Of a stretch of DNA of 64,000 bases, positions 1 through 64,000 are shown one piece after another. The position numbers were made by a program, and so were the translations under genes. Each line of letters starts with the position of its first letter. Position 1 is the stretch's first letter. Source of the stretch: Stenotrophomonas maltophilia. GTDB lineage: Bacteria; Pseudomonadota; Gammaproteobacteria; Xanthomonadales; Xanthomonadaceae. The stretch covers positions 4,543,001 to 4,607,000 of the forward strand of contig NZ_CP090423.1 of assembly GCF_023518235.1 (NCBI RefSeq). The letters are read 5' to 3'. The notes beneath the pieces were generated by a model. That model was not told where the DNA came from, searched no databases, and saw only the letters and a program-made list of their open reading frames with translations.

Positions 1-1875
1 TATCTGGAGCGCGCGCCCTACGGTGGCACCATCGAAGGCGTGGAAGCGGCCAGCTGGGCCTATCTGGGCAAGCCGGCGGCGCAGCTGTCGCATGCCGAGG
101 CCGCGTTGCTGGCGGTGCTGCCGCAGGCACCGAGCCGGCTGCGCCCGGATCGTCATCCGGAAGCGGCGCAGAAGGCGCGCGACAAGGTGCTGACCCGCAT
201 GGCCGAACTGGGTGCGTGGACGCCAGAAGAAGTGGAAGACGCGCGCATCGAGAACGTAGTGGCGCGCTCGCTGCGGCCGCCGCTGCATGCCGCGCTGCTG
301 GCGCAGCGCCTGCATTCGGCGCATCCGGGCCAGGTGCGCATCCAGAGCAGCATCGACATCGGCCTGCAGCGTACGCTGGAAGAGCGCGTGGCCAGTTACT
401 TCTCCACACTGCCCGAGCGTACCTCGGCAGCGCTGCTGGTGGTCGACAACCAGACCCTGCAGGCACGTGCCTACGTCGGCACGCTGGCGTTCGGCGACCG
501 CCAGCGGCTGGGTCATGTCGACATGGTGCAGGCCTGGCGTTCACCCGGCTCCACGCTCAAGCCGTTCCTGTATGCCATGGCCCTCGATGATGGGCTGATC
601 CATTCCGAAAGCCTGCTGGTGGATGCGCCGCAGAGTTTCGGCAGCTACCGGCCCGGCAATTTCGACATGGCGTTCAACGGACCGGTGGGCGCCTCCAGTG
701 CGCTGCGGCTGTCACTCAACGTGCCGTCGGTGGACCTGTTGCAGCGGGTCGGTGCGGCGCGCTTTGCCGCGCGCCTGTCGCATGCCGGCATCCAGCTGCG
801 CTTTCCGCCGGGCAGCACGCCCAACCTGTCGTTGATACTGGGCGGTACCGGCGCGCGGCTGGAAGATCTGGTCGGCGCGTTCGCCGCGCTCAACCGCAAC
901 GGCATCGCCGGCCGCGTGCGTTACACCGGCGACGAACCGATGATCGAACGGCGATTGGCCTCGCCCGGTGCCAGCTGGATCGTGCGCGAGATGCTGGAGT
1001 CGAATCCGCGGCCGGGCTACGGCATCGGCACCTTCGACGTCGGCGGGCGACCGCGCGTGGCCTGGAAGACCGGCACCAGCTATGGCTACCGCGACGCCTG
1101 GGCGATCGGCAGCACCCGCCACTACACGGTGGGGGTGTGGGTGGGGCGCCCGGATGGCACGCCGTTACCGGGGCAGTACGGCGCGGTCACCGCGCTGCCG
1201 CTGATGTTCGAGGTGGTGGACAGCCTGCCGCGCCAGCGTGGTGACTCGGCGGCTGCGCCGATGCCGGCCAGCGTCAGCCAGGAAGACATCTGCTGGCCAA
1301 CCGGCGAGCGTGCCGAGGGCCTGCCGGCTGCGCTCTGCCAGCGCAGGATGCCGGCCTACCTGCTTGATGGCGCGGCACCGCCGACCTTCCCCGAGCGCGA
1401 AGCGCGGCGCTGGCAGCCGGGCCGGCAACGCTATCTGGCCGATGCCAGCAGCGGATTGCGGGTGTCTGCCGATTGCCGCTCGCCGCATGAGGAAGTGGCG
1501 CGCGAGATCGCGCGCTGGCCGGCGTTGCTGTCGCCGTGGCTGCCCAAGGCCACGCGCGAGGCCTCGCAGCTGCCGCCACTGTCGCCGGACTGCCGTGACG
1601 ATGGCCGCGAGGCCAGCGTCGCACTGCACATCGATGGGCTCAACGATGGCGCCGCACTGGCGCGTGCACCCAACGCCGAACATGGCGTACGCCTGCAGTT
1701 GCGCGCGCTGGGCAGTGAGCAACGCGTGGACTGGTTGCTGGATGGTCGCTGGATCGCGCAGACCCATGGCGCGCAGCTGATGCAGCGCGAGTTTGCCGAT
1801 CCCGGCACGCACACCCTGACCGCGCTGGCCGCTGATGGCGCGTGGACGCAGGTGCGCTTCACCGTCCTCCGGTAG
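1..1875 (+). CDS. pbpC: Penicillin-binding protein 1C, 3' part (5' end outside window)
   Basis: This is the C-terminal part of a bifunctional class A penicillin-binding protein that polymerises and cross-links peptidoglycan in the periplasm. The frame is open from base 1, so the gene starts upstream. The first residues are the end of the transglycosylase domain. The transpeptidase domain shows STLK (bases 550-561, nucleophile serine), SLN (712-720) and KTGT (1066-1077). After about base 1200 comes the cysteine-containing C-terminal domain typical of PBP1C. The TAG stop lies inside the GTAG head of a SMAG palindrome. PBP1C usually follows an alpha-2-macroglobulin gene, which would be outside the window. 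An internal GTG at base 40 is not a real start. Confidence 0.93.
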   Translation, partial: YLERAPYGGTIEGVEAASWAYLGKPAAQLSHAEAALLAVLPQAPSRLRPDRHPEAAQKARDKVLTRMAELGAWTPEEVEDARIENVVARSLRPPLHAALLAQRLHSAHPGQVRIQSSIDIGLQRTLEERVASYFSTLPERTSAALLVVDNQTLQARAYVGTLAFGDRQRLGHVDMVQAWRSPGSTLKPFLYAMALDDGLIHSESLLVDAPQSFGSYRPGNFDMAFNGPVGASSALRLSLNVPSVDLLQRVGAARFAARLSHAGIQLRFPPGSTPNLSLILGGTGARLEDLVGAFAALNRNGIAGRVRYTGDEPMIERRLASPGASWIVREMLESNPRPGYGIGTFDVGGRPRVAWKTGTSYGYRDAWAIGSTRHYTVGVWVGRPDGTPLPGQYGAVTALPLMFEVVDSLPRQRGDSAAAPMPASVSQEDICWPTGERAEGLPAALCQRRMPAYLLDGAAPPTFPEREARRWQPGRQRYLADASSGLRVSADCRSPHEEVAREIARWPALLSPWLPKATREASQLPPLSPDCRDDGREASVALHIDGLNDGAALARAPNAEHGVRLQLRALGSEQRVDWLLDGRWIAQTHGAQLMQREFADPGTHTLTALAADGAWTQVRFTVLR

Positions 1876-1993
1876 GTGCCAACCTTGGTTGGCACGTCCC
1901 GTATGTTTGCCACGCTGTTGTAGAGCCGAGCCCATGCTCGGCTGCTCTTGCGACGCGTGTGCAGCGCTCAGCCGAGCATGGGCTCGGCTCTAC
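1872..1993. repeat. SMAG (REP) palindromes, one single and one inverted pair
   Basis: Three GTAG-headed palindromes follow pbpC. The first, at 1872-1895, has a stem around CCAACCTTGG and its GTAG supplies the pbpC stop codon. The other two (1920-1943 and 1970-1993) have the stem AGCCGAGC/GCTCGGCT and face each other, so together they can fold into one long hairpin. GTAG-headed palindromes of this kind are known as SMAG repeats in S. maltophilia. Confidence 0.85.
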
Positions 1994-2009
1994 AGGGAGC
2001 GTCAGACCG

Positions 2010-2585
2010 TCACTCCCCGATCCAGCCATCCAGCAGGTCGGCGAACTCGTCGGCGTGTTCCTCTTCCTGCGCCAGGATTTCCTCAAGGATGCGCTTGGTG
2101 GTGGTATCGCGGTCGCCGATGACGTTGATCATCTCGCGATAGCTGTCGATGGCGATGCGCTCGGCCACCAGGTTCTCGCGGACCATGTCGCGCAGGTCGC
2201 TGCCTTCCTTGTATTCGGCATGCGAGCGCGCGGTCAGCGTATCGGGGTTGAAGTCGGGTTCGCCACCGAGTTGCACGATGCGCTCGGCCAGCTTGCCGGC
2301 GTGCGCCTGTTCCTGCTGTGCATGCTCCAGGAACTCGGCTTTCACCGCGTCGGCCAGCATGCCCTTGGCCATGAAGTAGTGCCGGTAGTAGCGCAGCACG
2401 CAGACGTACTCGGTGGCCAGGGCGTCGTTGAGCAGCTTGATCACCACCTTGCGGTCGGCGCTGTAGCTGTCGGTGATCGCACCGTCCTCGATGTTGCGCC
2501 GGGCACGCTCGCGCAGGGTCTTGCGGTCGCTGATGCCGGGAATCTTCGCTACGGGTTTGGGGGCTTTGGCTGGCTTGCTGGACAT
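2010..2585 (-). CDS. Ferritin-like / bacterioferritin-type protein
   Basis: A 191-residue protein with a lysine- and proline-rich N-terminus (about 25 residues) followed by a four-helix ferritin-like bundle. Carboxylate and histidine ligands typical of di-iron ferritin-like proteins are visible: E in ATEYV, the EHAQQEQAH segment, E in LVAERIAIDSY, and the final AQEEEHADEF helix. The likely role is iron storage or oxidation of iron by peroxide. It starts 29 bases after the peroxiredoxin gene on the same strand, so the two probably form an oxidative-stress operon. The ATG at 2585 has AGAGGA upstream; the frame is open further upstream but that part overlaps the peroxiredoxin gene. The exact subfamily (Bfr, Dps-like or other) is not settled. 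Confidence 0.85.
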   Translation of the reverse strand: MSSKPAKAPKPVAKIPGISDRKTLRERARRNIEDGAITDSYSADRKVVIKLLNDALATEYVCVLRYYRHYFMAKGMLADAVKAEFLEHAQQEQAHAGKLAERIVQLGGEPDFNPDTLTARSHAEYKEGSDLRDMVRENLVAERIAIDSYREMINVIGDRDTTTKRILEEILAQEEEHADEFADLLDGWIGE

Positions 2586-2614
2586 GGCGGGCCGTTTCCT
2601 CTTGCGGTGGACAA

Positions 2615-3097
2615 TCAGGTGGGCAGGTGCTCCAGCACGTACTCGGCCGAAGACACTTCGAACTGGCCGGGCTGTTCGACCCACGCCGCGCGCACCACGC
2701 CATCGACCACGTACAGGGCGAAGCGGCGCGAGCGGATGCCCATGCCCGAGGCGCTGGCGTCGAGTTCCAGGCCGAGCGCGCGGGTCAGTTCGGCGTTGCC
2801 GTCGGACAGCATCAGCAGGCCGTCGGGCACGTTCTGTTCGGCGGCCCAGGCCTTCATCACGAACGGATCGTTGACGGCCATGCAATAGACGTCGATGCCG
2901 CGCTCGCGGAAGTCATGGAATTTTTCGACGAAGCCGGGCAGATGGCGCGCCGAGCAGGTGGGGGTGAACGCACCGGGCACGGCGAACAGCACCACCTTGC
3001 GCGCATCGAACAGCGAATGCGTATCGAGCGTTTCGATGCCCTCGCGGATGCGCTTGAGGGTCACTTCAGGAATGCGGTCGCCGACGTGGATGGTCAT
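2615..3097 (-). CDS. Peroxiredoxin, Prx5 / type II family
   Basis: A 160-residue thiol peroxidase that reduces hydrogen peroxide and organic hydroperoxides. The Prx5 signature PGAFTPTCSARHLPGF holds the peroxidatic cysteine C48, and C72 (DVYCMAVND) sits where the resolving cysteine of type II peroxiredoxins is found. There is no fused glutaredoxin domain, so reduction must come from a separate partner. The ATG at 3097 is preceded by AAGGAG at good spacing. It is the first gene of a probable two-gene unit with the ferritin-like gene. The 260 bases upstream, up to the divergent cbpA, hold no other gene. Confidence 0.9.
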   Translation of the reverse strand: MTIHVGDRIPEVTLKRIREGIETLDTHSLFDARKVVLFAVPGAFTPTCSARHLPGFVEKFHDFRERGIDVYCMAVNDPFVMKAWAAEQNVPDGLLMLSDGNAELTRALGLELDASASGMGIRSRRFALYVVDGVVRAAWVEQPGQFEVSSAEYVLEHLPT

Positions 3098-3358
3098 GGG
3101 GAACTCCTTGCAGGGGCAGGCTAGGGGACCGGATGGGACAGGGGCGTCAAGACATTGGAAACCCGGTGTGCAGGCCCCATCTTCAGGCTTCGCGGCGCAG
3201 GCATCCAGCCACAGTCTGGGGCAGGGCGATGGCCGCCGCATTGCGCAGGATCAGTCGGCCTCACCGGGGCCGCACGAGGGGCGGCGTAGCATCGCCGGCG
3301 CGTAGAATGAACCCGGGGCGGCGCCACCGGCGCGGCCGAAGCGAATCGAGGTAGCTGG

Positions 3359-4246
3359 ATGGAATTCAAGGATTACTACGCCACCCTGGGGGTGGAACCG
3401 AGCGCGGGCGAGGCGGAGATCAAGACCGCCTACCGCCGGCTGGCACGCAAGTACCACCCGGACGTCAGCAAGGAGGCCGGGGCCGAGGACAAGTTCAAGG
3501 CGGTCAATGAGGCCTACGAGGCACTGCGTGACCCGGAGAAGCGCGCGGCCTACGACCAGTTGCGCGCACAGGGCTACCGCCCGGGCGAGGAGTTCAACGT
3601 GCCGCCGAACTACGGCGGTGCCGGCGGCTTCAACTTCGAGGAAGTGTTCGGCGGCGGTGGCGCCAATGGCGGCTTCAGCGACTTCTTCGAGAGCCTGTTC
3701 GCCCGCCAGCGCGGCGGTGCCGGCCCGGGTCCGGGCTTCAGCAGCCAGGGCCATGCGCCCAATCGCGATACCCGCGCCAAGCTGTCGGTACCGCTGGAGG
3801 CGGCCTACAGCGGCGACAGCCTGCGCATCACCGTCAACGGCAAGCAGCTGGACGTGCGCGTGCCCAAGGGCATCCGTCCGGGCCAGGTGATCCGGCTGGC
3901 CGGGCAGGGCAACCATGGCGGCAACCTGCTGCTGGAAGTGGAGTACGCCGCACACCCCCAGTTCGAGGTCGATGGCCGCAACATCCTCTACACGCTGCCG
4001 GTCACTCCATGGCAGGCGGCGCTGGGCACCAGCATCAGCGTGCCGACCCTGGGCGGGGCGGTGGAGCTGAAGATCCCGGCCGACTCCGATGCCGGCCGCA
4101 AGCTGCGCCTGCGCGGGCGCGGCCTGCCGGGCAGCCCGGACGGCGATCAGATCGTTGAACTCGAGATCGTGGCTCCGGCAGCGACCGACGAGGCGCAGAA
4201 GAAGGCCTACCGCAATCTGGCCAAGGCGTTCGGCGAGACGATCTGA
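3359..4246 (+). CDS. cbpA: DnaJ-class co-chaperone, curved-DNA-binding type
   Basis: A 295-residue J-domain protein. The J domain (residues 1-70) carries HPD at 33-35, which stimulates DnaK ATPase. A glycine/phenylalanine-rich linker (about 83-125) leads to the two C-terminal substrate-binding beta domains (about 130-290). The DnaJ zinc-finger repeats are absent, which separates CbpA-type proteins from DnaJ. The ATG at 3359 follows GAGG. No cbpM modulator is seen next to it: the next gene is convergent. A role as a stress co-chaperone is inferred from the family; DNA binding cannot be seen in the sequence. Confidence 0.9.
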   Translation: MEFKDYYATLGVEPSAGEAEIKTAYRRLARKYHPDVSKEAGAEDKFKAVNEAYEALRDPEKRAAYDQLRAQGYRPGEEFNVPPNYGGAGGFNFEEVFGGGGANGGFSDFFESLFARQRGGAGPGPGFSSQGHAPNRDTRAKLSVPLEAAYSGDSLRITVNGKQLDVRVPKGIRPGQVIRLAGQGNHGGNLLLEVEYAAHPQFEVDGRNILYTLPVTPWQAALGTSISVPTLGGAVELKIPADSDAGRKLRLRGRGLPGSPDGDQIVELEIVAPAATDEAQKKAYRNLAKAFGETI

Positions 4247-4269
4247 GACCTGGGTCCGCACGCCTTCCG

Positions 4270-4326
4270 GTAGTGCCGGCCGCTGGCCGGCAGAACAAAA
4301 GCGTGCCAACCAAGGTTGGCACCTAC
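4270..4326. repeat. SMAG pair between convergent genes
   Basis: Two GTAG-headed palindromes in inverted orientation: 4270-4292 (stem TGCCGGCC/GGCCGGCA) and 4303-4326 (stem GTGCCAACC/GGTTGGCAC). They fill the gap between the convergent cbpA and response-regulator genes, where they may act as a bidirectional transcript end. Confidence 0.85.
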
Positions 4327-4336
4327 CGGAGCAGCC

Positions 4337-4708
4337 TCAGCCCTGGCCGGCGAACACCCGCTCCAGCACCTCGGACAGCTCGTCTTCCGAGAACGGCTTG
4401 GTGATGTAGGCCTTGGCGCCCTGGCGCATGCCCCACATGCGGTCGGTGTCCTGGTCCTTGGTGGTCACCAGGATCACCGGGATATGCCGGGTCGCCTCAT
4501 CGCGGGCCAGCGTGCGGGTGGCCTGGAAGCCGTTGAGATTCGGCATCACCACGTCCATCAGGACCAGGTCGGGCAGCTCGGCCTTGGCGGTCTCGACCCC
4601 GGCGGCGCCATCGGTGGCGGTCAGGATCTGGTGCCCGAGCTTCTCGACGATGCGCTGTATCCCCAACAGCTGCGACGGTGAGTCGTCGACGATCAGAATG
4701 CGTGCCAT
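4337..4708 (-). CDS. pilH: Single-domain response regulator, PilH-like
   Basis: A 123-residue stand-alone receiver with D8/D9, phospho-acceptor D52, T82 and K104 in the usual positions. The run GFQATR, followed by VTTKDQDTDRMWGMRQGA, closely resembles PilH, the regulator of type IV pilus twitching motility. No pilG, pilI, pilJ or chpA homologues lie next to it, so it is an isolated copy here, and pathway membership rests on resemblance only. The ATG at 4708 is the first in-frame start that begins the receiver fold correctly. Confidence 0.75.
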   Translation of the reverse strand: MARILIVDDSPSQLLGIQRIVEKLGHQILTATDGAAGVETAKAELPDLVLMDVVMPNLNGFQATRTLARDEATRHIPVILVTTKDQDTDRMWGMRQGAKAYITKPFSEDELSEVLERVFAGQG

Positions 4709-4796
4709 GTTGTTCCCCAGGTAATGCCCGCAGTGTAGTGCGGGCACATTACCGGCGGGAGGGGCACGCGTGCCGTCCGTCGCCTGCCTGCGACGT

Positions 4797-5792
4797 TCAG
4801 TCGATCCGCACCACGGTACGGCCCAGCGAACCGCCGGCCAGCATCCGCTCGAAGACGGCCGGCAGGCCATCCAGGCCGACTTCGGCGGTGCAGATGCGGT
4901 CCAGGTGCTGCGGCTTCCATTGGTTGCCCAACCGCGCCCAGACTTCTTCGCGCAGTCCGCGCGGCGCATTGGCCGAGGACACACCCAGCAGCGACACGCC
5001 GCGCAGGATGAACGGCATCACCGTCATGTCCAGCGTCGGGCTGGCGGCCAGGCCCGCACTGACCACGCTGCCGTAGGGCACGGTCTGCGCCAGCAGGCTG
5101 GCCAGCATGTCGCCGCCGGCATTGTCCAGGCCACCGCCGAAACGCGCCGACTGCAGCGGACCGGTATCGGCCAGCGCTTCGCGCGGCAGCACCTCGGTGG
5201 CACCGATGGCGCGCAGGAAGTCGGCCTGGTCGGGCTTGCCGCTGACTGCATGCACCGTGTAGCCGGCACGGCTGAAGATCGACAGTGCCAGCGCACCGAC
5301 GCCGCCGCTGGCGCCGGTGACCGCCAGCGGGCCCAGTTCCGGGGTCTGCCGGTTGTCCTGCATGCGCAGCAGGGCCAGCGCCGCAGTGAAGCCGGCGGTA
5401 CCCAGCACCATCGCTTCGCGCGGGCTCAGCCCGGCCGGCTGCGCGATCACCGCGCTCGATTCCAGCCGCACGTACTGGCTGTAGCCGCCATCACGGGTCT
5501 CGCTGAGGCCGCAGCCGGTGGCCAGCACCGCGTCGCCTTCACGCCAGGCCGGGTCGGTGCTGGCAACCACGGTACCGGCCACGTCGATGCCCCCCACCAG
5601 CGGAAAGCGGCGCAGGATCCGGCCCTTGCCGGTACCGGCCAGCGCGTCCTTGTAATTGACCGAAGACCACTGCGCGCGGATCAGCACCTGCCCCGGGTTG
5701 AGATCGTCGACATTGAGCTGGGCCAGGCCGCTGCGGTAGCCGGCGTCGTCGTTTTCAATACGGAAGGCGGTGAACGGGGTGGTGGGGGCCAT
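4797..5792 (-). CDS. acuI: Zinc-free medium-chain oxidoreductase, AcuI/YhdH type
   Basis: A 331-residue NADPH-dependent medium-chain dehydrogenase/reductase. The N-terminal GroES-like part contains VNYKDALAGTG and GGIDVAGTV, both typical of the YhdH/AcuI branch (acrylyl-CoA reductase, formerly quinone oxidoreductase). The nucleotide-binding fold begins at VTGASGGVGALA. The cysteine ligands of a structural zinc are not evident, as expected for this branch. The family reduces acryloyl-CoA and so detoxifies an electrophile; the physiological substrate here is inferred. The ATG at 5792 is used; the frame is open upstream but runs antisense through hflK. It is divergent from hflK. Confidence 0.87.
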   Translation of the reverse strand: MAPTTPFTAFRIENDDAGYRSGLAQLNVDDLNPGQVLIRAQWSSVNYKDALAGTGKGRILRRFPLVGGIDVAGTVVASTDPAWREGDAVLATGCGLSETRDGGYSQYVRLESSAVIAQPAGLSPREAMVLGTAGFTAALALLRMQDNRQTPELGPLAVTGASGGVGALALSIFSRAGYTVHAVSGKPDQADFLRAIGATEVLPREALADTGPLQSARFGGGLDNAGGDMLASLLAQTVPYGSVVSAGLAASPTLDMTVMPFILRGVSLLGVSSANAPRGLREEVWARLGNQWKPQHLDRICTAEVGLDGLPAVFERMLAGGSLGRTVVRID

Positions 5793-5945
5793 CGGCGCTG
5801 CCTGACTTCGAGGAAAACGCCACCTTACCCCGCCGGGCCCCTTTCGATCCTGCCGATCCGCCCCATCTTGTATGATCGGTAATGGTTTCACGGCTGGTGG
5901 TGCGGGAAGGGCCCGCGCCGCAGCCCAAATCTTGACGGAGCGTGC

Positions 5946-7079
5946 ATGGCCTGGAATACACCCGGCGGCAACAAGGGCGGACAAGGCCCCGAGGACAATC
6001 GACGCGGGCCGTTCGGCTCCCGCGGCGGTGGCAATGGTGGTGGCTGGGGCGGACTGCCCGGGCCGCTGAAAGACCTGTTCGACGGCGGCATCGTGCGTTG
6101 GGTGGTGGCGGCCGTGGTGCTGCTGGTGCTGTTCTCCAGCTTCCAGCTGATCGGCGAACAGCAGCGTGGCGTGGTGCTGCGCTTTGGCCAGTTCTCGCGC
6201 ATCCTGCAGCCCGGACCGAACTTCAAGCTGCCGTGGCCGATCGAATCGGTTACCAAGGTCAACGCCACCGAGATCAAGACCTTCTCGATCCAGGTGCCGG
6301 TGCTGACCCGTGACGAGAACATCGTCAACGTCTCGCTGAACGTCCAGTACCGCATCGACGACCCGCAGCAGTACCTGTTCGGCACCGTGGATGCCAACCA
6401 GGTGCTGGAACAGTCGGCGCAGAGCGCGGTGCGTGAGGAAGTCGGCCGCGCCGACCTCAACGCCGTGCTGAACAACCGTGGCCCGCTGGCCGTGGCCGCC
6501 GAAGAGCGCCTGCAGGCGCTGCTGAAGGCGTTCAAGACCGGCCTGACCGTGACCGGCCTGACCCTGCAGGACGCCCGTCCGCCGGAAGAAGTGAAGCCGG
6601 CCTTTGACGAGGTCAACGGCGCCCAGCAGGTCAAGGAACGCCTGATCAACGAAGCCCAGGCCTACGCCGCCAAGGTCGTGCCGGAAGCCCGTGGCCAGGC
6701 CTCGCGTGCCCGTACCACCGCCGAAGGCTACAAGCAGGCCGTGGTGTCCAAGGCCGAGGGTGACGCGCAGCGCTTCAGCCTGTTGCAGGCCCAGTACAAG
6801 GACGCCCCGGAAGTGACCCGCAAGCGCCTGTGGCTGGAGACGGTGCAGCAGGTGCTGAGCGAGAACCGCAAGGTGATCGGTGGCGATGGCCGCCAGCTGA
6901 TCTACGTGCCGATGACCGGCGATACCCGTCCCACCACCTCGGCCCCGCCGGGGGTCACCAACCCGGAGGTGGTGATGCCGTCGCTGCCGGGTACGGCGGT
7001 GGAACAGTCCCGTGATCCGGGTCGGCCGGTGGGCCGCCCGACCGGGCGACCGAGCGGCCGTGAGGAGGGCAGCCGATGA
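5946..7079 (+). CDS. hflK: FtsH protease modulator HflK
   Basis: A 377-residue inner-membrane protein. It has a glycine-rich cytoplasmic N-terminus (residues 1-40), one membrane segment (about 50-69) and a periplasmic SPFH/prohibitin domain with long coiled-coil helices. A proline- and arginine-rich tail ends the protein. HflK assembles with HflC into a cage around FtsH and restrains its proteolysis of membrane proteins. The ATG at 5946 follows a GGAG (5936-5939). The stop overlaps the hflC start by ATGA, so translation is coupled. Confidence 0.96.
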   Translation: MAWNTPGGNKGGQGPEDNRRGPFGSRGGGNGGGWGGLPGPLKDLFDGGIVRWVVAAVVLLVLFSSFQLIGEQQRGVVLRFGQFSRILQPGPNFKLPWPIESVTKVNATEIKTFSIQVPVLTRDENIVNVSLNVQYRIDDPQQYLFGTVDANQVLEQSAQSAVREEVGRADLNAVLNNRGPLAVAAEERLQALLKAFKTGLTVTGLTLQDARPPEEVKPAFDEVNGAQQVKERLINEAQAYAAKVVPEARGQASRARTTAEGYKQAVVSKAEGDAQRFSLLQAQYKDAPEVTRKRLWLETVQQVLSENRKVIGGDGRQLIYVPMTGDTRPTTSAPPGVTNPEVVMPSLPGTAVEQSRDPGRPVGRPTGRPSGREEGSR

Positions 7080-7939
7080 AGAGTCCAATCTGGATCGCCG
7101 TGATCGTGGCGGTGGTGCTGGGCCTGCTCGGCTCGGTGTACGTGGTCCGTGAGGACCAGACCGCCATGGTGCTGAACCTGGGCAAGGTGGTGCGTTCGGA
7201 CATCAAGCCAGGCCTGCACTTCAAGGTGCCGGTGGTGGAAACGGTGAAGGTCTTCGACCGCCGCTTCCAGGTGCTCGATACTGCCCCGGCGCGCTACTTC
7301 ACCGCCGAGCAGAAGGACGTCAGCGTCGACTTCTTCGCGATCGGTTACATCTCCAACGTGGGTGACTACTTCCGTGCCACCGGCGGCGATCCGCGCATCG
7401 CCAATGCCCGCCTGGCACCGATCATCACCGACTCGCTGCGCAACCAGATCAACTCGCGCACCCTGCAGCAGCTGGTCTCCGGCGACCGCAGCGAGCTGAT
7501 CGCCGAGCAGCTGAAGGGAATCAACGAAGCTGTGGCCGGGCTGGGCATGCAGATGATCGACCTGCGCATCAAGCAGGTGGACCTGCCGACCGACAGCCAG
7601 GTGATCAACGACGTGTACGAGCGCATGCGCGCCCAGCGCAAGCAGGAAGCCGCCAAGCTGCGTGCGGAGGGCGAGGAGCAGTCGCTGACCATCCGCGCCC
7701 AGGCCGACCGTGACAGCACCGTGCTGATCGCCGAAGCCGAGCGTGATGCGCAGCGCCTGCGCGGTGAAGGCGATGCCGATGCCGCCCGCATCTACGGCAA
7801 GGCCGGCTCGGCCGACCCGTCGTTCTACGCGTTCTACCGCAGCCTGGAGGCCTACCGTGGCTCCATGACCGACGGCAACGGGGTGATCGTGCTGGACAAG
7901 AACGACCCGTTCCTGCAGTACCTGAAGAACGACCGCTGA
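7076..7939 (+). CDS. hflC: FtsH protease modulator HflC
   Basis: A 287-residue partner of HflK with a single N-terminal membrane segment (about 4-22), an SPFH domain, and a helical region rich in E, R and A (about 180-235) that packs into the HflKC cage. Its start codon overlaps the hflK stop by four bases (ATGA). It is followed by a strong GC hairpin with a T-run and then by the small DUF2065 gene and purA, the same gene order as in E. coli. Confidence 0.96.
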   Translation: MKSPIWIAVIVAVVLGLLGSVYVVREDQTAMVLNLGKVVRSDIKPGLHFKVPVVETVKVFDRRFQVLDTAPARYFTAEQKDVSVDFFAIGYISNVGDYFRATGGDPRIANARLAPIITDSLRNQINSRTLQQLVSGDRSELIAEQLKGINEAVAGLGMQMIDLRIKQVDLPTDSQVINDVYERMRAQRKQEAAKLRAEGEEQSLTIRAQADRDSTVLIAEAERDAQRLRGEGDADAARIYGKAGSADPSFYAFYRSLEAYRGSMTDGNGVIVLDKNDPFLQYLKNDR

Positions 7940-7958
7940 GGTCGCAGGGCATTACCCC

Positions 7959-7994
7959 ACGGGGCCCGGCCAGATGCCGGGCCCCGTGCTTTTT
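7959..7994 (+). terminator. Intrinsic terminator after hflC
   Basis: A perfect 12-bp stem (ACGGGGCCCGGC at 7959-7970, complement at 7976-7987) with a 5-base loop, followed by GC and five T. It ends 12 bases before the DUF2065 start codon, so it would cut or attenuate transcription between hflC and DUF2065. Confidence 0.8.
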
Positions 7995-8006
7995 CCGGAG
8001 TCCCCC

Positions 8007-8192
8007 ATGAAAGATCTGTTCGCTGCCGTCTGCCTGGTGGCGGTGCTGGAAGGCCTGTTCCTGTTCGTTGCGCCGATCGCCTGGAAACGCATGGCAGAGC
8101 GCCTGCTGGATCTGCCCAGCCCGGCCCTGCGCAGCTTCGGTGGGCTGGTGCTGCTGGCCGGCCTTAGCCTGCTGTGGTGGGCCCGCCACTAG
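8007..8192 (+). CDS. Small inner-membrane protein, DUF2065 (YjeT) family
   Basis: A 61-residue protein made almost wholly of two hydrophobic segments (about 4-22 and 38-56) with a basic loop between them (AWKRMAERLLDLP). Size, sequence pattern and position between hflC and purA match the YjeT/DUF2065 family, whose function is unknown. The ATG at 8007 follows CCGGAG directly after the T-run of the hairpin. Confidence 0.85.
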   Translation: MKDLFAAVCLVAVLEGLFLFVAPIAWKRMAERLLDLPSPALRSFGGLVLLAGLSLLWWARH

Positions 8193-8238
8193 ACGCCCCG
8201 GGGCGGCGGCCTGCGTTCACATGTGTGGCCCGGCTCTG

Positions 8239-8285
8239 GTAGATGCCAACCTTGGTTGGCGTTGCCGGCCAGCGGCCGGCACTAC
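8239..8285. repeat. SMAG inverted pair
   Basis: Two GTAG-headed palindromes facing each other: 8239-8260 (stem around GCCAACC/GGTTGGC) and 8263-8285 (stem TGCCGGCC/GGCCGGCA). They lie in the 328-base gap between DUF2065 and purA. Confidence 0.85.
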
Positions 8286-8358
8286 CAGGCGGGGCGCCTG
8301 ACCGGCCGGTGAAGCCGCCCGTCGGAAAGGTGGCACCCGACCCCGGAAACCCGGATAA

Positions 8359-9813
<1,455 letters not shown>

Positions 9814-9814
9814 G

Positions 9815-9873
9815 GTAGCGCCGGGCCATGCCCGGCGAAGCGACCATCCGGTAGTGCCGGGCGCTGCCCGGCG
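9815..9873. repeat. Two SMAG palindromes in tandem after purA
   Basis: Units at 9815-9837 (stem CGCCGGGC, loop CAT) and 9851-9873 (stem TGCCGGGC) both carry GTAG on the plus strand. They begin four bases after the purA stop and precede its terminator. Confidence 0.85.
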
Positions 9874-9885
9874 TCGCTGAAAGAA

Positions 9886-9911
9886 GAAGCCCCGCGAAAG
9901 CGGGGCTTTTT
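9886..9911 (+). terminator. purA intrinsic terminator
   Basis: The stem AGCCCCGC/GCGGGGCT with a GAAA tetraloop, followed by a T-run. Confidence 0.85.
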
Positions 9912-9918
9912 CGTTACT

Positions 9919-10629
9919 GTGTCGACAAGACCAGCAGGGAAGCGCCGTGATGACCCGGATGTCAGCGTGAAAGGCGAGACCGTGGTGCGCATCGCCCTGT
10001 GGGTGTTGTGGAGCCTGTGGGGCATTGCCTGCATGGTGTTGGCGCTGGGCGCCGCTGCCAATGCCCTGGCCTCGCGTACGCAGACGGTGCCGCTGGTGCT
10101 GAGTCCTGGCGCAACCGCCCAGATCACCGTCTACCGCCTCATCGATGACCAACTGCGGCTGCGCCTGCGCTATGCCGCGGACGGTACAGAGACTGACCCC
10201 GAGGTGCTGCTGCGCATCGATACTCCCACCGATCATGGAGACTTCCGCGCGGGAGAGCGTTCGGGTGTGGCCGGGCAGGGCATCGACCGCAGGCTGGCAT
10301 CGGTTGAATCCAGCGGCCTCACGGCGTCCTACTTCGGCTATGGCCGCGGCGATGCATTGCCGCGCGGCCGTTCATGGCTGCGGGCAACCGTGCTGGAGGT
10401 GGACCCTGCGCTCGCGGGGCGCGCGGCAGACATCGAGCTGCAGCCACCGTTGGATCTGCTGAAGCTGACCAACCTGGATTACATCTGGTTGTGGCCGTTC
10501 TTCTTCTGGAAAGTAGCGGCGCTGTTCCTGCTGATTCCAGGGGCTGCGTTGGCAGTGTTCACTTTTACCTTGTGGCGCTGGCGGCGCCTGCCGTCGAAGC
10601 TGCCGGCTTCAGCAGCGGATACGGATTGA
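9919..10629 (+). CDS. Membrane protein of unknown function
   Basis: I do not recognise this family. The protein has an N-terminal hydrophobic segment (VRIALWVLWSLWGIACMVLA), a polar region of about 120 residues predicted to be extracytoplasmic, and a second hydrophobic stretch near the C-terminus (IWLWPFFFWKVAALFLLIPG) followed by a basic tail. The start is uncertain. The frame opens at GTG 9919 next to the purA terminator, but GTG 9982 or 9985 has AAGGCGAG upstream and gives a protein beginning just before the first membrane helix. The 3' end overlaps the convergent M23 peptidase gene by 65 bases. Confidence 0.7.
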   Translation: MSTRPAGKRRDDPDVSVKGETVVRIALWVLWSLWGIACMVLALGAAANALASRTQTVPLVLSPGATAQITVYRLIDDQLRLRLRYAADGTETDPEVLLRIDTPTDHGDFRAGERSGVAGQGIDRRLASVESSGLTASYFGYGRGDALPRGRSWLRATVLEVDPALAGRAADIELQPPLDLLKLTNLDYIWLWPFFFWKVAALFLLIPGAALAVFTFTLWRWRRLPSKLPASAADTD

Positions 10630-11215
10630 TCGATTCGCCCTTCCACCACTGTTTTTCAGGGCCCAGTACGTGCACTTCGAAATGCAGGTGCGGGGCCTCG
10701 GCGCTGGCGTTGCCGGTGCTGCCCACGTAACCGATCACCTCGCCGCGCCTGATCACCTGCTTTTCAGCAAGGCCATCGGCATAGCCCTGCAGATGCGCGT
10801 AGTAGTAGCACCAGCGTCCGCTGGGCTCGAACTGGTAGATCGTCAGCCCGCCGCGCTTGCTATCGAACAGTTTCTCCACCGTGCCGTCGGCCGCGGCCAG
10901 CACGGGCGTTCCGGCATCGGCCATGATGTCGATCGCATCATGCACGCGTCCTTCGCTGCGGGCATCGGTGAAGGTATCGCGCAGCTGCGAGGGCAGTACG
11001 CCCTGCACCGGCAACAGCAGGCCGCCCGGTGCTGCATCCAGGCTGGCCGGCAGCGGCGCGCTCGCTGTGGTCGCTTCCGCCGTCGGCGTTGCCGCCACGG
11101 TGAGGGGCATTGCCGGCGAGGACGCCGCCGTGAGTCCAGCGGCATCGCGGCGCAGCCACCAGCCCAGTCCCACACCCAGCAGCACGCCCAGCACGATCAG
11201 CTGCGAAAGACGCAT
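10565..11215 (-). CDS. M23-family metallopeptidase, membrane-anchored
   Basis: A 216-residue protein with an N-terminal membrane anchor (residues 5-20), an alanine/threonine-rich linker (about 25-65) and a LytM/M23 zinc peptidase domain. Zinc and catalytic residues are visible: H92 and D96 (RVHDAIDIMAD), H141, and H176/H178 in APHLHFEVH. The set is complete, so an active peptidoglycan endopeptidase is likely. It lies four bases downstream of an L,D-transpeptidase gene on the same strand, forming a cell-wall remodelling pair. Its 3' end overlaps the convergent membrane-protein gene. Confidence 0.88.
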   Translation of the reverse strand: MRLSQLIVLGVLLGVGLGWWLRRDAAGLTAASSPAMPLTVAATPTAEATTASAPLPASLDAAPGGLLLPVQGVLPSQLRDTFTDARSEGRVHDAIDIMADAGTPVLAAADGTVEKLFDSKRGGLTIYQFEPSGRWCYYYAHLQGYADGLAEKQVIRRGEVIGYVGSTGNASAEAPHLHFEVHVLGPEKQWWKGESINPYPLLKPAASTAGAASATR

Positions 11216-11219
11216 CGGC

Positions 11220-12179
11220 TCACTCCTGCATCAGCACGGGTACGGAGGTGTCCACCGCATCGGCCACTCGCAGCGCATCCCAGTTGGTCATGCGCACGCA
11301 GCCATGCGATTCGGTCTTGCCGACATGGCCCGGCACCGGCGTTCCGTGCAGGCCATAGTGGGGCTTGGACAGATCGATCCAGACCCGGCCGACCGGATTG
11401 TTCGGGCCGGGCGGCAGCGTGGCCTTCCTGTCGCCCTTGCGCGCATCCCAGAACAGCTTGGGGTTGTAGTGGAAGGGTGGGTCACGATACACGCCGAGAA
11501 TCTTCCATTCGCCGATCGGCAGCGGATCGTGCTGGCTGCCTGACGAGACCGGCACCTGCGCGATCACCTTGCCCTGCGCATCCAGCAACTGCAGGGTGGA
11601 ATCGGATTTGTCGACCACGATCTTCGCCGCCTTCGGCAACGCCCCCGCTGCGATGTTGGGCACCTGGATGCGGTTACCGGCCCTGGCCAGATCGACGCCA
11701 GGATTGAGTGCCTTCAGCAGCTCGGGCGAGGCATGGAATCGCTCGCCCAGTGATTCCTCCACGCTGCTGTAGCCCAGCGCCTTCAGCTTTGCCTGCGCAG
11801 CGGGCGTCTTCGGAACGGCGACGAATGGCCCGGCCACGTCCTCGGCGGTCAGCGTGTAGCTGGCCAGTGGCACGACCGTATCGGCCTGCAGGGCCTTCCA
11901 GGTGCTGTCGTCCAGCTCTCCGCTCACTGCCAGGCCGTGGGCGGCCTGGAAGCCGGCCACGGCGCGACGCTGGTTGCTGCCGACTTCACCGTCGATCTCG
12001 CCTGGGGAGAAATTGGCGCGATCCAGCAGCACCTGGGCGTGCAGCGGTGAGCGCGCCGCGATATCGGGTCCGGCCTTCTCGGCAATGCGCTCCGGCAACG
12101 GGGCCGGCGGCGGCACCTGCGCGAAGGCGGGCGACACCAGCAGGGAAAGGGCGAGCAGGGCGGGGCGGTGTACGGGCAT
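11220..12179 (-). CDS. L,D-transpeptidase (YkuD) with peptidoglycan-binding domain
   Basis: A 319-residue exported protein. The signal peptide is residues 1-20 (cleavage after AFA), a PG_binding_1 domain covers about 45-97, and a YkuD catalytic domain covers about 184-317. The active-site motif SHGCVRM holds C294 and H292, with H278 upstream in YGLHGT. The enzyme makes 3-3 cross-links or attaches lipoproteins to peptidoglycan in the periplasm; which of these cannot be told from the sequence. The ATG at 12179 opens the signal peptide. It is followed at once by the M23 peptidase. Confidence 0.92.
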   Translation of the reverse strand: MPVHRPALLALSLLVSPAFAQVPPPAPLPERIAEKAGPDIAARSPLHAQVLLDRANFSPGEIDGEVGSNQRRAVAGFQAAHGLAVSGELDDSTWKALQADTVVPLASYTLTAEDVAGPFVAVPKTPAAQAKLKALGYSSVEESLGERFHASPELLKALNPGVDLARAGNRIQVPNIAAGALPKAAKIVVDKSDSTLQLLDAQGKVIAQVPVSSGSQHDPLPIGEWKILGVYRDPPFHYNPKLFWDARKGDRKATLPPGPNNPVGRVWIDLSKPHYGLHGTPVPGHVGKTESHGCVRMTNWDALRVADAVDTSVPVLMQE

Positions 12180-12357
12180 GGGCGTCTCCGGCAGATGGCC
12201 GCTCCACCCTGCCCGCAGAGGCTGCGCAGCCCCCGTGAAAGCAACCTGATGCCGGCATGAGCGGGTCCGTCTCTGCGCGGTGCAGGCCCTTGTCGCAGAA
12301 GCGCGTCGCGCGGCCTCACCAAGGTGAACGGCTGCCGACAGGTGTGCGTGTGGCCGA

Positions 12358-12385
12358 TCAAGAATGCCGGTGGGCCGGCCGATAC
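12358..12385 (+). promoter_or_regulatory. Candidate sigma-28 (FliA) promoter of the chemoreceptor gene
   Basis: TCAAGAAT (12358-12365) and GCCGATAC (12378-12385) are separated by 12 bases and resemble the flagellar sigma-28 consensus TAAAGTTT-N11-GCCGATAA. The -10 part fits well and the -35 part only moderately. The start codon of the chemoreceptor follows 29 bases later. Confidence 0.45.
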
Positions 12386-12414
12386 GGGCGCATCCCCCCG
12401 TTTTGGATGTACCG

Positions 12415-14541
12415 ATGAATTTCTTGAGGAATGTCAGGGTTGCCTGGCGTCTTGGGCTGGGCTTTGGCCTGTTGCTGCTGCTGGTTGCCGCCGTGGTGGC
12501 CACCGGGGCCACCGCCAGCGTGGTGCAGAAGCGCGCGATGCAGCAGGTGGTCGATGTCAGTGTGGCCAAAGTGCGGCTGCTGTCGCAGATGCTCGATGCC
12601 AACAACCAGATGATGGTGGTGCGCCGCGAGATGCTGATCCGCCAGGGCGAAGACCGTGGCCACGACGAGCAGCGCATCGCCGACCTGGTCAAGCGCTACG
12701 AAGCCAGCTGGAGTGCCTACCAGGCGTTGCCCAGCGATGCCGAAGGCAAGGCGTTCGCTGAAACCATTGCCGCCAAGCGTGCCATCGCACGCCCGCTGAA
12801 CAAGCAGACCAGCGACCTGATGGAGCATGGCGACTATCCGGGCGCAGTGGCGCTGACCCTGGGCCCGGTGCAGGAAGCGGCCAACGGCTGGAACAAGGCG
12901 CTGTCCGATGGCGTGGACTTCGAAGAGAAGGAAAGCCGTACTGCCGCCGCCGAGGCGATCCGCCTGGGCGAGCGCAGCCTGCTGCAGCTGCTGGTGCTGG
13001 GCGGTGTTGCACTGCTGGTCGGCATCGCGGCGTCGGTGATGATCGGGCGCAGCCTGACCGGCCCGCTGGCACGCGCGGTGAACCTGGCCGAACGCCTGTC
13101 CAAGGGCCAGCTGGACCAGGAATTCCGTCTGGGTGGGCGTGACGAACTGACCCAGCTGGGTGAGGCGATGGCCAGCGTGCGGCAGAGTGTGCAGGCGGCA
13201 ATCGGCGCGCAGCTGCAGATGGCCGAACAGCACGAGGCCGGCGCGATCCGCTACCGCATGGATGCCAGCGCCTTCCCCGGTGACTTCGGGCGCATGGTGC
13301 AGGCCACCAACAGCCTGGTCGAATCGCACGTGCAGGTGGAGCTGCTGATGGCCGAGGTGATGCAGCGCTACGCCATCGGTGATCTCAGTCGTGACCTGCC
13401 CGAGTACCCGGGTGAGAAGGGCGCGCTGACCCGCACCCTGGCCGCGGTGAAGCAGAGCCTGATGGCGATCAACGCGCAGATCGATGAACTGGCCCGCGCC
13501 GCACGTGCCGGCGACTTCAGCATGCGTGGCGATGCCGCTGCGTTCCAGTTCCAGTTCAAGGCGATGGTCGAGCACCTCAACGGCATGATGGCCAGTTCGC
13601 AGGCCAGCATCGCCGATGTCTCCGACGTGCTGCGCGCGATTTCGCATGGCGACCTGACCGCACGCATGGACGGCGACTACGAGGGCGTGTTTGCGCGCAT
13701 GCGCGATGATGCCAACACCACCACCGCACAGCTGACCGGTATCGTGCGTGGCATCCAGGTGGCTGCCGACAGCATCAACAACGCGGCACAGGAGCTGGCC
13801 GCCGGCAACAATGACCTGTCGCGCCGCACCGAGCAGCAGGCCGCCAATCTGGAAGAAGCTGCTGCATCGATGGAAGAGCTGACCTCCACCGTGCGCCAGA
13901 ATGCCGAGCTGGCCCGCCAGGCTGACAGCGAAGCGCATGCGGCCGGTGCCGCGGTGCGCGAGACCGAGCAGGCGATGTCACAGATGGCCTCGGTCATGGG
14001 TGAGATCGATCAGTCCTCGGCACGCATCTCGGAAATCTCCACGGTGATCGACGGCATTGCGTTCCAGACCAACATCCTGGCGCTGAACGCCGCAGTGGAA
14101 GCCGCACGTGCCGGTGAGCAGGGCCGTGGCTTTGCCGTGGTTGCCAGCGAAGTGCGCACGCTCGCACAACGTGCCGGTGTGGCCGCCAAGGAGATCAAGG
14201 AACTGATCGAAGATGCCGCTGCGAAGGTGAAAAGTGGCCTGGCGGTGACCGTTGAATCCGAAGCGGCGATCGCCCGCGTGGCCCAGGCCAGTTCGCGCAC
14301 TACCCAGCTGATGAGCGATATCGCCGCGGCCAGCAAGGAACAGGCGGCTGGCATCGAGCAGGTCAACCAGGTGGTGGTGCAGATGGATCAGGTGACCCAG
14401 CAGAACGCTGCGCTGGTGGAAGAAGCCACCGCCGCCAGCCGCGCGCTGGAAGAGCAGGCGCATGCGCTGACCACCTCGGTGTCGGTGTTTCAGCTGGAGC
14501 AGGGCGCTGCTGCACGCGCCGCGGTGGCGCGCGCGGCCTGA
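12415..14541 (+). CDS. Methyl-accepting chemotaxis protein with several HAMP-like segments
   Basis: A 708-residue chemoreceptor. TM1 is at about residues 13-35, followed by a helical periplasmic sensor of about 150 residues and TM2 at about 190-210. A HAMP domain begins at about 211. Further GDL/GDF-type segments begin near residues 319, 366 and 412, suggesting a chain of HAMP-like units. The signalling domain (about 430-690) has the conserved hairpin with [17 protein letters not shown]. The C-terminus ([15 protein letters not shown]) has no evident NWETF-type CheR-binding pentapeptide. The ligand is unknown. The ATG at 12415 is chosen because TM1 follows directly; an in-frame ATG at 12364 overlaps the candidate promoter. 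Confidence 0.92.
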
Positions 14542-14554
14542 CCGGTAGGCAACG

Positions 14555-14621
14555 GTAGAGTCGAGCTTGCTCGACTGCCTGTGTACGGAGATCGAGAGCA
14601 GTCGAGCGAGCTCGACTCTAC
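14555..14621. repeat. SMAG inverted pair
   Basis: The facing units 14555-14576 and 14600-14621 (stem AGTCGAGC) can pair into one long hairpin after the chemoreceptor gene. It may serve as its transcript end. Confidence 0.85.
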
Positions 14622-14667
14622 CGCACGCCCCCTTTTTCGGCGATGCTCGCAGGAAAAAGGGGGTGGC

Positions 14668-15480
14668 ATGGACAGCAGGGAACCAGAAGGCGCCTATGGC
14701 GACGTGCCGAGGGTGCAGGGCATGGAGGTGGCCGCCGTCGCGCCACCGGAAGGACCGACCGACTGGTCGATGCTGCCGCTGACCGGCGGCGATGATGATT
14801 CGGCGGTGATGCAGATGGTGCGCCGCATGCGCCGCGAACCGGCGCTGCTGTTCAGCGTGGCCTATCTGCTGGTGTCAGCACTGGGCCTGTGGTGCAGCTT
14901 CTGGTTCTACCGCGGGTTCGAGCTGTCGATCCTGGACTACATGCAGCCCAGTGATTTCCTGGTTGCCGGTATCCGCGACCCCGCCTATGTGCTGCTGCTG
15001 GCGCTGGGGCTGCTGGTGGTGCTGGTGGTGCTGGTGGCGAGCTGGCCGGAAACGCTGCGCATGCGCAATGCCGCCAAGCTGGAGCAGCTGCGTGGACGCA
15101 GCTGGATCTGGAGGGTGCTGCTCCGGCGTTCGTTCCTGACCAGCTGGGAGGGCATCGGGCTGCGGCCCCTGACGGCGATGACCCTGGCCGTGGCCGCTTT
15201 CATGGCCATCGGCGCGGCCAACTACGTGCAGGTGCGCGGGCAGCAGATCCGAAGTCATGGCAAGGGCGAGGTGATCCGCCTGCAACTCAACGGCGACCCG
15301 GCGCCGCTGCCGGGCAGTGCCCGCCTTCTGGGCTCCAGCAGCGCTTTCCTGTTCGTCTGGTGGCCGCAGCAGCGGCGTGCCGAAGCCATTCCAATCGCAG
15401 CGGTGCGCACGCTGCAGGCGCTGCCGGTGGCGGTGCGCACGCCCGCGCCGGCCGCACCCGCGTCTGGGGCGCCACGTTGA
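14668..15480 (+). CDS. Membrane protein of unknown function
   Basis: A 270-residue protein I cannot assign to a family. After a polar, acidic N-terminus (1-55) it has three hydrophobic segments: about 63-82, about 106-128 (a leucine/valine run), and one near 165-185. A soluble C-terminal region follows and ends in a proline/alanine-rich tail. The ATG at 14668 is preceded by AAGGGGG. The stop overlaps the likely start of the downstream alpha/beta hydrolase, suggesting the two are translated together. Confidence 0.75.
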   Translation: MDSREPEGAYGDVPRVQGMEVAAVAPPEGPTDWSMLPLTGGDDDSAVMQMVRRMRREPALLFSVAYLLVSALGLWCSFWFYRGFELSILDYMQPSDFLVAGIRDPAYVLLLALGLLVVLVVLVASWPETLRMRNAAKLEQLRGRSWIWRVLLRRSFLTSWEGIGLRPLTAMTLAVAAFMAIGAANYVQVRGQQIRSHGKGEVIRLQLNGDPAPLPGSARLLGSSSAFLFVWWPQQRRAEAIPIAAVRTLQALPVAVRTPAPAAPASGAPR

Positions 15481-16181
15481 CCGGCGCGGTGCCGCCCTGC
15501 CTGGTCATGCTGCCGGGGCTGGACGGCACCGGCCAGCTGTCTGTCGCCTTCCTGGCCGCCGTGCGGGCGCACGGTGTGCCCACCCGCGCGCTGGCCTTGC
15601 CCAGCAACGGCCCGCAGGACTACGCCAGCCTGCTGCAACTGCTGCGCCCGCAGCTGCCCAGCCAGCCGTTCGTGCTGCTGGGTGAATCGTTCGCCGGCCC
15701 GCTGGCCATGCAGTTGGCGGCCGAGGCGCCACCCGCGCTGCGCGGACTGGCGCTGTGCACCACGTTCGCGCGCAGGCCTTTGCCGGTTCCGGCTGCAGGT
15801 GCGGCGTTGCTCGCGCCCGCCTGGCCGATGCCACCGTTGCTGCTGCTGTCGCAGCTGCTGCTGGGGCGCTGGCGCAGCCGGCAGACCCTGCGTGAGCTGC
15901 GCCTCGCGCTGGCCCAGGTGCCTGCAGCCACACTGCGCCAGCGCGCCGCAGCCACCCTGCGCGTGGATGCGCGCCAGGCGCTGCCACGCATCGCGGTGCC
16001 GACGTTGTGTCTGCAGGCCCGCCAGGACCGCCTGCTGTGGCCGCCCAGTGTGGCCGAACTGCAGGCGCTGCTGCCGGACGCCCGGCATGTCACCCTGGAA
16101 GGGCCGCACTTCCTGTTGCAGGCGCGCACCGACGCGGCCGCCACCGTGGTGTCCAGCTGGGTGAGGGCGCTGCCGGGCTGA
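15477..16181 (+). CDS. Alpha/beta-fold hydrolase
   Basis: A compact alpha/beta hydrolase of about 234 residues. LPGLDGTG near the N-terminus is the oxyanion-hole loop, GESFAG is the nucleophile elbow (serine), and LQARQDRLL and GPHFLL are placed for the catalytic aspartate and histidine. Substrate unknown. The start is uncertain. TTG at 15477 overlaps the upstream stop codon (TTGA), and GTG at 15489 is an alternative; no ATG precedes the oxyanion loop. The overlap suggests translational coupling to the membrane protein before it. Confidence 0.78.
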   Translation: MTGAVPPCLVMLPGLDGTGQLSVAFLAAVRAHGVPTRALALPSNGPQDYASLLQLLRPQLPSQPFVLLGESFAGPLAMQLAAEAPPALRGLALCTTFARRPLPVPAAGAALLAPAWPMPPLLLLSQLLLGRWRSRQTLRELRLALAQVPAATLRQRAAATLRVDARQALPRIAVPTLCLQARQDRLLWPPSVAELQALLPDARHVTLEGPHFLLQARTDAAATVVSSWVRALPG

Positions 16182-16192
16182 CGCGCCGTTGG

Positions 16193-16375
16193 CTAGCGTT
16201 TGCTCTTGCGGCCACTGCCACTGCGCTTGCCACCGCCATCCTGCTTGTTGACGGTGGCCCAGGCGATGCGCTCGGCGGTGCTTTCACTCGCGCCGCGCGC
16301 GCGCTCGCTTTCCTCGATATGTTCGGCCTGGCGCTTCTGCTTGTCGGTGTAGGCAGATTTATCACCCTGGGACAT
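16193..16375 (-). CDS. Small highly charged conserved protein (often labelled plasmid stabilisation protein)
   Basis: A 60-residue hydrophilic protein, rich in K, E, S and G. It contains YTDKQKRQAEHIEESERARG, then a segment with the pattern SESTAERIAWATVNKQDGGG, and ends in a basic SGSGRKSKR tail. This pattern occurs in many proteobacterial genomes under the label 'plasmid stabilization protein', a name without functional support here. The ATG at 16375 follows GGAGAAACG. It starts 23 bases after the katE stop on the same strand and may be co-transcribed with katE, which would fit a stress role. Confidence 0.75.
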   Translation of the reverse strand: MSQGDKSAYTDKQKRQAEHIEESERARGASESTAERIAWATVNKQDGGGKRSGSGRKSKR

Positions 16376-16398
16376 GTCGTTTCTCCGGGAAGGATGAT

Positions 16399-18489
16399 TC
16401 AGGCCAGCAGGCGCAGCTTGGGTTCGCGCGCCCACTGGCGGGTGGCCGCGGCAGCCAGGAAACCCTTGGCGTCCTCGGCCTCGACGATGCCGGCATCGTT
16501 GCCCACGCGCGCGGCCTTCAACAGCGCCTGGCCACCCGCATCGCAGGCGATCGCCTTGAGATGGGCCCAGGCATGGCTGACGAACTCCACCGCGGCCGCT
16601 TCCTTGACCAGCCCTTTGGCGGCGTCTGCGCTGAGCACCACCGCCACCGCATCGAACAGCACCGACGGCGTGCCGGCCAACTGGCCGTCGGCGGCCTGCA
16701 CCTTGCCATCGCTCAGGCGCGCGCCGCCCACCTTCGGCGCGACCAGCTTCACCTCGGCGCCGGCCTTCTGCGCGGCCTTGCGCAGGCTGGCGATCAACCC
16801 CGCATCCGAGCCTTCGTCGAACAGGATGCCGATGCAGCGCCCCTGCAGCGTGTCCTTGGTACGGCCGATGATGCGCACTTCGGGAATGGCGGGCATGTCG
16901 CGTGCCGGCGTTGCGGTCGGCGCGGGTTCGGGCAGGTCTGCCAGCGCCAGTCCGTCGGCCACGCGCTTGGCCAGCGATTCATCGATGTTGCGCAGATGGC
17001 TGATCGTACGCACGCGCACCTTCAGCGTTTCCACCTTCGACAATTCGAACACCAGCGCCGAGGCGAGGTGTGCCTGCTCGGGCTTTTCCAGGCTGCGGAA
17101 GAACGCGCGCGCCTGGCTGTAATGGTCGGCGAAGCTCTCTGCACGGGTGCGCCCCTTGCGTCCGTCGTCGGCCGTGGCGTGGCTGCGGAAACCAGCCTGC
17201 GTCTCGCGCGGGCTGTCGTCTTCCAACGAACTGGGGTCATATGCCACGCGCCCCTTCGGCACCTGCATCTGCATGTGCCCATCGCGCTGGTGGTTGGCGA
17301 AGGGGCACTTGGGCGCATTGACCGGAATCTGGTGGAAGTTCGGGCCGCCCAGCCGGATCAGCTGCGTATCCAGATACGAGAACAGGCGCCCCTGCAGCAG
17401 CGGGTCGTTGCTGAAGTCGATGCCCGGCGGCACGTTGGCCGGGCAGAATGCCACCTGCTCGGTTTCGGCGAAGAAATTGTCCGGCCAGCGGTCCAGCACC
17501 ATCCTGCCGATCACCTGCAGCGGCACCAGCGATTCGGGAATGATCTTGGTCGGGTCCAGGTGGTCGAACGGGAACGCTTCGGCGTCTTCCTCGCTGAACA
17601 GCTGCACGGCCAGTTCCCATTCGGGGAAGTCGCCGCGCTGGATGGCCTCGAACAGGTCGCGACGGTGGAAGTCATTGTCGGCGGCCTGCAGCTTCAGCGC
17701 TTCGTCCCAGACGGTGGACTGGATGCCCAGTTTCGGCCGCCAGTGGAACTTGACGAAGGTGGAATCGCCGGCCTCGTTCAACAGGCGGAAGCTGTGCACG
17801 CCGAAGCCTTCTATCATGCGCAGGGACCGCGGAATGGCGCGGTCGCTCATCGCCCACATGATCATGTGCATCGATTCGGGCATCAGCGAAATGAAATCCC
17901 AGAACGTGTCGTGCGCGCTGGCCGCTTGGGGGAAGGCGCGGTCCGGTTCCATCTTCACCGCGTGCACCAGGTCGGGGAATTTCATCGCGTCCTGGATGAA
18001 GAACACCGGGATGTTGTTGCCCACCAGGTCCCAGTTGCCTTCCGGCGTGTAGAACTTCACCGCGAAGCCGCGCACGTCACGCGGGGTGTCGACCGAACCG
18101 GCGCCGCCGGCCACGGTGGAAAAGCGGGTGAACACAGGCGTCTTCGTGCCCACCTCGGTGAGCACGCGGGCGCGGGTGTACTTGCCCAGCGACCGGGTCA
18201 ACTGAAAGTAGCCATGGGCGGCGCTGCCGCGCGCGTGCACGATGCGCTCGGGAATGCGCTCATGGTCGAAGTGGGTGATCTTCTCGCGCAGGATGAAATC
18301 TTCCAGCAGGGTGGGGCCGCGTGGCCCCTGGCGCAGCGAATTCTGGTTGTCGGCAACCGGGATGCCCTGGGCGGTGGTCATGGGCGGGTGCGTGCCGCCG
18401 GCGTGCAGATGCAGTTCGTCGCCTTCGCCGCGGCGCTGGCTGGGGGACGGGGTGGGTGCACGCTTGCCGGTCTGCTTGCTGGCGGCCAT
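16399..18489 (-). CDS. katE: Large-subunit monofunctional catalase HPII
   Basis: A 696-residue heme catalase that dismutates hydrogen peroxide. Key residues are catalytic H85 ([12 protein letters not shown]), N158 (LVGNN) and heme-ligand Y372 (RLFSYLDTQ). The extra C-terminal flavodoxin-like domain (about 550-696, beginning near [14 protein letters not shown]) marks the large-subunit clade. The N-terminal extension is short for HPII. The ATG at 18489 follows GGAG with six-base spacing. It is divergent from a PAS-AraC regulator, with 115 bases between the start codons, which suggests but does not prove regulation. Confidence 0.96.
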
Positions 18490-18604
18490 CGGGAGCTCCG
18501 GGATCGAAGGACAAAGAAAGACTGACAGTCGCCCCATGGCCGTTAACCCAGGGTCCGCCGCGGGTGAACGTACGGGCAAAAGCAGGCTCGGGTATGCTTG
18601 CCGC

Positions 18605-19327
18605 ATGCGAGTCGAGCCCACCGACATCGAAGCCCTGTTCGACGCCATCCCGGACGTGCTGTTCTTCATGAAGGACCGCCAGGGGCGTTACACCCACGTC
18701 AACCAGACCATGCTGCGGCGGCTGGGCCTGCGCGCGCGCAAGGACGTGATCGGGCGCACTGCGGCAGAGATCTACCCGACCGGGTTGAGCGCGGACTACG
18801 TGGACCAGGACGCCCGCGTGTTGTCCGGCGAGGTCATCGAGAACCTGATGGAACTGCATCTGTTCGCCAACCGCGAACCGGGCTGGTGCCTGACCTGCAA
18901 GCGCCCGCTGGTGGTCGATGGGGCCATCGAGGGCTTGATCGGCATTTCCCGCGACCTCGGCCAGAAGGACAGCCTGGGCAGCCAGTACGAGCAGCTGCGG
19001 CTGGCGCTGGCCCATCTCAACGCGCACTACGCCGAGAACGTGCGGATGCAGACCCTGCTGGACATCACCGGCTTTTCGCTGTCCAAGCTTGAGCGCAGCT
19101 TCCGCAAGGTGTTCCAGATGACCCCGCAGCAGGTGCTGACCCGGCTGCGGATCCAGATGGCGATGCACCTGCTGCATGGCGACGACAGCATCGCCTGCAT
19201 CGGCCAGGCCTGCGGTTTCAGTGACCAGAGCGCCTTCACCCGTAAGTTCAAGGCTGAAACCGGTTTCTCGCCCCGTGCCTACCGGGCCCGTATCGGTGGC
19301 AACGTCGGCGAGCCTGCGCTGGCCTGA
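18605..19327 (+). CDS. AraC-family regulator with N-terminal PAS domain
   Basis: A 240-residue protein. Residues 8-118 form a PAS-like sensor ([18 protein letters not shown] at its start, GISRDL at its end) and about 135-232 form an AraC-type double helix-turn-helix with [21 protein letters not shown]. The PAS part holds two cysteines three apart, C95 and C98 (GWCLTCKRP), and the DNA-binding part holds C198 and C203. Such cysteines could sense redox state or bind a metal; this is inference. The ATG at 18605 is the first start with coding character. It is divergent from katE, its most obvious candidate target. Confidence 0.85.
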
Positions 19328-19408
19328 GCCACCTGCTGCGCTGCGCCTATCCGTGCAGGCGTGGGACAGGGTAAGGTGTCGCCCCTGTAGCCGCCGCCAG
19401 CCCCGCCG

Positions 19409-20776
19409 ATGCCCAATTCGACTCCGTCCGCTTCATCGTCCCGCCTCGGGCATTCGCTCAAGCCGCGCCAGCTGATCATGATGGGGCTGGGCAGCGCCAT
19501 CGGCGCCGGCCTGTTTCTCGGCTCGGGCGTGGGTGTGCAGGCGGCCGGTCCGGCGGTATTGGTCTCCTATCTGGTCGCCGGCGCGCTGGTGATCATCGTG
19601 ATGAACGCCCTGGGCGAGATGGCGGCGGCCAAACCCACCAGCGGCGCGTTCTCGGTGTATGCCGCCGATGCCATGGGCGCCACTGCGGGCGCTACCGTCG
19701 GCTGGTTGTGGTGGGTGCAACTGGTGATCGTGATCGCCGCCGAGGCGGTGGGGGCGGCCGGGCTGCTGGCCACCGTCTGGCCGGCCATACCGGTGCCGAT
19801 GGCGGCGTTGGCCTTCATGCTGTTCTTCACCGCCATCAACCTGCTCGGGGTGAAGAACTTCGGCGAGTTCGAATTCTGGTTCGCCATCCTCAAGGTGGCG
19901 GCGATCCTGGCCTTCATTGCCATCGGCGTGGCGCTGCTGATGGGCTGGCTGCCGCAGGTCACCTCACCGGGCCTGAGCAACTTCACCGAACACGGCGGTT
20001 TCGCGCCGAAGGGCCTGGCCGGTATCGGCGCGGCGCTGCTGGTGGTGGTGTTCGCCTTCGGCGGCACCGAGATCGTGGCGGTGGCGGCAGCCGAGACCGA
20101 AGATCCCGAACGCAGCATCGCCCGTGCCATCCGCACTGTGGCCTGGCGCATCCTGGTGTTCTACATCGGCTCGCTGAGCGTGATCATCGCGGTGGTGCCG
20201 TGGACCAGCGAGGCGCTGAAGTCGCCGTTCGCCGCGGTGCTGGATATCGCCCGCATCCCGGGCGCCGGTACCGCCATCACGCTGATTGCGGTGATCGCGC
20301 TGCTGTCGGCGCTCAACGCCAACCTCTACGGCGCCTCGCGGATGATGTACTCGCTGGCCCAGCGCCGCGAAGCGCCGGCGGTGCTGGGCTGGACCGATCC
20401 GCGCCAGGTGCCGGTGATCGCCGTGCTGGCCAGCGTGCTGTTCGGTTTCGCCGCCACCGTGATGGAACTGTTGTTCCCGGACCGGGTGCTGCCGGTCCTG
20501 CTCAACATCGTCGGTTCCACCTGCCTGCTGGTGTGGACGCTGTCGCTGGTCTCGCAGCTGGTGCTGCGTCGCCGTGCCGACCGCCTTGGCACCCGCCTGC
20601 CGTTCCGCATGGCCGGTTTCCCGTGGCTGACGGTGTGCGCGCTGGGCATCCTGGCGCTGATCTTCGGCCTGCTGCTGAGCGAGGCGCATACCCGCCTGCA
20701 GTTCCTGTCGATGGTGGCGCTGACGGCCACGATCGCCGCTGGCAGTGCCATCGCACGGCGCATGCGCGAGGCGTGA
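19409..20776 (+). CDS. APC-superfamily amino-acid permease
   Basis: A 455-residue, 12-helix permease. The N-terminal signature (LIMMGLGSAIGAGLFLGSG) is the helix-1 substrate-binding motif of the AAT/APC families, and GEMAAAKPTSGAFSVYA is the conserved helix-2/3 region. It resembles GabP, ProY and AnsP-type transporters that import amino acids with protons. The exact substrate is not readable. The ATG at 19409 begins a short serine-rich polar tail before helix 1. It stands alone, followed by a block of SMAG palindromes. Confidence 0.88.
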   Translation: MPNSTPSASSSRLGHSLKPRQLIMMGLGSAIGAGLFLGSGVGVQAAGPAVLVSYLVAGALVIIVMNALGEMAAAKPTSGAFSVYAADAMGATAGATVGWLWWVQLVIVIAAEAVGAAGLLATVWPAIPVPMAALAFMLFFTAINLLGVKNFGEFEFWFAILKVAAILAFIAIGVALLMGWLPQVTSPGLSNFTEHGGFAPKGLAGIGAALLVVVFAFGGTEIVAVAAAETEDPERSIARAIRTVAWRILVFYIGSLSVIIAVVPWTSEALKSPFAAVLDIARIPGAGTAITLIAVIALLSALNANLYGASRMMYSLAQRREAPAVLGWTDPRQVPVIAVLASVLFGFAATVMELLFPDRVLPVLLNIVGSTCLLVWTLSLVSQLVLRRRADRLGTRLPFRMAGFPWLTVCALGILALIFGLLLSEAHTRLQFLSMVALTATIAAGSAIARRMREA

Positions 20777-20784
20777 TTGCCGTT

Positions 20785-20892
20785 GTAGAGCCGACCCCAC
20801 GGTCGGCTGCGGTCGCCGAATTTCCTGTAGAGCCGACCCTATGGTCGGCTGCTGTTTGCGTGGTCGCCAGCCGAGCATGGGCTCGGCTCTAC
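20785..20892. repeat. Cluster of three SMAG palindromes
   Basis: Units at 20785-20808 and 20827-20850 (stem AGCCGACC) are direct copies; the unit at 20869-20892 (stem AGCCGAGC) is inverted. They fill the gap between the permease and a VOC protein gene. Confidence 0.85.
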
Positions 20893-20962
20893 AGCAGGCA
20901 TACATGGGCCGTGCGATGCTGATCGCGTAGGCCGTCATCGGCCCGTCGACCGGGAGTACCGC

Positions 20963-21373
20963 ATGCTGCGCAGCCGTCCGTTCCTGATGTTCACCGGCCA
21001 GGCCGAGGCCGCTCTGGCCCTGTACGCCGAGGCCTTTGCCGATTTCCGCCTGCTGGCCCTGCAACGGCACCCGGAGGGGCTCGGTGCCGGCGTACCCGGG
21101 CAGGTGCGCCAGGCCATCTTCCTGCTCGGTGGCACCCACTACCTGTGCTTCGACAGCCTGGATGTGCACGACTTCACTTTCAGCCCGTCGATCTCGTTGT
21201 TCGTCGAGTGCTCCGGCGCCGAACAGTTCGAACGCGCCGCGCGCGTGCTGGGCGAGGGCGGGCACTGGCTGATGCCGGTGGGCGACTACGATTTCAGCAA
21301 CCGCTATGGCTGGGTGCAGGACCGCTACGGCGTGTCGTGGCAGTTGAGCCTGGGACAGATGCCGGACCCGTGA
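20963..21373 (+). CDS. VOC-family protein, PhnB / 3-demethylubiquinone-methyltransferase-like fold
   Basis: A 136-residue protein beginning with RSRPFLMFTGQAEAALALY, the usual opening of the PhnB-like branch of the vicinal-oxygen-chelate superfamily, and ending with the family hallmark YGWVQDRYGVSWQL. Members are small dimeric proteins; no reaction is established for this branch and the older methyltransferase label is misleading. The ATG at 20963 follows GGGAG. It is convergent with gcvP and shares a bidirectional terminator with it. Confidence 0.85.
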   Translation: MLRSRPFLMFTGQAEAALALYAEAFADFRLLALQRHPEGLGAGVPGQVRQAIFLLGGTHYLCFDSLDVHDFTFSPSISLFVECSGAEQFERAARVLGEGGHWLMPVGDYDFSNRYGWVQDRYGVSWQLSLGQMPDP

Positions 21374-21413
21374 TCGACCTGTTGTGGGTGTGGACCTTGG
21401 TCCACACGCCCTT

Positions 21414-21447
21414 ATGAAAACGGCCCGCTCGCGCGGGCCGTTTTCAT
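21414..21447. terminator. Bidirectional terminator between VOC gene and gcvP
   Basis: A 15-bp perfect stem (ATGAAAACGGCCCGC with its complement) around a TCGC loop. It has A-runs on the left and T-runs on the right, so it can work for both converging genes. Confidence 0.9.
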
Positions 21448-21465
21448 TTCCGATGGGTCGAAGGA

Positions 21466-24333
<2,868 letters not shown>

Positions 24334-24404
24334 GGCGAAGGATCCGTCAGGAAAGGGCACACGCACGGGCACAAGCCGCCGGTCGGCGGTCTGCGGGGCG
24401 CCCC

Positions 24405-24571
24405 TCTGTCCTTTTGCCTGAGAGTTTAAAAGCGCAGAAAACCGCAGCTTCGTGCCCCTTCGGCGCCGGATCGAACCGGTCTCTCCAGAGTTGTGTTACG
24501 GGTGGTATCGGGCCTGAGCGATTACGGGCGTTGCGCCTTCGGCAGCGGTGTTCCGCTTCTCCCACCGTGTT
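24405..24571 (-). promoter_or_regulatory. Tandem glycine riboswitch upstream of gcvP
   Basis: Read on the minus strand, two glycine aptamers follow each other. Aptamer 1 (24571-24500) begins with GGGAGAAGCGG, has GCCGAAGGCGCAA, and closes near CGCTCAGG. Aptamer 2 (24490-24405) begins with GGAGAGACCGG, has CGCCGAAGGGGCA, and closes with AAACTCTCAGGCAAAAGGAC. These are the conserved blocks of the gcvT-type riboswitch. Glycine binding normally turns the cleavage genes on. Between aptamer 2 and the start codon are short hairpins (GGGGCGCCCC, CCGCCGACCGGCGG) that may form the expression platform. The gcvP promoter must lie further upstream, in 24572-24774, where I see no other feature. Confidence 0.93.
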
Positions 24572-24774
24572 GCCCGGCGATTATAGCCCGTTGCGGGCCC
24601 GCCGGCGGCCGCCGGTCGGTGCCGCCGTGCCTGAATGGCCGATGGCCCGGTCGTGCGTTTTGTGCAGCGCTGCATGGCATCGCGTGCAATCCCCACCTAT
24701 GATGGCCGGATTCTCGTATTCATCTGGCGCCGTCCCTGCCGCAAGGGGACCGGCGCCGGCCGTGCGTGCCGCGC

Positions 24775-26025
24775 ATGGCCCTGCCGGACACCTTTTCCAT
24801 GACCGCCGCTGTTGCTCCTTCCACCCGCCGCATGGCCCTGCTGCTCGCCGGCCTGGCCATGTTCGGTCCGTTCTCGATCGACACCATCTTCCCGGCCTTC
24901 CCGCAGCTGGCCCAGCGCCTGGCGGTGGACGAGGTGGCGGTGCAGCAGACCATCAGCGTGTACCTGTTGTTCTACGGCCTGATGAGCCTGGCGCACGGCC
25001 CGCTGTCCGACGCCTGGGGGCGCAAGCGGGTGATCCTCGGTGGCCTGGTGGTGTTTGTCGGCGCCTCGGTCGGTTGCGCGCTGTCCACCGACCTGAGCAC
25101 GCTGCTGGCCTTCCGCGCGCTGCAGGGCCTGTCGGCGGGCGTGGGCATGATCGTCGGCCGCGCGGTGATCCGCGACCTGTACCACGGCCACGACGCGCAG
25201 CGACTGATGAGCCAGGTGTCGATGTTGTTCGGCATCGCGCCGGCGATCGCGCCGATCATCGGTGGCTGGATCCTGCTCAGCGGTGCCGGCTGGCCGCTGA
25301 TCTTCTGGTTCCTGGTGGTGTTCGGGCTGGTGCTGCTGGCGGCCACCGCGCGCTTCCTTCCGGAAACCCATCCCGAGCACGCGCGGGTGCCGTTGTCGCC
25401 GCGCACCCTGCTGCGCGACTACGTGCGCATCGGTTTCAACCCGCGCTTCCTGCGCCTGGCGCTGGCCGGCAGCATCGGCTTCGGCGGCATCTTCCTGTAC
25501 ATCTCCTCGGCGCCGGTGTTCGTGATGCAGCACCTGCATCTGGGCGAGGGCGGTTTCGCCTGGCTGTTCATTCCCACCATTGGTGGCATGACCACCGGCT
25601 CGTTCCTGTCCGGGCGCATGGCCGGCCACACCACGCCGACGCGCCAGGTCGCCATCGGTTTCGGCCTGTGCGCGCTGTCGGTGCTGCTCAACGTCGGCTA
25701 CGTGGCGCTGGCGCCGCAGTTCGTGCTGCCGTGGGCGGTACTGCCGATCTTCCTGGGCGGCATGGGCATGGCGTTGATCTTCCCGATCCTGGCGCTGGCG
25801 GTGCTGGACATGTACCCGCACCAGCGTGGCCTGGCCTCGTCGCTGCAGGCCTTCGTGCAGCTGATGATCAGCACCGTGGTGGCCGGCGTGGTGTCGCCGC
25901 TGCTCAGTGCCAGCCCGCTGCACCTGGCATTGGGCCAGGCCGCGTTCTTCGCCGCCGGCTTCGTGTTCTGGTTCTGGGAACACCAGCGTGAGCGCGCGGC
26001 ACAGGCGGCCTGCACGGGCCATTGA
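24775..26025 (+). CDS. Bcr/CflA-type multidrug efflux MFS transporter
   Basis: A 12-helix major facilitator of about 416 residues. The first helix holds FGPFSIDTIFPAFPQL and the loop after helix 2 holds LSDAWGRKRVILGGL, both hallmarks of the Bcr/CflA drug:proton antiporters (bicyclomycin, sulfonamide, chloramphenicol). The antiporter motif GRAVIRDLYHG follows. The substrate is unknown. The start is unclear: ATG 24775 and ATG 24799 are both possible and neither has a strong ribosome-binding site. It is divergent from the gcvP riboswitch. Confidence 0.88.
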   Translation: MALPDTFSMTAAVAPSTRRMALLLAGLAMFGPFSIDTIFPAFPQLAQRLAVDEVAVQQTISVYLLFYGLMSLAHGPLSDAWGRKRVILGGLVVFVGASVGCALSTDLSTLLAFRALQGLSAGVGMIVGRAVIRDLYHGHDAQRLMSQVSMLFGIAPAIAPIIGGWILLSGAGWPLIFWFLVVFGLVLLAATARFLPETHPEHARVPLSPRTLLRDYVRIGFNPRFLRLALAGSIGFGGIFLYISSAPVFVMQHLHLGEGGFAWLFIPTIGGMTTGSFLSGRMAGHTTPTRQVAIGFGLCALSVLLNVGYVALAPQFVLPWAVLPIFLGGMGMALIFPILALAVLDMYPHQRGLASSLQAFVQLMISTVVAGVVSPLLSASPLHLALGQAAFFAAGFVFWFWEHQRERAAQAACTGH

Positions 26026-26166
26026 GCAGCGCGCAGGGGTAGGGCAGGCCGCGCTGCCCGGATCGCTTGCGACGGGGAACGACCGGACTAGGCTGGAGAC
26101 TCCAGCCAGCCAGTGCGTGGGTGCACGACCGCCAGCCGATCCGATGTCGTCGCATGAGGTTCCCCC

Positions 26167-27063
26167 ATGGCTGCGCAGCAGACCTACCGCCTGTTCGAGG
26201 TGGCGCTGAAGGAGCGCCGCGTTCTTTCCCCTTCCCTGGACCGCATGGTGTTCACCGGTGCCGACGTGGCGCGGATGAAGACCGAAGGCCCGGACCAGCG
26301 CATCAAGGTGTTCTTCCCCTTGCCCGGCCAGGACGTACCGCAGGTGCCCAGCGGCGAAGACTGGTACCCGCGCTATCGGGCCCTGCCGGACGACCAGCGC
26401 CCGCCGATGCGCACCTACACCATCCGCCAGCTGCGCGCCGAGCAGGGCGAGGTCGACGTCGATTTCGTCATTCATGGCGAGACCGGGCCGGCCTCGCGCT
26501 GGGCCATTCATGCGCGGCCAGGCGACCGCGTGGTGCTGCTGGCGCCCGATGCCGATTGCGCCGAAAGCAGCGAAGGCTGGGAATGGAAGCCGCCGGCCGG
26601 TGTCGGCCAAGTGCTGCTGGTGGCCGATGAAACCGCGCTGCCGGCAGTGGCCGGCATCCTCGAGGAACTGGCCGCGCTGGCCGATCCGCCGCGCACGCTG
26701 GCGCTGCTGGAGGTCGCCCAGGCCGGCGATGCGGTGCCGTTGAAGGCGCCGGCCACGGCCGAGCTGGTCTGGTTGCCGCGTGGTCAGGCGGCCCACGGTC
26801 AGCCGCTGTTGCAGGCGGTGCAGGCGCGGCTGGCGGCGGCCTCGGCGGTGTCCGCCGATGACCAACTGGAGGAGATCGATGTCGACGCGCAGATCCTGTG
26901 GGAGCAGGCTGATGCCAGCGTCGCCGGGCCGCTGTATGCCTGGGTGGCAGGCGAGGCCGGGGCGGTGATGGCGATCCGTCGCCATCTGGTCCGCGACTGC
27001 GGCCTGGACCGTCGTGCGATCACCTTCATGGGCTATTGGCGGCACGGCAAAGTGCTGGACTGA
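26167..27063 (+). CDS. Siderophore-interacting protein (ViuB-type ferric-siderophore reductase)
   Basis: A 298-residue cytoplasmic flavoprotein of the SIP branch of the ferredoxin-NADP reductase superfamily. MRTYTIRQLR is the FAD-binding RxYxxR motif. The middle holds VLLVADETALPAVAGILEEL, the nucleotide-binding region. The C-terminus ends in FMGYWRHGK, as in ViuB and YqjH. Such enzymes release iron from ferric siderophores by reduction. There is no siderophore receptor or biosynthesis gene beside it and I see no convincing Fur box upstream. The ATG at 26167 is used. Confidence 0.9.
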   Translation: MAAQQTYRLFEVALKERRVLSPSLDRMVFTGADVARMKTEGPDQRIKVFFPLPGQDVPQVPSGEDWYPRYRALPDDQRPPMRTYTIRQLRAEQGEVDVDFVIHGETGPASRWAIHARPGDRVVLLAPDADCAESSEGWEWKPPAGVGQVLLVADETALPAVAGILEELAALADPPRTLALLEVAQAGDAVPLKAPATAELVWLPRGQAAHGQPLLQAVQARLAAASAVSADDQLEEIDVDAQILWEQADASVAGPLYAWVAGEAGAVMAIRRHLVRDCGLDRRAITFMGYWRHGKVLD

Positions 27064-27132
27064 GGGGTGTGAAGCGGCGTGGCGGGCGGGGTGCGCTATC
27101 CTTGCGCCCCCCTTTCGCAGCGGTACCGCACC

Positions 27133-27525
27133 ATGTCCACCAGCTCCAAGACCCGCCGCGACCAACGCCGTCGCCAGGAAAAGCAGGCCGCCAACAAGGC
27201 CGCTGCGCAGGCGTCGCCGGTTGAACCGCATGCCGAACTGCGCGACGCGCAGCGCACCCTGCTGGCCGGTGTCGTGCGCCGCGACGGTGAATGGGTGCTG
27301 GGAATGGATGGGCGCATTGCCGGCCACAGCGGGAGCGCTGCGCAGGTACTGGCGCTGATCATGCAGGCCGGTGAGCTGCACGAACGCAATGGCACGCCGG
27401 TGCGCCTGATGTATTCGGACGCGTTGCGCGATGCCGCACAGGCCGAAGCCAAGGAGAAGGGCCAGACCTTCGAGGAATTCAAGGCCGAGCTGGCCGCGGC
27501 GATGGGGGCGAAGAAGAACAGCTGA
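27133..27525 (+). CDS. Conserved protein of unknown function
   Basis: A 130-residue soluble protein with a strongly basic, coil-forming N-terminus (SKTRRDQRRRQEKQAANKAAA) and a compact remainder ending in AEAKEKGQTFEEFKAELAAAMG. I do not recognise a family. The ATG at 27133 is chosen because upstream in-frame codons fall in a promoter-like gap. It is convergent with the M2 peptidase and separated from it by a SMAG unit and a terminator. Confidence 0.65.
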   Translation: MSTSSKTRRDQRRRQEKQAANKAAAQASPVEPHAELRDAQRTLLAGVVRRDGEWVLGMDGRIAGHSGSAAQVLALIMQAGELHERNGTPVRLMYSDALRDAAQAEAKEKGQTFEEFKAELAAAMGAKKNS

Positions 27526-27536
27526 TCCACCTCGCG

Positions 27537-27560
27537 GTAGTGCCGGCCAGCGGCCGGCAC
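27537..27560 (+). repeat. Single SMAG palindrome
   Basis: A GTAG head followed by the stem TGCCGGCC/GGCCGGCA, directly 5' of the terminator at 27568. Confidence 0.85.
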
Positions 27561-27567
27561 TATCGGA

Positions 27568-27600
27568 AAGGGGCGGATCCTTGCGGATCCGCCCCTTCTT
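27568..27600. terminator. Bidirectional terminator
   Basis: A 13-bp perfect stem (AAGGGGCGGATCC with its complement) and TTGC loop, followed by TCTTTC. It lies between two convergent genes. Confidence 0.85.
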
Positions 27601-29565
27601 TCATTTCGCCGCCGGCGCCGCGTTGGCCTGCCAGCCGCACATCTGGCCTTCGTTCTGCTGCTTCAGCCACTCATTGACCGGGGTGAAGTACTCGATCATC
27701 GGGCCGGCATCGAGCTTGTCGGTGCCGGTCAGTTCCTTCAGCGTCGCCTGCCACGGCTGGCTGGCACCCTTGCTCAGCATCGCCCAGTACTTCTGGCCGG
27801 CTTCCTTGTTGCCGTAGAAGGTGCACTCATGCAGCGGGCCCTTGTAGCCGGACGCGTCGCACAGGCCCTTGTAGAACTGGAACTGCAGGATGCGCGCCAG
27901 GAAGTAGCGGGTGTACGGGGTGTTGCCCGGCACGTGGTACTTCGCGCCCGGGTCGAAGAATTCTTCGCCACGGGTGCTGGCCGGGGCCACGCCCTGGTAC
28001 TTGGCCTTCAGGTCCCACCAGGCCTTGTTGTAGTTGTCGGCGGTGATCGAACCGTCGAACACGCCCCAGCGCCAGCGATCGATCATCAGCCCGAACGGCA
28101 GGAACGACACGCCCGACAGCGCCATGCGCATCTGGTTGTTGATCACCGCCTCACGGCTTTCGGTCGGTGCGTCGACCAGACCGATCGAGCTGAGGTACTT
28201 GGGCGTCATCGCCAGCACGATGGTGTCGCCGATCGCTTCGTGGAAGCCATCGTTGGCACCGCCCTGGAACAGCGGCGGCAGCGGGTTGTAGGCCAGGTCG
28301 TAATAGATGTGGCCCAGCTCGTGGTAGATGGTGGTGAAGTTTTCTTCGTTCGGCTTGATGCACATCTTGGTGCGCACGTCGCCTTCCATGTTCATGTCCC
28401 AGGCGCTGGCGTGGCAGACCACGTCGCGGTCATCGGGCTTGATGAACTGGGTCTTGTCCCAGTACGACTGCGGCAGCGACGGCATGCCCAGCGACACGTA
28501 GAAGTCCTGCGCGCGCTCGGTCATCTGCTTGGCGGTACGCAGTTCGGCCTCGCGCTGCGCCTTGTACTGCGCGGCGACGTTGGCGTCCTTGCCGGCCTTG
28601 GCCAGCGCGGCGCTCAAGTTGGTCTGGTACTGCTTCTCAAGTGCGGCGGTGATGTCCAGGCTGCCGGCACCCGGGTACGGTTCCAGCTGGTCCCACAGGT
28701 TCGACCAGTCCTGCTGCCACATGTTGCCGAGCAGGTGCGCGGCGATCAGGCCGTTGCCCACTTCGGCCTTGTCCTTGCCGTAGGTCTTGTCCAGCTTGCC
28801 GCGTGCGTAGCAGTGCAGCTGCTCGTACATCGGCTTGACCTGATCCCACAGGCGGTCGGTTTCCGGACCGATCTGCTCCGGCGGCATGTCGTAGCCACTG
28901 CGCCACATCTGCCCGGCATCGGTGAAGCCCATGCCCTTGGCGCCTTCGTTCACCAGGCTGACGAAGGTCTGGTAGTCGCCGCGCATGCTCTTGGTGGTGC
29001 TGTGCCAGCCCTGCCAGGCATCGAGCTGCTTGTCGTAGTCGCGGCTGCGCGCCAGCACCTGCTCCAGTTCGCCCAGCTGTCGGCAGGAGCTCGGATCGTT
29101 GGCGTCGGTGCAGTACTTGCCGGCACCGTAGCTGCCTTCCATGCGGGTGGCGATCTGGGTCAGCTGGGCCAGCTTGGCCGGGTCGCGCGGCGCCGGCATC
29201 GAGGACATCAGCTTCAGCAGGTGGATCGCTCGCTTGCTGTCCTCGCTCATCGGCTTGCCATCGAACCTGGCGGCCTGTTCGATCCAGCTGTTGAGCTGGG
29301 TCAGCGAGCGCTCGTTGGCCTTGGCCGCGATGCGTTCCGAATCACTGTTGATGTAGGTGGAGGACAGCCACTGGGCCGAGGTCATCTCCGGGTAGGCGGC
29401 CTTGAATTCGGCATTGATGCGGGCCACGAACTGGTCGGCGGTTTCGCCGGCCGGGGTGCTGCTGCTGGCGGTGTCGGTGCCTGGGCTGGGTTCCTTCTTG
29501 CAGGCGGCCAGGGCCAGCGTGGCGGCGGCGATTGCCGAGGCCAGCAGGAGATGACGGTGTTTCAC
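27601..29565 (-). CDS. M2-family peptidyl-dipeptidase (ACE-like), lipoprotein
   Basis: A 654-residue zinc metallopeptidase of family M2, bacterial homologues of angiotensin-converting enzyme. The zinc motif HELGH is at residues 415-419 with catalytic E416, and the third ligand is in the later EAIGDT segment. The N-terminus is a lipoprotein signal (LALAACKKE, lipidated cysteine), so the enzyme is probably anchored in the envelope. Family members remove dipeptides from peptide C-termini. The start is GTG at 29565, with AGGA six bases upstream; no ATG gives the signal peptide. The composite repeat locus A lies upstream of it. Confidence 0.93.
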   Translation of the reverse strand: MKHRHLLLASAIAAATLALAACKKEPSPGTDTASSSTPAGETADQFVARINAEFKAAYPEMTSAQWLSSTYINSDSERIAAKANERSLTQLNSWIEQAARFDGKPMSEDSKRAIHLLKLMSSMPAPRDPAKLAQLTQIATRMEGSYGAGKYCTDANDPSSCRQLGELEQVLARSRDYDKQLDAWQGWHSTTKSMRGDYQTFVSLVNEGAKGMGFTDAGQMWRSGYDMPPEQIGPETDRLWDQVKPMYEQLHCYARGKLDKTYGKDKAEVGNGLIAAHLLGNMWQQDWSNLWDQLEPYPGAGSLDITAALEKQYQTNLSAALAKAGKDANVAAQYKAQREAELRTAKQMTERAQDFYVSLGMPSLPQSYWDKTQFIKPDDRDVVCHASAWDMNMEGDVRTKMCIKPNEENFTTIYHELGHIYYDLAYNPLPPLFQGGANDGFHEAIGDTIVLAMTPKYLSSIGLVDAPTESREAVINNQMRMALSGVSFLPFGLMIDRWRWGVFDGSITADNYNKAWWDLKAKYQGVAPASTRGEEFFDPGAKYHVPGNTPYTRYFLARILQFQFYKGLCDASGYKGPLHECTFYGNKEAGQKYWAMLSKGASQPWQATLKELTGTDKLDAGPMIEYFTPVNEWLKQQNEGQMCGWQANAAPAAK

Positions 29566-29638
29566 GGGCGATCCTTGGGTGGTGAACGACGGCCGAAGGC
29601 TAGTGGGCAGGCGCTGCCACCGCAAGTGGCGGAAGTCG

Positions 29639-30241
29639 GCCGGGCCGCGCCCGGCACCCGCAGAGGCCTTCAAGCAAGGGCAAAGGCCGAAGCAACAGCA
29701 ACAGCGGGCTATCCGTGGGATGGCGGGGCGGTGTGGGCTTGCAGGACACGCCGTAAACCCATCCATGGGGGCTCGATGGCGCCTTGCTCGTGTGCGCTGT
29801 CCTGCGCACACGGCAAGACCGGGGTTGGGGCGTCCTGCCCAACCCGCCCGAGGCATGCCTCGGGCCCATGGCGCCAACGGTCCTGCAAACCCACACCGCC
29901 CCACCTCCGACAGATTCCGTGTGCTGTGGGTAGGTGTCGACCTTGGTCGACACATCTGTCAGGTATCGACAATCAAAATGGGGTCAGATCCGTTTTCCTC
30001 CGGAAAACGGATCTGACCCCAAGGTCATTCCAACCGCTCGCGGAAAACCGTCGAAGGCGGGGTGGGTCCGGTGGCGGGAGTGTCCGCGGCATGGATGCCG
30101 CGGCCAAGCCCCCATGGATGGGTTTACGGCGTCTCCCGCCACCGGACCCACCCCGTCTACCCACAGGAAGCCAGCTTCTGCTGTTGCTTCGGCCGTTGCT
30201 TCGGCCGTTGCCTCTGCAGGTGCAGGGCTGCAAGCCCTGCC
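29639..30241. repeat. Composite palindromic element, locus A
   Basis: This fills most of the 685-base gap between the M2 peptidase and eptA. Palindrome A1 has arms at 29725-29746 and 29881-29902 (22 positions, one G-T wobble). A2 has arms at 30056-30079 and 30134-30157 (24 positions, one wobble). Between them lie a SMAG unit (29930-29953), a box CTGTCAGGTATCGA, and a 19-bp perfect dyad GGGGTCAGATCCGTTTTCC (29980-29998) with its complement (30002-30020). The right end is a 31-base terminal repeat (30211-30241) after GCTTCGGCCGTT repeats (30185-30211). The left terminus (29639-29668) is a diverged version. A1 carries about 78 extra bases inside its core. Confidence 0.8.
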
Positions 30242-30250
30242 GAACAACCC

Positions 30251-31900
30251 TCAACGCTCGCAGTTGGCGAACACGTCGCGGTCGCGTTCGTACAGCGCCG
30301 TCTTCACCTCCATCAGCCCCAGCACCGACGGGAACAGGTTGTCGTGGTCGGTATACGCCGCCGAGCGCTTGCGCACGCACTGCAGATCCAGCCCGCGACT
30401 GCTGGCGAAGCCCGGCGAGAACCACATCGTCATCGGCACCCGGGTCTGCTCGGCCGGGGCGATCGCATACGGCACACCGTGCAGGAACAGGCCCTTCTCG
30501 CCCAGCGACTCGCCGTGGTCGGACAGGTAGATCATCGCCGTGTCGTAATCCTGCATACCCTGCAGCGTGCCGATGGTCTTGGTCAGGAAGTGATCGGTAT
30601 ACAGCACCGCGTTGTCGTAGCTGTTGGTGATCTCTTCGCGCGAGCAGCGGCCGATGTCACGGGTGTCGCAGGTTGGCTTGAAGCGGGCGAAGGCAGCCGG
30701 ATAGCGCTCGAAATAGGCCGGGCCGTGGTTGCCCAGCTGGTGCAGCACCACCACGCGGTCACCGGGCCGGGCGCGCACCTGGGTGGCCAGATCCTGCAGC
30801 AGGATCTCGTCCATGCAACGACCGTCCGCGCACAGGCCCGGCGTGGTCGCATCGGACAGTGACTGGAAATCCAGGTTCTCGCACACGCCCTTGCAGCCGG
30901 ACTGGTTGTCACGCCACAGCGGCACGATGCCGGCGCGGTTCAGTACGTGCAGCAGCGACTGGTGCGCACGGATCTTCTTCTCGTCGTAGTCGTGGCGGCC
31001 CCACGGTGAGAACAGGCACGGCAGCGAGACCTCGGTGCTGGTGCCGCAGGAATGCATGTCCGGGAAATTGATCACGCTGGCCTGGGCCAGCTCCGGCGTG
31101 GTGTTGCGGCCGCCATTGAGGCCCCAGTTCTGCGCACGCACGGTCTCGCCCATCACGATCACCAGCAGGCGCGGCTTGCTGGCCGGCGCACGCGGGGTGG
31201 CCTTGGCATCGATGCCGATCGGGAGCTTCGGCGCGCGCTGCACCGGGTTGTCGCCACGCAGTGCGCGCGGCATGCCCAGCAGCACGTTGGCCGGTGTAGC
31301 CAGATAACGCACTTCGCGCTGATTGCGCATCAGCGCCGAGACGTCCTGGAACGAGATCAGCGCACCCCCCAGTGCGGTTACTGCGGCCACCACCAGGAAG
31401 CCGAGGCGCCACAGCAGACTACGGCCCCAGCTGCGGCGGCGCAGCTGCACCCGCCACAGCACCGCCATCGGCAGTACCGCCACAAGCAGCACCGGCCATA
31501 CCAGCGACACGGTCATCAGCTCGCGGCTTTCCTTGGGGTCGGTCGCCAGCACATTGCGCAGCATGTCCGCATCCAGATAGATGTGGTAGCGGCTCATGTA
31601 GTGCGCAGCGAATGCGGTCACCAGCAGCAACAGACTGATCACCACCTTGGCATTCCAGCGCCAGACCAGGATGCCGAGCAGCACGCCGTGCGCGCCCAGC
31701 AGCAGCAACAGCAGCGACAGCGCGTAGCGCAGGCTGCCCGGATGGCTGGCCATCGCGCTGTGCCAGAACAGACCGTTGCCGGCCACCGCAAAGAACAGGC
31801 TGGTCAGCGCGATCAGCGCTTCGGTGGACAACTGCGGCCGCCAGTGGCGGAGGTTGGCCAGCGCAGGAAAACGCGCGGGACGTTGGACCGATGCACTCAT
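30251..31900 (-). CDS. eptA: Phosphoethanolamine transferase, EptA family
   Basis: A 549-residue inner-membrane enzyme of the family that transfers phosphoethanolamine to lipid A. Five membrane helices (about 30-46, 56-80, 84-104, 130-150 and 165-185) precede a periplasmic sulfatase-like domain. E252 (VMGETVRAQNWG) and LSDHGESLGE are metal ligands, and T289 in CGTSTEVSLPC is the nucleophile. Paired cysteines stabilise the domain. The MCR colistin-resistance enzymes belong to the same family. The ATG at 31900 overlaps the PAP2 stop by ATGA, so translation is coupled. It is the last gene of a probable ArnT-like/PAP2/EptA unit. Confidence 0.93.
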   Translation of the reverse strand: MSASVQRPARFPALANLRHWRPQLSTEALIALTSLFFAVAGNGLFWHSAMASHPGSLRYALSLLLLLLGAHGVLLGILVWRWNAKVVISLLLLVTAFAAHYMSRYHIYLDADMLRNVLATDPKESRELMTVSLVWPVLLVAVLPMAVLWRVQLRRRSWGRSLLWRLGFLVVAAVTALGGALISFQDVSALMRNQREVRYLATPANVLLGMPRALRGDNPVQRAPKLPIGIDAKATPRAPASKPRLLVIVMGETVRAQNWGLNGGRNTTPELAQASVINFPDMHSCGTSTEVSLPCLFSPWGRHDYDEKKIRAHQSLLHVLNRAGIVPLWRDNQSGCKGVCENLDFQSLSDATTPGLCADGRCMDEILLQDLATQVRARPGDRVVVLHQLGNHGPAYFERYPAAFARFKPTCDTRDIGRCSREEITNSYDNAVLYTDHFLTKTIGTLQGMQDYDTAMIYLSDHGESLGEKGLFLHGVPYAIAPAEQTRVPMTMWFSPGFASSRGLDLQCVRKRSAAYTDHDNLFPSVLGLMEVKTALYERDRDVFANCER

Positions 31901-32664
31901 GCGTTTGCCTCCTGGCGGTGAGGACGGTCTGGCTGACGGTGGATCAGGACGCGTTTGACGATCAGGTACAGGCCCAGCGACAGCAGCCAACATATCAACA
32001 CGGTGGCAACGTCATGCGAAAGGAAATGGGCGCCCCGCAGCTGCTGGCTGATGCCGAACACCAGGCCGGTGCCCAGGCCGATACACAGCCCGACCCAGCG
32101 CCAGGACGGCCGCCACAGCAGCGCGAAGAAGTACAGGCAGAGCCAGGCGTAACCGGCACTGGCATGGCCGGCCGGGAAGCAGGCCTGTGCCTGCATGCCG
32201 GCAGGACGTGCGGTGAACAGACCGATGAAAGGCTGATGCCCGCCGTAGCGCAGCAGGTCCCAGGGGCATTCCATCGGCACCAGCGACTTCAGCAGGGAGA
32301 TCACGCCGGTGCCCAGGGCCATGGCAATCACGACATAAAGCAGCGCCCAGCGCAGCGTGGGATCGCGCCCCTTCCGCCAGTGATGGAAGCACAGCAGGAT
32401 CGCCACCAGTGCGGCGGCGGTGCTGAGCCACTTGCCGGCCTTGTGCACCACCGTGCGGGTGAGCCACGCATCCTGCAGCGCCCAGCGGCCCCCTTCGAGG
32501 CGGAACAGGTGATCGGCCACCCATTGGTCGCCGCCGAAACCCATCAGCAGGGTGAACACCGGCAGGGCGATCGCGACAGGCAGCCAGAGGTGAGTTACGG
32601 CAAATTTTGACGCCAGTGGCGATGTTGCAAGTGGCGCTACCGAATCAATGGGACGGACGGGCAT
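31897..32664 (-). CDS. PAP2-family lipid phosphatase
   Basis: A 255-residue membrane phosphatase with about six hydrophobic segments. The three PAP2 motifs are present in slightly modified form: K126 starting KSLVPMECPWD, PAGHASAG with catalytic H167, and R210 followed by GAHFLSHD with H217 and D218. Plausible substrates are lipid A phosphate or undecaprenyl pyrophosphate. Its coupling to eptA (four-base overlap) favours a role in lipid A or carrier-lipid turnover, an inference. The 111-base gap before it holds a 9-bp hairpin (32739-32766) without a T-run, so read-through from the ArnT-like gene is plausible. Confidence 0.87.
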   Translation of the reverse strand: MPVRPIDSVAPLATSPLASKFAVTHLWLPVAIALPVFTLLMGFGGDQWVADHLFRLEGGRWALQDAWLTRTVVHKAGKWLSTAAALVAILLCFHHWRKGRDPTLRWALLYVVIAMALGTGVISLLKSLVPMECPWDLLRYGGHQPFIGLFTARPAGMQAQACFPAGHASAGYAWLCLYFFALLWRPSWRWVGLCIGLGTGLVFGISQQLRGAHFLSHDVATVLICWLLSLGLYLIVKRVLIHRQPDRPHRQEANA

Positions 32665-32775
32665 GCTGGGCAGGGGCGGTTCGGGAATCCGCGCCCATGC
32701 TCGTCACCGGCATGTCGGAGAAGGGTCGGACACGCGTTCGCGCCGGGTTAAGGATTGCCCGGCGCGTGCCAACGT

Positions 32776-34479
32776 TCAGTCTTCTTCGGCGTTCGCACCG
32801 GCCCGTTCGGCGTGGCACTGCGCGTCCCAGGCCGTACCGGGAAGCAGTTGCCAACGATTCCTGTTGGCAACACCGATATCGATCACCTTGGTCGGATCCA
32901 CGCAGGGGCTCATTGCCTCGTCCAGCACCAGCAGCCAGCGCTTGTCAGGCGCCTCGGCCAGCCACGGGCCGGCGTCGTGCCATTGCTCGGCCCAGGGCCG
33001 CTTGAAACCGAACTCGCGTGCCGGGCGGTCGGCCTGCAGCAGGTTCTGCTCACGCCAGGCGACCAGCGCCAGCTCGGCGTCCGGGCCGATCCGCGCACCG
33101 ACCCGGCGCATCAACGCCGAGGCCGAGGCATAGGGGTCCAGCGCCGGGATCAGCACCAGGCCGTAGAGCATCCACAGCAGGCCGTGGGTCAGCAGCACCA
33201 GCGTCGCCGCACGACGCACCCGCAGCCAGACGATCAGGGTGGCCAGGGCGATGGCGAAGGTCAGCAGCCCATCGCCCAGCACCGGCAGCAGCGTGTCAGG
33301 CATCGCCCGCCGCTCCAGCTGCGCCAGCGCCCAGGGGTGCTCGGTCAACAGCATCACGCCCAGTGTGCCGGTGGCCAGCATCAGCATCACGCTGTAGCCG
33401 AACAGGTAGCGGCGTACGCACAGCCGGCGCAGCAGTCCGGGCAGCAGCGGCGCCACGGCCAACGCCATCGCCGGCAGCATCGGCAGCAGGTACACCTCGC
33501 GCTTGCCCGGGCTGGCGCTGAAGAACACCAGCACCAGCAGCGCCCAGCCCAGCAGCAGCCACTGGCGGCGGTCGCCACGGCGCAGGCGGCGCCACCAGGG
33601 CCTGAACAGCATCGGCAGCAGCAGGCTGCCCGGCAGCCACAGCGTGAGGACCACCTGCAGGTAGTACCAGACCGGTTGCCGGTGATGCCAGGCGTTGGCA
33701 TAACGGGTGCCGGTCTGCTTGAACAGCAGTTCATGCGCGTAGGCCTGCAGTTCGGCGCTGGGCGAGTGCAGCAGGGCCCAGCCCAGCGGCGCCAGCCACA
33801 CACCTACGCCGAGCAGGAAGGCCGGGATCAGCCACAACAGGGTGGCTGGATGCGGGCCCGCCACCGTGTAGCCGCGACGGCGCTGGTACAGCCACCAGCC
33901 GAACCAGGGCAGCACCATCAGCAGCGGCAGGAAGCCCACGCCCTTGGTGACCGTGCCGAGGCCGGCGGCGAAGCCGGCCAACCACAGGGCCGGCAGGTTG
34001 CGACGCTCGCACAGGTGTCGCAACAGTCCCCACAGGGCCACGGTGGTCATGCCCACCAGCACCATGTCGATCTGCGCACGCTTGGCCATCAGCCCGAACT
34101 GCAGGGTGCAGAACAGTGCGGCCAGGGCATAGACCGCGTGTCGTGGCGACCACAGCCGGCGCGCCAGGTCCGATACCAGCCACAGGCTGAGCAGGGCGCC
34201 CAGCAGCGAGGGCAGCAGGAACGACCATTGCCAGCTGCCCACCACCTCGTAGGCGGCGGCCTGCAGCCACATGAACACCGGCGGCTTCTCCGCATACAGC
34301 TCGATGCCCCGGTGCGGCAGCAGCCATTGCCCGCTTTCGACCATGGTGCGGGCGGCCAGCACGAAACGCGGCTCGTCCGGCGGCTGCGGTTGGCGCAGGC
34401 CGATACCGGCTGCCAACGCAGCGATGATCAGCAGCCACAACAGGGGCAGGCGCCAGCGGTGGGGCAGGGCTACGGGCAC
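32776..34479 (-). CDS. ArnT-like glycosyltransferase (GT83/PMT family)
   Basis: A 567-residue polytopic membrane protein. The first periplasmic loop has PPDEPRFVLAARTMVESG and, further on, LYAEKPPVFMWLQA. These match ArnT, which transfers aminoarabinose from undecaprenyl phosphate to lipid A; the D-E pair is the catalytic site. About 12 hydrophobic helices precede a C-terminal soluble domain. No aminoarabinose synthesis genes (arnA-D) are in the window, so the donor sugar is unknown. The frame is open to 34506, but GTG 34479 has GGAG six bases upstream and is chosen. It is divergent from a two-component system. Confidence 0.85.
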   Translation of the reverse strand: MPVALPHRWRLPLLWLLIIAALAAGIGLRQPQPPDEPRFVLAARTMVESGQWLLPHRGIELYAEKPPVFMWLQAAAYEVVGSWQWSFLLPSLLGALLSLWLVSDLARRLWSPRHAVYALAALFCTLQFGLMAKRAQIDMVLVGMTTVALWGLLRHLCERRNLPALWLAGFAAGLGTVTKGVGFLPLLMVLPWFGWWLYQRRRGYTVAGPHPATLLWLIPAFLLGVGVWLAPLGWALLHSPSAELQAYAHELLFKQTGTRYANAWHHRQPVWYYLQVVLTLWLPGSLLLPMLFRPWWRRLRRGDRRQWLLLGWALLVLVFFSASPGKREVYLLPMLPAMALAVAPLLPGLLRRLCVRRYLFGYSVMLMLATGTLGVMLLTEHPWALAQLERRAMPDTLLPVLGDGLLTFAIALATLIVWLRVRRAATLVLLTHGLLWMLYGLVLIPALDPYASASALMRRVGARIGPDAELALVAWREQNLLQADRPAREFGFKRPWAEQWHDAGPWLAEAPDKRWLLVLDEAMSPCVDPTKVIDIGVANRNRWQLLPGTAWDAQCHAERAGANAEED

Positions 34480-34610
34480 GGCAGGCTCCGGGAGCAAAAC
34501 GGCCACTCTGACGTGGCAGGGGTAGGAAAGGCGTCGGAACCGGCGCAGGGCGACCGCATTCCGACATGCGCAGCGCTACCATGGTACGAACTTCCGTGGA
34601 TGTTTCGTGC

Positions 34611-35324
34611 ATGCGTCTGTTGGTGATCGAGGACAACCGCCAGCTGGTGGCCAACCTGTTCGACTATTTCGAGTCGCGCGGGCATGTGCTGGACGTGGCC
34701 CCGGATGGCATCACCGGCCTGCACCTGGCCGGCAGTCATCCATACGATGCGGTGATCCTGGACTGGATGCTGCCGCGCATGGAGGGCCCGGAGGTGCTGC
34801 GCCGGCTGCGCGCCGAGCATGCCTCGGAGGTGCCGGTGATCATGCTCACCGCGCGCGACGAACTGCCGGACAAGATCGCCGGTTTCCGCGCCGGCGCCGA
34901 TGACTATCTGACCAAGCCGTTCGCCCTGCCGGAACTGGAAGTGCGGCTGGAGGCGCTGCTGTTGCGCGCGCAGGGCCGCAACCCGCGCAAGCGCCTGCAG
35001 GTGGGCGACCTGGTGCTGGACCTGGCAACCCTGGAAGCCCAGCGGGGCGGCCAGGTGCTGCACCTGTACCCGGCCTGCCGCAAGTTGCTGGAAGTGCTGA
35101 TGCGCGCCAGCCCCGGCGCGGTCACCCGCCAGCAGCTGGAATTCGCCCTGTGGGGCGACGAACCGCCGGACGGCGATCTGCTGCGTTCGCATGTCTACGA
35201 GCTGCGCCGCAGTGTCGACGGTCCGTTCGGCGAAAAGCTGATCCATACCCTGCCGCGGGTCGGCTATCGCCTGGCCGAGGCCACCCCCGGCGGTGCCGGC
35301 AAGGACGATGATGAAGGCGCGTAA
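34611..35324 (+). CDS. OmpR-family response regulator
   Basis: A 237-residue regulator. The receiver domain (1-115) has phospho-acceptor D51, T80 and K102. The winged-helix DNA-binding domain (about 130-228) ends in IHTLPRVGYRL. Its 3' end overlaps the sensor kinase gene by 14 bases. It starts 131 bases from the divergent ArnT-like gene, so it probably controls the envelope-modification unit, as PmrA or PhoP do elsewhere. No orthologue name can be fixed from sequence alone. The ATG at 34611 begins the receiver fold (MRLLVIEDN). Confidence 0.92.
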   Translation: MRLLVIEDNRQLVANLFDYFESRGHVLDVAPDGITGLHLAGSHPYDAVILDWMLPRMEGPEVLRRLRAEHASEVPVIMLTARDELPDKIAGFRAGADDYLTKPFALPELEVRLEALLLRAQGRNPRKRLQVGDLVLDLATLEAQRGGQVLHLYPACRKLLEVLMRASPGAVTRQQLEFALWGDEPPDGDLLRSHVYELRRSVDGPFGEKLIHTLPRVGYRLAEATPGGAGKDDDEGA

Positions 35325-36597
35325 GCCGGGGCCGCTGTATCGGCGCGTGGTGTGGTGGTTGCTGGGCTACCTGGCGCTGATTTCGCTGGCCGTGTTCAGT
35401 GTCGGCAACTATGTGCACGAGCACGCCGAACACGCCGCCTGGCGCGCGCTGCTCAATTCCGAGCTGGACAGCATCGTTGAGCACGTCGAACACGAGCCGC
35501 ACTACCGCTGGCAGGATTCGGACACGCTCAGCCTGTACCGCTTCGATGCAGTCAATCTGCCTGACAGCCTGCGCACGCTGCACCCGGGGCTGCATGACGG
35601 GGTGATGATCAAGGGACGGGAGACGGCGGTGATGGTGCGCGAGACCCGGTCCATGGGCCGCGTCGCGCTGGCGCTGGACATCTCCGACTTCCATGATCTG
35701 GAGCAGTTTGCCACGCGCTGGGTGATGCTGGCCGGGGTGATCATGATCTTCGTCACCGTGCTGATGGCGTCCTTCGGCATGGAACGCATGGTGCGCCCGT
35801 TGAGCCTGCTGGCACAGCGCATTGGGGCGCTGCGCCCCGGCGTGCAGGGGCAGCGCATCGAGGTCGATCCGCGTGGCAGTTCCGAGCTGCATACCATCGC
35901 CGATGCGCTGAACGACTATCTGGATCGCAACGAGCAGTTTGTCGAGCGCGAGCGGGTGTTCATCAGCACCGCCAGTCACGAACTGCGTACGCCGATCGCG
36001 GTGATGACCGGTGCGGCCGAGCTGGCACTGGAACAGCCGGGCCTGCCCGAGCGCGCGCGCCAGCAGGTGCAGCGGGTGCTGCGTACCGCGCAGAACGTGG
36101 AGCAGCTGATCGAGCTGCTGCTGGTGCTGGCACGTGATCCGGCGCGGCTGGCCGCACGCGCCGAGCGCATCGCACTGGACCAGCTGCTGCCGGAGATCGT
36201 CGACGACCATCGCCACCTGCTCGGCGACAAGGACCTGAGCATCGGCATCCACGCCGCGCCGGTGGATATCGTCGCACCGCTGGCGGTGGTGCAGGCGGCC
36301 ATCGGCAACCTGCTGCGCAATGCCATCGAGAACAGCGGGCGTGGCCATATCGAACTGCGGCTGAGCGCGTCGGCGGTGCTGACCCTGCAGGATCCTGGGC
36401 ATGGCATGAGCCCGGAGGAGATCGCCGCAATCCACGCGCGGATGGCCCGCGGCGAGCGCGCCGACCGTGGCGGCGGCATCGGCCTGGACCTGATCGCGCG
36501 GCTGTGCGAACACCTGGGCTGGACCCTGCAGCTGGATCCCTGCGAGCCGCGCGGCACGCGCGTTACCCTCGACTTCGGTGCTTCACGACCGGCCTGA
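35311..36597 (+). CDS. Sensor histidine kinase partner
   Basis: A 428-residue membrane kinase. TM1 is at about 12-32, the periplasmic sensor is about 100 residues long with many H, E and D residues, and TM2 is at about 137-156. HAMP follows, then HisKA with H223 in SHELRTPI, then an ATPase domain with N-box LLRNAIENS, DPGHGM and GGGIGLDL. It autophosphorylates and passes phosphate to the overlapping regulator. The histidine-rich sensor hints at a pH or metal signal, which is speculation. ATG 35311 rather than ATG 35308 is favoured by AAGGA spacing. A terminator is not obvious; a SMAG pair follows. Confidence 0.9.
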   Translation: MKARKPGPLYRRVVWWLLGYLALISLAVFSVGNYVHEHAEHAAWRALLNSELDSIVEHVEHEPHYRWQDSDTLSLYRFDAVNLPDSLRTLHPGLHDGVMIKGRETAVMVRETRSMGRVALALDISDFHDLEQFATRWVMLAGVIMIFVTVLMASFGMERMVRPLSLLAQRIGALRPGVQGQRIEVDPRGSSELHTIADALNDYLDRNEQFVERERVFISTASHELRTPIAVMTGAAELALEQPGLPERARQQVQRVLRTAQNVEQLIELLLVLARDPARLAARAERIALDQLLPEIVDDHRHLLGDKDLSIGIHAAPVDIVAPLAVVQAAIGNLLRNAIENSGRGHIELRLSASAVLTLQDPGHGMSPEEIAAIHARMARGERADRGGGIGLDLIARLCEHLGWTLQLDPCEPRGTRVTLDFGASRPA

Positions 36598-36628
36598 TCC
36601 GGCCGCCACCCCTGCCTGGAACGCTGCC

Positions 36629-36680
36629 CGTCGACCAAGGTCGACGCCTACCGGTAGATGGCCAGCTTGCTTGGCATGCC
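36629..36680. repeat. SMAG pair (one degenerate)
   Basis: 36629-36651 is an inverted-orientation unit (stem CGTCGACC/GGTCGACG, ending CCTAC). 36654-36680 starts with GTAG but its stem around GCCAGCTTGCTTGGC is imperfect. They separate the kinase gene from the convergent VOC gene. Confidence 0.65.
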
Positions 36681-36687
36681 GAACGCG

Positions 36688-37077
36688 TCACTGCCCGTTG
36701 GGTCGTGCCACATGCTGGTCGATCAGGATCACATTGCCATCCGGATCGGCCAGCTGCACATACCCGGGGCTGTGGCCGTCAGGGTCGGTGCGCACCGCCA
36801 GCTCGATGCCCCGGGCATCGAGTTCGGCCTGCAGCTCACGCACGTCCTGGAACTGGGGCAGTTCCTGCTTGTGCTGGTCCCAGCCCGGGTTGAAGGTCAG
36901 AAGGTTGCCTTCAAACATGCCCTGGAACAGGCCGATGACGATGCCGTTGTTGCGCATCACCAGCCAGTTCTGTGCCGGCTCGCCACCGGTCACCGAAAAC
37001 CCGAGGGCTTCGTAGAAGTCACGGGAGGCCTGGAGGTCCTTGACCGAGAGACTGACCGAGAAGGCACCAAGCTGCAT
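36688..37077 (-). CDS. Glyoxalase/bleomycin-resistance-type VOC protein
   Basis: A 129-residue protein with the two beta-alpha-beta-beta-beta modules of the VOC superfamily: [20 protein letters not shown] at the start and a second module ending in [18 protein letters not shown]. It resembles lactoylglutathione-lyase-related proteins of unknown substrate. The ATG at 37077 has TGGAG seven bases upstream. It is divergent from the DUF819 gene. An in-frame upstream extension crosses the divergent promoter region and is not accepted. Confidence 0.85.
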
Positions 37078-37148
37078 GGGACGGGCTCCAGGAAGGACAG
37101 CCGGCACTGCAGCATGACCCGGCGTGAAGACAATGTTAATCTCGGGAT

Positions 37149-37176
37149 GCGCCGCTTTAAGCGGCGCTTTTTTTTC
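37149..37176 (+). terminator. Hairpin with T8 run just upstream of the DUF819 gene
   Basis: The stem GCGCCGCT/AGCGGCGC with a three-base loop, followed by eight T. It ends 29 bases before the DUF819 start codon inside a divergent promoter region. It is therefore placed as a leader attenuator or as the end of a short transcript, not as the end of a known gene. Confidence 0.75.
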
Positions 37177-37204
37177 TCCGCTCTTTCGATCGACAGAGGA
37201 TCCC

Positions 37205-38455
37205 ATGCCGACCGAACCCGCTACCGCCCTGATCAGCAACGACATCGTTGGCCTGGGCCTGATTGCCGCCACCTTGGCCCTGATCTTCTGGGCCGCCAGT
37301 GGCCCGACCCCCTTGCTGAAGAAGATCTTTGCCTGGGTGCCGGCGCTGCTGCTGTGCTACTTCATCCCAGCCATCTACAACACCGCCGGTGTCATCGATG
37401 GCCACAACACCTCGCTCTACAACCCGGTTGCACGCGACGTGCTGCTGCCGGCCGCGCTGGTCCTGCTGACCCTGTCGATCGACCTCAAAGGGGTCATCAA
37501 GCTCGGCCCGAAGCTGCTGATCGTGTTCTGCGCCGGTACCGCCGGCATCATGCTCGGCGCCATTGTCTCGTTCCAGCTGATGAAGCTGATCCACCCGGAA
37601 ACCGTGGCCGGTGACACCTGGGCCGGCATGGCCGCATTGGCCGGCAGCTGGATCGGGGGTGGCGCCAACATGGTCGCGATGCGCGAAGTGTTCGGTACCG
37701 ATGCGACCACCTTCGGCCAGTTCGCCGTGGTCGATGTGGCCTGCGCCAGCCTGTGGATGGCGATCCTGCTGTTCCTGGCCAACCGCGCGCAGCAGATCGA
37801 TACCCGCAACGGGGCCGACACCCGTGCCATCGACGAGATGAAGGCGCGCATCAGTGCCTACGAGGCGCAGAACGCACGCATCCCCAGCATGACCGACCTG
37901 ATGGTGATCGTCGGCGTGGCCCTGGGCGGTGTCGGTCTGGCGCATGCGATCGCCGCGCCGCTGTCGGGCTGGTTCAAGGCCAACATCAGCTGGGCCAGCC
38001 AGTTCAGCCTGGACAGCCAGTTCGTGTGGGTGATCCTGCTGTCCACCGCGATGGGCCTGGGCCTGAGCTTCACCCGCGCGCGCCGGCTGGAAGCGGCCGG
38101 TGCCTCGCGGCTGGGCACGGTGTTCCTGTACTTCCTGATCGCCTGCATCGGCATGCAGATGAATCTGTTGTCGCTGCTGGATCGGCCGTGGCTGTTCCTG
38201 CTCGGTGCGATCTGGATGGCCACCCACGTGCTGGTGCTGTGGATCGTCGCCAAGCTGCTGCGTGCGCCGCTGTTCTTCTTCGCGATCGGTTCGCAGGGCA
38301 ACATCGGTGCGGCGGCGTCGGCACCGGTGGTGGCGGCGGCGTTCCATCCGACGCTGGCGCCGGTGGGCGTACTGCTCGGCACAGTGGGCTATGCCACCGG
38401 CACCGGGCTGGCCTATGTCACCGGCCTGATCCTGAAGTGGATGGCCGGCGCCTGA
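37205..38455 (+). CDS. DUF819-family membrane protein
   Basis: A 416-residue polytopic protein with about 11 hydrophobic helices. Glycine-rich segments ([21 protein letters not shown] and [19 protein letters not shown]) are typical of DUF819 (YjcL-like) proteins, which look like transporters of the sodium-symporter type and have no assigned substrate. A charged loop near the middle (about 195-225) separates two similar halves, suggesting an internal repeat. The ATG at 37205 follows AGGA. A terminator-like hairpin sits in its leader, and a SMAG-based terminator follows the gene. Confidence 0.85.
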
Positions 38456-38485
38456 GGCCGTCGCCTTCGCGGAATCGCAGTCCGT

Positions 38486-38518
38486 GTAGAGCCGAGCCCA
38501 CGCTCGGCTCTTTTTTTT
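38486..38518 (+). terminator. SMAG palindrome followed by T8, acting as intrinsic terminator
   Basis: GTAG at 38486 opens a SMAG unit with the stem GAGCCGAGC/GCTCGGCTC (38489-38510), directly followed by eight T. The repeat itself is thus the terminator of the DUF819 gene. Confidence 0.85.
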
Positions 38519-38627
38519 GCCGGCCGCAGGTGGAACTGTGCGGTACATACCGGATCGTATGGTTTCCGCGTCGTAGCGTAGGCAGCTCCTGTCGCTCATC
38601 CGCAGCGACGTTGGCCTGGGGGCTGGG

Positions 38628-39773
38628 ATGAGGCAACAACCGTTGATTCGAGGGGCTGCACTGCTGGCACTGCTGCTGGTCAGCGCGGCTGCGGCTGCAC
38701 AGGGCGGTGTCGCCGCGCGGGCTGACCAGGTGCAGGCCGTGACCGAGGCCAGTGCGCGCGAGGTGGCGGTGCTGATCGCGCAGCCGGGCTTCGCCGAAGC
38801 CGTGCAACGCACGCTGGCAGCATCGCCCGGGCACGAGGTGGCGCTGGAGGCGGTGATCGAGCGCTTCGACCCGGGGGCGCGTACCCGGGCCAGTGCTGCC
38901 TTGGCCAGCAACGATCAACGGCTGCGCCAGGCCAAGGGCCTGCCGGAGCAGGGCGAGGGCCTGCTGCAGCTGCGTGCCTACGTACCTGAAGGCCAATCAT
39001 TGGCCGATCCCGCTCCGCGCCAGTTGTGGGTGGCCAGCCTGCCGCGCGGTGATGACCGCCACTGGACCACGTTGACGGCCTACGACGCCCAGGGCCGCGC
39101 GCATGTGCTGGATGCGAAGCATGCGCCCTCATTCCCGGTGCTGATCGTCGATGTCGATACCCGTCGTTCGGTGCGCGAGGGCATGGCGCTGGTCAACGCC
39201 GGGTTGCGTGCACGCGGCCTGCAGTCGCCCGAGCGGATCCAGCTTTCGGCCGATGGCGCGCGTGCGTCGCTGGATATCACCCGTCTGGACCGCATTCGAC
39301 TGGCCGATGACCAGGAGCCGTGGGCATTGGGTGCGGCCGAGGTGTTCGCGGTGGTGTCCGGACTGCAGATCGGCAAGGCCGAACCGGAGATGGCCACCGT
39401 CGACATGCCCTACCTGGACTACGACAAGACCGATTACACCCCGCAGCAGGCGCTGATCCTGTGGGGCAACTACCGCTTCAACGCTGCCAATGTTCAGCTG
39501 TTCGAGGATGACGGTGACACCAACTATCAGGACCTGCTGGTGGCGCTGAGCAATGGTGTGAAGGCGGCACTGGGCGCGTTCGCACCGGAGTACGCGGTCA
39601 TCGCCGATATCGCCGGTGCGATTCTGAAGGCGATGCCGACATCGTGGTTCTCCAATGACATTGATTACGTGGACAGCTTCTATCTGGTGCAGCGCGGCCA
39701 GGCGTACACCGATCGCATGGGCGCGGCGAACAACGCCAGGGTCACGCTGACGCCGATCACACTGGTGGAGTAG
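38628..39773 (+). CDS. Secreted protein of unknown function (possibly DUF3103)
   Basis: A 381-residue protein with a clear signal peptide (residues 1-24, cleavage after AAAAA) and no other membrane segment, so it is exported. It has patterns such as VYVPEGQSLADPAPRQLWVA-like extended strands, PVLIVDVDTRRSVREGM, and an acidic C-terminal region (DMPYLDYDKTDYTP, FEDDGDTNYQDL). The arrangement is reminiscent of DUF3103 proteins, but this is a tentative match. The ATG at 38628 follows GGGGG. It ends five bases before the left terminus of composite element B. Confidence 0.65.
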   Translation: MRQQPLIRGAALLALLLVSAAAAAQGGVAARADQVQAVTEASAREVAVLIAQPGFAEAVQRTLAASPGHEVALEAVIERFDPGARTRASAALASNDQRLRQAKGLPEQGEGLLQLRAYVPEGQSLADPAPRQLWVASLPRGDDRHWTTLTAYDAQGRAHVLDAKHAPSFPVLIVDVDTRRSVREGMALVNAGLRARGLQSPERIQLSADGARASLDITRLDRIRLADDQEPWALGAAEVFAVVSGLQIGKAEPEMATVDMPYLDYDKTDYTPQQALILWGNYRFNAANVQLFEDDGDTNYQDLLVALSNGVKAALGAFAPEYAVIADIAGAILKAMPTSWFSNDIDYVDSFYLVQRGQAYTDRMGAANNARVTLTPITLVE

Positions 39774-39777
39774 GTCA

Positions 39778-40324
39778 GCAGGGCTTGCAGCCCTGCACCT
39801 GCAGAGGCTGAAGCCGAAGCCGAAGCAAGATCAGAGCGGCATTCCGCGGGATGGCGGGGTGGGTCCGGTTGCGGGGGACGGCGCAAGTACGTCCATGTAG
39901 CCTCGGTCGCCGCATCCATGCGGCTCACGCCCCCGCAACCGGACCCACCCCGCCTTCGACAGGTTCACGCGGCTGTGGGTAACGGCGACTGCTGGTACGC
40001 GCGGCTTTGGGTAGGTGTCGACCTTGGTCGACACGATTTTTCTGTCAGATATCGATAAACAGAATGGGGTCAGATCCGTTTTCCTTCGGAAAATGGATCT
40101 GACCCCGCATGTGTGTCGCCGTCACCGGCAATCTGTCGAAGGTGGGGCGGTGTGGGCTTGCAGGACCGTTGGCGCCATGGATGGCGCCATCGAGCCCCCA
40201 TGGAGGGGTTTACGGCGTGTCCTGCAAGCCCACACCGCCCCGCCAAACCCACAGAAAGCCAGAGCAGACGCTCCCGCAGTTGCAGTTGCTCCGGCCTCTG
40301 CGGGCGCCGGGCTGCAAGCCCGGC
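39778..40324. repeat. Composite palindromic element, locus B
   Basis: This occupies the 565-base gap between two convergent genes. The left terminus (39778-39808) is identical, inverted, to the right terminus of locus A over 31 bases. GAAGCC repeats follow (39810-39826). Palindrome B1 has perfect 25-bp arms (39853-39877, 39930-39954) but a diverged core. The spacer holds a SMAG unit (40011-40034), the box CTGTCAGATATCGA, and the GGGGTCAGATCC dyad (40066-40106). Palindrome B2 has perfect 22-bp arms (40144-40165, 40220-40241). The right terminus is at 40294-40324. This is the most complete copy. Confidence 0.82.
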
Positions 40325-40338
40325 ACCCACACAGAACC

Positions 40339-40563
40339 TCAACAGCAGCGGCCGCCGTTGCGTCCGCCGTAGCGCGCTTCCTGGCGCTCGCGGAAGAACG
40401 TCTTGTAGTCCATCGGCTCCTGATCCGGATGCTTCTCCAGCATGTGCCGGACATAGTTGTCGTAATCAGGAATGCCACAGCACAGCCGTGCGGTCTGCAC
40501 CAGGCGCCGCCAGATACGGCGGTGCGCCTGGTACTGCCCAACGGGAACCAGTTGCGTACTCAT
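40339..40563 (-). CDS. YbdD/YjiX-family small protein
   Basis: A 74-residue protein with the family pattern [20 protein letters not shown] and [14 protein letters not shown], ending in a cysteine pair. The family is the usual companion of CstA-type transporters; its role is unknown. The start ATG overlaps the cstA stop (TGATG), so the two are translationally coupled. Its stop is 14 bases from the right terminus of composite element B. Confidence 0.88.
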
Positions 40564-42644
40564 CACAGATCCACCATTTCATGCGGCTTCAGCGCCACGT
40601 ACGGGGTCTCGCGGTCGCTGCGCTGCGGGTTGCGGCGAGCGGCCAGGATGGTCTTGATTGCATACACCAGCACCGAGGCCACCACCAGCAGGAACAGCGC
40701 GGTCAGGCCGGTGTTGACGTAGGCGTTGACCACGATCTGCTGCATCTGTGCCACCGACTTGGCCGGCGCGGTGATGGTGTCGCTGGCGATGGCGGCCTGG
40801 AACTTGTGCGCCTGTGCCAGGAAACCCTGCGCCGGGTTGCTGTCGAAGATCTTGATGAAGCCCGCATACGTGGTGCAGATCAGCAGCCACACGGCCGGCA
40901 CGGCAGTCACCCACGCGTAGCGGTCACGCTTCATCTTGAACAGCACCACGGTACCGAGCATCAGCGCGATACCGGCCAGCATCTGGTTGGAAATGCCGAA
41001 CAGCGGCCACAGCGTCTGGATGCCACCGAACGGATCGACCACGCCGGTGTACAGCAGGTAGCCCCACAAGGCCACGCAGCCGGCCGTGCCGATGATGTTG
41101 GCCGTCCACGATTCGGTCTTCTTCAGGGCCGGCACGAAGTTGCCCAGCAGGTCCTGCAGCATGAAGCGGCCAGCGCGGGTGCCGGCATCCACCGCGGTCA
41201 GGATGAACAGCGCTTCGAACAGGATCGCGAAGTGGTACCAGAATGCCATCATCGCGTCGCTGCCACTGGGAATCGCTTCATGCAGGATCTGCGCGATGCC
41301 GACCGCCAGCGTGGGCGCACCACCGGCACGATGCAGGATGGTCGGTTCACCAATCGCCGCTGCCGTTGCAGTCAACTGCTCGGGGGTGATGGTGAAGCCC
41401 CAGGTGTTGGTGATGTAGTGCGCGGCCGATGCGGCATCGGCACCGATCACCGCTGCCGGGCTGTTCATCGCGAAGTAGATGCCCGGATCGATGATCGAGG
41501 CCGCCACCAGTGCCATCACCGCCACGAACGATTCCATCAGCATGCCGCCGTAGCCGATGTAGCGCATGTGCGCTTCATTGGCCAGCAACTTGGGCGTGGT
41601 GCCCGAGGAAATCAATGCGTGGAAACCCGACACCGCACCACAGGCGATGGTGATGAACAGGAACGGGAACATGCCGCCTTTCCACACCGGGCCATCGCCA
41701 CTGGCGGCGAACTGGGTCAGTGCCGGCATCTTCAGTTCCGGCATCACCACCAGGATGCCGATGGCCAGGGCGATGATGGTGCCGATCTTCAGGAAGGTCG
41801 ACAGGTAGTCGCGCGGGGCCAGCAGCAGCCACACCGGCAGCACCGAGGCGACGAAGCCGTAGCCGATCAGCATCCAGGTGATCTGGGTGCCGGTGAAGGT
41901 GAACGCCGGGCCCCACACCGGATCGGCGGCGACCTTGCCGCCGTACCAGATCGCAGCCAGCAGCAGGATCAGGCCGACCACCGAGATCTCGCCGATCTTG
42001 CCGGGGCGGATGTAACGCATGTACACGCCCATCAGGATCGCGATGGGCATCGTCGCGATCACCGTGAACATGCCCCACGGGCTTTCGGCCAGCGCCTTGA
42101 CCACCACCATCGCCAGCACCGCCAGGATGATGATCATGATCAGGAATGCGCCGAACAATGCGATCGTTCCGGGCACCTGGCCCATCTCCTCGCGCACCAG
42201 GTCACCCAGCGAGCGGCCGTTGCGGCGGCTGGACAGGAACAGGACCACGAAGTCCTGCACCGCACCGGCCAGCACCACGCCCACCACCAGCCACAGCAGG
42301 CCGGGCAGGTAGCCCATCTGCGCGGCCAGCACCGGCCCGACCAGCGGGCCAGCGCCGGCGATGGCGGCGAAGTGGTGGCCGAACAGCACGTGCTTGTTGG
42401 TGGGCACGTAGTCCAGGCCATCATTGTTGATCACCGCCGGGGTGGCCCGGGTCGGATCGAGCTGCATCACCTTGTTGGCGATGAACAGGCTGTAGAAGCG
42501 GTAGGCCACCAGATACAACGACACCGCGGCGACGACGATCCACAGCGCATTGATGTGTTCGCCACGGCGCAGGGCCACGGTGCCCAGACAGAACGCGCCG
42601 AGCAGCGCGAGTGCGGCCCAGCCTATTTTGGAAAACCCTTTCAT
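40563..42644 (-). CDS. cstA: Carbon starvation protein CstA (pyruvate/peptide transporter family)
   Basis: A 693-residue membrane protein with about 16-18 hydrophobic helices. The conserved CstA block is near the N-terminus: [20 protein letters not shown], preceded by [12 protein letters not shown]. The family imports pyruvate (BtsT, CstA) and was first linked to peptide uptake under carbon starvation. The ATG at 42644 follows GAGAGAGC. The 260-base upstream gap, shared with the divergent pirin gene, shows no repeat element and must carry both promoters; I could not identify a CRP-like site there. Confidence 0.95.
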
Positions 42645-42904
42645 GAGGTGCTCTCTCCCGGAAAGACAGGCAAAGAGTCCCGCGTGCCCCTGGCAGGGTC
42701 AATGTGCACGGGACCATTCTGCGGTAGTACTTTGGTCGTACGCAGGTTGCGTGGATGTGTGCGCCGGTGCGGGCGTGCGCCCTGCGTGCGCCGGACATGA
42801 CGCGCGGCGAACACCGGCAATGGAACAATCGGTTGCGGCGCCGTCCATTGGCCAGACGCGGTATGGCGTCCATCTTCACTGGCATCCATCCAACAGGAGT
42901 CGCC

Positions 42905-43756
42905 ATGAGCCTTCCCGAACCGGCGCGCGTGCTGCGCACCATCCGTGGCATGCCCACCTCCGACGGTGCCGGCGTGCGCCTGACCCGTGTCATCGGCGGC
43001 CCGTCGCTGCCCGACCTGGACCCGTTCCTGCTGCTCGACGAGTTCGGCACCGACCGCGCCGAGGACTACATCGCCGGCTTCCCGGAACATCCGCACCGGG
43101 GCTTTGAGACAGTCACCTACATGCTCGACGGGCGCATGCGCCATCGCGACAACCACGGCAACGAAGGGCTGTTGACTCCGGGCAGCGTGCAGTGGATGAC
43201 CGCCGGCCGCGGCCTGGTGCATTCGGAGATGCCCGAGCAGGAAAGCGGGCAGATGCGCGGTTTCCAGCTGTGGGTGAACCTGCCGGCGAAGGAAAAGATG
43301 ACCGACCCGAAGTACCAGGAATTCGCGCCCGAGCGCATTCCGGTGGTACGGCCGGAAACCGGCGTGGAAGTGAAGGAGATCGCCGGCACGGTCGACGGCA
43401 CCCGTGGGCCGATCGTGCAGCCGGCCACCGATCCGTTGTACCTGGACATCACGCTGGCGCCCGATCGCGCCTGGACGTACCCGTTGCCGGACGGCCACAA
43501 CGCGTTCGCCTATGTGTTCGAAGGGGCACTGACGGTGGGTGAGCAGGATGCCGCGCGTGATGTCGCCCGCCAGGAGCTGGCGGTGCTCGGCGGCGGCGAG
43601 CAGCTGCATCTGTCGGCCGGCAGCGACGGCGCGAGGCTGATCCTGGTGGCTGGCCGTCCGTTGCGCGAGCCGGTGATGCGGCACGGTCCGTTCGTGATGA
43701 ACACGCGGCAGGAACTGATGCAGGCCTTCGTTGATTTCCAGGAAGGCAGATTCTGA
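42905..43756 (+). CDS. Pirin-family protein (first copy)
   Basis: A 283-residue bicupin. The N-terminal cupin holds EHPHRGFETVTYMLDG and HRDNHGNEG, supplying the histidines and glutamate that bind the metal, then GSVQWMTAGRGLVHSEMP, the pirin signature. Some pirins act as quercetin dioxygenases and others as regulators; the role here is unknown. The ATG at 42905 follows AGGAG. It is followed by SMAG units. A second pirin gene of different sequence lies 1.6 kb away. Confidence 0.92.
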   Translation: MSLPEPARVLRTIRGMPTSDGAGVRLTRVIGGPSLPDLDPFLLLDEFGTDRAEDYIAGFPEHPHRGFETVTYMLDGRMRHRDNHGNEGLLTPGSVQWMTAGRGLVHSEMPEQESGQMRGFQLWVNLPAKEKMTDPKYQEFAPERIPVVRPETGVEVKEIAGTVDGTRGPIVQPATDPLYLDITLAPDRAWTYPLPDGHNAFAYVFEGALTVGEQDAARDVARQELAVLGGGEQLHLSAGSDGARLILVAGRPLREPVMRHGPFVMNTRQELMQAFVDFQEGRF

Positions 43757-43760
43757 GGGA

Positions 43761-43815
43761 TTGCGCCGGGCCATGCCCGGCGAAAGAAACCGGTAGCGCC
43801 GGGCTATGCCCGGCG
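43761..43815. repeat. Two SMAG-type palindromes in tandem
   Basis: The unit at 43793-43815 has a proper GTAG head. The unit at 43761-43781 has the same stem (GCGCCGGGC) but ATTG in place of GTAG, a decayed head. They lie between the convergent pirin and secreted-protein genes. Confidence 0.75.
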
Positions 43816-43872
43816 GACGTCCCGCGGGTTGGAGGCTGCGGGGACGCTGCCAGGCAGTCATCCCCGCCACCT

Positions 43873-44331
43873 TCAGCGACCGGCGGCCACGGCCGACGGG
43901 GTCAGGCTCATGCCCTGCGCCAGCTGCTGCAGCGAGCCCAGTTCCTGCGCGCTGTCCGGATACAGCGAAATCTGCGCGTAACGCCCTTTGTCGAGCTTGA
44001 CCACGCTGATGCGGCGCTCGGCGTAGCCGGGCGGCTGCTGGCCGCCCAGATCGGGCTGATACCAGTACAGCGATTCACCGCCGAAGCTGCCTTTTTCCTG
44101 GCGCAGCGAACGGTTCAGTGGAATGGCCGGGTCACGTGAACTGAGCATCAGGCTCAGCACTTCACGGCCCTCTGCGGTGGCGGCGCGGCAGACCAGGAAA
44201 TCGGCCTGCGCCTGCTGCTGCCATTGCAGGCCGCTGCTGGCCGGCAGCGAAGGGCATTCGGTGGGCGCCTGGGCGGCGGCCTGGGCCGCAGCGAACAGCA
44301 GGCTCGACAACACGACAGGCACGAACTTCAT
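43873..44331 (-). CDS. Small secreted protein of unknown function
   Basis: A 152-residue protein with a signal peptide (residues 1-21, cleavage after AQA). Two cysteines (PTECPSLP and FLVCRAA) may form a disulfide in the periplasm. No membrane helix or known catalytic motif is seen. The ATG at 44331 follows GGGGGA. The downstream neighbour is convergent (pirin) and the upstream neighbour is aqpZ on the same strand, 197 bases away. I do not recognise the family. Confidence 0.7.
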   Translation of the reverse strand: MKFVPVVLSSLLFAAAQAAAQAPTECPSLPASSGLQWQQQAQADFLVCRAATAEGREVLSLMLSSRDPAIPLNRSLRQEKGSFGGESLYWYQPDLGGQQPPGYAERRISVVKLDKGRYAQISLYPDSAQELGSLQQLAQGMSLTPSAVAAGR

Positions 44332-44528
44332 GCATCCCCCAAGGTGACGAGTAGGTTGGCTCGGCCCCCTGAGACCGGCGGCCATGGCATCCCATCCCCG
44401 GATGCCGCCCCGCCCGGCATGTGCACGGACGGTCAACTCAACCTTAACGGAACGTGAGCGATCGCACAATTCGCGGTTACAGACGTAACCATTGCGGCCG
44501 AGGTCGGCCGCAATGGTCAGGTTGCAGA

Positions 44529-45248
44529 TCAGCGGTCGTTGCCGATCCACTTGTAGATGATGCCGCCGATCGCGCCGCCCAGCAGCGGGGCGACCCAGAA
44601 CAGCCACAGCTGGCTGACCGCGCCGCTGCCGGCGAAGAAGGCCACGGCGGTGGAGCGGGCCGGGTTCACCGAGGTGTTGGTCACCGGGATGCTGATCAGG
44701 TGGATCAGTGTCAGCGACAGGCCGATGGCCAGCGGTGCGAAGCCCGCCGGCGCCTTGCCATGGGTAGCGCCCATGATCACGATCAGGAACACCGCGGTCA
44801 GCACCACTTCGCACAGGAAGGCCGCGGCCACGCTGTAGCCACCGGGCGACAGGGCGCCATAGCCGTTGCTGGCGAACGCGCCGGCCTGGCTGCCGTCGAT
44901 GGCAAAACCACTGGCCCCCGACGCGATCTGCAGCAGGATGAAGCCGGCCAGCAGGCCGCCGGCGACCTGGGCAATGATGTACGGCACCAGGTCCTTGGTC
45001 GGGAAACGGCCGCCGGCCCACAGGCCGACGCTGACCGCCGGGTTGAAGTGGGCGCCGGAGATATGGCCGAACGCGTAGGCGCCGGTGACCACGGTCAGAC
45101 CGAAGGCCAGCGCCACGCCGAGAAAACCAATACCCAGGGGATTGCTGTCACCGCCGAACTTGGCGGCCAGCACCGCGCTGCCACAACCGCCCAGAACCAG
45201 CCAGAACGTGCCGAGGAACTCGGCGGACAAGCGTTTACCCATGCTCAT
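44529..45248 (-). CDS. aqpZ: Aquaporin Z
   Basis: A 239-residue water channel with six membrane helices and the two NPA half-helices: HFNPAVS near residue 63 and SVNPARS near residue 186. A wide loop ([20 protein letters not shown]) lies between the halves, as in AqpZ. It passes water across the inner membrane. The start ATG at 45248 has AGGAG eight bases upstream, better than GTG 45257 or ATG 45242. A perfect CRP/Clp-type site lies 27 bases upstream of the start. Confidence 0.95.
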
Positions 45249-45274
45249 GTGTTGCACTCCTTTGACGGTGAAAG

Positions 45275-45290
45275 TGTGATTTATGTCACA
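45275..45290. promoter_or_regulatory. Perfect CRP/Clp-type operator upstream of aqpZ
   Basis: TGTGA (45275-45279), six bases, TCACA (45286-45290): the full CRP consensus dyad. In Xanthomonadales the CRP homologue Clp, which responds to cyclic di-GMP, binds the same sequence. Its position close to the aqpZ start codon (27 bases) suggests it overlaps the promoter or lies just downstream of it, which would favour repression; this is inference. Confidence 0.6.
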
Positions 45291-45368
45291 TTTCAGTGAT
45301 CAGCGGGTGACTGTAGCGTCAACGCCGGGTGCAGGGATACACCTTCGGATGTGTGCAACACGCGATGT

Positions 45369-46232
45369 TCAGTACTGCGGCAGCGGGATGAACTCCTTGT
45401 CGTCGCCGGGGATGGTGCCGAAGCGGCCGGCTTCCCAGTCGTGCTTGGCCTGCTCGATGCGCTCTTTCGAGCTGGACACGAAGTTCCACCACAGGTGACG
45501 CGGGCCATCCAGCGGCTCGCCGCCGAACAGCATCGCCTTCACCGGCGTCTTCGCGCGCAGGCGGCCGACCGCGCCGGCTTCGGGAATGATCAGATGCTGG
45601 GCGGGCACATCCACGCCATCCAGCTGCGCCTGGCCTTCGAGGATGTACAGCGCACGCTCGCGATGACCGTTGTCGATGTCGATCTCCGCATCCGGGTCGA
45701 GGTCGATCGCCACGTTGAGGGTGTCGGCGAACACCTTCACCGGCGATTCCTCGCCATAGGCACGGCCGGCGATCACCCGCAGCCATGCGCCATTGCGGCG
45801 CTGCTCGGGCAGGGTGGCGGCGGCGTGGTGGTAGAACGCCGGTTCGATTTCCTCGTGCGATTTCGGCAGCGCCACCCAGGTCTGCATGCCGTGGATCGGG
45901 TTGTCATGGTCGCGGTCCGGCTGCGGGGTGCGCTCGGAATGGGCGATGCCACGGCCGGCGGTCATCCAGTTCACATCGCCGGGGCGGATCACCTGGTCCG
46001 AGCCGAGCGTATCGCGGTGGCCGATCGCACCGGACCACAGGTAGGTGACGGTGGCCAGGCCGATATGCGGATGCGGGCGCACGTCGATGGCCGTACCGGG
46101 GTGCATCAGGGCCGGGCCCATCTGGTCGACGAACACGAACGAGCCGATGCTGCGGGCCTGCAGGGTAGGGACGGCGCGACGGACTTCCAGGCCGCCGATG
46201 TCGTGCACGCGCGGGGCGATGATGGTGGTCAT
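45369..46232 (-). CDS. Pirin-family protein (second copy)
   Basis: A 287-residue bicupin with RPHPHIGLATVTYLWSG and GDVNWMTAGRGIAHSER, the metal-binding and signature blocks of pirins. The sequence differs clearly from the pirin at 42905, so this is a different subfamily and not a recent duplication. The ATG at 46232 gives the usual N-terminus; the frame is open far upstream, but that part runs through composite element C and is not coding. It is followed by aqpZ on the same strand, about 120 bases away. Confidence 0.9.
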   Translation of the reverse strand: MTTIIAPRVHDIGGLEVRRAVPTLQARSIGSFVFVDQMGPALMHPGTAIDVRPHPHIGLATVTYLWSGAIGHRDTLGSDQVIRPGDVNWMTAGRGIAHSERTPQPDRDHDNPIHGMQTWVALPKSHEEIEPAFYHHAAATLPEQRRNGAWLRVIAGRAYGEESPVKVFADTLNVAIDLDPDAEIDIDNGHRERALYILEGQAQLDGVDVPAQHLIIPEAGAVGRLRAKTPVKAMLFGGEPLDGPRHLWWNFVSSSKERIEQAKHDWEAGRFGTIPGDDKEFIPLPQY

Positions 46233-46386
46233 GCGGGCGTTCTCGCTGGCAGGGATCAGGCGATCAGCATCGCATGCAGCTGTGACGGGGACATGCCCCG
46301 TATGGGTAACAGGTTGTTCCAGCCAACGGCGCAGCCCCTCGTGGCTGTTGGTTGGTTGGTCGCGTAAAGCGGAAAGCCGCGCTTGG

Positions 46387-46860
46387 CCGGGCGGGTGGAT
46401 TGCGCAGGACACGCCGTAAACCCATCCATGGGGGCTCGATGGCGCCATCCATGGCGCCAACGGTCCTGCGCAACCCACCCGCCCGGCCTCTGACGGTTTC
46501 CGTGTGCATCCAGCCACGGAGAAGAAAATCAAAATCAAAATCAAACGCCGGTCGCTTCGCTCGCATCCACGCATGGCGTGGATCAAGCGTGTCGACCAAG
46601 GTCGACACCTGCCAGTCATCGCCGTTCACCCACCGTCACCGGGAAGCTGTCAGGGGCGGGGCGGTGTCGGGTTGCGGGGTGTCCGCGGCATGGATGCGGC
46701 TGCCAAGCCCCCAAGGACGGGTTTACGGCGTCCCCGCAACCCGACACCGCCCCGCCCAACAAACAGAAAAGCCAGAGCCGGCTGTTGCTCCGGCTCTGGC
46801 TCTGGCTCTGGCTTTTGCTTCGGCAGTTGCCTCTGCGGGTGCCGGGCCGCAGGCCCGGCC
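46387..46860. repeat. Composite palindromic element, locus C
   Basis: This lies in the 635-base gap between the second pirin and the beta-oxidation gene. Palindrome C1 has arms at 46387-46409 and 46464-46486 (one mismatch in 23). C2 has perfect 25-bp arms (46655-46679, 46732-46756). The spacer carries ATCAAA repeats (46527-46546) and two SMAG-like dyads (46563-46583 and 46589-46610) but lacks the GGGGTCAGATCC dyad. GGCTCT repeats (about 46790-46815) precede the right terminus (46830-46860). No left terminus is found; 46233-46386 shows nothing else I can name. Confidence 0.78.
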
Positions 46861-46867
46861 GACAAAC

Positions 46868-48931
46868 TCACACCACCGGTTCGCGCAGGGCCGGGTTGTC
46901 CCAGCCCGGGCGCGGGGCGAAGCGGTCGCCGTGGCGCTGCTGCAGTGCCTTCAATCGTTCGACGATGGCGTCGGCACCGACCGCACGGATGTGCTGGATC
47001 GGGCCGCCACGGAACGGGGCAAAGCCGGTGCCGAAGATCACGCCGGCATCCAGCAGGTCCGCATCGGCCACCACGCCTTCGTGCAGGCAGGCCACCGCTT
47101 CGTTCAGCAGCGGCAGGATCAGACGATCCTCCAGGTCGGCCGGGGCCTGGTAATCGCGGGCCACGTCCGGCTTCTTCGGCTTGCCGTTCTCCCAGGTGTA
47201 GATGCCCTGGCCATCCTTCTTGCCGCGCTTGTCCGGTTCCACCGTCTGCAGCGCGGCCGGAATCTGCAGGCCCAGGAACGGCGCCAGCTCGCGGCCGACG
47301 CCGGCGGCCACGTCCAGGCCCACGGTATCGATCAGTTCAATCGGCCCCATCGGCATGCCGAACTTCACCGCCGCCTTGTCGATCACCGGGCCCGGAATGC
47401 CTTCGGCATAGGCGGTGGCGGCCTCCAGCATGTATGGGAACAGCACGCGGTTGACCAGGAAGCCCGGGCTGCCCGCCACTGGAACCGGGAACTTGCCCAG
47501 TGCCTTGCAGAACGCGGCCAGGCGGCGCTCGGTCTCCGGCGCCATGCCGTCGTGGTGGATGATTTCCACCAGCGGCATCTGTGCCACCGGGTTGAAGTAG
47601 TGCAGGCCGGCGAACTGCGCCGGGCGCTGGATGTGGTCACGCAGTTCCACCAGCGGAATCGACGAGGTGTTGGTCGTCAGCAGTGCGTCCACCTTCATCT
47701 TCGGTTCCAGCGTCTGGTACAGCGCACGCTTGGCTTCCGGGTTCTCGATGATCGCTTCGATCACCAGGTCGGCCTCGGCCACGCCGTTGCCTTCCAGGTC
47801 GGCACGCAGGCGTGCGGCCACCGCCGGGCGCTTGCTCTCGTCGCGCACCTTCTTGGCGAACAGCGCCTGCGCGCGTTCCAAGGCCGGGTCGATGAAGCGC
47901 TGCTCGCGGTCCTGCAGGGTCACCTCGAAGCCCTTGTAGGCGGCCCAGGCGGCGATGTCGCCACCCATCACGCCGGCGCCGACCACGTGCACGTGGCGGA
48001 TGCCCGAGTCACCGCCGCCCAGGCCCTTCAGGCGCTCGGTGAGGAAGAAGATGCGGATCAGGTTGCGTGCGGTCGGCGTGCTGGCCAGCTTCACCACCGC
48101 ACGCCGCTCGGCATCCAGGCGGGCCTGGATCGGCTTGCCGCCGCTGCGCTGCCAGGTGCTGATCAGTGCGTACGGCGCCGGGTACTGGTCCTTCTTGGCC
48201 TTGCGCGCCACCTGCTTGACCATCTGCGGCGCCAACAGCGTGCGCGCCAGCCAGGTGTTGGTCGCCCAGGCCGTTGCGCGTTGCTTGAACGGGCGGGTGG
48301 TGCCGGACAGGGCCAGTGCCACGGCGGTGTCGAGCACCACCGCCGGTGCCACCACCTTGTCCACCAGGCCGATGCCACGCGCCGCCGAAGCGGAGAGGGT
48401 GCGGCCGGTCAGCATCATGTCCATCGCCGCCGGGGCGCCCACCAGCTGCGGCAGGCGCGCGCTGCCGCCCCAGCCCGGGAAGATGCCCAGCTGGGTCTCC
48501 GGCAGGCCGATGCGGGTGCTGCTGTCATTGGAAGCCACGCGGTAGCGGCAGGCCAGCGCCAGCTCGGTGCCGCCGCCCAGGCAGTGGCCGTGGATGGCCG
48601 CCACGGTGGGGCAGGGCAGCTCGGCCAGCTTCTGATAGGTGGACTGGCCACGGCGGATGGCGTCGTTGACGGTACCGCGGCGGTCGAACTCCTGGAACTC
48701 CTTCAGGTCGGCGCCGGCAATGAAGCCGGCCTTCTTCAGCGACTGGATCACCACGCCCCTGGGCGGGTCCAGCGCGATGCGTTCCAGCAGGTCCCCCAGT
48801 TCCAGCAGCACATCCTGCGACATCGCGTTGACGCTGCTGTCCTGACGATCCAGGGAGAGAACCACCACGCCGTCGTCGCGGATCTCGGGGTGCCAGTGGC
48901 TGAAGCGGAGACCATCGAAGCCTGAGAGCAT
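46868..48931 (-). CDS. Bifunctional enoyl-CoA hydratase / 3-hydroxyacyl-CoA dehydrogenase
   Basis: A 687-residue two-domain beta-oxidation enzyme of FadB/FadJ type. The crotonase domain (about 1-190) has GADLKEFQEF and HGHCLGGGTELALACRYR with catalytic glutamates. The dehydrogenase part starts with the NAD-binding HVVGAGVMGGDIAAW near residue 312 and contains HYFNPVAQMPLVEI with the catalytic histidine. It hydrates enoyl-CoA and oxidises the 3-hydroxy product. No thiolase gene is adjacent. The ATG at 48931 is used; the same gap holds the rpoE promoter region in the other direction. Confidence 0.93.
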   Translation of the reverse strand: MLSGFDGLRFSHWHPEIRDDGVVVLSLDRQDSSVNAMSQDVLLELGDLLERIALDPPRGVVIQSLKKAGFIAGADLKEFQEFDRRGTVNDAIRRGQSTYQKLAELPCPTVAAIHGHCLGGGTELALACRYRVASNDSSTRIGLPETQLGIFPGWGGSARLPQLVGAPAAMDMMLTGRTLSASAARGIGLVDKVVAPAVVLDTAVALALSGTTRPFKQRATAWATNTWLARTLLAPQMVKQVARKAKKDQYPAPYALISTWQRSGGKPIQARLDAERRAVVKLASTPTARNLIRIFFLTERLKGLGGGDSGIRHVHVVGAGVMGGDIAAWAAYKGFEVTLQDREQRFIDPALERAQALFAKKVRDESKRPAVAARLRADLEGNGVAEADLVIEAIIENPEAKRALYQTLEPKMKVDALLTTNTSSIPLVELRDHIQRPAQFAGLHYFNPVAQMPLVEIIHHDGMAPETERRLAAFCKALGKFPVPVAGSPGFLVNRVLFPYMLEAATAYAEGIPGPVIDKAAVKFGMPMGPIELIDTVGLDVAAGVGRELAPFLGLQIPAALQTVEPDKRGKKDGQGIYTWENGKPKKPDVARDYQAPADLEDRLILPLLNEAVACLHEGVVADADLLDAGVIFGTGFAPFRGGPIQHIRAVGADAIVERLKALQQRHGDRFAPRPGWDNPALREPVV

Positions 48932-49099
48932 GGACGTTCCATCCGGTTGTGTATGGAGAAGCAGCTATGATCCAGAGGTTGTTTCCCCCGCGTCAAATCC
49001 CAATAGCAGGGGAGTGGCGCCCCCGGATCCATGGCCGTGGACCGGGACGCTAACGGAACGGTGGTTAAAAGCTGGTGCGGCGCCAGGTGATCGGCGACT

Positions 49100-49126
49100 G
49101 AACTTTTCCCGGGATTGGCAGTCTCA
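49100..49126 (+). promoter_or_regulatory. Candidate sigma-E promoter (autoregulation of rpoE)
   Basis: GAACTT (49100-49105), a 16-base spacer, and TCTCA (49122-49126) match the extracytoplasmic sigma-E pattern GAACTT-N16-TCTGA in all but one position. It lies 41 bases upstream of the rpoE start, and sigma-E genes commonly drive themselves. Confidence 0.6.
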
Positions 49127-49166
49127 TTGCCCGACGTCGGTTGGGCTGACAGGAGTGCGGCCCCTC

Positions 49167-49787
49167 ATGGCCGAGGTTGATACACCACAGGAGCTGGACC
49201 TGGAGCTGGTCCGGCGCGTGCAGCACGGCGAGAGCGCCGCGTTCGATGTCCTGGTGCGCAAGTACCAGCATCGCGTGGTGGCCCTTGTCGGTCGCTACAT
49301 CGCCGACTGGAGTGAATGTCAGGACGTTGCCCAGGACACTTTCATCCGCGCCTACCGCGCGATCGGAAGTTTCCGTGGCGACGCCCAGTTCTCAACCTGG
49401 TTGCATCGAATCGCCGTGAATACCGCCAAAAACTACCTGGCTTCACACAATCGACGGCCGCCGACCGATGACATCGACATCGGTGATGCCGAACAGTTCG
49501 ACAGCGGTACGCGCCTGCGCGACACCGACACGCCCGAACGCGAGTTGATGCGCCAGGAGCTGGAACAGACGGTGATGAAAGCCGTCAACGCGCTGCCGGA
49601 AGAACTCCGGTCAGCGATCACCCTGCGCGAGGTGGAAGGCCTGAGCTACGAGGATATCGCGCAGAAGATGGGGTGCCCGATCGGCACCGTGCGTTCACGG
49701 ATCTTCCGGGCGCGCGAGGCGATCGACACCGAACTCCGGCCGCTGTTGGACATCGGCAGCGCCACCCGTGAGAAGAGCCGCGTATGA
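49167..49787 (+). CDS. rpoE: RNA polymerase sigma-E factor
   Basis: A 206-residue ECF sigma factor. Region 2 contains YIADWSECQDVAQDTFIRAYRAI and the region 2.4 FSTWLHRIAVNTAKNYL. Region 4 contains PEELRSAITLREVEGLSYEDIA and GCPIGTVRSRIFRARE. It controls the envelope-stress regulon. The ATG at 49167 follows AGGAG. The stop overlaps the anti-sigma gene by ATGA. The order rpoE, anti-sigma, mucD is the module for sensing misfolded outer-membrane proteins. Confidence 0.97.
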   Translation: MAEVDTPQELDLELVRRVQHGESAAFDVLVRKYQHRVVALVGRYIADWSECQDVAQDTFIRAYRAIGSFRGDAQFSTWLHRIAVNTAKNYLASHNRRPPTDDIDIGDAEQFDSGTRLRDTDTPERELMRQELEQTVMKAVNALPEELRSAITLREVEGLSYEDIAQKMGCPIGTVRSRIFRAREAIDTELRPLLDIGSATREKSRV

Positions 49788-50665
49788 CCAGCAAACCGTT
49801 CAACGAATCGCAGAACCATCAATCACCGGCCGGGCAGCGTCTGGACCAGCGCCACCGCGAGCAGCTGTCGGCCCTGGTCGATGGCGAGCTGGGCGCCGAT
49901 GAAGCGCGCTTCCTGCTGCGCCGGATGGAACACGACCCCGAGCTGGCCGGCTGCCAGGAACGCTGGCAACTGCTGGGCGATGTGATGCGCGGCCAGGCCT
50001 CGCTACTGGCGCCCGCCGGCTTCAGTGCTGCCGTCGCCGCCGCCATTGCCAGCGAACCCGCACCGCAGGCCGAGCCGCGCCGGCAGGTGCGCCGCAGTGG
50101 CTGGCGGGCTTGGGGCGGCGGTGCCGCGTTGGCGGCATCGGTGGCCGCGGTGGCCCTGTTCATGGGCGCCGAGAAGCTCAGCGAAGCCCCCCCCGGCGAG
50201 CCGCTGGCACCGCAGGTGATCGCCAGCCAGGCCGAACTGCCGCCGGCACCGGGCAACCCGGCCACGGTCACCGAAGCCTCGGTGGATACCGCGGCGATGG
50301 CCGTGGCAGCCGCGCCGGCCGTGGCGATGGCCGCTGCCAGCCGCCGCCAGGAGACCCGTCGGGCCAGTGCGACCCGCAGCCAGCAGGCCGCCCGTGCTGC
50401 CCAGCGCGACGACGCCCCGCAACGCGCCATCGCCGCCGCGCAGGCGCCGTTGACCCCGACCGTGCCCGCCAATGCCAACCGCAACCTGCCGTTCGGTGAG
50501 GTCAGTGGGCTGCAGGCCCGGCCGTGGCCGCGCTCCAGCCTGGCCCCGGCCGCAGGCGGCGTGCTCAACGCCAGCTTCCCGGCCCACGCCGGAGGCGCTG
50601 CGTTCTACCCGTTCGAGCCGCGCCTGCAGGATGACCTGCCGGTGCCGCCGCGCCCGCGCGACTGA
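49784..50665 (+). CDS. rseA: Anti-sigma-E factor RseA-like
   Basis: A 293-residue membrane protein. Residues 20-90 match the RseA N-terminal sigma-binding domain (REQLSALVDGELGADEA). One membrane helix lies at about 111-126 (GGAALAASVAAVALFMG). The periplasmic part (about 165 residues) is rich in A, P, Q and R and looks disordered, unlike the usual RseA domain, and no rseB gene follows. It overlaps rpoE by four bases and should hold sigma-E at the membrane until cleaved by proteases. The identity of the proteases and of any RseB partner is not visible. Confidence 0.88.
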   Translation: MTSKPFNESQNHQSPAGQRLDQRHREQLSALVDGELGADEARFLLRRMEHDPELAGCQERWQLLGDVMRGQASLLAPAGFSAAVAAAIASEPAPQAEPRRQVRRSGWRAWGGGAALAASVAAVALFMGAEKLSEAPPGEPLAPQVIASQAELPPAPGNPATVTEASVDTAAMAVAAAPAVAMAAASRRQETRRASATRSQQAARAAQRDDAPQRAIAAAQAPLTPTVPANANRNLPFGEVSGLQARPWPRSSLAPAAGGVLNASFPAHAGGAAFYPFEPRLQDDLPVPPRPRD

Positions 50666-50680
50666 GCCGGGCGCCTTCAC

Positions 50681-50699
50681 GCCCCGCCGTCGGCGGGGC
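50681..50699 (+). other. Small GC hairpin between rseA and mucD
   Basis: GCCCCGCCG pairs with CGGCGGGGC with almost no loop and no T-run. It may stabilise the upstream mRNA end; there is not enough here to call a terminator. Confidence 0.45.
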
Positions 50700-50739
50700 C
50701 CGTATTCCTCTTTCCATCCGACCCGGAGGTTGCCGTCCG

Positions 50740-52272
50740 ATGACTCCCCGACTCCGCACGCAGGCGATCGGCCTGCTGGCCCTGACCCTTCCCCTGATGG
50801 CCTGCGCACAGGCCCCGGCGCCTGCCGCCCCGGCCCAGCCTGCGCCGGCCGCCGCGCCGAGGGCGCCGGCACAGCCGCTGGTCAGTGGCCTGCCCGATTT
50901 CACCAACCTTGTCGAACAGGTCGGGCCGGGCGTGGTCAACGTCGACACCACCATCGTCCGCAACAACCGCCAGGCCGCGCGCGGCCCGATGGGCGACGAT
51001 GACATGCCGGAGTTCTTCCGCCGCTTCTTCGGGCCGGACTTCCCGATGCCGGGGCAGGGCCCGGGCGGGCAGGATGGCGGCCCCAGCATCAAGGGCCGTG
51101 GCATGGGCTCGGGCTTCATCATTTCGCCTGATGGCTACGTGCTGACCAACTACCATGTGGTGGCCGACGCCAGCGATGTGAAGGTCAAGCTGGGCGACAG
51201 CCGCGAGTTCACCGCCAAGGTGGTGGGCAGTGACCAGCAGTACGACGTTGCCCTGTTGAAGATCGACGGCAAGAACCTGCCGACCGTGCGCGTGGGCGAT
51301 TCCAACACGCTCAAGCCGGGCCAGTGGGTTGTCGCGATCGGCTCGCCGTTCGGCCTCGATCACTCGGTCACCGCCGGCATCGTCAGTGCGCTGGGCCGCA
51401 GCACCGGGGGCGCCGACCAGCGCTACGTGCCGTTCATCCAGACCGACGTGGCGATCAACCAGGGCAACTCCGGTGGCCCGCTGCTGAACACCCGCGGTGA
51501 GGTGGTCGGCATCAATTCGCAGATCTTCTCCGCGTCCGGCGGCTACATGGGCATCAGCTTCGCGATCCCGATCGACCTGGCGATGAGCGCGGTCGAGCAG
51601 ATCAAGAAGAGTGGCAAGGTCACCCGTGGCCAGCTTGGCGCGGTGGTCGAACCGATCGATTCGCTGAAGGCGCAGGGCCTGGGTCTGCCGGACAGCCGTG
51701 GTGCGCTGGTCAACCAGATCGTGCCGGGCAGTGCGGCGGCCAAGGCCGGCGTGCAGGTGGGCGATGTCATCCGCTCGGTCAACGGCAACGCGGTCAACAG
51801 CTGGTCCGATCTGCCGCCGCTGATCGGTGCGATGGCGCCGGGCAGCAAGGTGAACCTGGTCGTCTACCGCGACGGCAAGCCGCGTGAACTGGGGGCGACC
51901 CTGACCGCGCTGAGCGAAGACGGACCGGGCAACGCCCGTGGTCCGGCCACGGCCAATGCCGATGCCGCGCCGCAGACCGGTGCGGTGGCCCTGCTGGGCC
52001 TGGACGTCAGCGACCTGACCGCGCCGCAGCGCAAGCAGTTCGGTCTGGACGGCAACGAAGGCGTGCGCATCACCGGGGTCAAGGGCCAGGCCGCGCGTGA
52101 CGCCGGCCTGTCTCCGGGCATGGTGATCCTGCAGGTCGGCCGCACCCCGGTTGGCAGCGTGGACGCCCTCAACCGTGCGCTGTCCAGCTTCAGGAAGGAC
52201 GATGTGGTGATGCTGCTGGTGCGTACCGGCAACGGCAACAGCGCCTTCGTGGCGGTGAAGGCCGGCCAGTAA
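50740..52272 (+). CDS. mucD: DegP/MucD-type periplasmic serine protease
   Basis: A 510-residue HtrA protease/chaperone. The signal peptide ends near LPLMACAQ, which could also be a lipoprotein signal (cysteine 22). An A/P-rich linker follows. The trypsin-like domain has the triad H139 (TNYHVV), D169 (YDVALL) and S244 (GNSGGP). Two PDZ domains cover about 300-390 and 405-510. It degrades misfolded envelope proteins and in Pseudomonas limits sigma-E activation. It lies 74 bases after rseA with only a small hairpin between them, so co-transcription is likely. The ATG at 50740 follows GGAGG. Confidence 0.95.
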   Translation: MTPRLRTQAIGLLALTLPLMACAQAPAPAAPAQPAPAAAPRAPAQPLVSGLPDFTNLVEQVGPGVVNVDTTIVRNNRQAARGPMGDDDMPEFFRRFFGPDFPMPGQGPGGQDGGPSIKGRGMGSGFIISPDGYVLTNYHVVADASDVKVKLGDSREFTAKVVGSDQQYDVALLKIDGKNLPTVRVGDSNTLKPGQWVVAIGSPFGLDHSVTAGIVSALGRSTGGADQRYVPFIQTDVAINQGNSGGPLLNTRGEVVGINSQIFSASGGYMGISFAIPIDLAMSAVEQIKKSGKVTRGQLGAVVEPIDSLKAQGLGLPDSRGALVNQIVPGSAAAKAGVQVGDVIRSVNGNAVNSWSDLPPLIGAMAPGSKVNLVVYRDGKPRELGATLTALSEDGPGNARGPATANADAAPQTGAVALLGLDVSDLTAPQRKQFGLDGNEGVRITGVKGQAARDAGLSPGMVILQVGRTPVGSVDALNRALSSFRKDDVVMLLVRTGNGNSAFVAVKAGQ

Positions 52273-52310
52273 GGCCGGCACGGGCCGCCGGGGCGGCTCC
52301 GTGGTGCCCC

Positions 52311-52336
52311 CGAAGCCCCGCCCTGGCGGGGCTTCG
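52311..52336 (+). terminator. Possible terminator hairpin after mucD
   Basis: CGAAGCCCCGC pairs with GCGGGGCTTCG around a short loop. No T-run follows, so it may be a weak terminator or an mRNA-stabilising stem. Confidence 0.5.
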
Positions 52337-52435
52337 GCCATTCCGGGCCGGTCCGATGAGGCCATTTTCGCGGCCGGGCGCCGGGCATGCGATAATCGAC
52401 CGTTACCCTGACGACGCCGCGCGCCGCCGCCACCT

Positions 52436-54244
52436 ATGTCTTCTGATTCGATGCGGAACATCCGCAACTTCTCCATCATCGCCCATGTCGACCACGGCAA
52501 GTCCACGCTGGCCGACCGCATCATCCAGCTTTGTGGTGGCCTGCAGGCCCGCGAGATGGAAGCGCAGGTGCTCGACTCCAACCCGATCGAGCGCGAGCGT
52601 GGCATCACGATCAAGGCGCAGTCGGTGTCACTGCCGTACCTGGCCAAGGACGGGCAGACCTACCATCTGAACTTCATCGACACCCCCGGCCATGTCGACT
52701 TCTCCTATGAGGTCAGCCGTTCGCTGGCCGCCTGTGAAGGCGCGCTGCTGGTGGTCGATGCGGCCCAGGGCGTGGAAGCGCAGTCGGTGGCCAACTGCTA
52801 CACCGCCGTCGAACAGGGCCTGGAAGTGGTGCCGGTGATCAACAAGATCGACCTGCCCACCGCCGACATCGAGCGCGCCAAGGCCGAGATCGAGGCCGTG
52901 ATCGGCATCGACGCCGCCGACGCGGTGCCGGTCAGTGCCAAGACCGGCCTGAACGTGCAGGACGTGCTGGAAGCGATCGTGCACCGCATTCCGCCGCCGC
53001 AGCCGCGCGATACCGACAAGCTGCAGGCGCTGATCATCGACTCCTGGTTCGACAACTACCTGGGCGTGGTCTCGCTGGTGCGCGTGATGCAGGGCGAGAT
53101 CAAGGCCGGCGACAAGCTGCAGGTGATGTCCACCGGCCGCAACCACCAGGTCGACAACGTCGGCGTGTTCACGCCGAAGCGGAAAGTGCTGCCGGCCCTG
53201 CGGGCCGGTGAAGTGGGCTGGGTGACGGCCAGCATCAAGGACGTGCACGGCGCCCCGGTCGGCGACACCCTGACCCTGGCCGGCGACCCGGCACCGAAGC
53301 CGCTGCCGGGCTTCCAGGAAATGCAGCCGCGCGTGTTCGCCGGCCTGTTCCCGGTCGATGCCGAAGACTACCCAGACCTGCGCGAAGCGCTGGACAAGCT
53401 GCGCCTGAACGATGCCGCGCTGCGTTTCGAGCCGGAAAGCTCCGAAGCCATGGGCTTCGGCTTCCGCTGCGGCTTCCTGGGCATGCTGCACATGGAAATC
53501 GTGCAGGAGCGCCTGGAGCGCGAATACAACCTGGACCTGATCAGCACCGCGCCGACGGTGGTGTACGAGGTCCTGAAGACCGACGGCTCGATCATCAACA
53601 TGGACAACCCGGCCAAGCTGCCGGCGGTGAACCAGGTCGAGGAGATCCGCGAGCCGATCATCCGTGCCAACGTGCTCACCCCCGAGGAGTACATCGGCAA
53701 CATCATCAAGCTGTGCGAAGAAAAGCGCGGCAGCCAGATCGGCATCAACTACCTGGGCAGCCAGGTGCAGATCAGCTACGAGCTGCCGATGGCCGAAGTG
53801 GTGCTGGACTTCTTCGACAAGCTGAAGTCGGTCAGCCGTGGCTATGCCTCGCTGGACTACCACTTCGTGCGCTTCGACGCCGGCCCGTTCGTGCGCGTGG
53901 ATGTGCTGATCAACGGCGACAAGGTCGACGCGCTGTCGCTGATCGTGCACCGCAGCCATGCCGACCGCCGCGGCCGCGAACTGTGCGAGAAGATGAAGGA
54001 CCTGATCCCGCGCCAGATGTTCGACGTGGCCATCCAGGCCGCCGTCGGCTCGCAGATCATCGCCCGCACCACGGTCAAGGCCATGCGCAAGAACGTGCTG
54101 GCCAAGTGCTATGGTGGCGACGTTTCGCGCAAGAAGAAGCTTCTGGAAAAGCAGAAGGAAGGCAAGAAGCGCATGAAGCAGGTCGGCCGCGTGGAGATTC
54201 CGCAGGAAGCGTTCCTGGCCGTGCTGCAGATGGACAACAAGTAA
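52436..54244 (+). CDS. lepA: Elongation factor 4 (LepA)
   Basis: A 602-residue translational GTPase, the normal size. The P-loop is AHVDHGKST (residues 16-24), followed by DTPGHVDF and NKIDLP. The C-terminal LepA-specific domain includes [18 protein letters not shown] and the basic [16 protein letters not shown]. It remodels stalled ribosomes or assists initiation complexes. The ATG at 52436 is used; ATG 52451 is an alternative start. lepB follows 54 bases later, and the order lepA-lepB-rnc-era-recO is conserved. Confidence 0.98.
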
Positions 54245-54298
54245 GCCCGCACCGGCCCTGCGCGGCCGGTCGTCTGGTGACGTTGCAAAGGACCCTGA

Positions 54299-55093
54299 AT
54301 GAAACTGTTTGAGATCCTCCTGGTCGTGCTGACCCTGGCCTCGGGCCTGATCCTGCTTGCCGACAAGCTGTACCTGGCCAAGCGCCGCGCCCAGCGCGCC
54401 GGCCTGCTCGATTCCGAGCCGGTGCTGGTGGACTACTCGCGCGCCTTCTTCCCGGTGCTTGCGATCGTGCTGATCGTGCGCAGCTTCATCGCCGAGCCGT
54501 ACAAGATCCCGTCCAGCTCGATGATGCCGAACCTGCTGATTGGCGATTTCATCCTGGTCAACAAGTTCTCCTACGGCCTGCGCCTGCCGATCAGCAACAC
54601 CAAGATCGTGCCGTTCGGCGAGCCCTCGCGGGGCGACGTGGTGGTGTTCCACTTCCCCGGCCACGGCGACAACGATCCGGCCAAGGGCGAGAACTTCATC
54701 AAGCGCGTCATCGGCGTGCCCGGTGATACCGTGGTCTTCGAGGGCGACGGTGTGGTCCTCAACGGCGAGCCGCTGAAGTACGACAACAAGGGCATCTACG
54801 CCGGCCACAAGGGCCAAGGCGAGGGCGCCAACCTGCTGGTCGAGCACCTGCCGGGCCGCACCCACACCGTGCTGGAGACCGATTACCCGCGCGGCCAGGG
54901 CCAGTGGACCGTGCCGGCCGGCAAGTACCTGGTGATGGGCGACAATCGCGACAACAGCGACGACGGCCGATTCTGGGGCCTGCTGCCGGAAGAGAACCTG
55001 CGCGGCAAGGCATTCCTGATCTGGCTGAACTGCCAGGGCTGGTTCTGCAAGGATGGCTTCGAGCCGTCGCGGATCGGCTCGAGCATCAACTGA
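54299..55093 (+). CDS. lepB: Signal peptidase I
   Basis: A 264-residue type I signal peptidase. Two N-terminal membrane segments (about 4-22 and 50-66) precede the periplasmic catalytic domain. Catalytic S74 is in PSSSMMPNL and the general base K135 is in FIKRVIGVPGD; the GDNRDNSDDGRFWG box follows. It removes signal peptides from exported proteins. A small hairpin without a T-run (about 54253-54270) separates it from lepA. The ATG at 54299 follows AAAGGA. Confidence 0.97.
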   Translation: MKLFEILLVVLTLASGLILLADKLYLAKRRAQRAGLLDSEPVLVDYSRAFFPVLAIVLIVRSFIAEPYKIPSSSMMPNLLIGDFILVNKFSYGLRLPISNTKIVPFGEPSRGDVVVFHFPGHGDNDPAKGENFIKRVIGVPGDTVVFEGDGVVLNGEPLKYDNKGIYAGHKGQGEGANLLVEHLPGRTHTVLETDYPRGQGQWTVPAGKYLVMGDNRDNSDDGRFWGLLPEENLRGKAFLIWLNCQGWFCKDGFEPSRIGSSIN

Positions 55094-55145
55094 GCGGGCG
55101 TCAACCGAGTATTTTCACATCCAACGCGTATCTGGGGAGAACGCA

Positions 55146-55529
55146 ATGAAGACGATGAACACGCAGCGTGGCATGACCCTGACCTCGTTCCTGATCGTCC
55201 TGATCGTGGTCGGCTTCTTCCTCTACATCGGCATGAAGCTGTTCCCGATGTACCAGGAGTACTACGCGGTGCGCTCGGCGATGAAGAGCCTGGCCAACGA
55301 GCCGGGCGTGGGCAGCATGGAGCCGGCGCGGATCCAGGAGCTGTTCTTCAAACGCCTGTACATCAACTACTCGGACAACGTGAAGCCGGCCAACGTGAAG
55401 TTTGATCGGCGCGACAATGGCTGGACCCTCAAGGTCAACTACGAAGTGCGCCGTCCGCTGGTCGGCAACCTTGATGTGGTTGGCAAATTCGATTCAACCC
55501 AGGACCTGACCCGAAGCGGTGCCGAATAA
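55146..55529 (+). CDS. DUF4845 membrane protein
   Basis: A 127-residue protein with one N-terminal membrane helix preceded by a [17 protein letters not shown] motif. This resembles the start of a type IV pilin (G-M-T-L), though the family is known only as DUF4845. The remainder is a small soluble domain outside the membrane. It sits between lepB and rnc in many gamma-proteobacteria. The ATG at 55146 follows GGGGAG. Its 3' end overlaps rnc by 11 bases. Confidence 0.88.
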
Positions 55530-56199
55530 ACCTTTCCAACGTGGCGACCTGATCGGTCATCCCTTCCGCGACCCGGCGCTGCTGAAGCAGGCGTTGACCC
55601 ATCGCAGTGCCGGTGCGCCGCACAACGAGCGGCTGGAATTCCTGGGCGACAGCATCGTCAACATGATGGTGGCCCAGGCCCTGTACCAGCGCTGGCCGAA
55701 GGCCGACGAAGGCGCGATGACCCGCGCCCGCGCCGAGCTGGTGCGTGAAGGCGCGCTGGCGGTGATCGCCCGCACCCTGGAACTGGGTGATCGGCTGATC
55801 CTGGGCGCGGGCGAGATGAAATCCGGCGGCCATCGCCGTGATTCGATCCTGGCCGATGCGGTGGAAGCGGTGGTGGCCGCGATCTATCTGGATGCCGGCT
55901 TCGAGACCTGCCGGGCAGTGGTGCTGCCCTGGTTCGGTGCCTCGATGGACGCGCTGCCGGCCACCGGCCGGCCGGAGAAGGACCCCAAGACCCGCCTGCA
56001 GGAATGGCTGCAGGCCCGACAGAAGGCGTTGCCGCAGTATGAACTGGTGTCAGAATCCGGTGACGACCACGCCAAGCACTTCCGGGTACGCTGCAACGTA
56101 GCCGACCCCGCCGCCAGCATCGAGGGCGAAGGCGCCTCGCGGCGGATTGCCGAACAACAGGCGGCTGCGGCCGTCCTTGAACAACTGGATTCCAAGTGA
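55519..56199 (+). CDS. rnc: Ribonuclease III
   Basis: A 226-residue double-strand-specific endoribonuclease that processes rRNA and structured mRNAs. The RNase III signature [10 protein letters not shown] has E40 and D44; later acidic residues lie in the [13 protein letters not shown] helix. A double-stranded RNA-binding domain (about 155-224) ends the protein. The start is GTG at 55519, inside the end of the DUF4845 gene. Its stop overlaps the era start (GTGA). Confidence 0.97.
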
Positions 56200-57092
56200 G
56201 CGAACAAACTCCCCATCACTGCGGCAGCGTGGCCGTCATCGGTCGCCCGAACGTGGGCAAGTCGACCCTGACCAATGCGCTGGTCGGCGCCAAGGTCAGC
56301 ATCGTTTCCAACCGCCCGCAGACCACGCGTCATCGCCTGCTGGGCATCGCCACCTACCCGGAAGGCCAGCTGGTGCTGGTCGACACCCCCGGCCTGCACA
56401 AGGTGCAGAAGCGGGCGATGAACCGGGTGATGAACCGCGCCGCGCGCGGCTCGCTGGAAGGCGTCGACGCCGGCCTGCTGGTGATTGAAGCCGGCCGCTG
56501 GGACGAAGAGGACAGCCTGGCCTTCAACGTGCTGCGCGACGCCGGCATCCCGGTGGTGCTGGTGGTCAACAAGATCGACCGCCTGAAGGAAAAGGGCGCG
56601 CTGCTGCCGTTCCTGCAGCAGGTGACCGAAGGCCGCGATTTCGCCGCCGTGCATCCGATCTCGGCGCAGAAGCGCAATGGTCTGGAGGCGCTGGTGCGCG
56701 ATGTGCTGAAGCTGCTGCCGGAAGCGCCGCCGATGTTCGGCGAAGACGAGATCACCGACCGCAGCCAGCGTTTCCTGGCCGGCGAGCTGGTGCGCGAGCA
56801 GCTGATGCGCCAGCTCGGCGAGGAACTGCCGTACGCCACCACCGTGGAGATCGAGCGCTTCACCGAGGACGGCAACCTGCTGCGCATCGGTGCGGTGATC
56901 TGGGTCGAACGCGAAGGCCAGAAGGCCATCGTGATCGGCAAGGGCGGCGCCCGCCTGAAGGAGATCGGCGCCAAGTCGCGCCTGCAGATGGAGCGTCTGT
57001 TCGGGGCCAAGGTGTTCCTGGAAACCTGGGTGCGCGTGCGTGAAGGCTGGTCCGACGACGAGGCCGCACTGAAGGCCTTCGGCTACGAGTAA
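56196..57092 (+). CDS. era: GTPase Era
   Basis: A 298-residue GTPase that binds 16S rRNA during 30S subunit assembly. The P-loop is GRPNVGKST (residues 16-24), with DTPGLH and NKIDRL as further G motifs. The C-terminal KH domain contains [17 protein letters not shown]. The start is GTG at 56196, overlapping the rnc stop, so the two are translationally coupled. recO follows 18 bases later. Confidence 0.98.
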
Positions 57093-57110
57093 GCCGGTGC
57101 AGTCGCTTCG

Positions 57111-57830
57111 ATGCTGATCGAGGACGACACCGGGTTCGTGCTGCACGCACGGGCCTACCGCGAGACCAGCCTGCTGGTGGAGGTATTGAGCGCGCAGCAT
57201 GGCCGCATCGGCCTGCTGGCGCGCGGTGTGTCCACCGCGAAAGGGCAGGTGCTGCGTGCTGCGCTGCAGCCGCTGCAATGGATCCGTTTCAGTGCGCAGC
57301 AGCGCGGCGAACTGGCGCAGCTGCGCGGTGCCGAGGCGCTGGATGCGGCGCCGCGGCTGGTCGGCCAGGCCATGCTGGCCGGCTTCTATCTGAGTGAACT
57401 GACCCTGCGCCTGGCACCGCGCCAGGACCCGCTGCCGGAGTTGTACCTGGCCTATGGCGAGGCGCGCGCGCGCCTGGCGGTGGGGGCCGGCCTGGCCTGG
57501 ACGCTGCGTCGCTTCGAGCGCGAACTGCTGTCCGCGCTGGGCCTGGGCTTCGAGCTGGACAGCGCCAGCGACGGCCAGCCGATCGATCCGGCGGCGCGCT
57601 ATGAACTGGACCCGCAGGAAGGCGCGCAACGGTTGCTGAGCGAGCGCGGCGGCGAACGCCGGGCGGCTGCAACCGGTTCGGCGCTGCTGGCGCTGGCCGC
57701 CGATGAAGAGCCCGGCGCGGCCGATCTGGCCAGCCTGCGCCTGCCGATGCGGCGGGTGCTGGCCCATCACCTTGGAGCCAAAGGCCTGAAGTCCTGGGAA
57801 CTGCTGGAGCAGCTGGCCCCCCGACGGTAA
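57111..57830 (+). CDS. recO: DNA repair protein RecO
   Basis: A 239-residue recombination mediator that helps RecA load on SSB-coated DNA with RecR. The N-terminal OB fold ([25 protein letters not shown]) and a helical C-terminal region are typical. No zinc-finger cysteines are visible, as in many gamma-proteobacterial RecO proteins. It ends the rnc-era-recO operon; pdxJ, often next, is missing here and composite element D follows instead. Confidence 0.95.
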
Positions 57831-57840
57831 GGGGTGTTCG

Positions 57841-58343
57841 GCAGGGCTTGCAGCCCTGCACCTGCCGAATCAACGTCAACGTCAACGTCAAAAGCAAAAG
57901 CTGGTTATCTGTGGGTAGGCGGGGTGGGTCCGGTTGCGGGAGACGCCGTAAACCCGTCCTTGGGGGCTTGGCCGCGGCATCCATGCCGCGGACACTCCCG
58001 CAACCGGACCCACCCCGCCTTCGACAGATTCTTGCGAGCTGTCGGACATGCCGACGGGGTCAGATCCGTTTTCCCTCGGAAAACGGATCCGACCCCAGTT
58101 TGAATTTCGATATCTGACAGAGATTCATCCACGCATGGCGTGGATCTACCAGACACCGGGAAATTGTCAGGGGCGGGGCGGTGTCGGCGTGCGGGGTGTC
58201 AGCCGCATGGATGCGGCTGCCAAGCCCCCAAGGACGGGTTTACGGCGTCCCCGCACGCCGACACCGCCTCGCCAAACCTCGGAATCCAGCTTTTGCTCTG
58301 GCTGTTGACCTGGCCTCTGCGGGTGCAGGGCTGCAAGCCCTGC
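57841..58343. repeat. Composite palindromic element, locus D
   Basis: This occupies the 524-base gap between the convergent recO and REC-Hpt genes. The left terminus begins at 57841 with GCAGGGCTTGCAGCCCTGCA, then GTCAAC repeats (57873-57890). Palindrome D1 has perfect 25-bp arms (57917-57941, 57996-58020). The spacer has the GGGGTCAGATCC dyad (58056-58096), the box TCGATATCTGACAG (inverted) and a SMAG unit (58127-58149). Palindrome D2 has arms at 58172-58196 and 58249-58273 (one wobble in 25). The right terminus is 58313-58343. The element thus has both termini and both palindromes. Confidence 0.82.
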
Positions 58344-58354
58344 CGAACCACCCC

Positions 58355-59083
58355 TCAGTGCAGGAGGGCTGCCACCGCGGCGCGGAACCCGTCCTGCGCC
58401 TGCCCGGACTCCGGCGCATGATGCAGCTGGCGTACCGCGCGCCCCAACCGCGCCGCGCCAACGAAGCCACAGCTGGCCTGCAACCGGTGCAGCTGGCTGC
58501 GCAGCTGGCGCTCGTCATGCTGGTCCACGGCCTGCTCAACCGCATCGCGGACGCCCGGCAGTTCGGCCAGGAACAGCTCGCGCAGCGCGATCAGGTGGTT
58601 GCGTTGGCCATTGAGCGCGGCCAGGGCCGCGGTTTCATCCCAGTCCTCCACCTGCAGCTCGACTGCCGCCGGTGCCTGGGCCACGAAGATACCCGCCGGG
58701 CTGTTGACCAGCGCCCGGCGCACCGCCTTCAGCAGCTGGTCGCGGCCGAGCGGCTTGACCAGCGTGTCACTGAAGCCGGCCTCGCGCAGGCGCGCGTGAA
58801 TGGAGGTATCGCCGTCGGCGGTATGCGCCAGCGCGGGGGTGTCCGGATGTGAACGGCGCAGTTCGCGCAGCAGCTGGGCACCATTGCCATCGGGCAGATT
58901 GACGTCGATCAGCCACAGATCGTGGGCGCCCGGTTCGGCACTGGCCAGCGCGCTGGCCAGCGAATCTGCGGTATCCACGTCCGCCGGTAACGTTTCCAAC
59001 GCCGCTTTGAAAAAACCGCGGCTGATGATGTCGTCCTCGACAAGCAGGAAGCGGGGCCGGCTGGCCCGCGGGGTCATCTGCAT
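58355..59083 (-). CDS. Response regulator with C-terminal Hpt domain (REC-Hpt)
   Basis: A 242-residue protein. An N-terminal receiver (about 12-125) has the acidic pair in LLVEDD, the phospho-acceptor aspartate in LIDVNLPDGNG, and the lysine in LVKPLG. A C-terminal histidine phosphotransfer domain (about 150-240) has the candidate phospho-histidine in QLHRLQASCGFVGA. Such proteins relay phosphate in multi-step systems. No kinase is beside it, so it is an orphan. ATG 59083 is chosen because GGAGG lies eight bases upstream; ATG 59098 and ATG 59116 lack such a site. Confidence 0.85.
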   Translation of the reverse strand: MQMTPRASRPRFLLVEDDIISRGFFKAALETLPADVDTADSLASALASAEPGAHDLWLIDVNLPDGNGAQLLRELRRSHPDTPALAHTADGDTSIHARLREAGFSDTLVKPLGRDQLLKAVRRALVNSPAGIFVAQAPAAVELQVEDWDETAALAALNGQRNHLIALRELFLAELPGVRDAVEQAVDQHDERQLRSQLHRLQASCGFVGAARLGRAVRQLHHAPESGQAQDGFRAAVAALLH

Positions 59084-59210
59084 CAGGGCTGCCTCCATGT
59101 CAGCTGGCTCAATCATCAAGCACGGCGGCCACGGGCGCAAGCGGCTTCGGACCCTGCCGGTCAGGATCTGCGACAATACGCCCCCATTTTTGCCCGCAGC
59201 CTGTTGCCAC

Positions 59211-60545
59211 GTGGCCCGATCCCGCTCCCGCATCGACCGTACCCCGTTCCAGACCGAGATCCTCGACCTCAGCCATGATGGTCGTGGCGTCGCCCGCCGT
59301 GAAGGCGAGGGCGGCAAGGTCACCTTCGTCAGCGGCGCCCTGCCCGGCGAGGTGGTGATGGCTGAACAGACGGCCCGCAGCCGCCATTTCGACGAGGCCC
59401 GCACCATCGAGGTGCTGCAGGCCTCGCCGCAGCGCGTGACCCCGAAGTGCCCGCACTTCGGCACCTGCGCCGGCTGCGTGCTGCAGCATCTGGACGAAGA
59501 CCAGCAGATCGTCGCCAAGCAGCGGGTGCTGATGGACAACCTGGAGCGCATCGGCCATGTGAAGCCGGGCGCCGTGCTGCCGCCGCTGGTCGGCGAGAGC
59601 TGGGGCTACCGCCGCAAGGGCCGCTTCTCGGTGCGCCGGGTCGAAAAGAAGGACAAGACCCTGGTCGGCTTCCGTGAACAGGATCCCCGTTTCGTGGCTG
59701 ACCTCAGCCAGTGCCTGACGGTGATTCCGGAAATCGGCACCAAGGTCGAGGCGCTGTCCCTGTTCATCGAGTCGCTCGATGGCAAGCGCGACATTCCGCA
59801 GATCGAGTTCATCGCCGGCGATCAGGCCGTGGTGCTGACCGTGCGTCACCTGCAGCCGCTCAGCGATGCCGACCGCGCCGCCTGGGCGGCCTTTGGCCAG
59901 CAGCATGGTTTCGTGATCTACCTGCAGTCCGGCGGCGTGGACACCGTGCAGCCGCTGGACGGGCAGGGCGTGCCGCTGTCGTTCCGGCTGGCGCCGTGGG
60001 ATGTGGAACTGGCGTTCCGTCCTCTGGACTTCATCCAGGTCAACGCCAAGCTCAACGAGAAGATGATTGCCCACGCCCTGGACCTGCTGGAGCCGGGTGA
60101 GGACGAGCGCGTGCTGGACCTGTTCTGCGGCCTGGGCAACTTCACCCTGCCGCTGGCCCGCCGCGTGCGTGAAGTGGTGGGTGTGGAAGGCGACGCCGGG
60201 CTGGTGGCGCGTGCCCGCGAGAATGCCGAGCGCAACGGCCTGGCCAATGCGCAGTTCTTCAGCGCCGACCTGACCCAGGACCAGCGCAGCACCGCGTGGA
60301 TGCGCCAGGGCTTTGACAAGCTGCTGCTGGACCCGCCGCGCTCGGGTGCGATCGAGGTGCTGCAGCAGCTGCCGTTGAAGCAGTTCAAGCGCATCGTCTA
60401 CGTCAGCTGCCACCCGGGCTCGCTGGCACGCGATGCCGGTTATCTGGTCAACGAGCAGGGCTTCACCCTGGTCAGCGCCGGCGCCATGGACATGTTCCCG
60501 CACACCGCGCATGTGGAAAGCATCGCGGTGTTCGAGAAGCGCTGA
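59211..60545 (+). CDS. rlmD: 23S rRNA m5U1939 methyltransferase RlmD
   Basis: A 444-residue RNA methyltransferase (RumA). An N-terminal TRAM domain (about 10-70) is followed by four cysteines for a 4Fe-4S cluster, C80, C86, C89 and C168. The AdoMet fold (VLDLFCGLGNFTLPLA) comes next, then the catalytic cysteine C400 in VYVSCHPGSLARD. The start is GTG 59211; no ribosome-binding site is evident, and a leaderless or weakly initiated message is possible. It is divergent from the REC-Hpt gene. Confidence 0.95.
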   Translation: MARSRSRIDRTPFQTEILDLSHDGRGVARREGEGGKVTFVSGALPGEVVMAEQTARSRHFDEARTIEVLQASPQRVTPKCPHFGTCAGCVLQHLDEDQQIVAKQRVLMDNLERIGHVKPGAVLPPLVGESWGYRRKGRFSVRRVEKKDKTLVGFREQDPRFVADLSQCLTVIPEIGTKVEALSLFIESLDGKRDIPQIEFIAGDQAVVLTVRHLQPLSDADRAAWAAFGQQHGFVIYLQSGGVDTVQPLDGQGVPLSFRLAPWDVELAFRPLDFIQVNAKLNEKMIAHALDLLEPGEDERVLDLFCGLGNFTLPLARRVREVVGVEGDAGLVARARENAERNGLANAQFFSADLTQDQRSTAWMRQGFDKLLLDPPRSGAIEVLQQLPLKQFKRIVYVSCHPGSLARDAGYLVNEQGFTLVSAGAMDMFPHTAHVESIAVFEKR

Positions 60546-60578
60546 GCGGCTGTCATGCCCATCGCGCATAATGGCGCG

Positions 60579-61064
60579 ATGGGCATCGAAATCGAACGCA
60601 AATTCCTGGTCAGCAATGATGGCTGGCGTGCCGCCGCGCACCGGGTGATCCCGATGGCGCAGGGCTACATCAACGACATGGGCGCGCTGGATCGCGGCAC
60701 CCAGAACGCCTCGGTGCGGGTGCGCATCGAGGGTGACCACGCCGCGCTGAACCTGAAGTCGCGCACCATCGGCCATACCCGCCAGGAGTTCGACTACCCG
60801 ATCCCGGTAGATGACGCGCGCGCGCTGCTGGCATTGTGCGTGGGCGGCCTGATCGACAAGCGCCGGCATCTGGTCGAGCACGCCGGGCTGACCTGGGAAG
60901 TGGACGAGTTCCTGGGCGACAACGCCGGCCTGGTGGTCGCCGAGGTCGAACTGGACAGCGCCGACCAGGCCATCGAGCTGCCGGACTGGGTGGGCGCCGA
61001 AGTGACCGACGACCCCCGCTACTACAACGTCGCCCTCGCCAGTCACCCCTATTCACAATGGTGA
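60579..61064 (+). CDS. CYTH-domain protein (inorganic triphosphatase-like)
   Basis: A 161-residue single-domain CYTH protein. The signature ExExK is at the N-terminus (MGIEIERKFLV: E4, E6, K8). Alternating charged strands (RVRIEGDHAALNLKSR, TWEVDEFLGDN, VVAEVEL) form the tunnel fold. Single-domain members hydrolyse inorganic tripolyphosphate. ATG 60579 gives the classical family N-terminus; ATG 60555, with GAGCGG upstream, adds eight residues and cannot be excluded. A long dyad follows the gene. Confidence 0.88.
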   Translation: MGIEIERKFLVSNDGWRAAAHRVIPMAQGYINDMGALDRGTQNASVRVRIEGDHAALNLKSRTIGHTRQEFDYPIPVDDARALLALCVGGLIDKRRHLVEHAGLTWEVDEFLGDNAGLVVAEVELDSADQAIELPDWVGAEVTDDPRYYNVALASHPYSQW

Positions 61065-61073
61065 AACCCCAGA

Positions 61074-61147
61074 AAGGGGACGGAGGGGATCAAGTCGTCT
61101 TTACCCCACCTGTGCGGAAAACGACTTGATCCCCTCCGTCCCCTTTT
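61074..61147. terminator. Long perfect dyad, probable terminator
   Basis: A 26-bp perfect stem (61074-61099 with 61121-61146) begins AAAGGGGACGGAGGGG. The loop is about 21 bases and six T follow on the plus strand (61144-61149). It is longer than a usual terminator. Together with the dyad at 61881 and the GGGGTCAG dyads in the composite elements, it suggests a wider set of strong intergenic dyads. Confidence 0.75.
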
Positions 61148-61177
61148 TTCGAGGGAGGCGGGCCCCATGTCGAGGGG

Positions 61178-61873
61178 ATGAGAATCGACATCTATTCCGA
61201 CGTAGTCTGCCCCTGGTGCTGGATCGGCAAGCATCGTTTCCAGCAGGGCGTGCAGTTGCTGGGCGCCGACGCGCCTGATCTGGACATCCACTGGCAGCCG
61301 TTCCAGCTGGATCCCGATGCGGACGCCACTCCGGTTCCGCTGCGCGAGGCCTATGTGCGCAAGTTCGGTGGCGTCGAGCGCACCGAGCAGATCCTCAGCC
61401 AGACCCAGACCACTGCGCGTGCCGAAGGCCTGCCGATGGACTTCAGCCAGGGCCAGGTACGGGTGACCACGCTGCCGGCCCACCGGGTGCTGTGGCTGGC
61501 CGGGGAGCATGGGGTGCAGGAGGCGGTCGGCGAGGCGCTGTTCCGCGCCCACTTCGAGCAGGGCCAGAACCTGGCTGACCCGGCGGTGCTGATCAAGGCC
61601 GGCGTGGCCGCCGGCCTGGACGCGGGCGAGATCGCGCAGATGCTGGCCTCCGACCGTGGCCTGGCCGAGGTCGAGGCCAGGCTGACGCAGGCCCATGCGC
61701 TGGGCATTTCCTCGGTACCGACCTTCGTCATCGATGGGAAATGGGCCATTTCCGGGGCGCAGCCGCCGGAGGCGTTCGCCAACGCCCTGCGCCAGATCGC
61801 CGCCGAGCAGGGCGCCCCGGCCGCTTCGGCCGACGGCGACGAGGCCTGCGGCGCGGACGGCTGCAAGGTCTGA
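61178..61873 (+). CDS. DsbA-family oxidoreductase, FrnE-like
   Basis: A 231-residue cytoplasmic thioredoxin-fold protein. The active site CPWC is C11-C14 in SDVVCPWCWIG, with the helical insert usual for FrnE/DsbA2-like proteins. The cis-proline loop is in GISSVPTFVIDG. The C-terminus has an additional CGADGC pair. There is no signal peptide, so it acts in the cytoplasm, perhaps in stress resistance. The ATG at 61178 opens MRIDIYSD, the standard beginning. Confidence 0.92.
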   Translation: MRIDIYSDVVCPWCWIGKHRFQQGVQLLGADAPDLDIHWQPFQLDPDADATPVPLREAYVRKFGGVERTEQILSQTQTTARAEGLPMDFSQGQVRVTTLPAHRVLWLAGEHGVQEAVGEALFRAHFEQGQNLADPAVLIKAGVAAGLDAGEIAQMLASDRGLAEVEARLTQAHALGISSVPTFVIDGKWAISGAQPPEAFANALRQIAAEQGAPAASADGDEACGADGCKV

Positions 61874-61880
61874 GCAGATC

Positions 61881-61909
61881 GGGGTCAGAGCCCCTGCGGC
61901 TCTGACCCC
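61881..61909. terminator. GGGGTCAGAGCC dyad
   Basis: A 12-bp perfect stem (GGGGTCAGAGCC at 61881-61892, complement 61898-61909) with a five-base loop, a few bases after the FrnE-like gene. There is no T-run. The stem shares its first eight bases (GGGGTCAG) with the dyads inside the composite elements. Confidence 0.65.
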
Positions 61910-62002
61910 ACGCTTCCCATTTACCTTGACCACTGCGCCTGTCGGCCGGTTCTGCGACAATGCGGCACTGCGCCATGAGGGCGCGCGTTGTGGAGATCGA
62001 CC

Positions 62003-63010
62003 ATGCTGCTGATCGGCGTTGCCGGCACCGAACTGACCGCCCAGGAACGCGACTGGCTGCAGCACGATGCCGTGGCCGGGGTGGTGCTGTTCAAGCGCAA
62101 CTTTGCTTCGCGCCAGCAGGTGACCGATCTGAGCGCGGCCATCCGCGCCGCTGCGCCGCGCCCGCAGCTGATCTGCGTGGACCAGGAAGGCGGCCGCGTG
62201 CAGCGCTTCCGCGAGGGCTACAGCGCGCTGCCGCCGCTGCAGGAGATCGGCGCGATGTACGCCACCGATCCGCAGCGGGCGCTGGCCATGGCCGAGCAGC
62301 ACGCCTGGCTCATGGCCAGCGAGGTGCGAGCCAGCGGCGTGGACCTGAGCTTCGCGCCGGTGGTCGATCTGGGCCGCGGCAATCGCGCCATCGGCAACCG
62401 TGCCTTCAGTGAAGACCCGCAGGTGGTGGCCGCCTTCACCGCCGCCTACGTGCGTGGCATGCACGCGGTCGGCATGGCCGCCACGCTCAAGCATTTCCCC
62501 GGTCACGGCACCGTGCTGGAGGATACCCACGTCGATACCGCGATCGATCCGCGCGCGCTGGACGAACTGCGTGCGCAGGACCTGGTGCCGTTCCAGGCCG
62601 GCATCGCCGCCGGTGCCGACGCGGTGATGATGGCGCACGTGATCTATCCGCAGGTGGCGCCGGAGCCGGCAGGCTATTCGCCGCGCTGGATCCAGGACAT
62701 CCTGCGTGGCGAACTCGGCTTCCGTGGCGTGGTGTTCTCCGACGACATCGGCATGGCCGCCTCGCACAGCGCCGGCGGTGTGCCCGCGCGCGTGCACGCG
62801 CACCTGGACGCCGGCTGCGACGTGGTGCTGGTCTGCCATCCCGAGCTGGTCGATGAAGCCCTGCACGCGGTGCAGGGGCGCTCCCTCAATACCGCTGCGC
62901 TGCTGGGCCTGATCGGCCGCGGCGCGCTTGGCTGGGATGGCCTGTTGGCCGATGCCCGCCATGGCGACACCCAATCCCGTCTGCTTGAAACCCTTGGAAG
63001 AACCGTCTGA
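62003..63010 (+). CDS. nagZ: Beta-N-acetylhexosaminidase
   Basis: A 335-residue GH3 enzyme that cleaves N-acetylglucosamine from muropeptides during peptidoglycan recycling in the cytoplasm. The signature is LKHFPGHG (K163-H164), followed by D174 and H176 in EDTHVD; the nucleophile aspartate lies in VVFSDDIGM. In beta-lactam-resistant bacteria its product induces AmpC-type enzymes, so it is relevant to inducible resistance. The ATG at 62003 begins the fold. The stop overlaps the hpt start (TGATG). Confidence 0.96.
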   Translation: MLLIGVAGTELTAQERDWLQHDAVAGVVLFKRNFASRQQVTDLSAAIRAAAPRPQLICVDQEGGRVQRFREGYSALPPLQEIGAMYATDPQRALAMAEQHAWLMASEVRASGVDLSFAPVVDLGRGNRAIGNRAFSEDPQVVAAFTAAYVRGMHAVGMAATLKHFPGHGTVLEDTHVDTAIDPRALDELRAQDLVPFQAGIAAGADAVMMAHVIYPQVAPEPAGYSPRWIQDILRGELGFRGVVFSDDIGMAASHSAGGVPARVHAHLDAGCDVVLVCHPELVDEALHAVQGRSLNTAALLGLIGRGALGWDGLLADARHGDTQSRLLETLGRTV

Positions 63011-63564
63011 TGCCCAACCTCACCATTTCCCAGGCCCTGGCCCAGGCTGACCTGCTGGTCGACCGCCCCACCATCGACAAGGCCATCGCCGCTATCGCCG
63101 ACGCCATTGCGCGCGATTACAAGGGCGAGGTGCCGCTGTTCCTGTCGATCATGCACGGCGCGCTGCCCTTCGCCGGCCAGCTGGCGCTGGAACTGGGCGC
63201 GCGCGGCCAGGACGTGCAGTTCGATTACCTGCACGCCACCCGCTACCGCGGTGAAACCACCGGTGGCGACCTGGTCTGGAAGCACAAGCCGGCCACCTCG
63301 CTGTTCGGCCGCCGCGTGCTGCTGGTCGACGACATCCTGGATGAGGGCTACACCCTGCAGGGCGTGCGCACCTGGTGCCTGGAGCAGGGCGCGACCGACG
63401 TGCGCATCGCCGCGATGACGGTGAAGAAGCACGATCGCGCGCTGCCGGACGTGACCGCCGACTACGCCGGCATCGAACTGCCGGATCGTTACGTGTTCGG
63501 CTTCGGCATGGACGTCAACGAAACCCTGCGCTGCGTGCCGGCCATCTACGCAATGAAGGAATAA
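63010..63564 (+). CDS. hpt: Hypoxanthine-guanine phosphoribosyltransferase
   Basis: A 184-residue purine salvage enzyme that joins hypoxanthine or guanine with PRPP. The PRPP motif is VLLVDDILDEGYTL (about residues 103-116), with the acidic pair D107-D108. SIMHGALPFAGQL is the other substrate loop. The ATG at 63010 shares bases with the nagZ stop, so the two are coupled. The thioinosine phosphorylase gene follows 81 bases later, making a purine-salvage group. Confidence 0.95.
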   Translation: MPNLTISQALAQADLLVDRPTIDKAIAAIADAIARDYKGEVPLFLSIMHGALPFAGQLALELGARGQDVQFDYLHATRYRGETTGGDLVWKHKPATSLFGRRVLLVDDILDEGYTLQGVRTWCLEQGATDVRIAAMTVKKHDRALPDVTADYAGIELPDRYVFGFGMDVNETLRCVPAIYAMKE

Positions 63565-63596
63565 CGGCGCGGCCGCCCGCGGCGCACCGTTTCCAC

Positions 63597-63630
63597 CGCC
63601 GGCATCCTCGGGTGCCGGCGTTCGTCTTTT
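63597..63630 (+). terminator. Hairpin after hpt
   Basis: The stem CGCCGGCA/TGCCGGCG with an eight-base loop, followed by TTCGTCTTTT. It is a modest terminator that could separate hpt from the phosphorylase gene 16 bases downstream. Confidence 0.6.
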
Positions 63631-63645
63631 CATGGAGTGCTTCGA

Positions 63646-64000
63646 ATGCAACAGATCGCCCTGGCCGTGATCGGCGGTACCGGTGTCTACAACCTGGCCA
63701 AGCTCGACGACGTGCAGACCCACGAGGTCGACACCCGTTTCGGCCGTCCGTCCGGCCCGGTGCGGGTGGGCACGCTGCTCGGCCACCGCGTGGCGTTCCT
63801 GGCGCGCCATGGTGAAGGCCACTCGCTGCCACCGCACAAGATCAACTACCGCGCCAACCTGGCCGCGCTGCAGCAGCTGGGCGCGCAGCGGGTGCTGGCG
63901 TTGAACACCGTGGGCGGCATCACCGAACACTTTGGGCCGCGCGTGCTGGCCTGCCCGAACCAGATCATCGACTACACCTGGGGCCGCATCAGCACGATCT
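63646..64000 (+). CDS. S-methyl-5'-thioinosine phosphorylase, 5' part (runs off window)
   Basis: The first 118 residues of a purine-nucleoside-phosphorylase-type enzyme. LAVIGGTGVYNLAKL is the phosphate loop; FLARHGEGHSLPPHKINYRAN is the substrate signature of the MTA/thioinosine phosphorylase family; ALNTVGGI follows. In Pseudomonas the gene next to nagZ encodes a thioinosine phosphorylase that salvages the methylthioadenosine product after deamination; the same neighbourhood here supports this call over MTA phosphorylase. The gene continues beyond base 64000. Confidence 0.85.
   Translation, partial: MQQIALAVIGGTGVYNLAKLDDVQTHEVDTRFGRPSGPVRVGTLLGHRVAFLARHGEGHSLPPHKINYRANLAALQQLGAQRVLALNTVGGITEHFGPRVLACPNQIIDYTWGRISTI

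What the first reader, a model, noticed from the sequence alone, without database searches (positions are those of the whole stretch)
29639..58343. A family of composite palindromic intergenic elements at four loci
Loci A (29639-30241), B (39778-40324), C (46387-46860) and D (57841-58343) share one architecture: terminus, short tandem repeat, palindrome 1, spacer with SMAG-type dyads, palindrome 2 in mirror orientation, short tandem repeat, inverted terminus. The shared blocks are seen directly. I know SMAG/REP repeats from this genus, but not this larger composite by name. Four copies in 64 kb implies many genome-wide.
Basis: partly seen in the sequence, partly recalled or inferred. Interest (0 to 1): 0.75.

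Follow-up and report, generated by a model that had tools for sequence, protein, structure and literature searches.

The report
Paired YPAL-type palindromes beside stop codons
Short DNA palindromes scattered through this Stenotrophomonas-type genome often come in mirror pairs just behind genes, belong to a repeat family known from Yersinia that turns up in other gammaproteobacteria too, and carry on one strand two tiny hairpins that look like landing sites for the global RNA regulator CsrA/RsmA.

Summary
The composite is real. The window's only near-perfect 22-nt-arm inverted repeats with 40-140-nt gaps are these eight palindromes (0 in 10 shuffles). Genome-wide, 72 strong loci (lower bound) comprise 46 '+-' pairs (three resting on a weak partner match), one '++', one '--', no '-+' and 24 singles. 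The cap is homologous to the Yersinia repeat YPAL/RU-2 (Rfam Ysr224), so the palindrome has a catalogued relative; I found no name for the composite. The cap core occurs in 29 of 369 gammaproteobacterial genomes. Elements favour convergent genes (29 of 72 against 19 of 188 pairs). New here: on the strand opposite to Ysr224's, both cap hairpins expose ANGGA loops 23 nt apart, the CsrA/RsmA motif, and stem mismatches indicate that this strand folds. Best reading: YPAL-type non-autonomous repeats acting as 3'-end RNA structures and likely CsrA/RsmA sites. Binding is untested, CsrA presence does not track the cap (26 of 29 against 287 of 340), and a single-strand transposition signal remains a live rival.

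The parts
29639..30241 (.). composite A, between two minus-strand genes; right terminus lies 10 nt from the stop codon end at 30251
29722..29905 (+). long palindrome A1 (TCC strand = +), cap enlarged by an insert
29785..29866 (.). 82-nt three-hairpin insert in cap hairpin 2 of A1; also in cap hairpin 2 of other palindromes in every context printed; two of its hairpins show AGGA loops on the GGA strand
29930..29953 (+). GTAG-headed REP-like dyad (5 differences from published S_sp2)
29980..30020 (.). GGGGTCAGATCC palindrome
30055..30158 (-). long palindrome A2
30222..30241 (-). terminal hairpin
39777..40325 (.). composite B, between convergent genes
39850..39957 (+). long palindrome B1
40011..40034 (+). 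GTAG-headed REP-like dyad
40066..40106 (.). GGGGTCAGATCC palindrome
40141..40244 (-). long palindrome B2
46319..46860 (.). composite C (starts left of the reported 46387 if the type-2 outer arm is counted)
46385..46488 (+). long palindrome C1 with type-2 flanks
46565..46612 (-). two dyads, S_sp1-like and the GTAG-dyad variant
46654..46757 (-). long palindrome C2
57840..58344 (.). composite D, filling the gap between two convergent stop codons (57830 and 58355)
57840..57859 (+). terminal hairpin, left
57917..58020 (+). long palindrome D1
57943..57994 (+). 52-nt cap of D1, homologous to YPAL/Ysr224; GGA hairpins on the minus strand
58056..58096 (.). GGGGTCAGATCC palindrome
58127..58149 (-). REP, S_sp1 (exact match to the published core)
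   Evidence: consensus from PMC2817692 passage
58172..58273 (-). long palindrome D2
58325..58344 (-). terminal hairpin, right

Best explanation
Each composite is a dispersed, non-autonomous element made of two YPAL-family palindromes in tail-to-tail orientation plus REP-like dyads, sitting mostly just behind stop codons. Shown: the anatomy, the family link, the genome-wide order, the stop-codon position, and a mismatch pattern which says that the folding strand is the one on which the cap hairpins read C-ANGGA-N-G. Inferred: the palindromes are transcribed with neighbouring genes, the long stem guards RNA 3' ends, and the twin GGA hairpins, 23 nt apart, bind a CsrA/RsmA dimer, so the repeats form a scattered set of CsrA/RsmA sites that tie 3' ends to, or titrate, that regulator. 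The mirror order would give a read-through transcript from either side one GGA-sense palindrome.
For: Cap homology to YPAL/RU-2: 47 of 52 aligned positions identical to the best LP cap (two gaps); mean score of the 111 caps 26.8, maximum of 2000 shuffles 10. Rfam RF02770: 30 bits, E 1.7e-5 on 136 nt, below its gathering score of 70. Order: 46 '+-', 0 '-+'. Convergent enrichment 29 of 72 against 19 of 188, odds ratio 6.0; stop-to-LP distance median 78 nt, n=69. Hairpin 1 has ANGGA in 105 of 111 LPs, hairpin 2 ATGGA in 109 of 111. With the hexaloop left free in the pattern (closing C and G fixed), 122 of 127 listed places in 30 genomes outside the genus are ANGGA, the second and sixth loop positions varying. 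SELEX consensus RUACARGGAUGU, mostly hexaloop hairpins (PMC7652899 passage); a common foreign cap reads UACAGGGAUGU. Strand test, A.C against G.T on the TCC strand: 47:13 own, 96:19 further loci (60:11 without 40 loci whose titles I did not see), 41:7 other genera, 74:8 Pseudomonadaceae; in the own genome it holds on both strands and both halves. MFE folds of the GGA strand show two NGGA loops in 54 of 101, 107 of 182 and 19 of 36 LPs; on the TCC strand 0, 1 and 0 LPs show any. Insert A adds two AGGA hairpins on the same strand.
Against: No binding or transcript data. In the pairs, the palindrome nearest a facing stop codon is TCC-sense for that gene (singles occur both ways), and Rfam's Ysr224 is on the TCC strand. 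CsrA genes are not enriched in cap-bearing genomes: 26 of 29 against 287 of 340; G241 (98% complete), G387 and G054 have caps but no CsrA hit. MFE folds show both loops in only about half of the LPs. Insert G, the second cap insert, adds no NGGA apical loop. Most SELEX hairpins had four or fewer contiguous pairs, whereas hairpin 2 is longer. No target-site duplication was recognised. In Pseudomonadaceae the listing also shows two '-+' neighbours and several tandem ones.
Confidence: 0.45

Rival explanations
1. The cap is a single-strand transposition signal: an HUH/Y1-type (RAYT-like) or other transposase recognises the folded GGA strand; the conserved loops are its contacts and the elements are otherwise selfish.
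For: High copy number and patchy distribution; mirror doublets as in RAYT-mobilised REPs (PMC2817692 passages); G.T pairs are also tolerated in folded ssDNA (recalled), so the strand test fits; YPAL is reported to make target duplications (PMC2229807 passage). In G294, 5 of 7 fetched IS4-type transposase loci have a cap within about 1.5 kb, which looks like more than its 239 cores in 5.1 Mb predict (not tested further).
Against: No transposase is flanked by caps in what was seen: none of the 4 Y1_Tnp loci of the own genome has a cap within about 1.5 kb, and of 30 IS4-type loci fetched from 16 searched genomes 24 have none. The pattern of fixed and free loop positions is the CsrA pattern, which this does not predict. 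Clean recent insertions were not seen.
Confidence: 0.3
2. Generic bidirectional 3'-end elements: strong hairpins that stop exonucleases or RNA polymerase for convergent genes, with no specific protein.
For: Stop-codon position and convergent enrichment; near-symmetric stems with folding energies of about -80 kcal/mol; YPAL said to possibly influence stability of upstream transcripts (PMC2229807 passage).
Against: A symmetric hairpin needs neither a fixed 52-nt cap with invariant A-GGA loops nor a fixed mirror orientation, nor does it predict the strand asymmetry.
Confidence: 0.17
3. Relics homogenised by gene conversion and palindrome-templated repair, with no present function.
For: Paired stem changes between orthologous copies at locus D, with a one-sided (mismatched) state in L142; cap variants with the same inserts sit on different stems; palindromes are lost in some relatives.
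Against: Cap loops are conserved across families; a strand-symmetric process gives no A.C over G.T excess.
Confidence: 0.08

Closest known systems
YPAL / RU-2 (Yersinia palindromic sequences; Rfam RF02770 Ysr224)
   Same: Same 52-54-nt cap under a long stem, intergenic; position near stop codons (the last recalled for YPAL from De Gregorio et al. 2006, not held).
   Different: YPAL is a single ~168-bp unit with 3-26-bp target duplications, reported from Yersinia and Erwinia carotovora (passage); here stems differ, units are paired in mirror image with terminal hairpins and REP-like dyads, and no duplication was recognised.
SMAG and other GTAG REPs of Stenotrophomonas, BIMEs, RAYT-associated REPs
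   Same: Intergenic palindromes, doublets in opposite orientation; REP-like dyads lie in the spacers.
   Different: REPs are about 24 nt with a GTAG-type head; the LPs are ~104 nt, with a different cap and no GTAG head.
CsrB/RsmZ-type CsrA-binding RNAs and CsrA leader sites
   Same: Hairpins with GGA in the loop, two at a fixed short distance.
   Different: Those are dedicated sRNAs or 5' leaders; these are dispersed repeats at 3' ends, and transcription of the GGA strand is unproven.

Membership tests
YPAL/RU-2 | conserved cap sequence | tested here: met
   47 of 52 aligned positions identical to the best LP cap, shuffle control; Ysr224 alignment
YPAL/RU-2 | long stem with two cap hairpins | tested here: met
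YPAL/RU-2 | unit of about 167-168 bp | tested here: not met
   LP is about 104 nt; only type-2 flanks extend the palindrome
YPAL/RU-2 | target-site duplications of 3-26 bp | tested here: inconclusive
   none recognised by eye at locus D; no close, clean empty site
YPAL/RU-2 | inserted just downstream of stop codons | tested here: met
   median 78 nt from stop to LP for 69 LPs whose outer side faces a gene's 3' end, one more at 428 nt; 45 LPs face a 5' end instead
SMAG/GTAG REP | GTAG head followed by a 20-40 bp palindrome | tested here: not met
   LPs lack it; dyads in the spacers have it
MITE | terminal inverted repeats | tested here: met
   terminal hairpins inverted at B and D; A and C differ at the left end, and type 2 modules differ
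MITE | occupied/empty sites with clean junctions | tested here: inconclusive
   18 of 18 distant orthologous D sites have no cap, near relatives show deletions
CsrA/RsmA binding site | A(N)GGA in the apical loop of a short hairpin closed by C-G | tested here: met
   in about half of MFE folds both loops form
CsrA/RsmA binding site | measured binding in vitro or in vivo | not testable with these tools
   P. putida Rsm pull-downs name a long palindromic region (passages), but the cap pattern was found in none of 103 genomes of the largest Pseudomonadaceae genus sampled, so this is not evidence for the cap

The most novel reading that the evidence does not exclude
YPAL-type palindromes are a gammaproteobacteria-wide family of dispersed CsrA/RsmA-binding elements: mobile twin-hairpin landing sites that spread a global post-transcriptional regulator's targets, or a genomic decoy for it, to the 3' ends of dozens to hundreds of genes.
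Probability: 0.35. Interest if true: 0.88.

Novelty: new variant of a known kind. Interest (0 to 1): 0.62.

Why it matters
If right, a repeat family described in 2006-2007 from one genus is far wider and has an identifiable protein partner, and repeats would be distributing a global regulator's binding sites at 3' ends. Even without CsrA, the strand test gives a direct, testable statement of which strand of a palindromic repeat is the working one.

Tried and rejected
Autonomous copy: the one locus with a gene between two LP matches (L080) is a lone LP in the edd-eda gap plus a weak second match, not a transposase. IS link: of 30 IS4-type (PF01609) loci fetched, 6 have a cap-like match within the stretch, 5 of them in cap-rich G294; left open, not proof. 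Y1_Tnp: 4 loci, no cap nearby. CsrA co-occurrence: no enrichment. miRNA matches in Rfam: taken as chance matches to any long hairpin. Replication-strand bias as cause of the A.C excess: not supported. Plasmid collection: no cap match at E 0.01 with one 53-nt query.

Limits: the R1 search scored only 150 candidates, or 92 per genome, so copy numbers are lower bounds. Gene calls are from my own codon model. The presence/absence table uses a detector that misses divergent caps (for example own A1), so I rely on the printed sequences. Rows left out: 16 R1 matches that are the same palindromes on the other strand; LPs with loops other than 52 nt or arms under 20 bp (110 of 120 used for the mismatch count); caps with fewer than 15 of 22 paired positions. 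The pattern fixes TCC in hairpin 1, so for loop conservation only its hairpin 2 and searches count. Mismatches that are neither A.C nor G.T also occur: 23, 91, 42 and 63 in the four sets.
Full report
Observation. In the 64-kb window (G000:C1:4543001-4607000; genus inferred from named Stenotrophomonas hits) the only inverted repeats with 22-nt arms, at most one mismatch and a 40-140-nt gap are the eight palindromes of the finding; 10 dinucleotide shuffles gave none. B and D have the full stated order. A1 carries an insert. C begins with a different module. RNAalifold on seven of the eight (A1 left out) gives 43 pairs, 23 of them with changes on both sides.

Genome-wide anatomy. A covariance model from those seven (R1) gives 139 matches in the own genome: 117 above 70 bits, six of 33-36 bits, and 16 that are the same palindromes read on the other strand, which I dropped. 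Linked at 1 kb the 123 make 75 loci: 46 '+-', 14 '-', 13 '+', 1 '++', 1 '--', no '-+'. Three loci rest on weak matches alone, leaving 72; three of the 46 pairs have one weak member, among them A and L080, which is not a composite. The loop is 52 nt in 111 of 120 re-measured palindromes. Two module types exist: a pattern count gives 86 of 117 with the GGCAGGGC-type terminal hairpin, 17 with the longer type-2 arms, 14 unassigned (sequences, output cut).

Where they sit. In none of the 72 loci does a gene call overlap a palindrome by more than 40 nt. 29 of 72 lie between convergent genes against 19 of 188 other gene pairs (odds ratio 6.0, p 1.3e-7). For palindromes whose outer side faces a gene's 3' end, the stop codon is 34-129 nt away (median 78, n=69; one further case at 428 nt); those facing a 5' end lie 58-548 nt from it. 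Palindromes facing a gene with their inner side were not in this count. At locus D, of 10 readable loci with neighbour proteins at least 93% identical, own included, 8 keep both palindromes (512-554 nt between the genes, 1048 in L151) and two, L141 and L148, have lost them but keep both termini. In 18 of 18 loci at 56-77% identity there is no cap, and the two stop codons can nearly touch (L153, L154). So old insertion plus later deletion is supported; recent transposition is not.

What family. Rfam lists Ysr224 (RF02770) below its gathering score on both D palindromes in matching orientation (30 and 23.5 bits). Its consensus contains the cap. The RU-2/YPAL sequence in Table 1b of PMC2759123 (passage) has the same cap, 47 of 52 aligned positions identical to that at L132. 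PMC2229807 (passages) gives YPAL as a ~168-bp element of Yersinia and Erwinia carotovora with 3-26-bp duplications; PMC2847712 (passage) counts 2-144 copies per Yersinia species and 3 in E. coli. A core pattern occurs in 29 of 369 gammaproteobacterial genomes, its reversed control in none, and a second pattern with a free loop in 32 of 369. Many stems there are unrelated in sequence yet complementary; some, notably in G294, pair poorly by my simple test. Within the genus, 20 of 25 genomes (own included) have R1 matches, two of them one match only. In Pseudomonadaceae 34 of 298 genomes have the core, all in genera g287, g289 and g292. There the capped listing shows 14 '+-' neighbours 125-259 bp apart, two '-+' and several tandem ones (sequences).

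Which strand works. In a palindrome the stem is the same on both strands, so under strand-symmetric mutation A.C and G.T mismatches should be equal. On the TCC strand A.C wins in four sets: 47:13 (101 LPs, own), 96:19 (182 LPs of other, mainly Stenotrophomonas, loci; 40 of those loci had titles not shown to me, without them 60:11), 41:7 (36 LPs, other genera) and 74:8 (59 LPs, Pseudomonadaceae). The sets share ancestry in part. In the own genome the excess holds on both strands, in both halves of the chromosome, and for single and paired LPs; per palindrome 39 against 8 with 63 ties. A.C on one strand is G.U on the other, so the GGA strand is read as the one that folds. Mirror pairing makes replication or transcription bias an unlikely cause.

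What it shows. On that strand both cap hairpins present C-ANGGA-N-G. In the covariance-model set hairpin 1 has ANGGA in 105 of 111 and hairpin 2 ATGGA in 109 of 111. With the loop left free (closing C and G fixed by the pattern), 122 of 127 listed places outside the genus are ANGGA; loop positions two and six vary, the positions that CsrA is not thought to read (the last point recalled). The CsrA SELEX consensus is RUACARGGAUGU, with ACA and GGA invariant and mostly six-nucleotide loops (PMC7652899 passage). The motif starts lie 23 nt apart in all 161 folds with both loops in the two Stenotrophomonas-type sets and in 16 of 19 others (24 in three). An 82-nt insert, seen only in cap hairpin 2 in the contexts printed, brings two more AGGA hairpins on the same strand; a second insert in hairpin 1 brings none.

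Against. In pairs, the palindrome nearest a facing stop codon is TCC-sense to that gene; Ysr224's strand is TCC; CsrA presence does not track the cap (26 of 29 against 287 of 340); three cap genomes lack a CsrA hit, one of them 98% complete; both loops show in the MFE of only about half of the palindromes. A P. putida pull-down names a long palindromic region (PMC7937890 passages), but 0 of 103 genomes of the Pseudomonas-like genus g297 have the cap pattern, so I do not count it.

Print. Searches of the held library listed no paper whose title or abstract shows the composite, YPAL caps outside enterobacteria, or a YPAL-CsrA link; most subscription papers are not held, and the original YPAL paper was not. 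Papers were seen as listings and passages only; none was read whole.

Noticed in passing
window 29785-29866; L073, L105, L316, G011, G042 and others: Two small structured repeats (about 82 and 90 nt) sit inside LP caps, one in hairpin 2, one in hairpin 1, in every context printed and on many different stems; some LPs carry both.
   Followed up: partly
L151 (G011, locus D): The REP-bearing middle of the composite is tandemly amplified about three times.
   Followed up: no
window 27525-27601, G005 orthologue: SMAG/terminator unit amplified to 806 nt in G005 against 75 nt here.
   Followed up: no
window 52272-52451, G009 orthologue: 462 nt in G009 against 177-184 nt elsewhere, without a cap.
   Followed up: no
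L080 (G000:C1:1644309): A lone LP with a different stem lies between edd-like and eda-like coding regions (gene names by eye).
   Followed up: no
G294: 5.1-Mb gammaproteobacterial genome with 239 cap cores, the richest of 369; many caps there have altered second hairpins, and 5 of 7 IS4-type loci have a cap within about 1.5 kb.
   Followed up: partly
window 24396-24498: Glycine riboswitch on the minus strand.
   Followed up: no
PMC7937890: Rsm-bound RNAs of P. putida include ISPpu8 flanks and a long palindromic region downstream of PP_3547 (passages).
   Followed up: partly
outer flanks of type-1 modules: Hexamer-like tandem repeats (AACGTC, AACAGC, AACGGC and so on) vary between copies and lie between terminal hairpin and LP; no explanation.
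   Followed up: no
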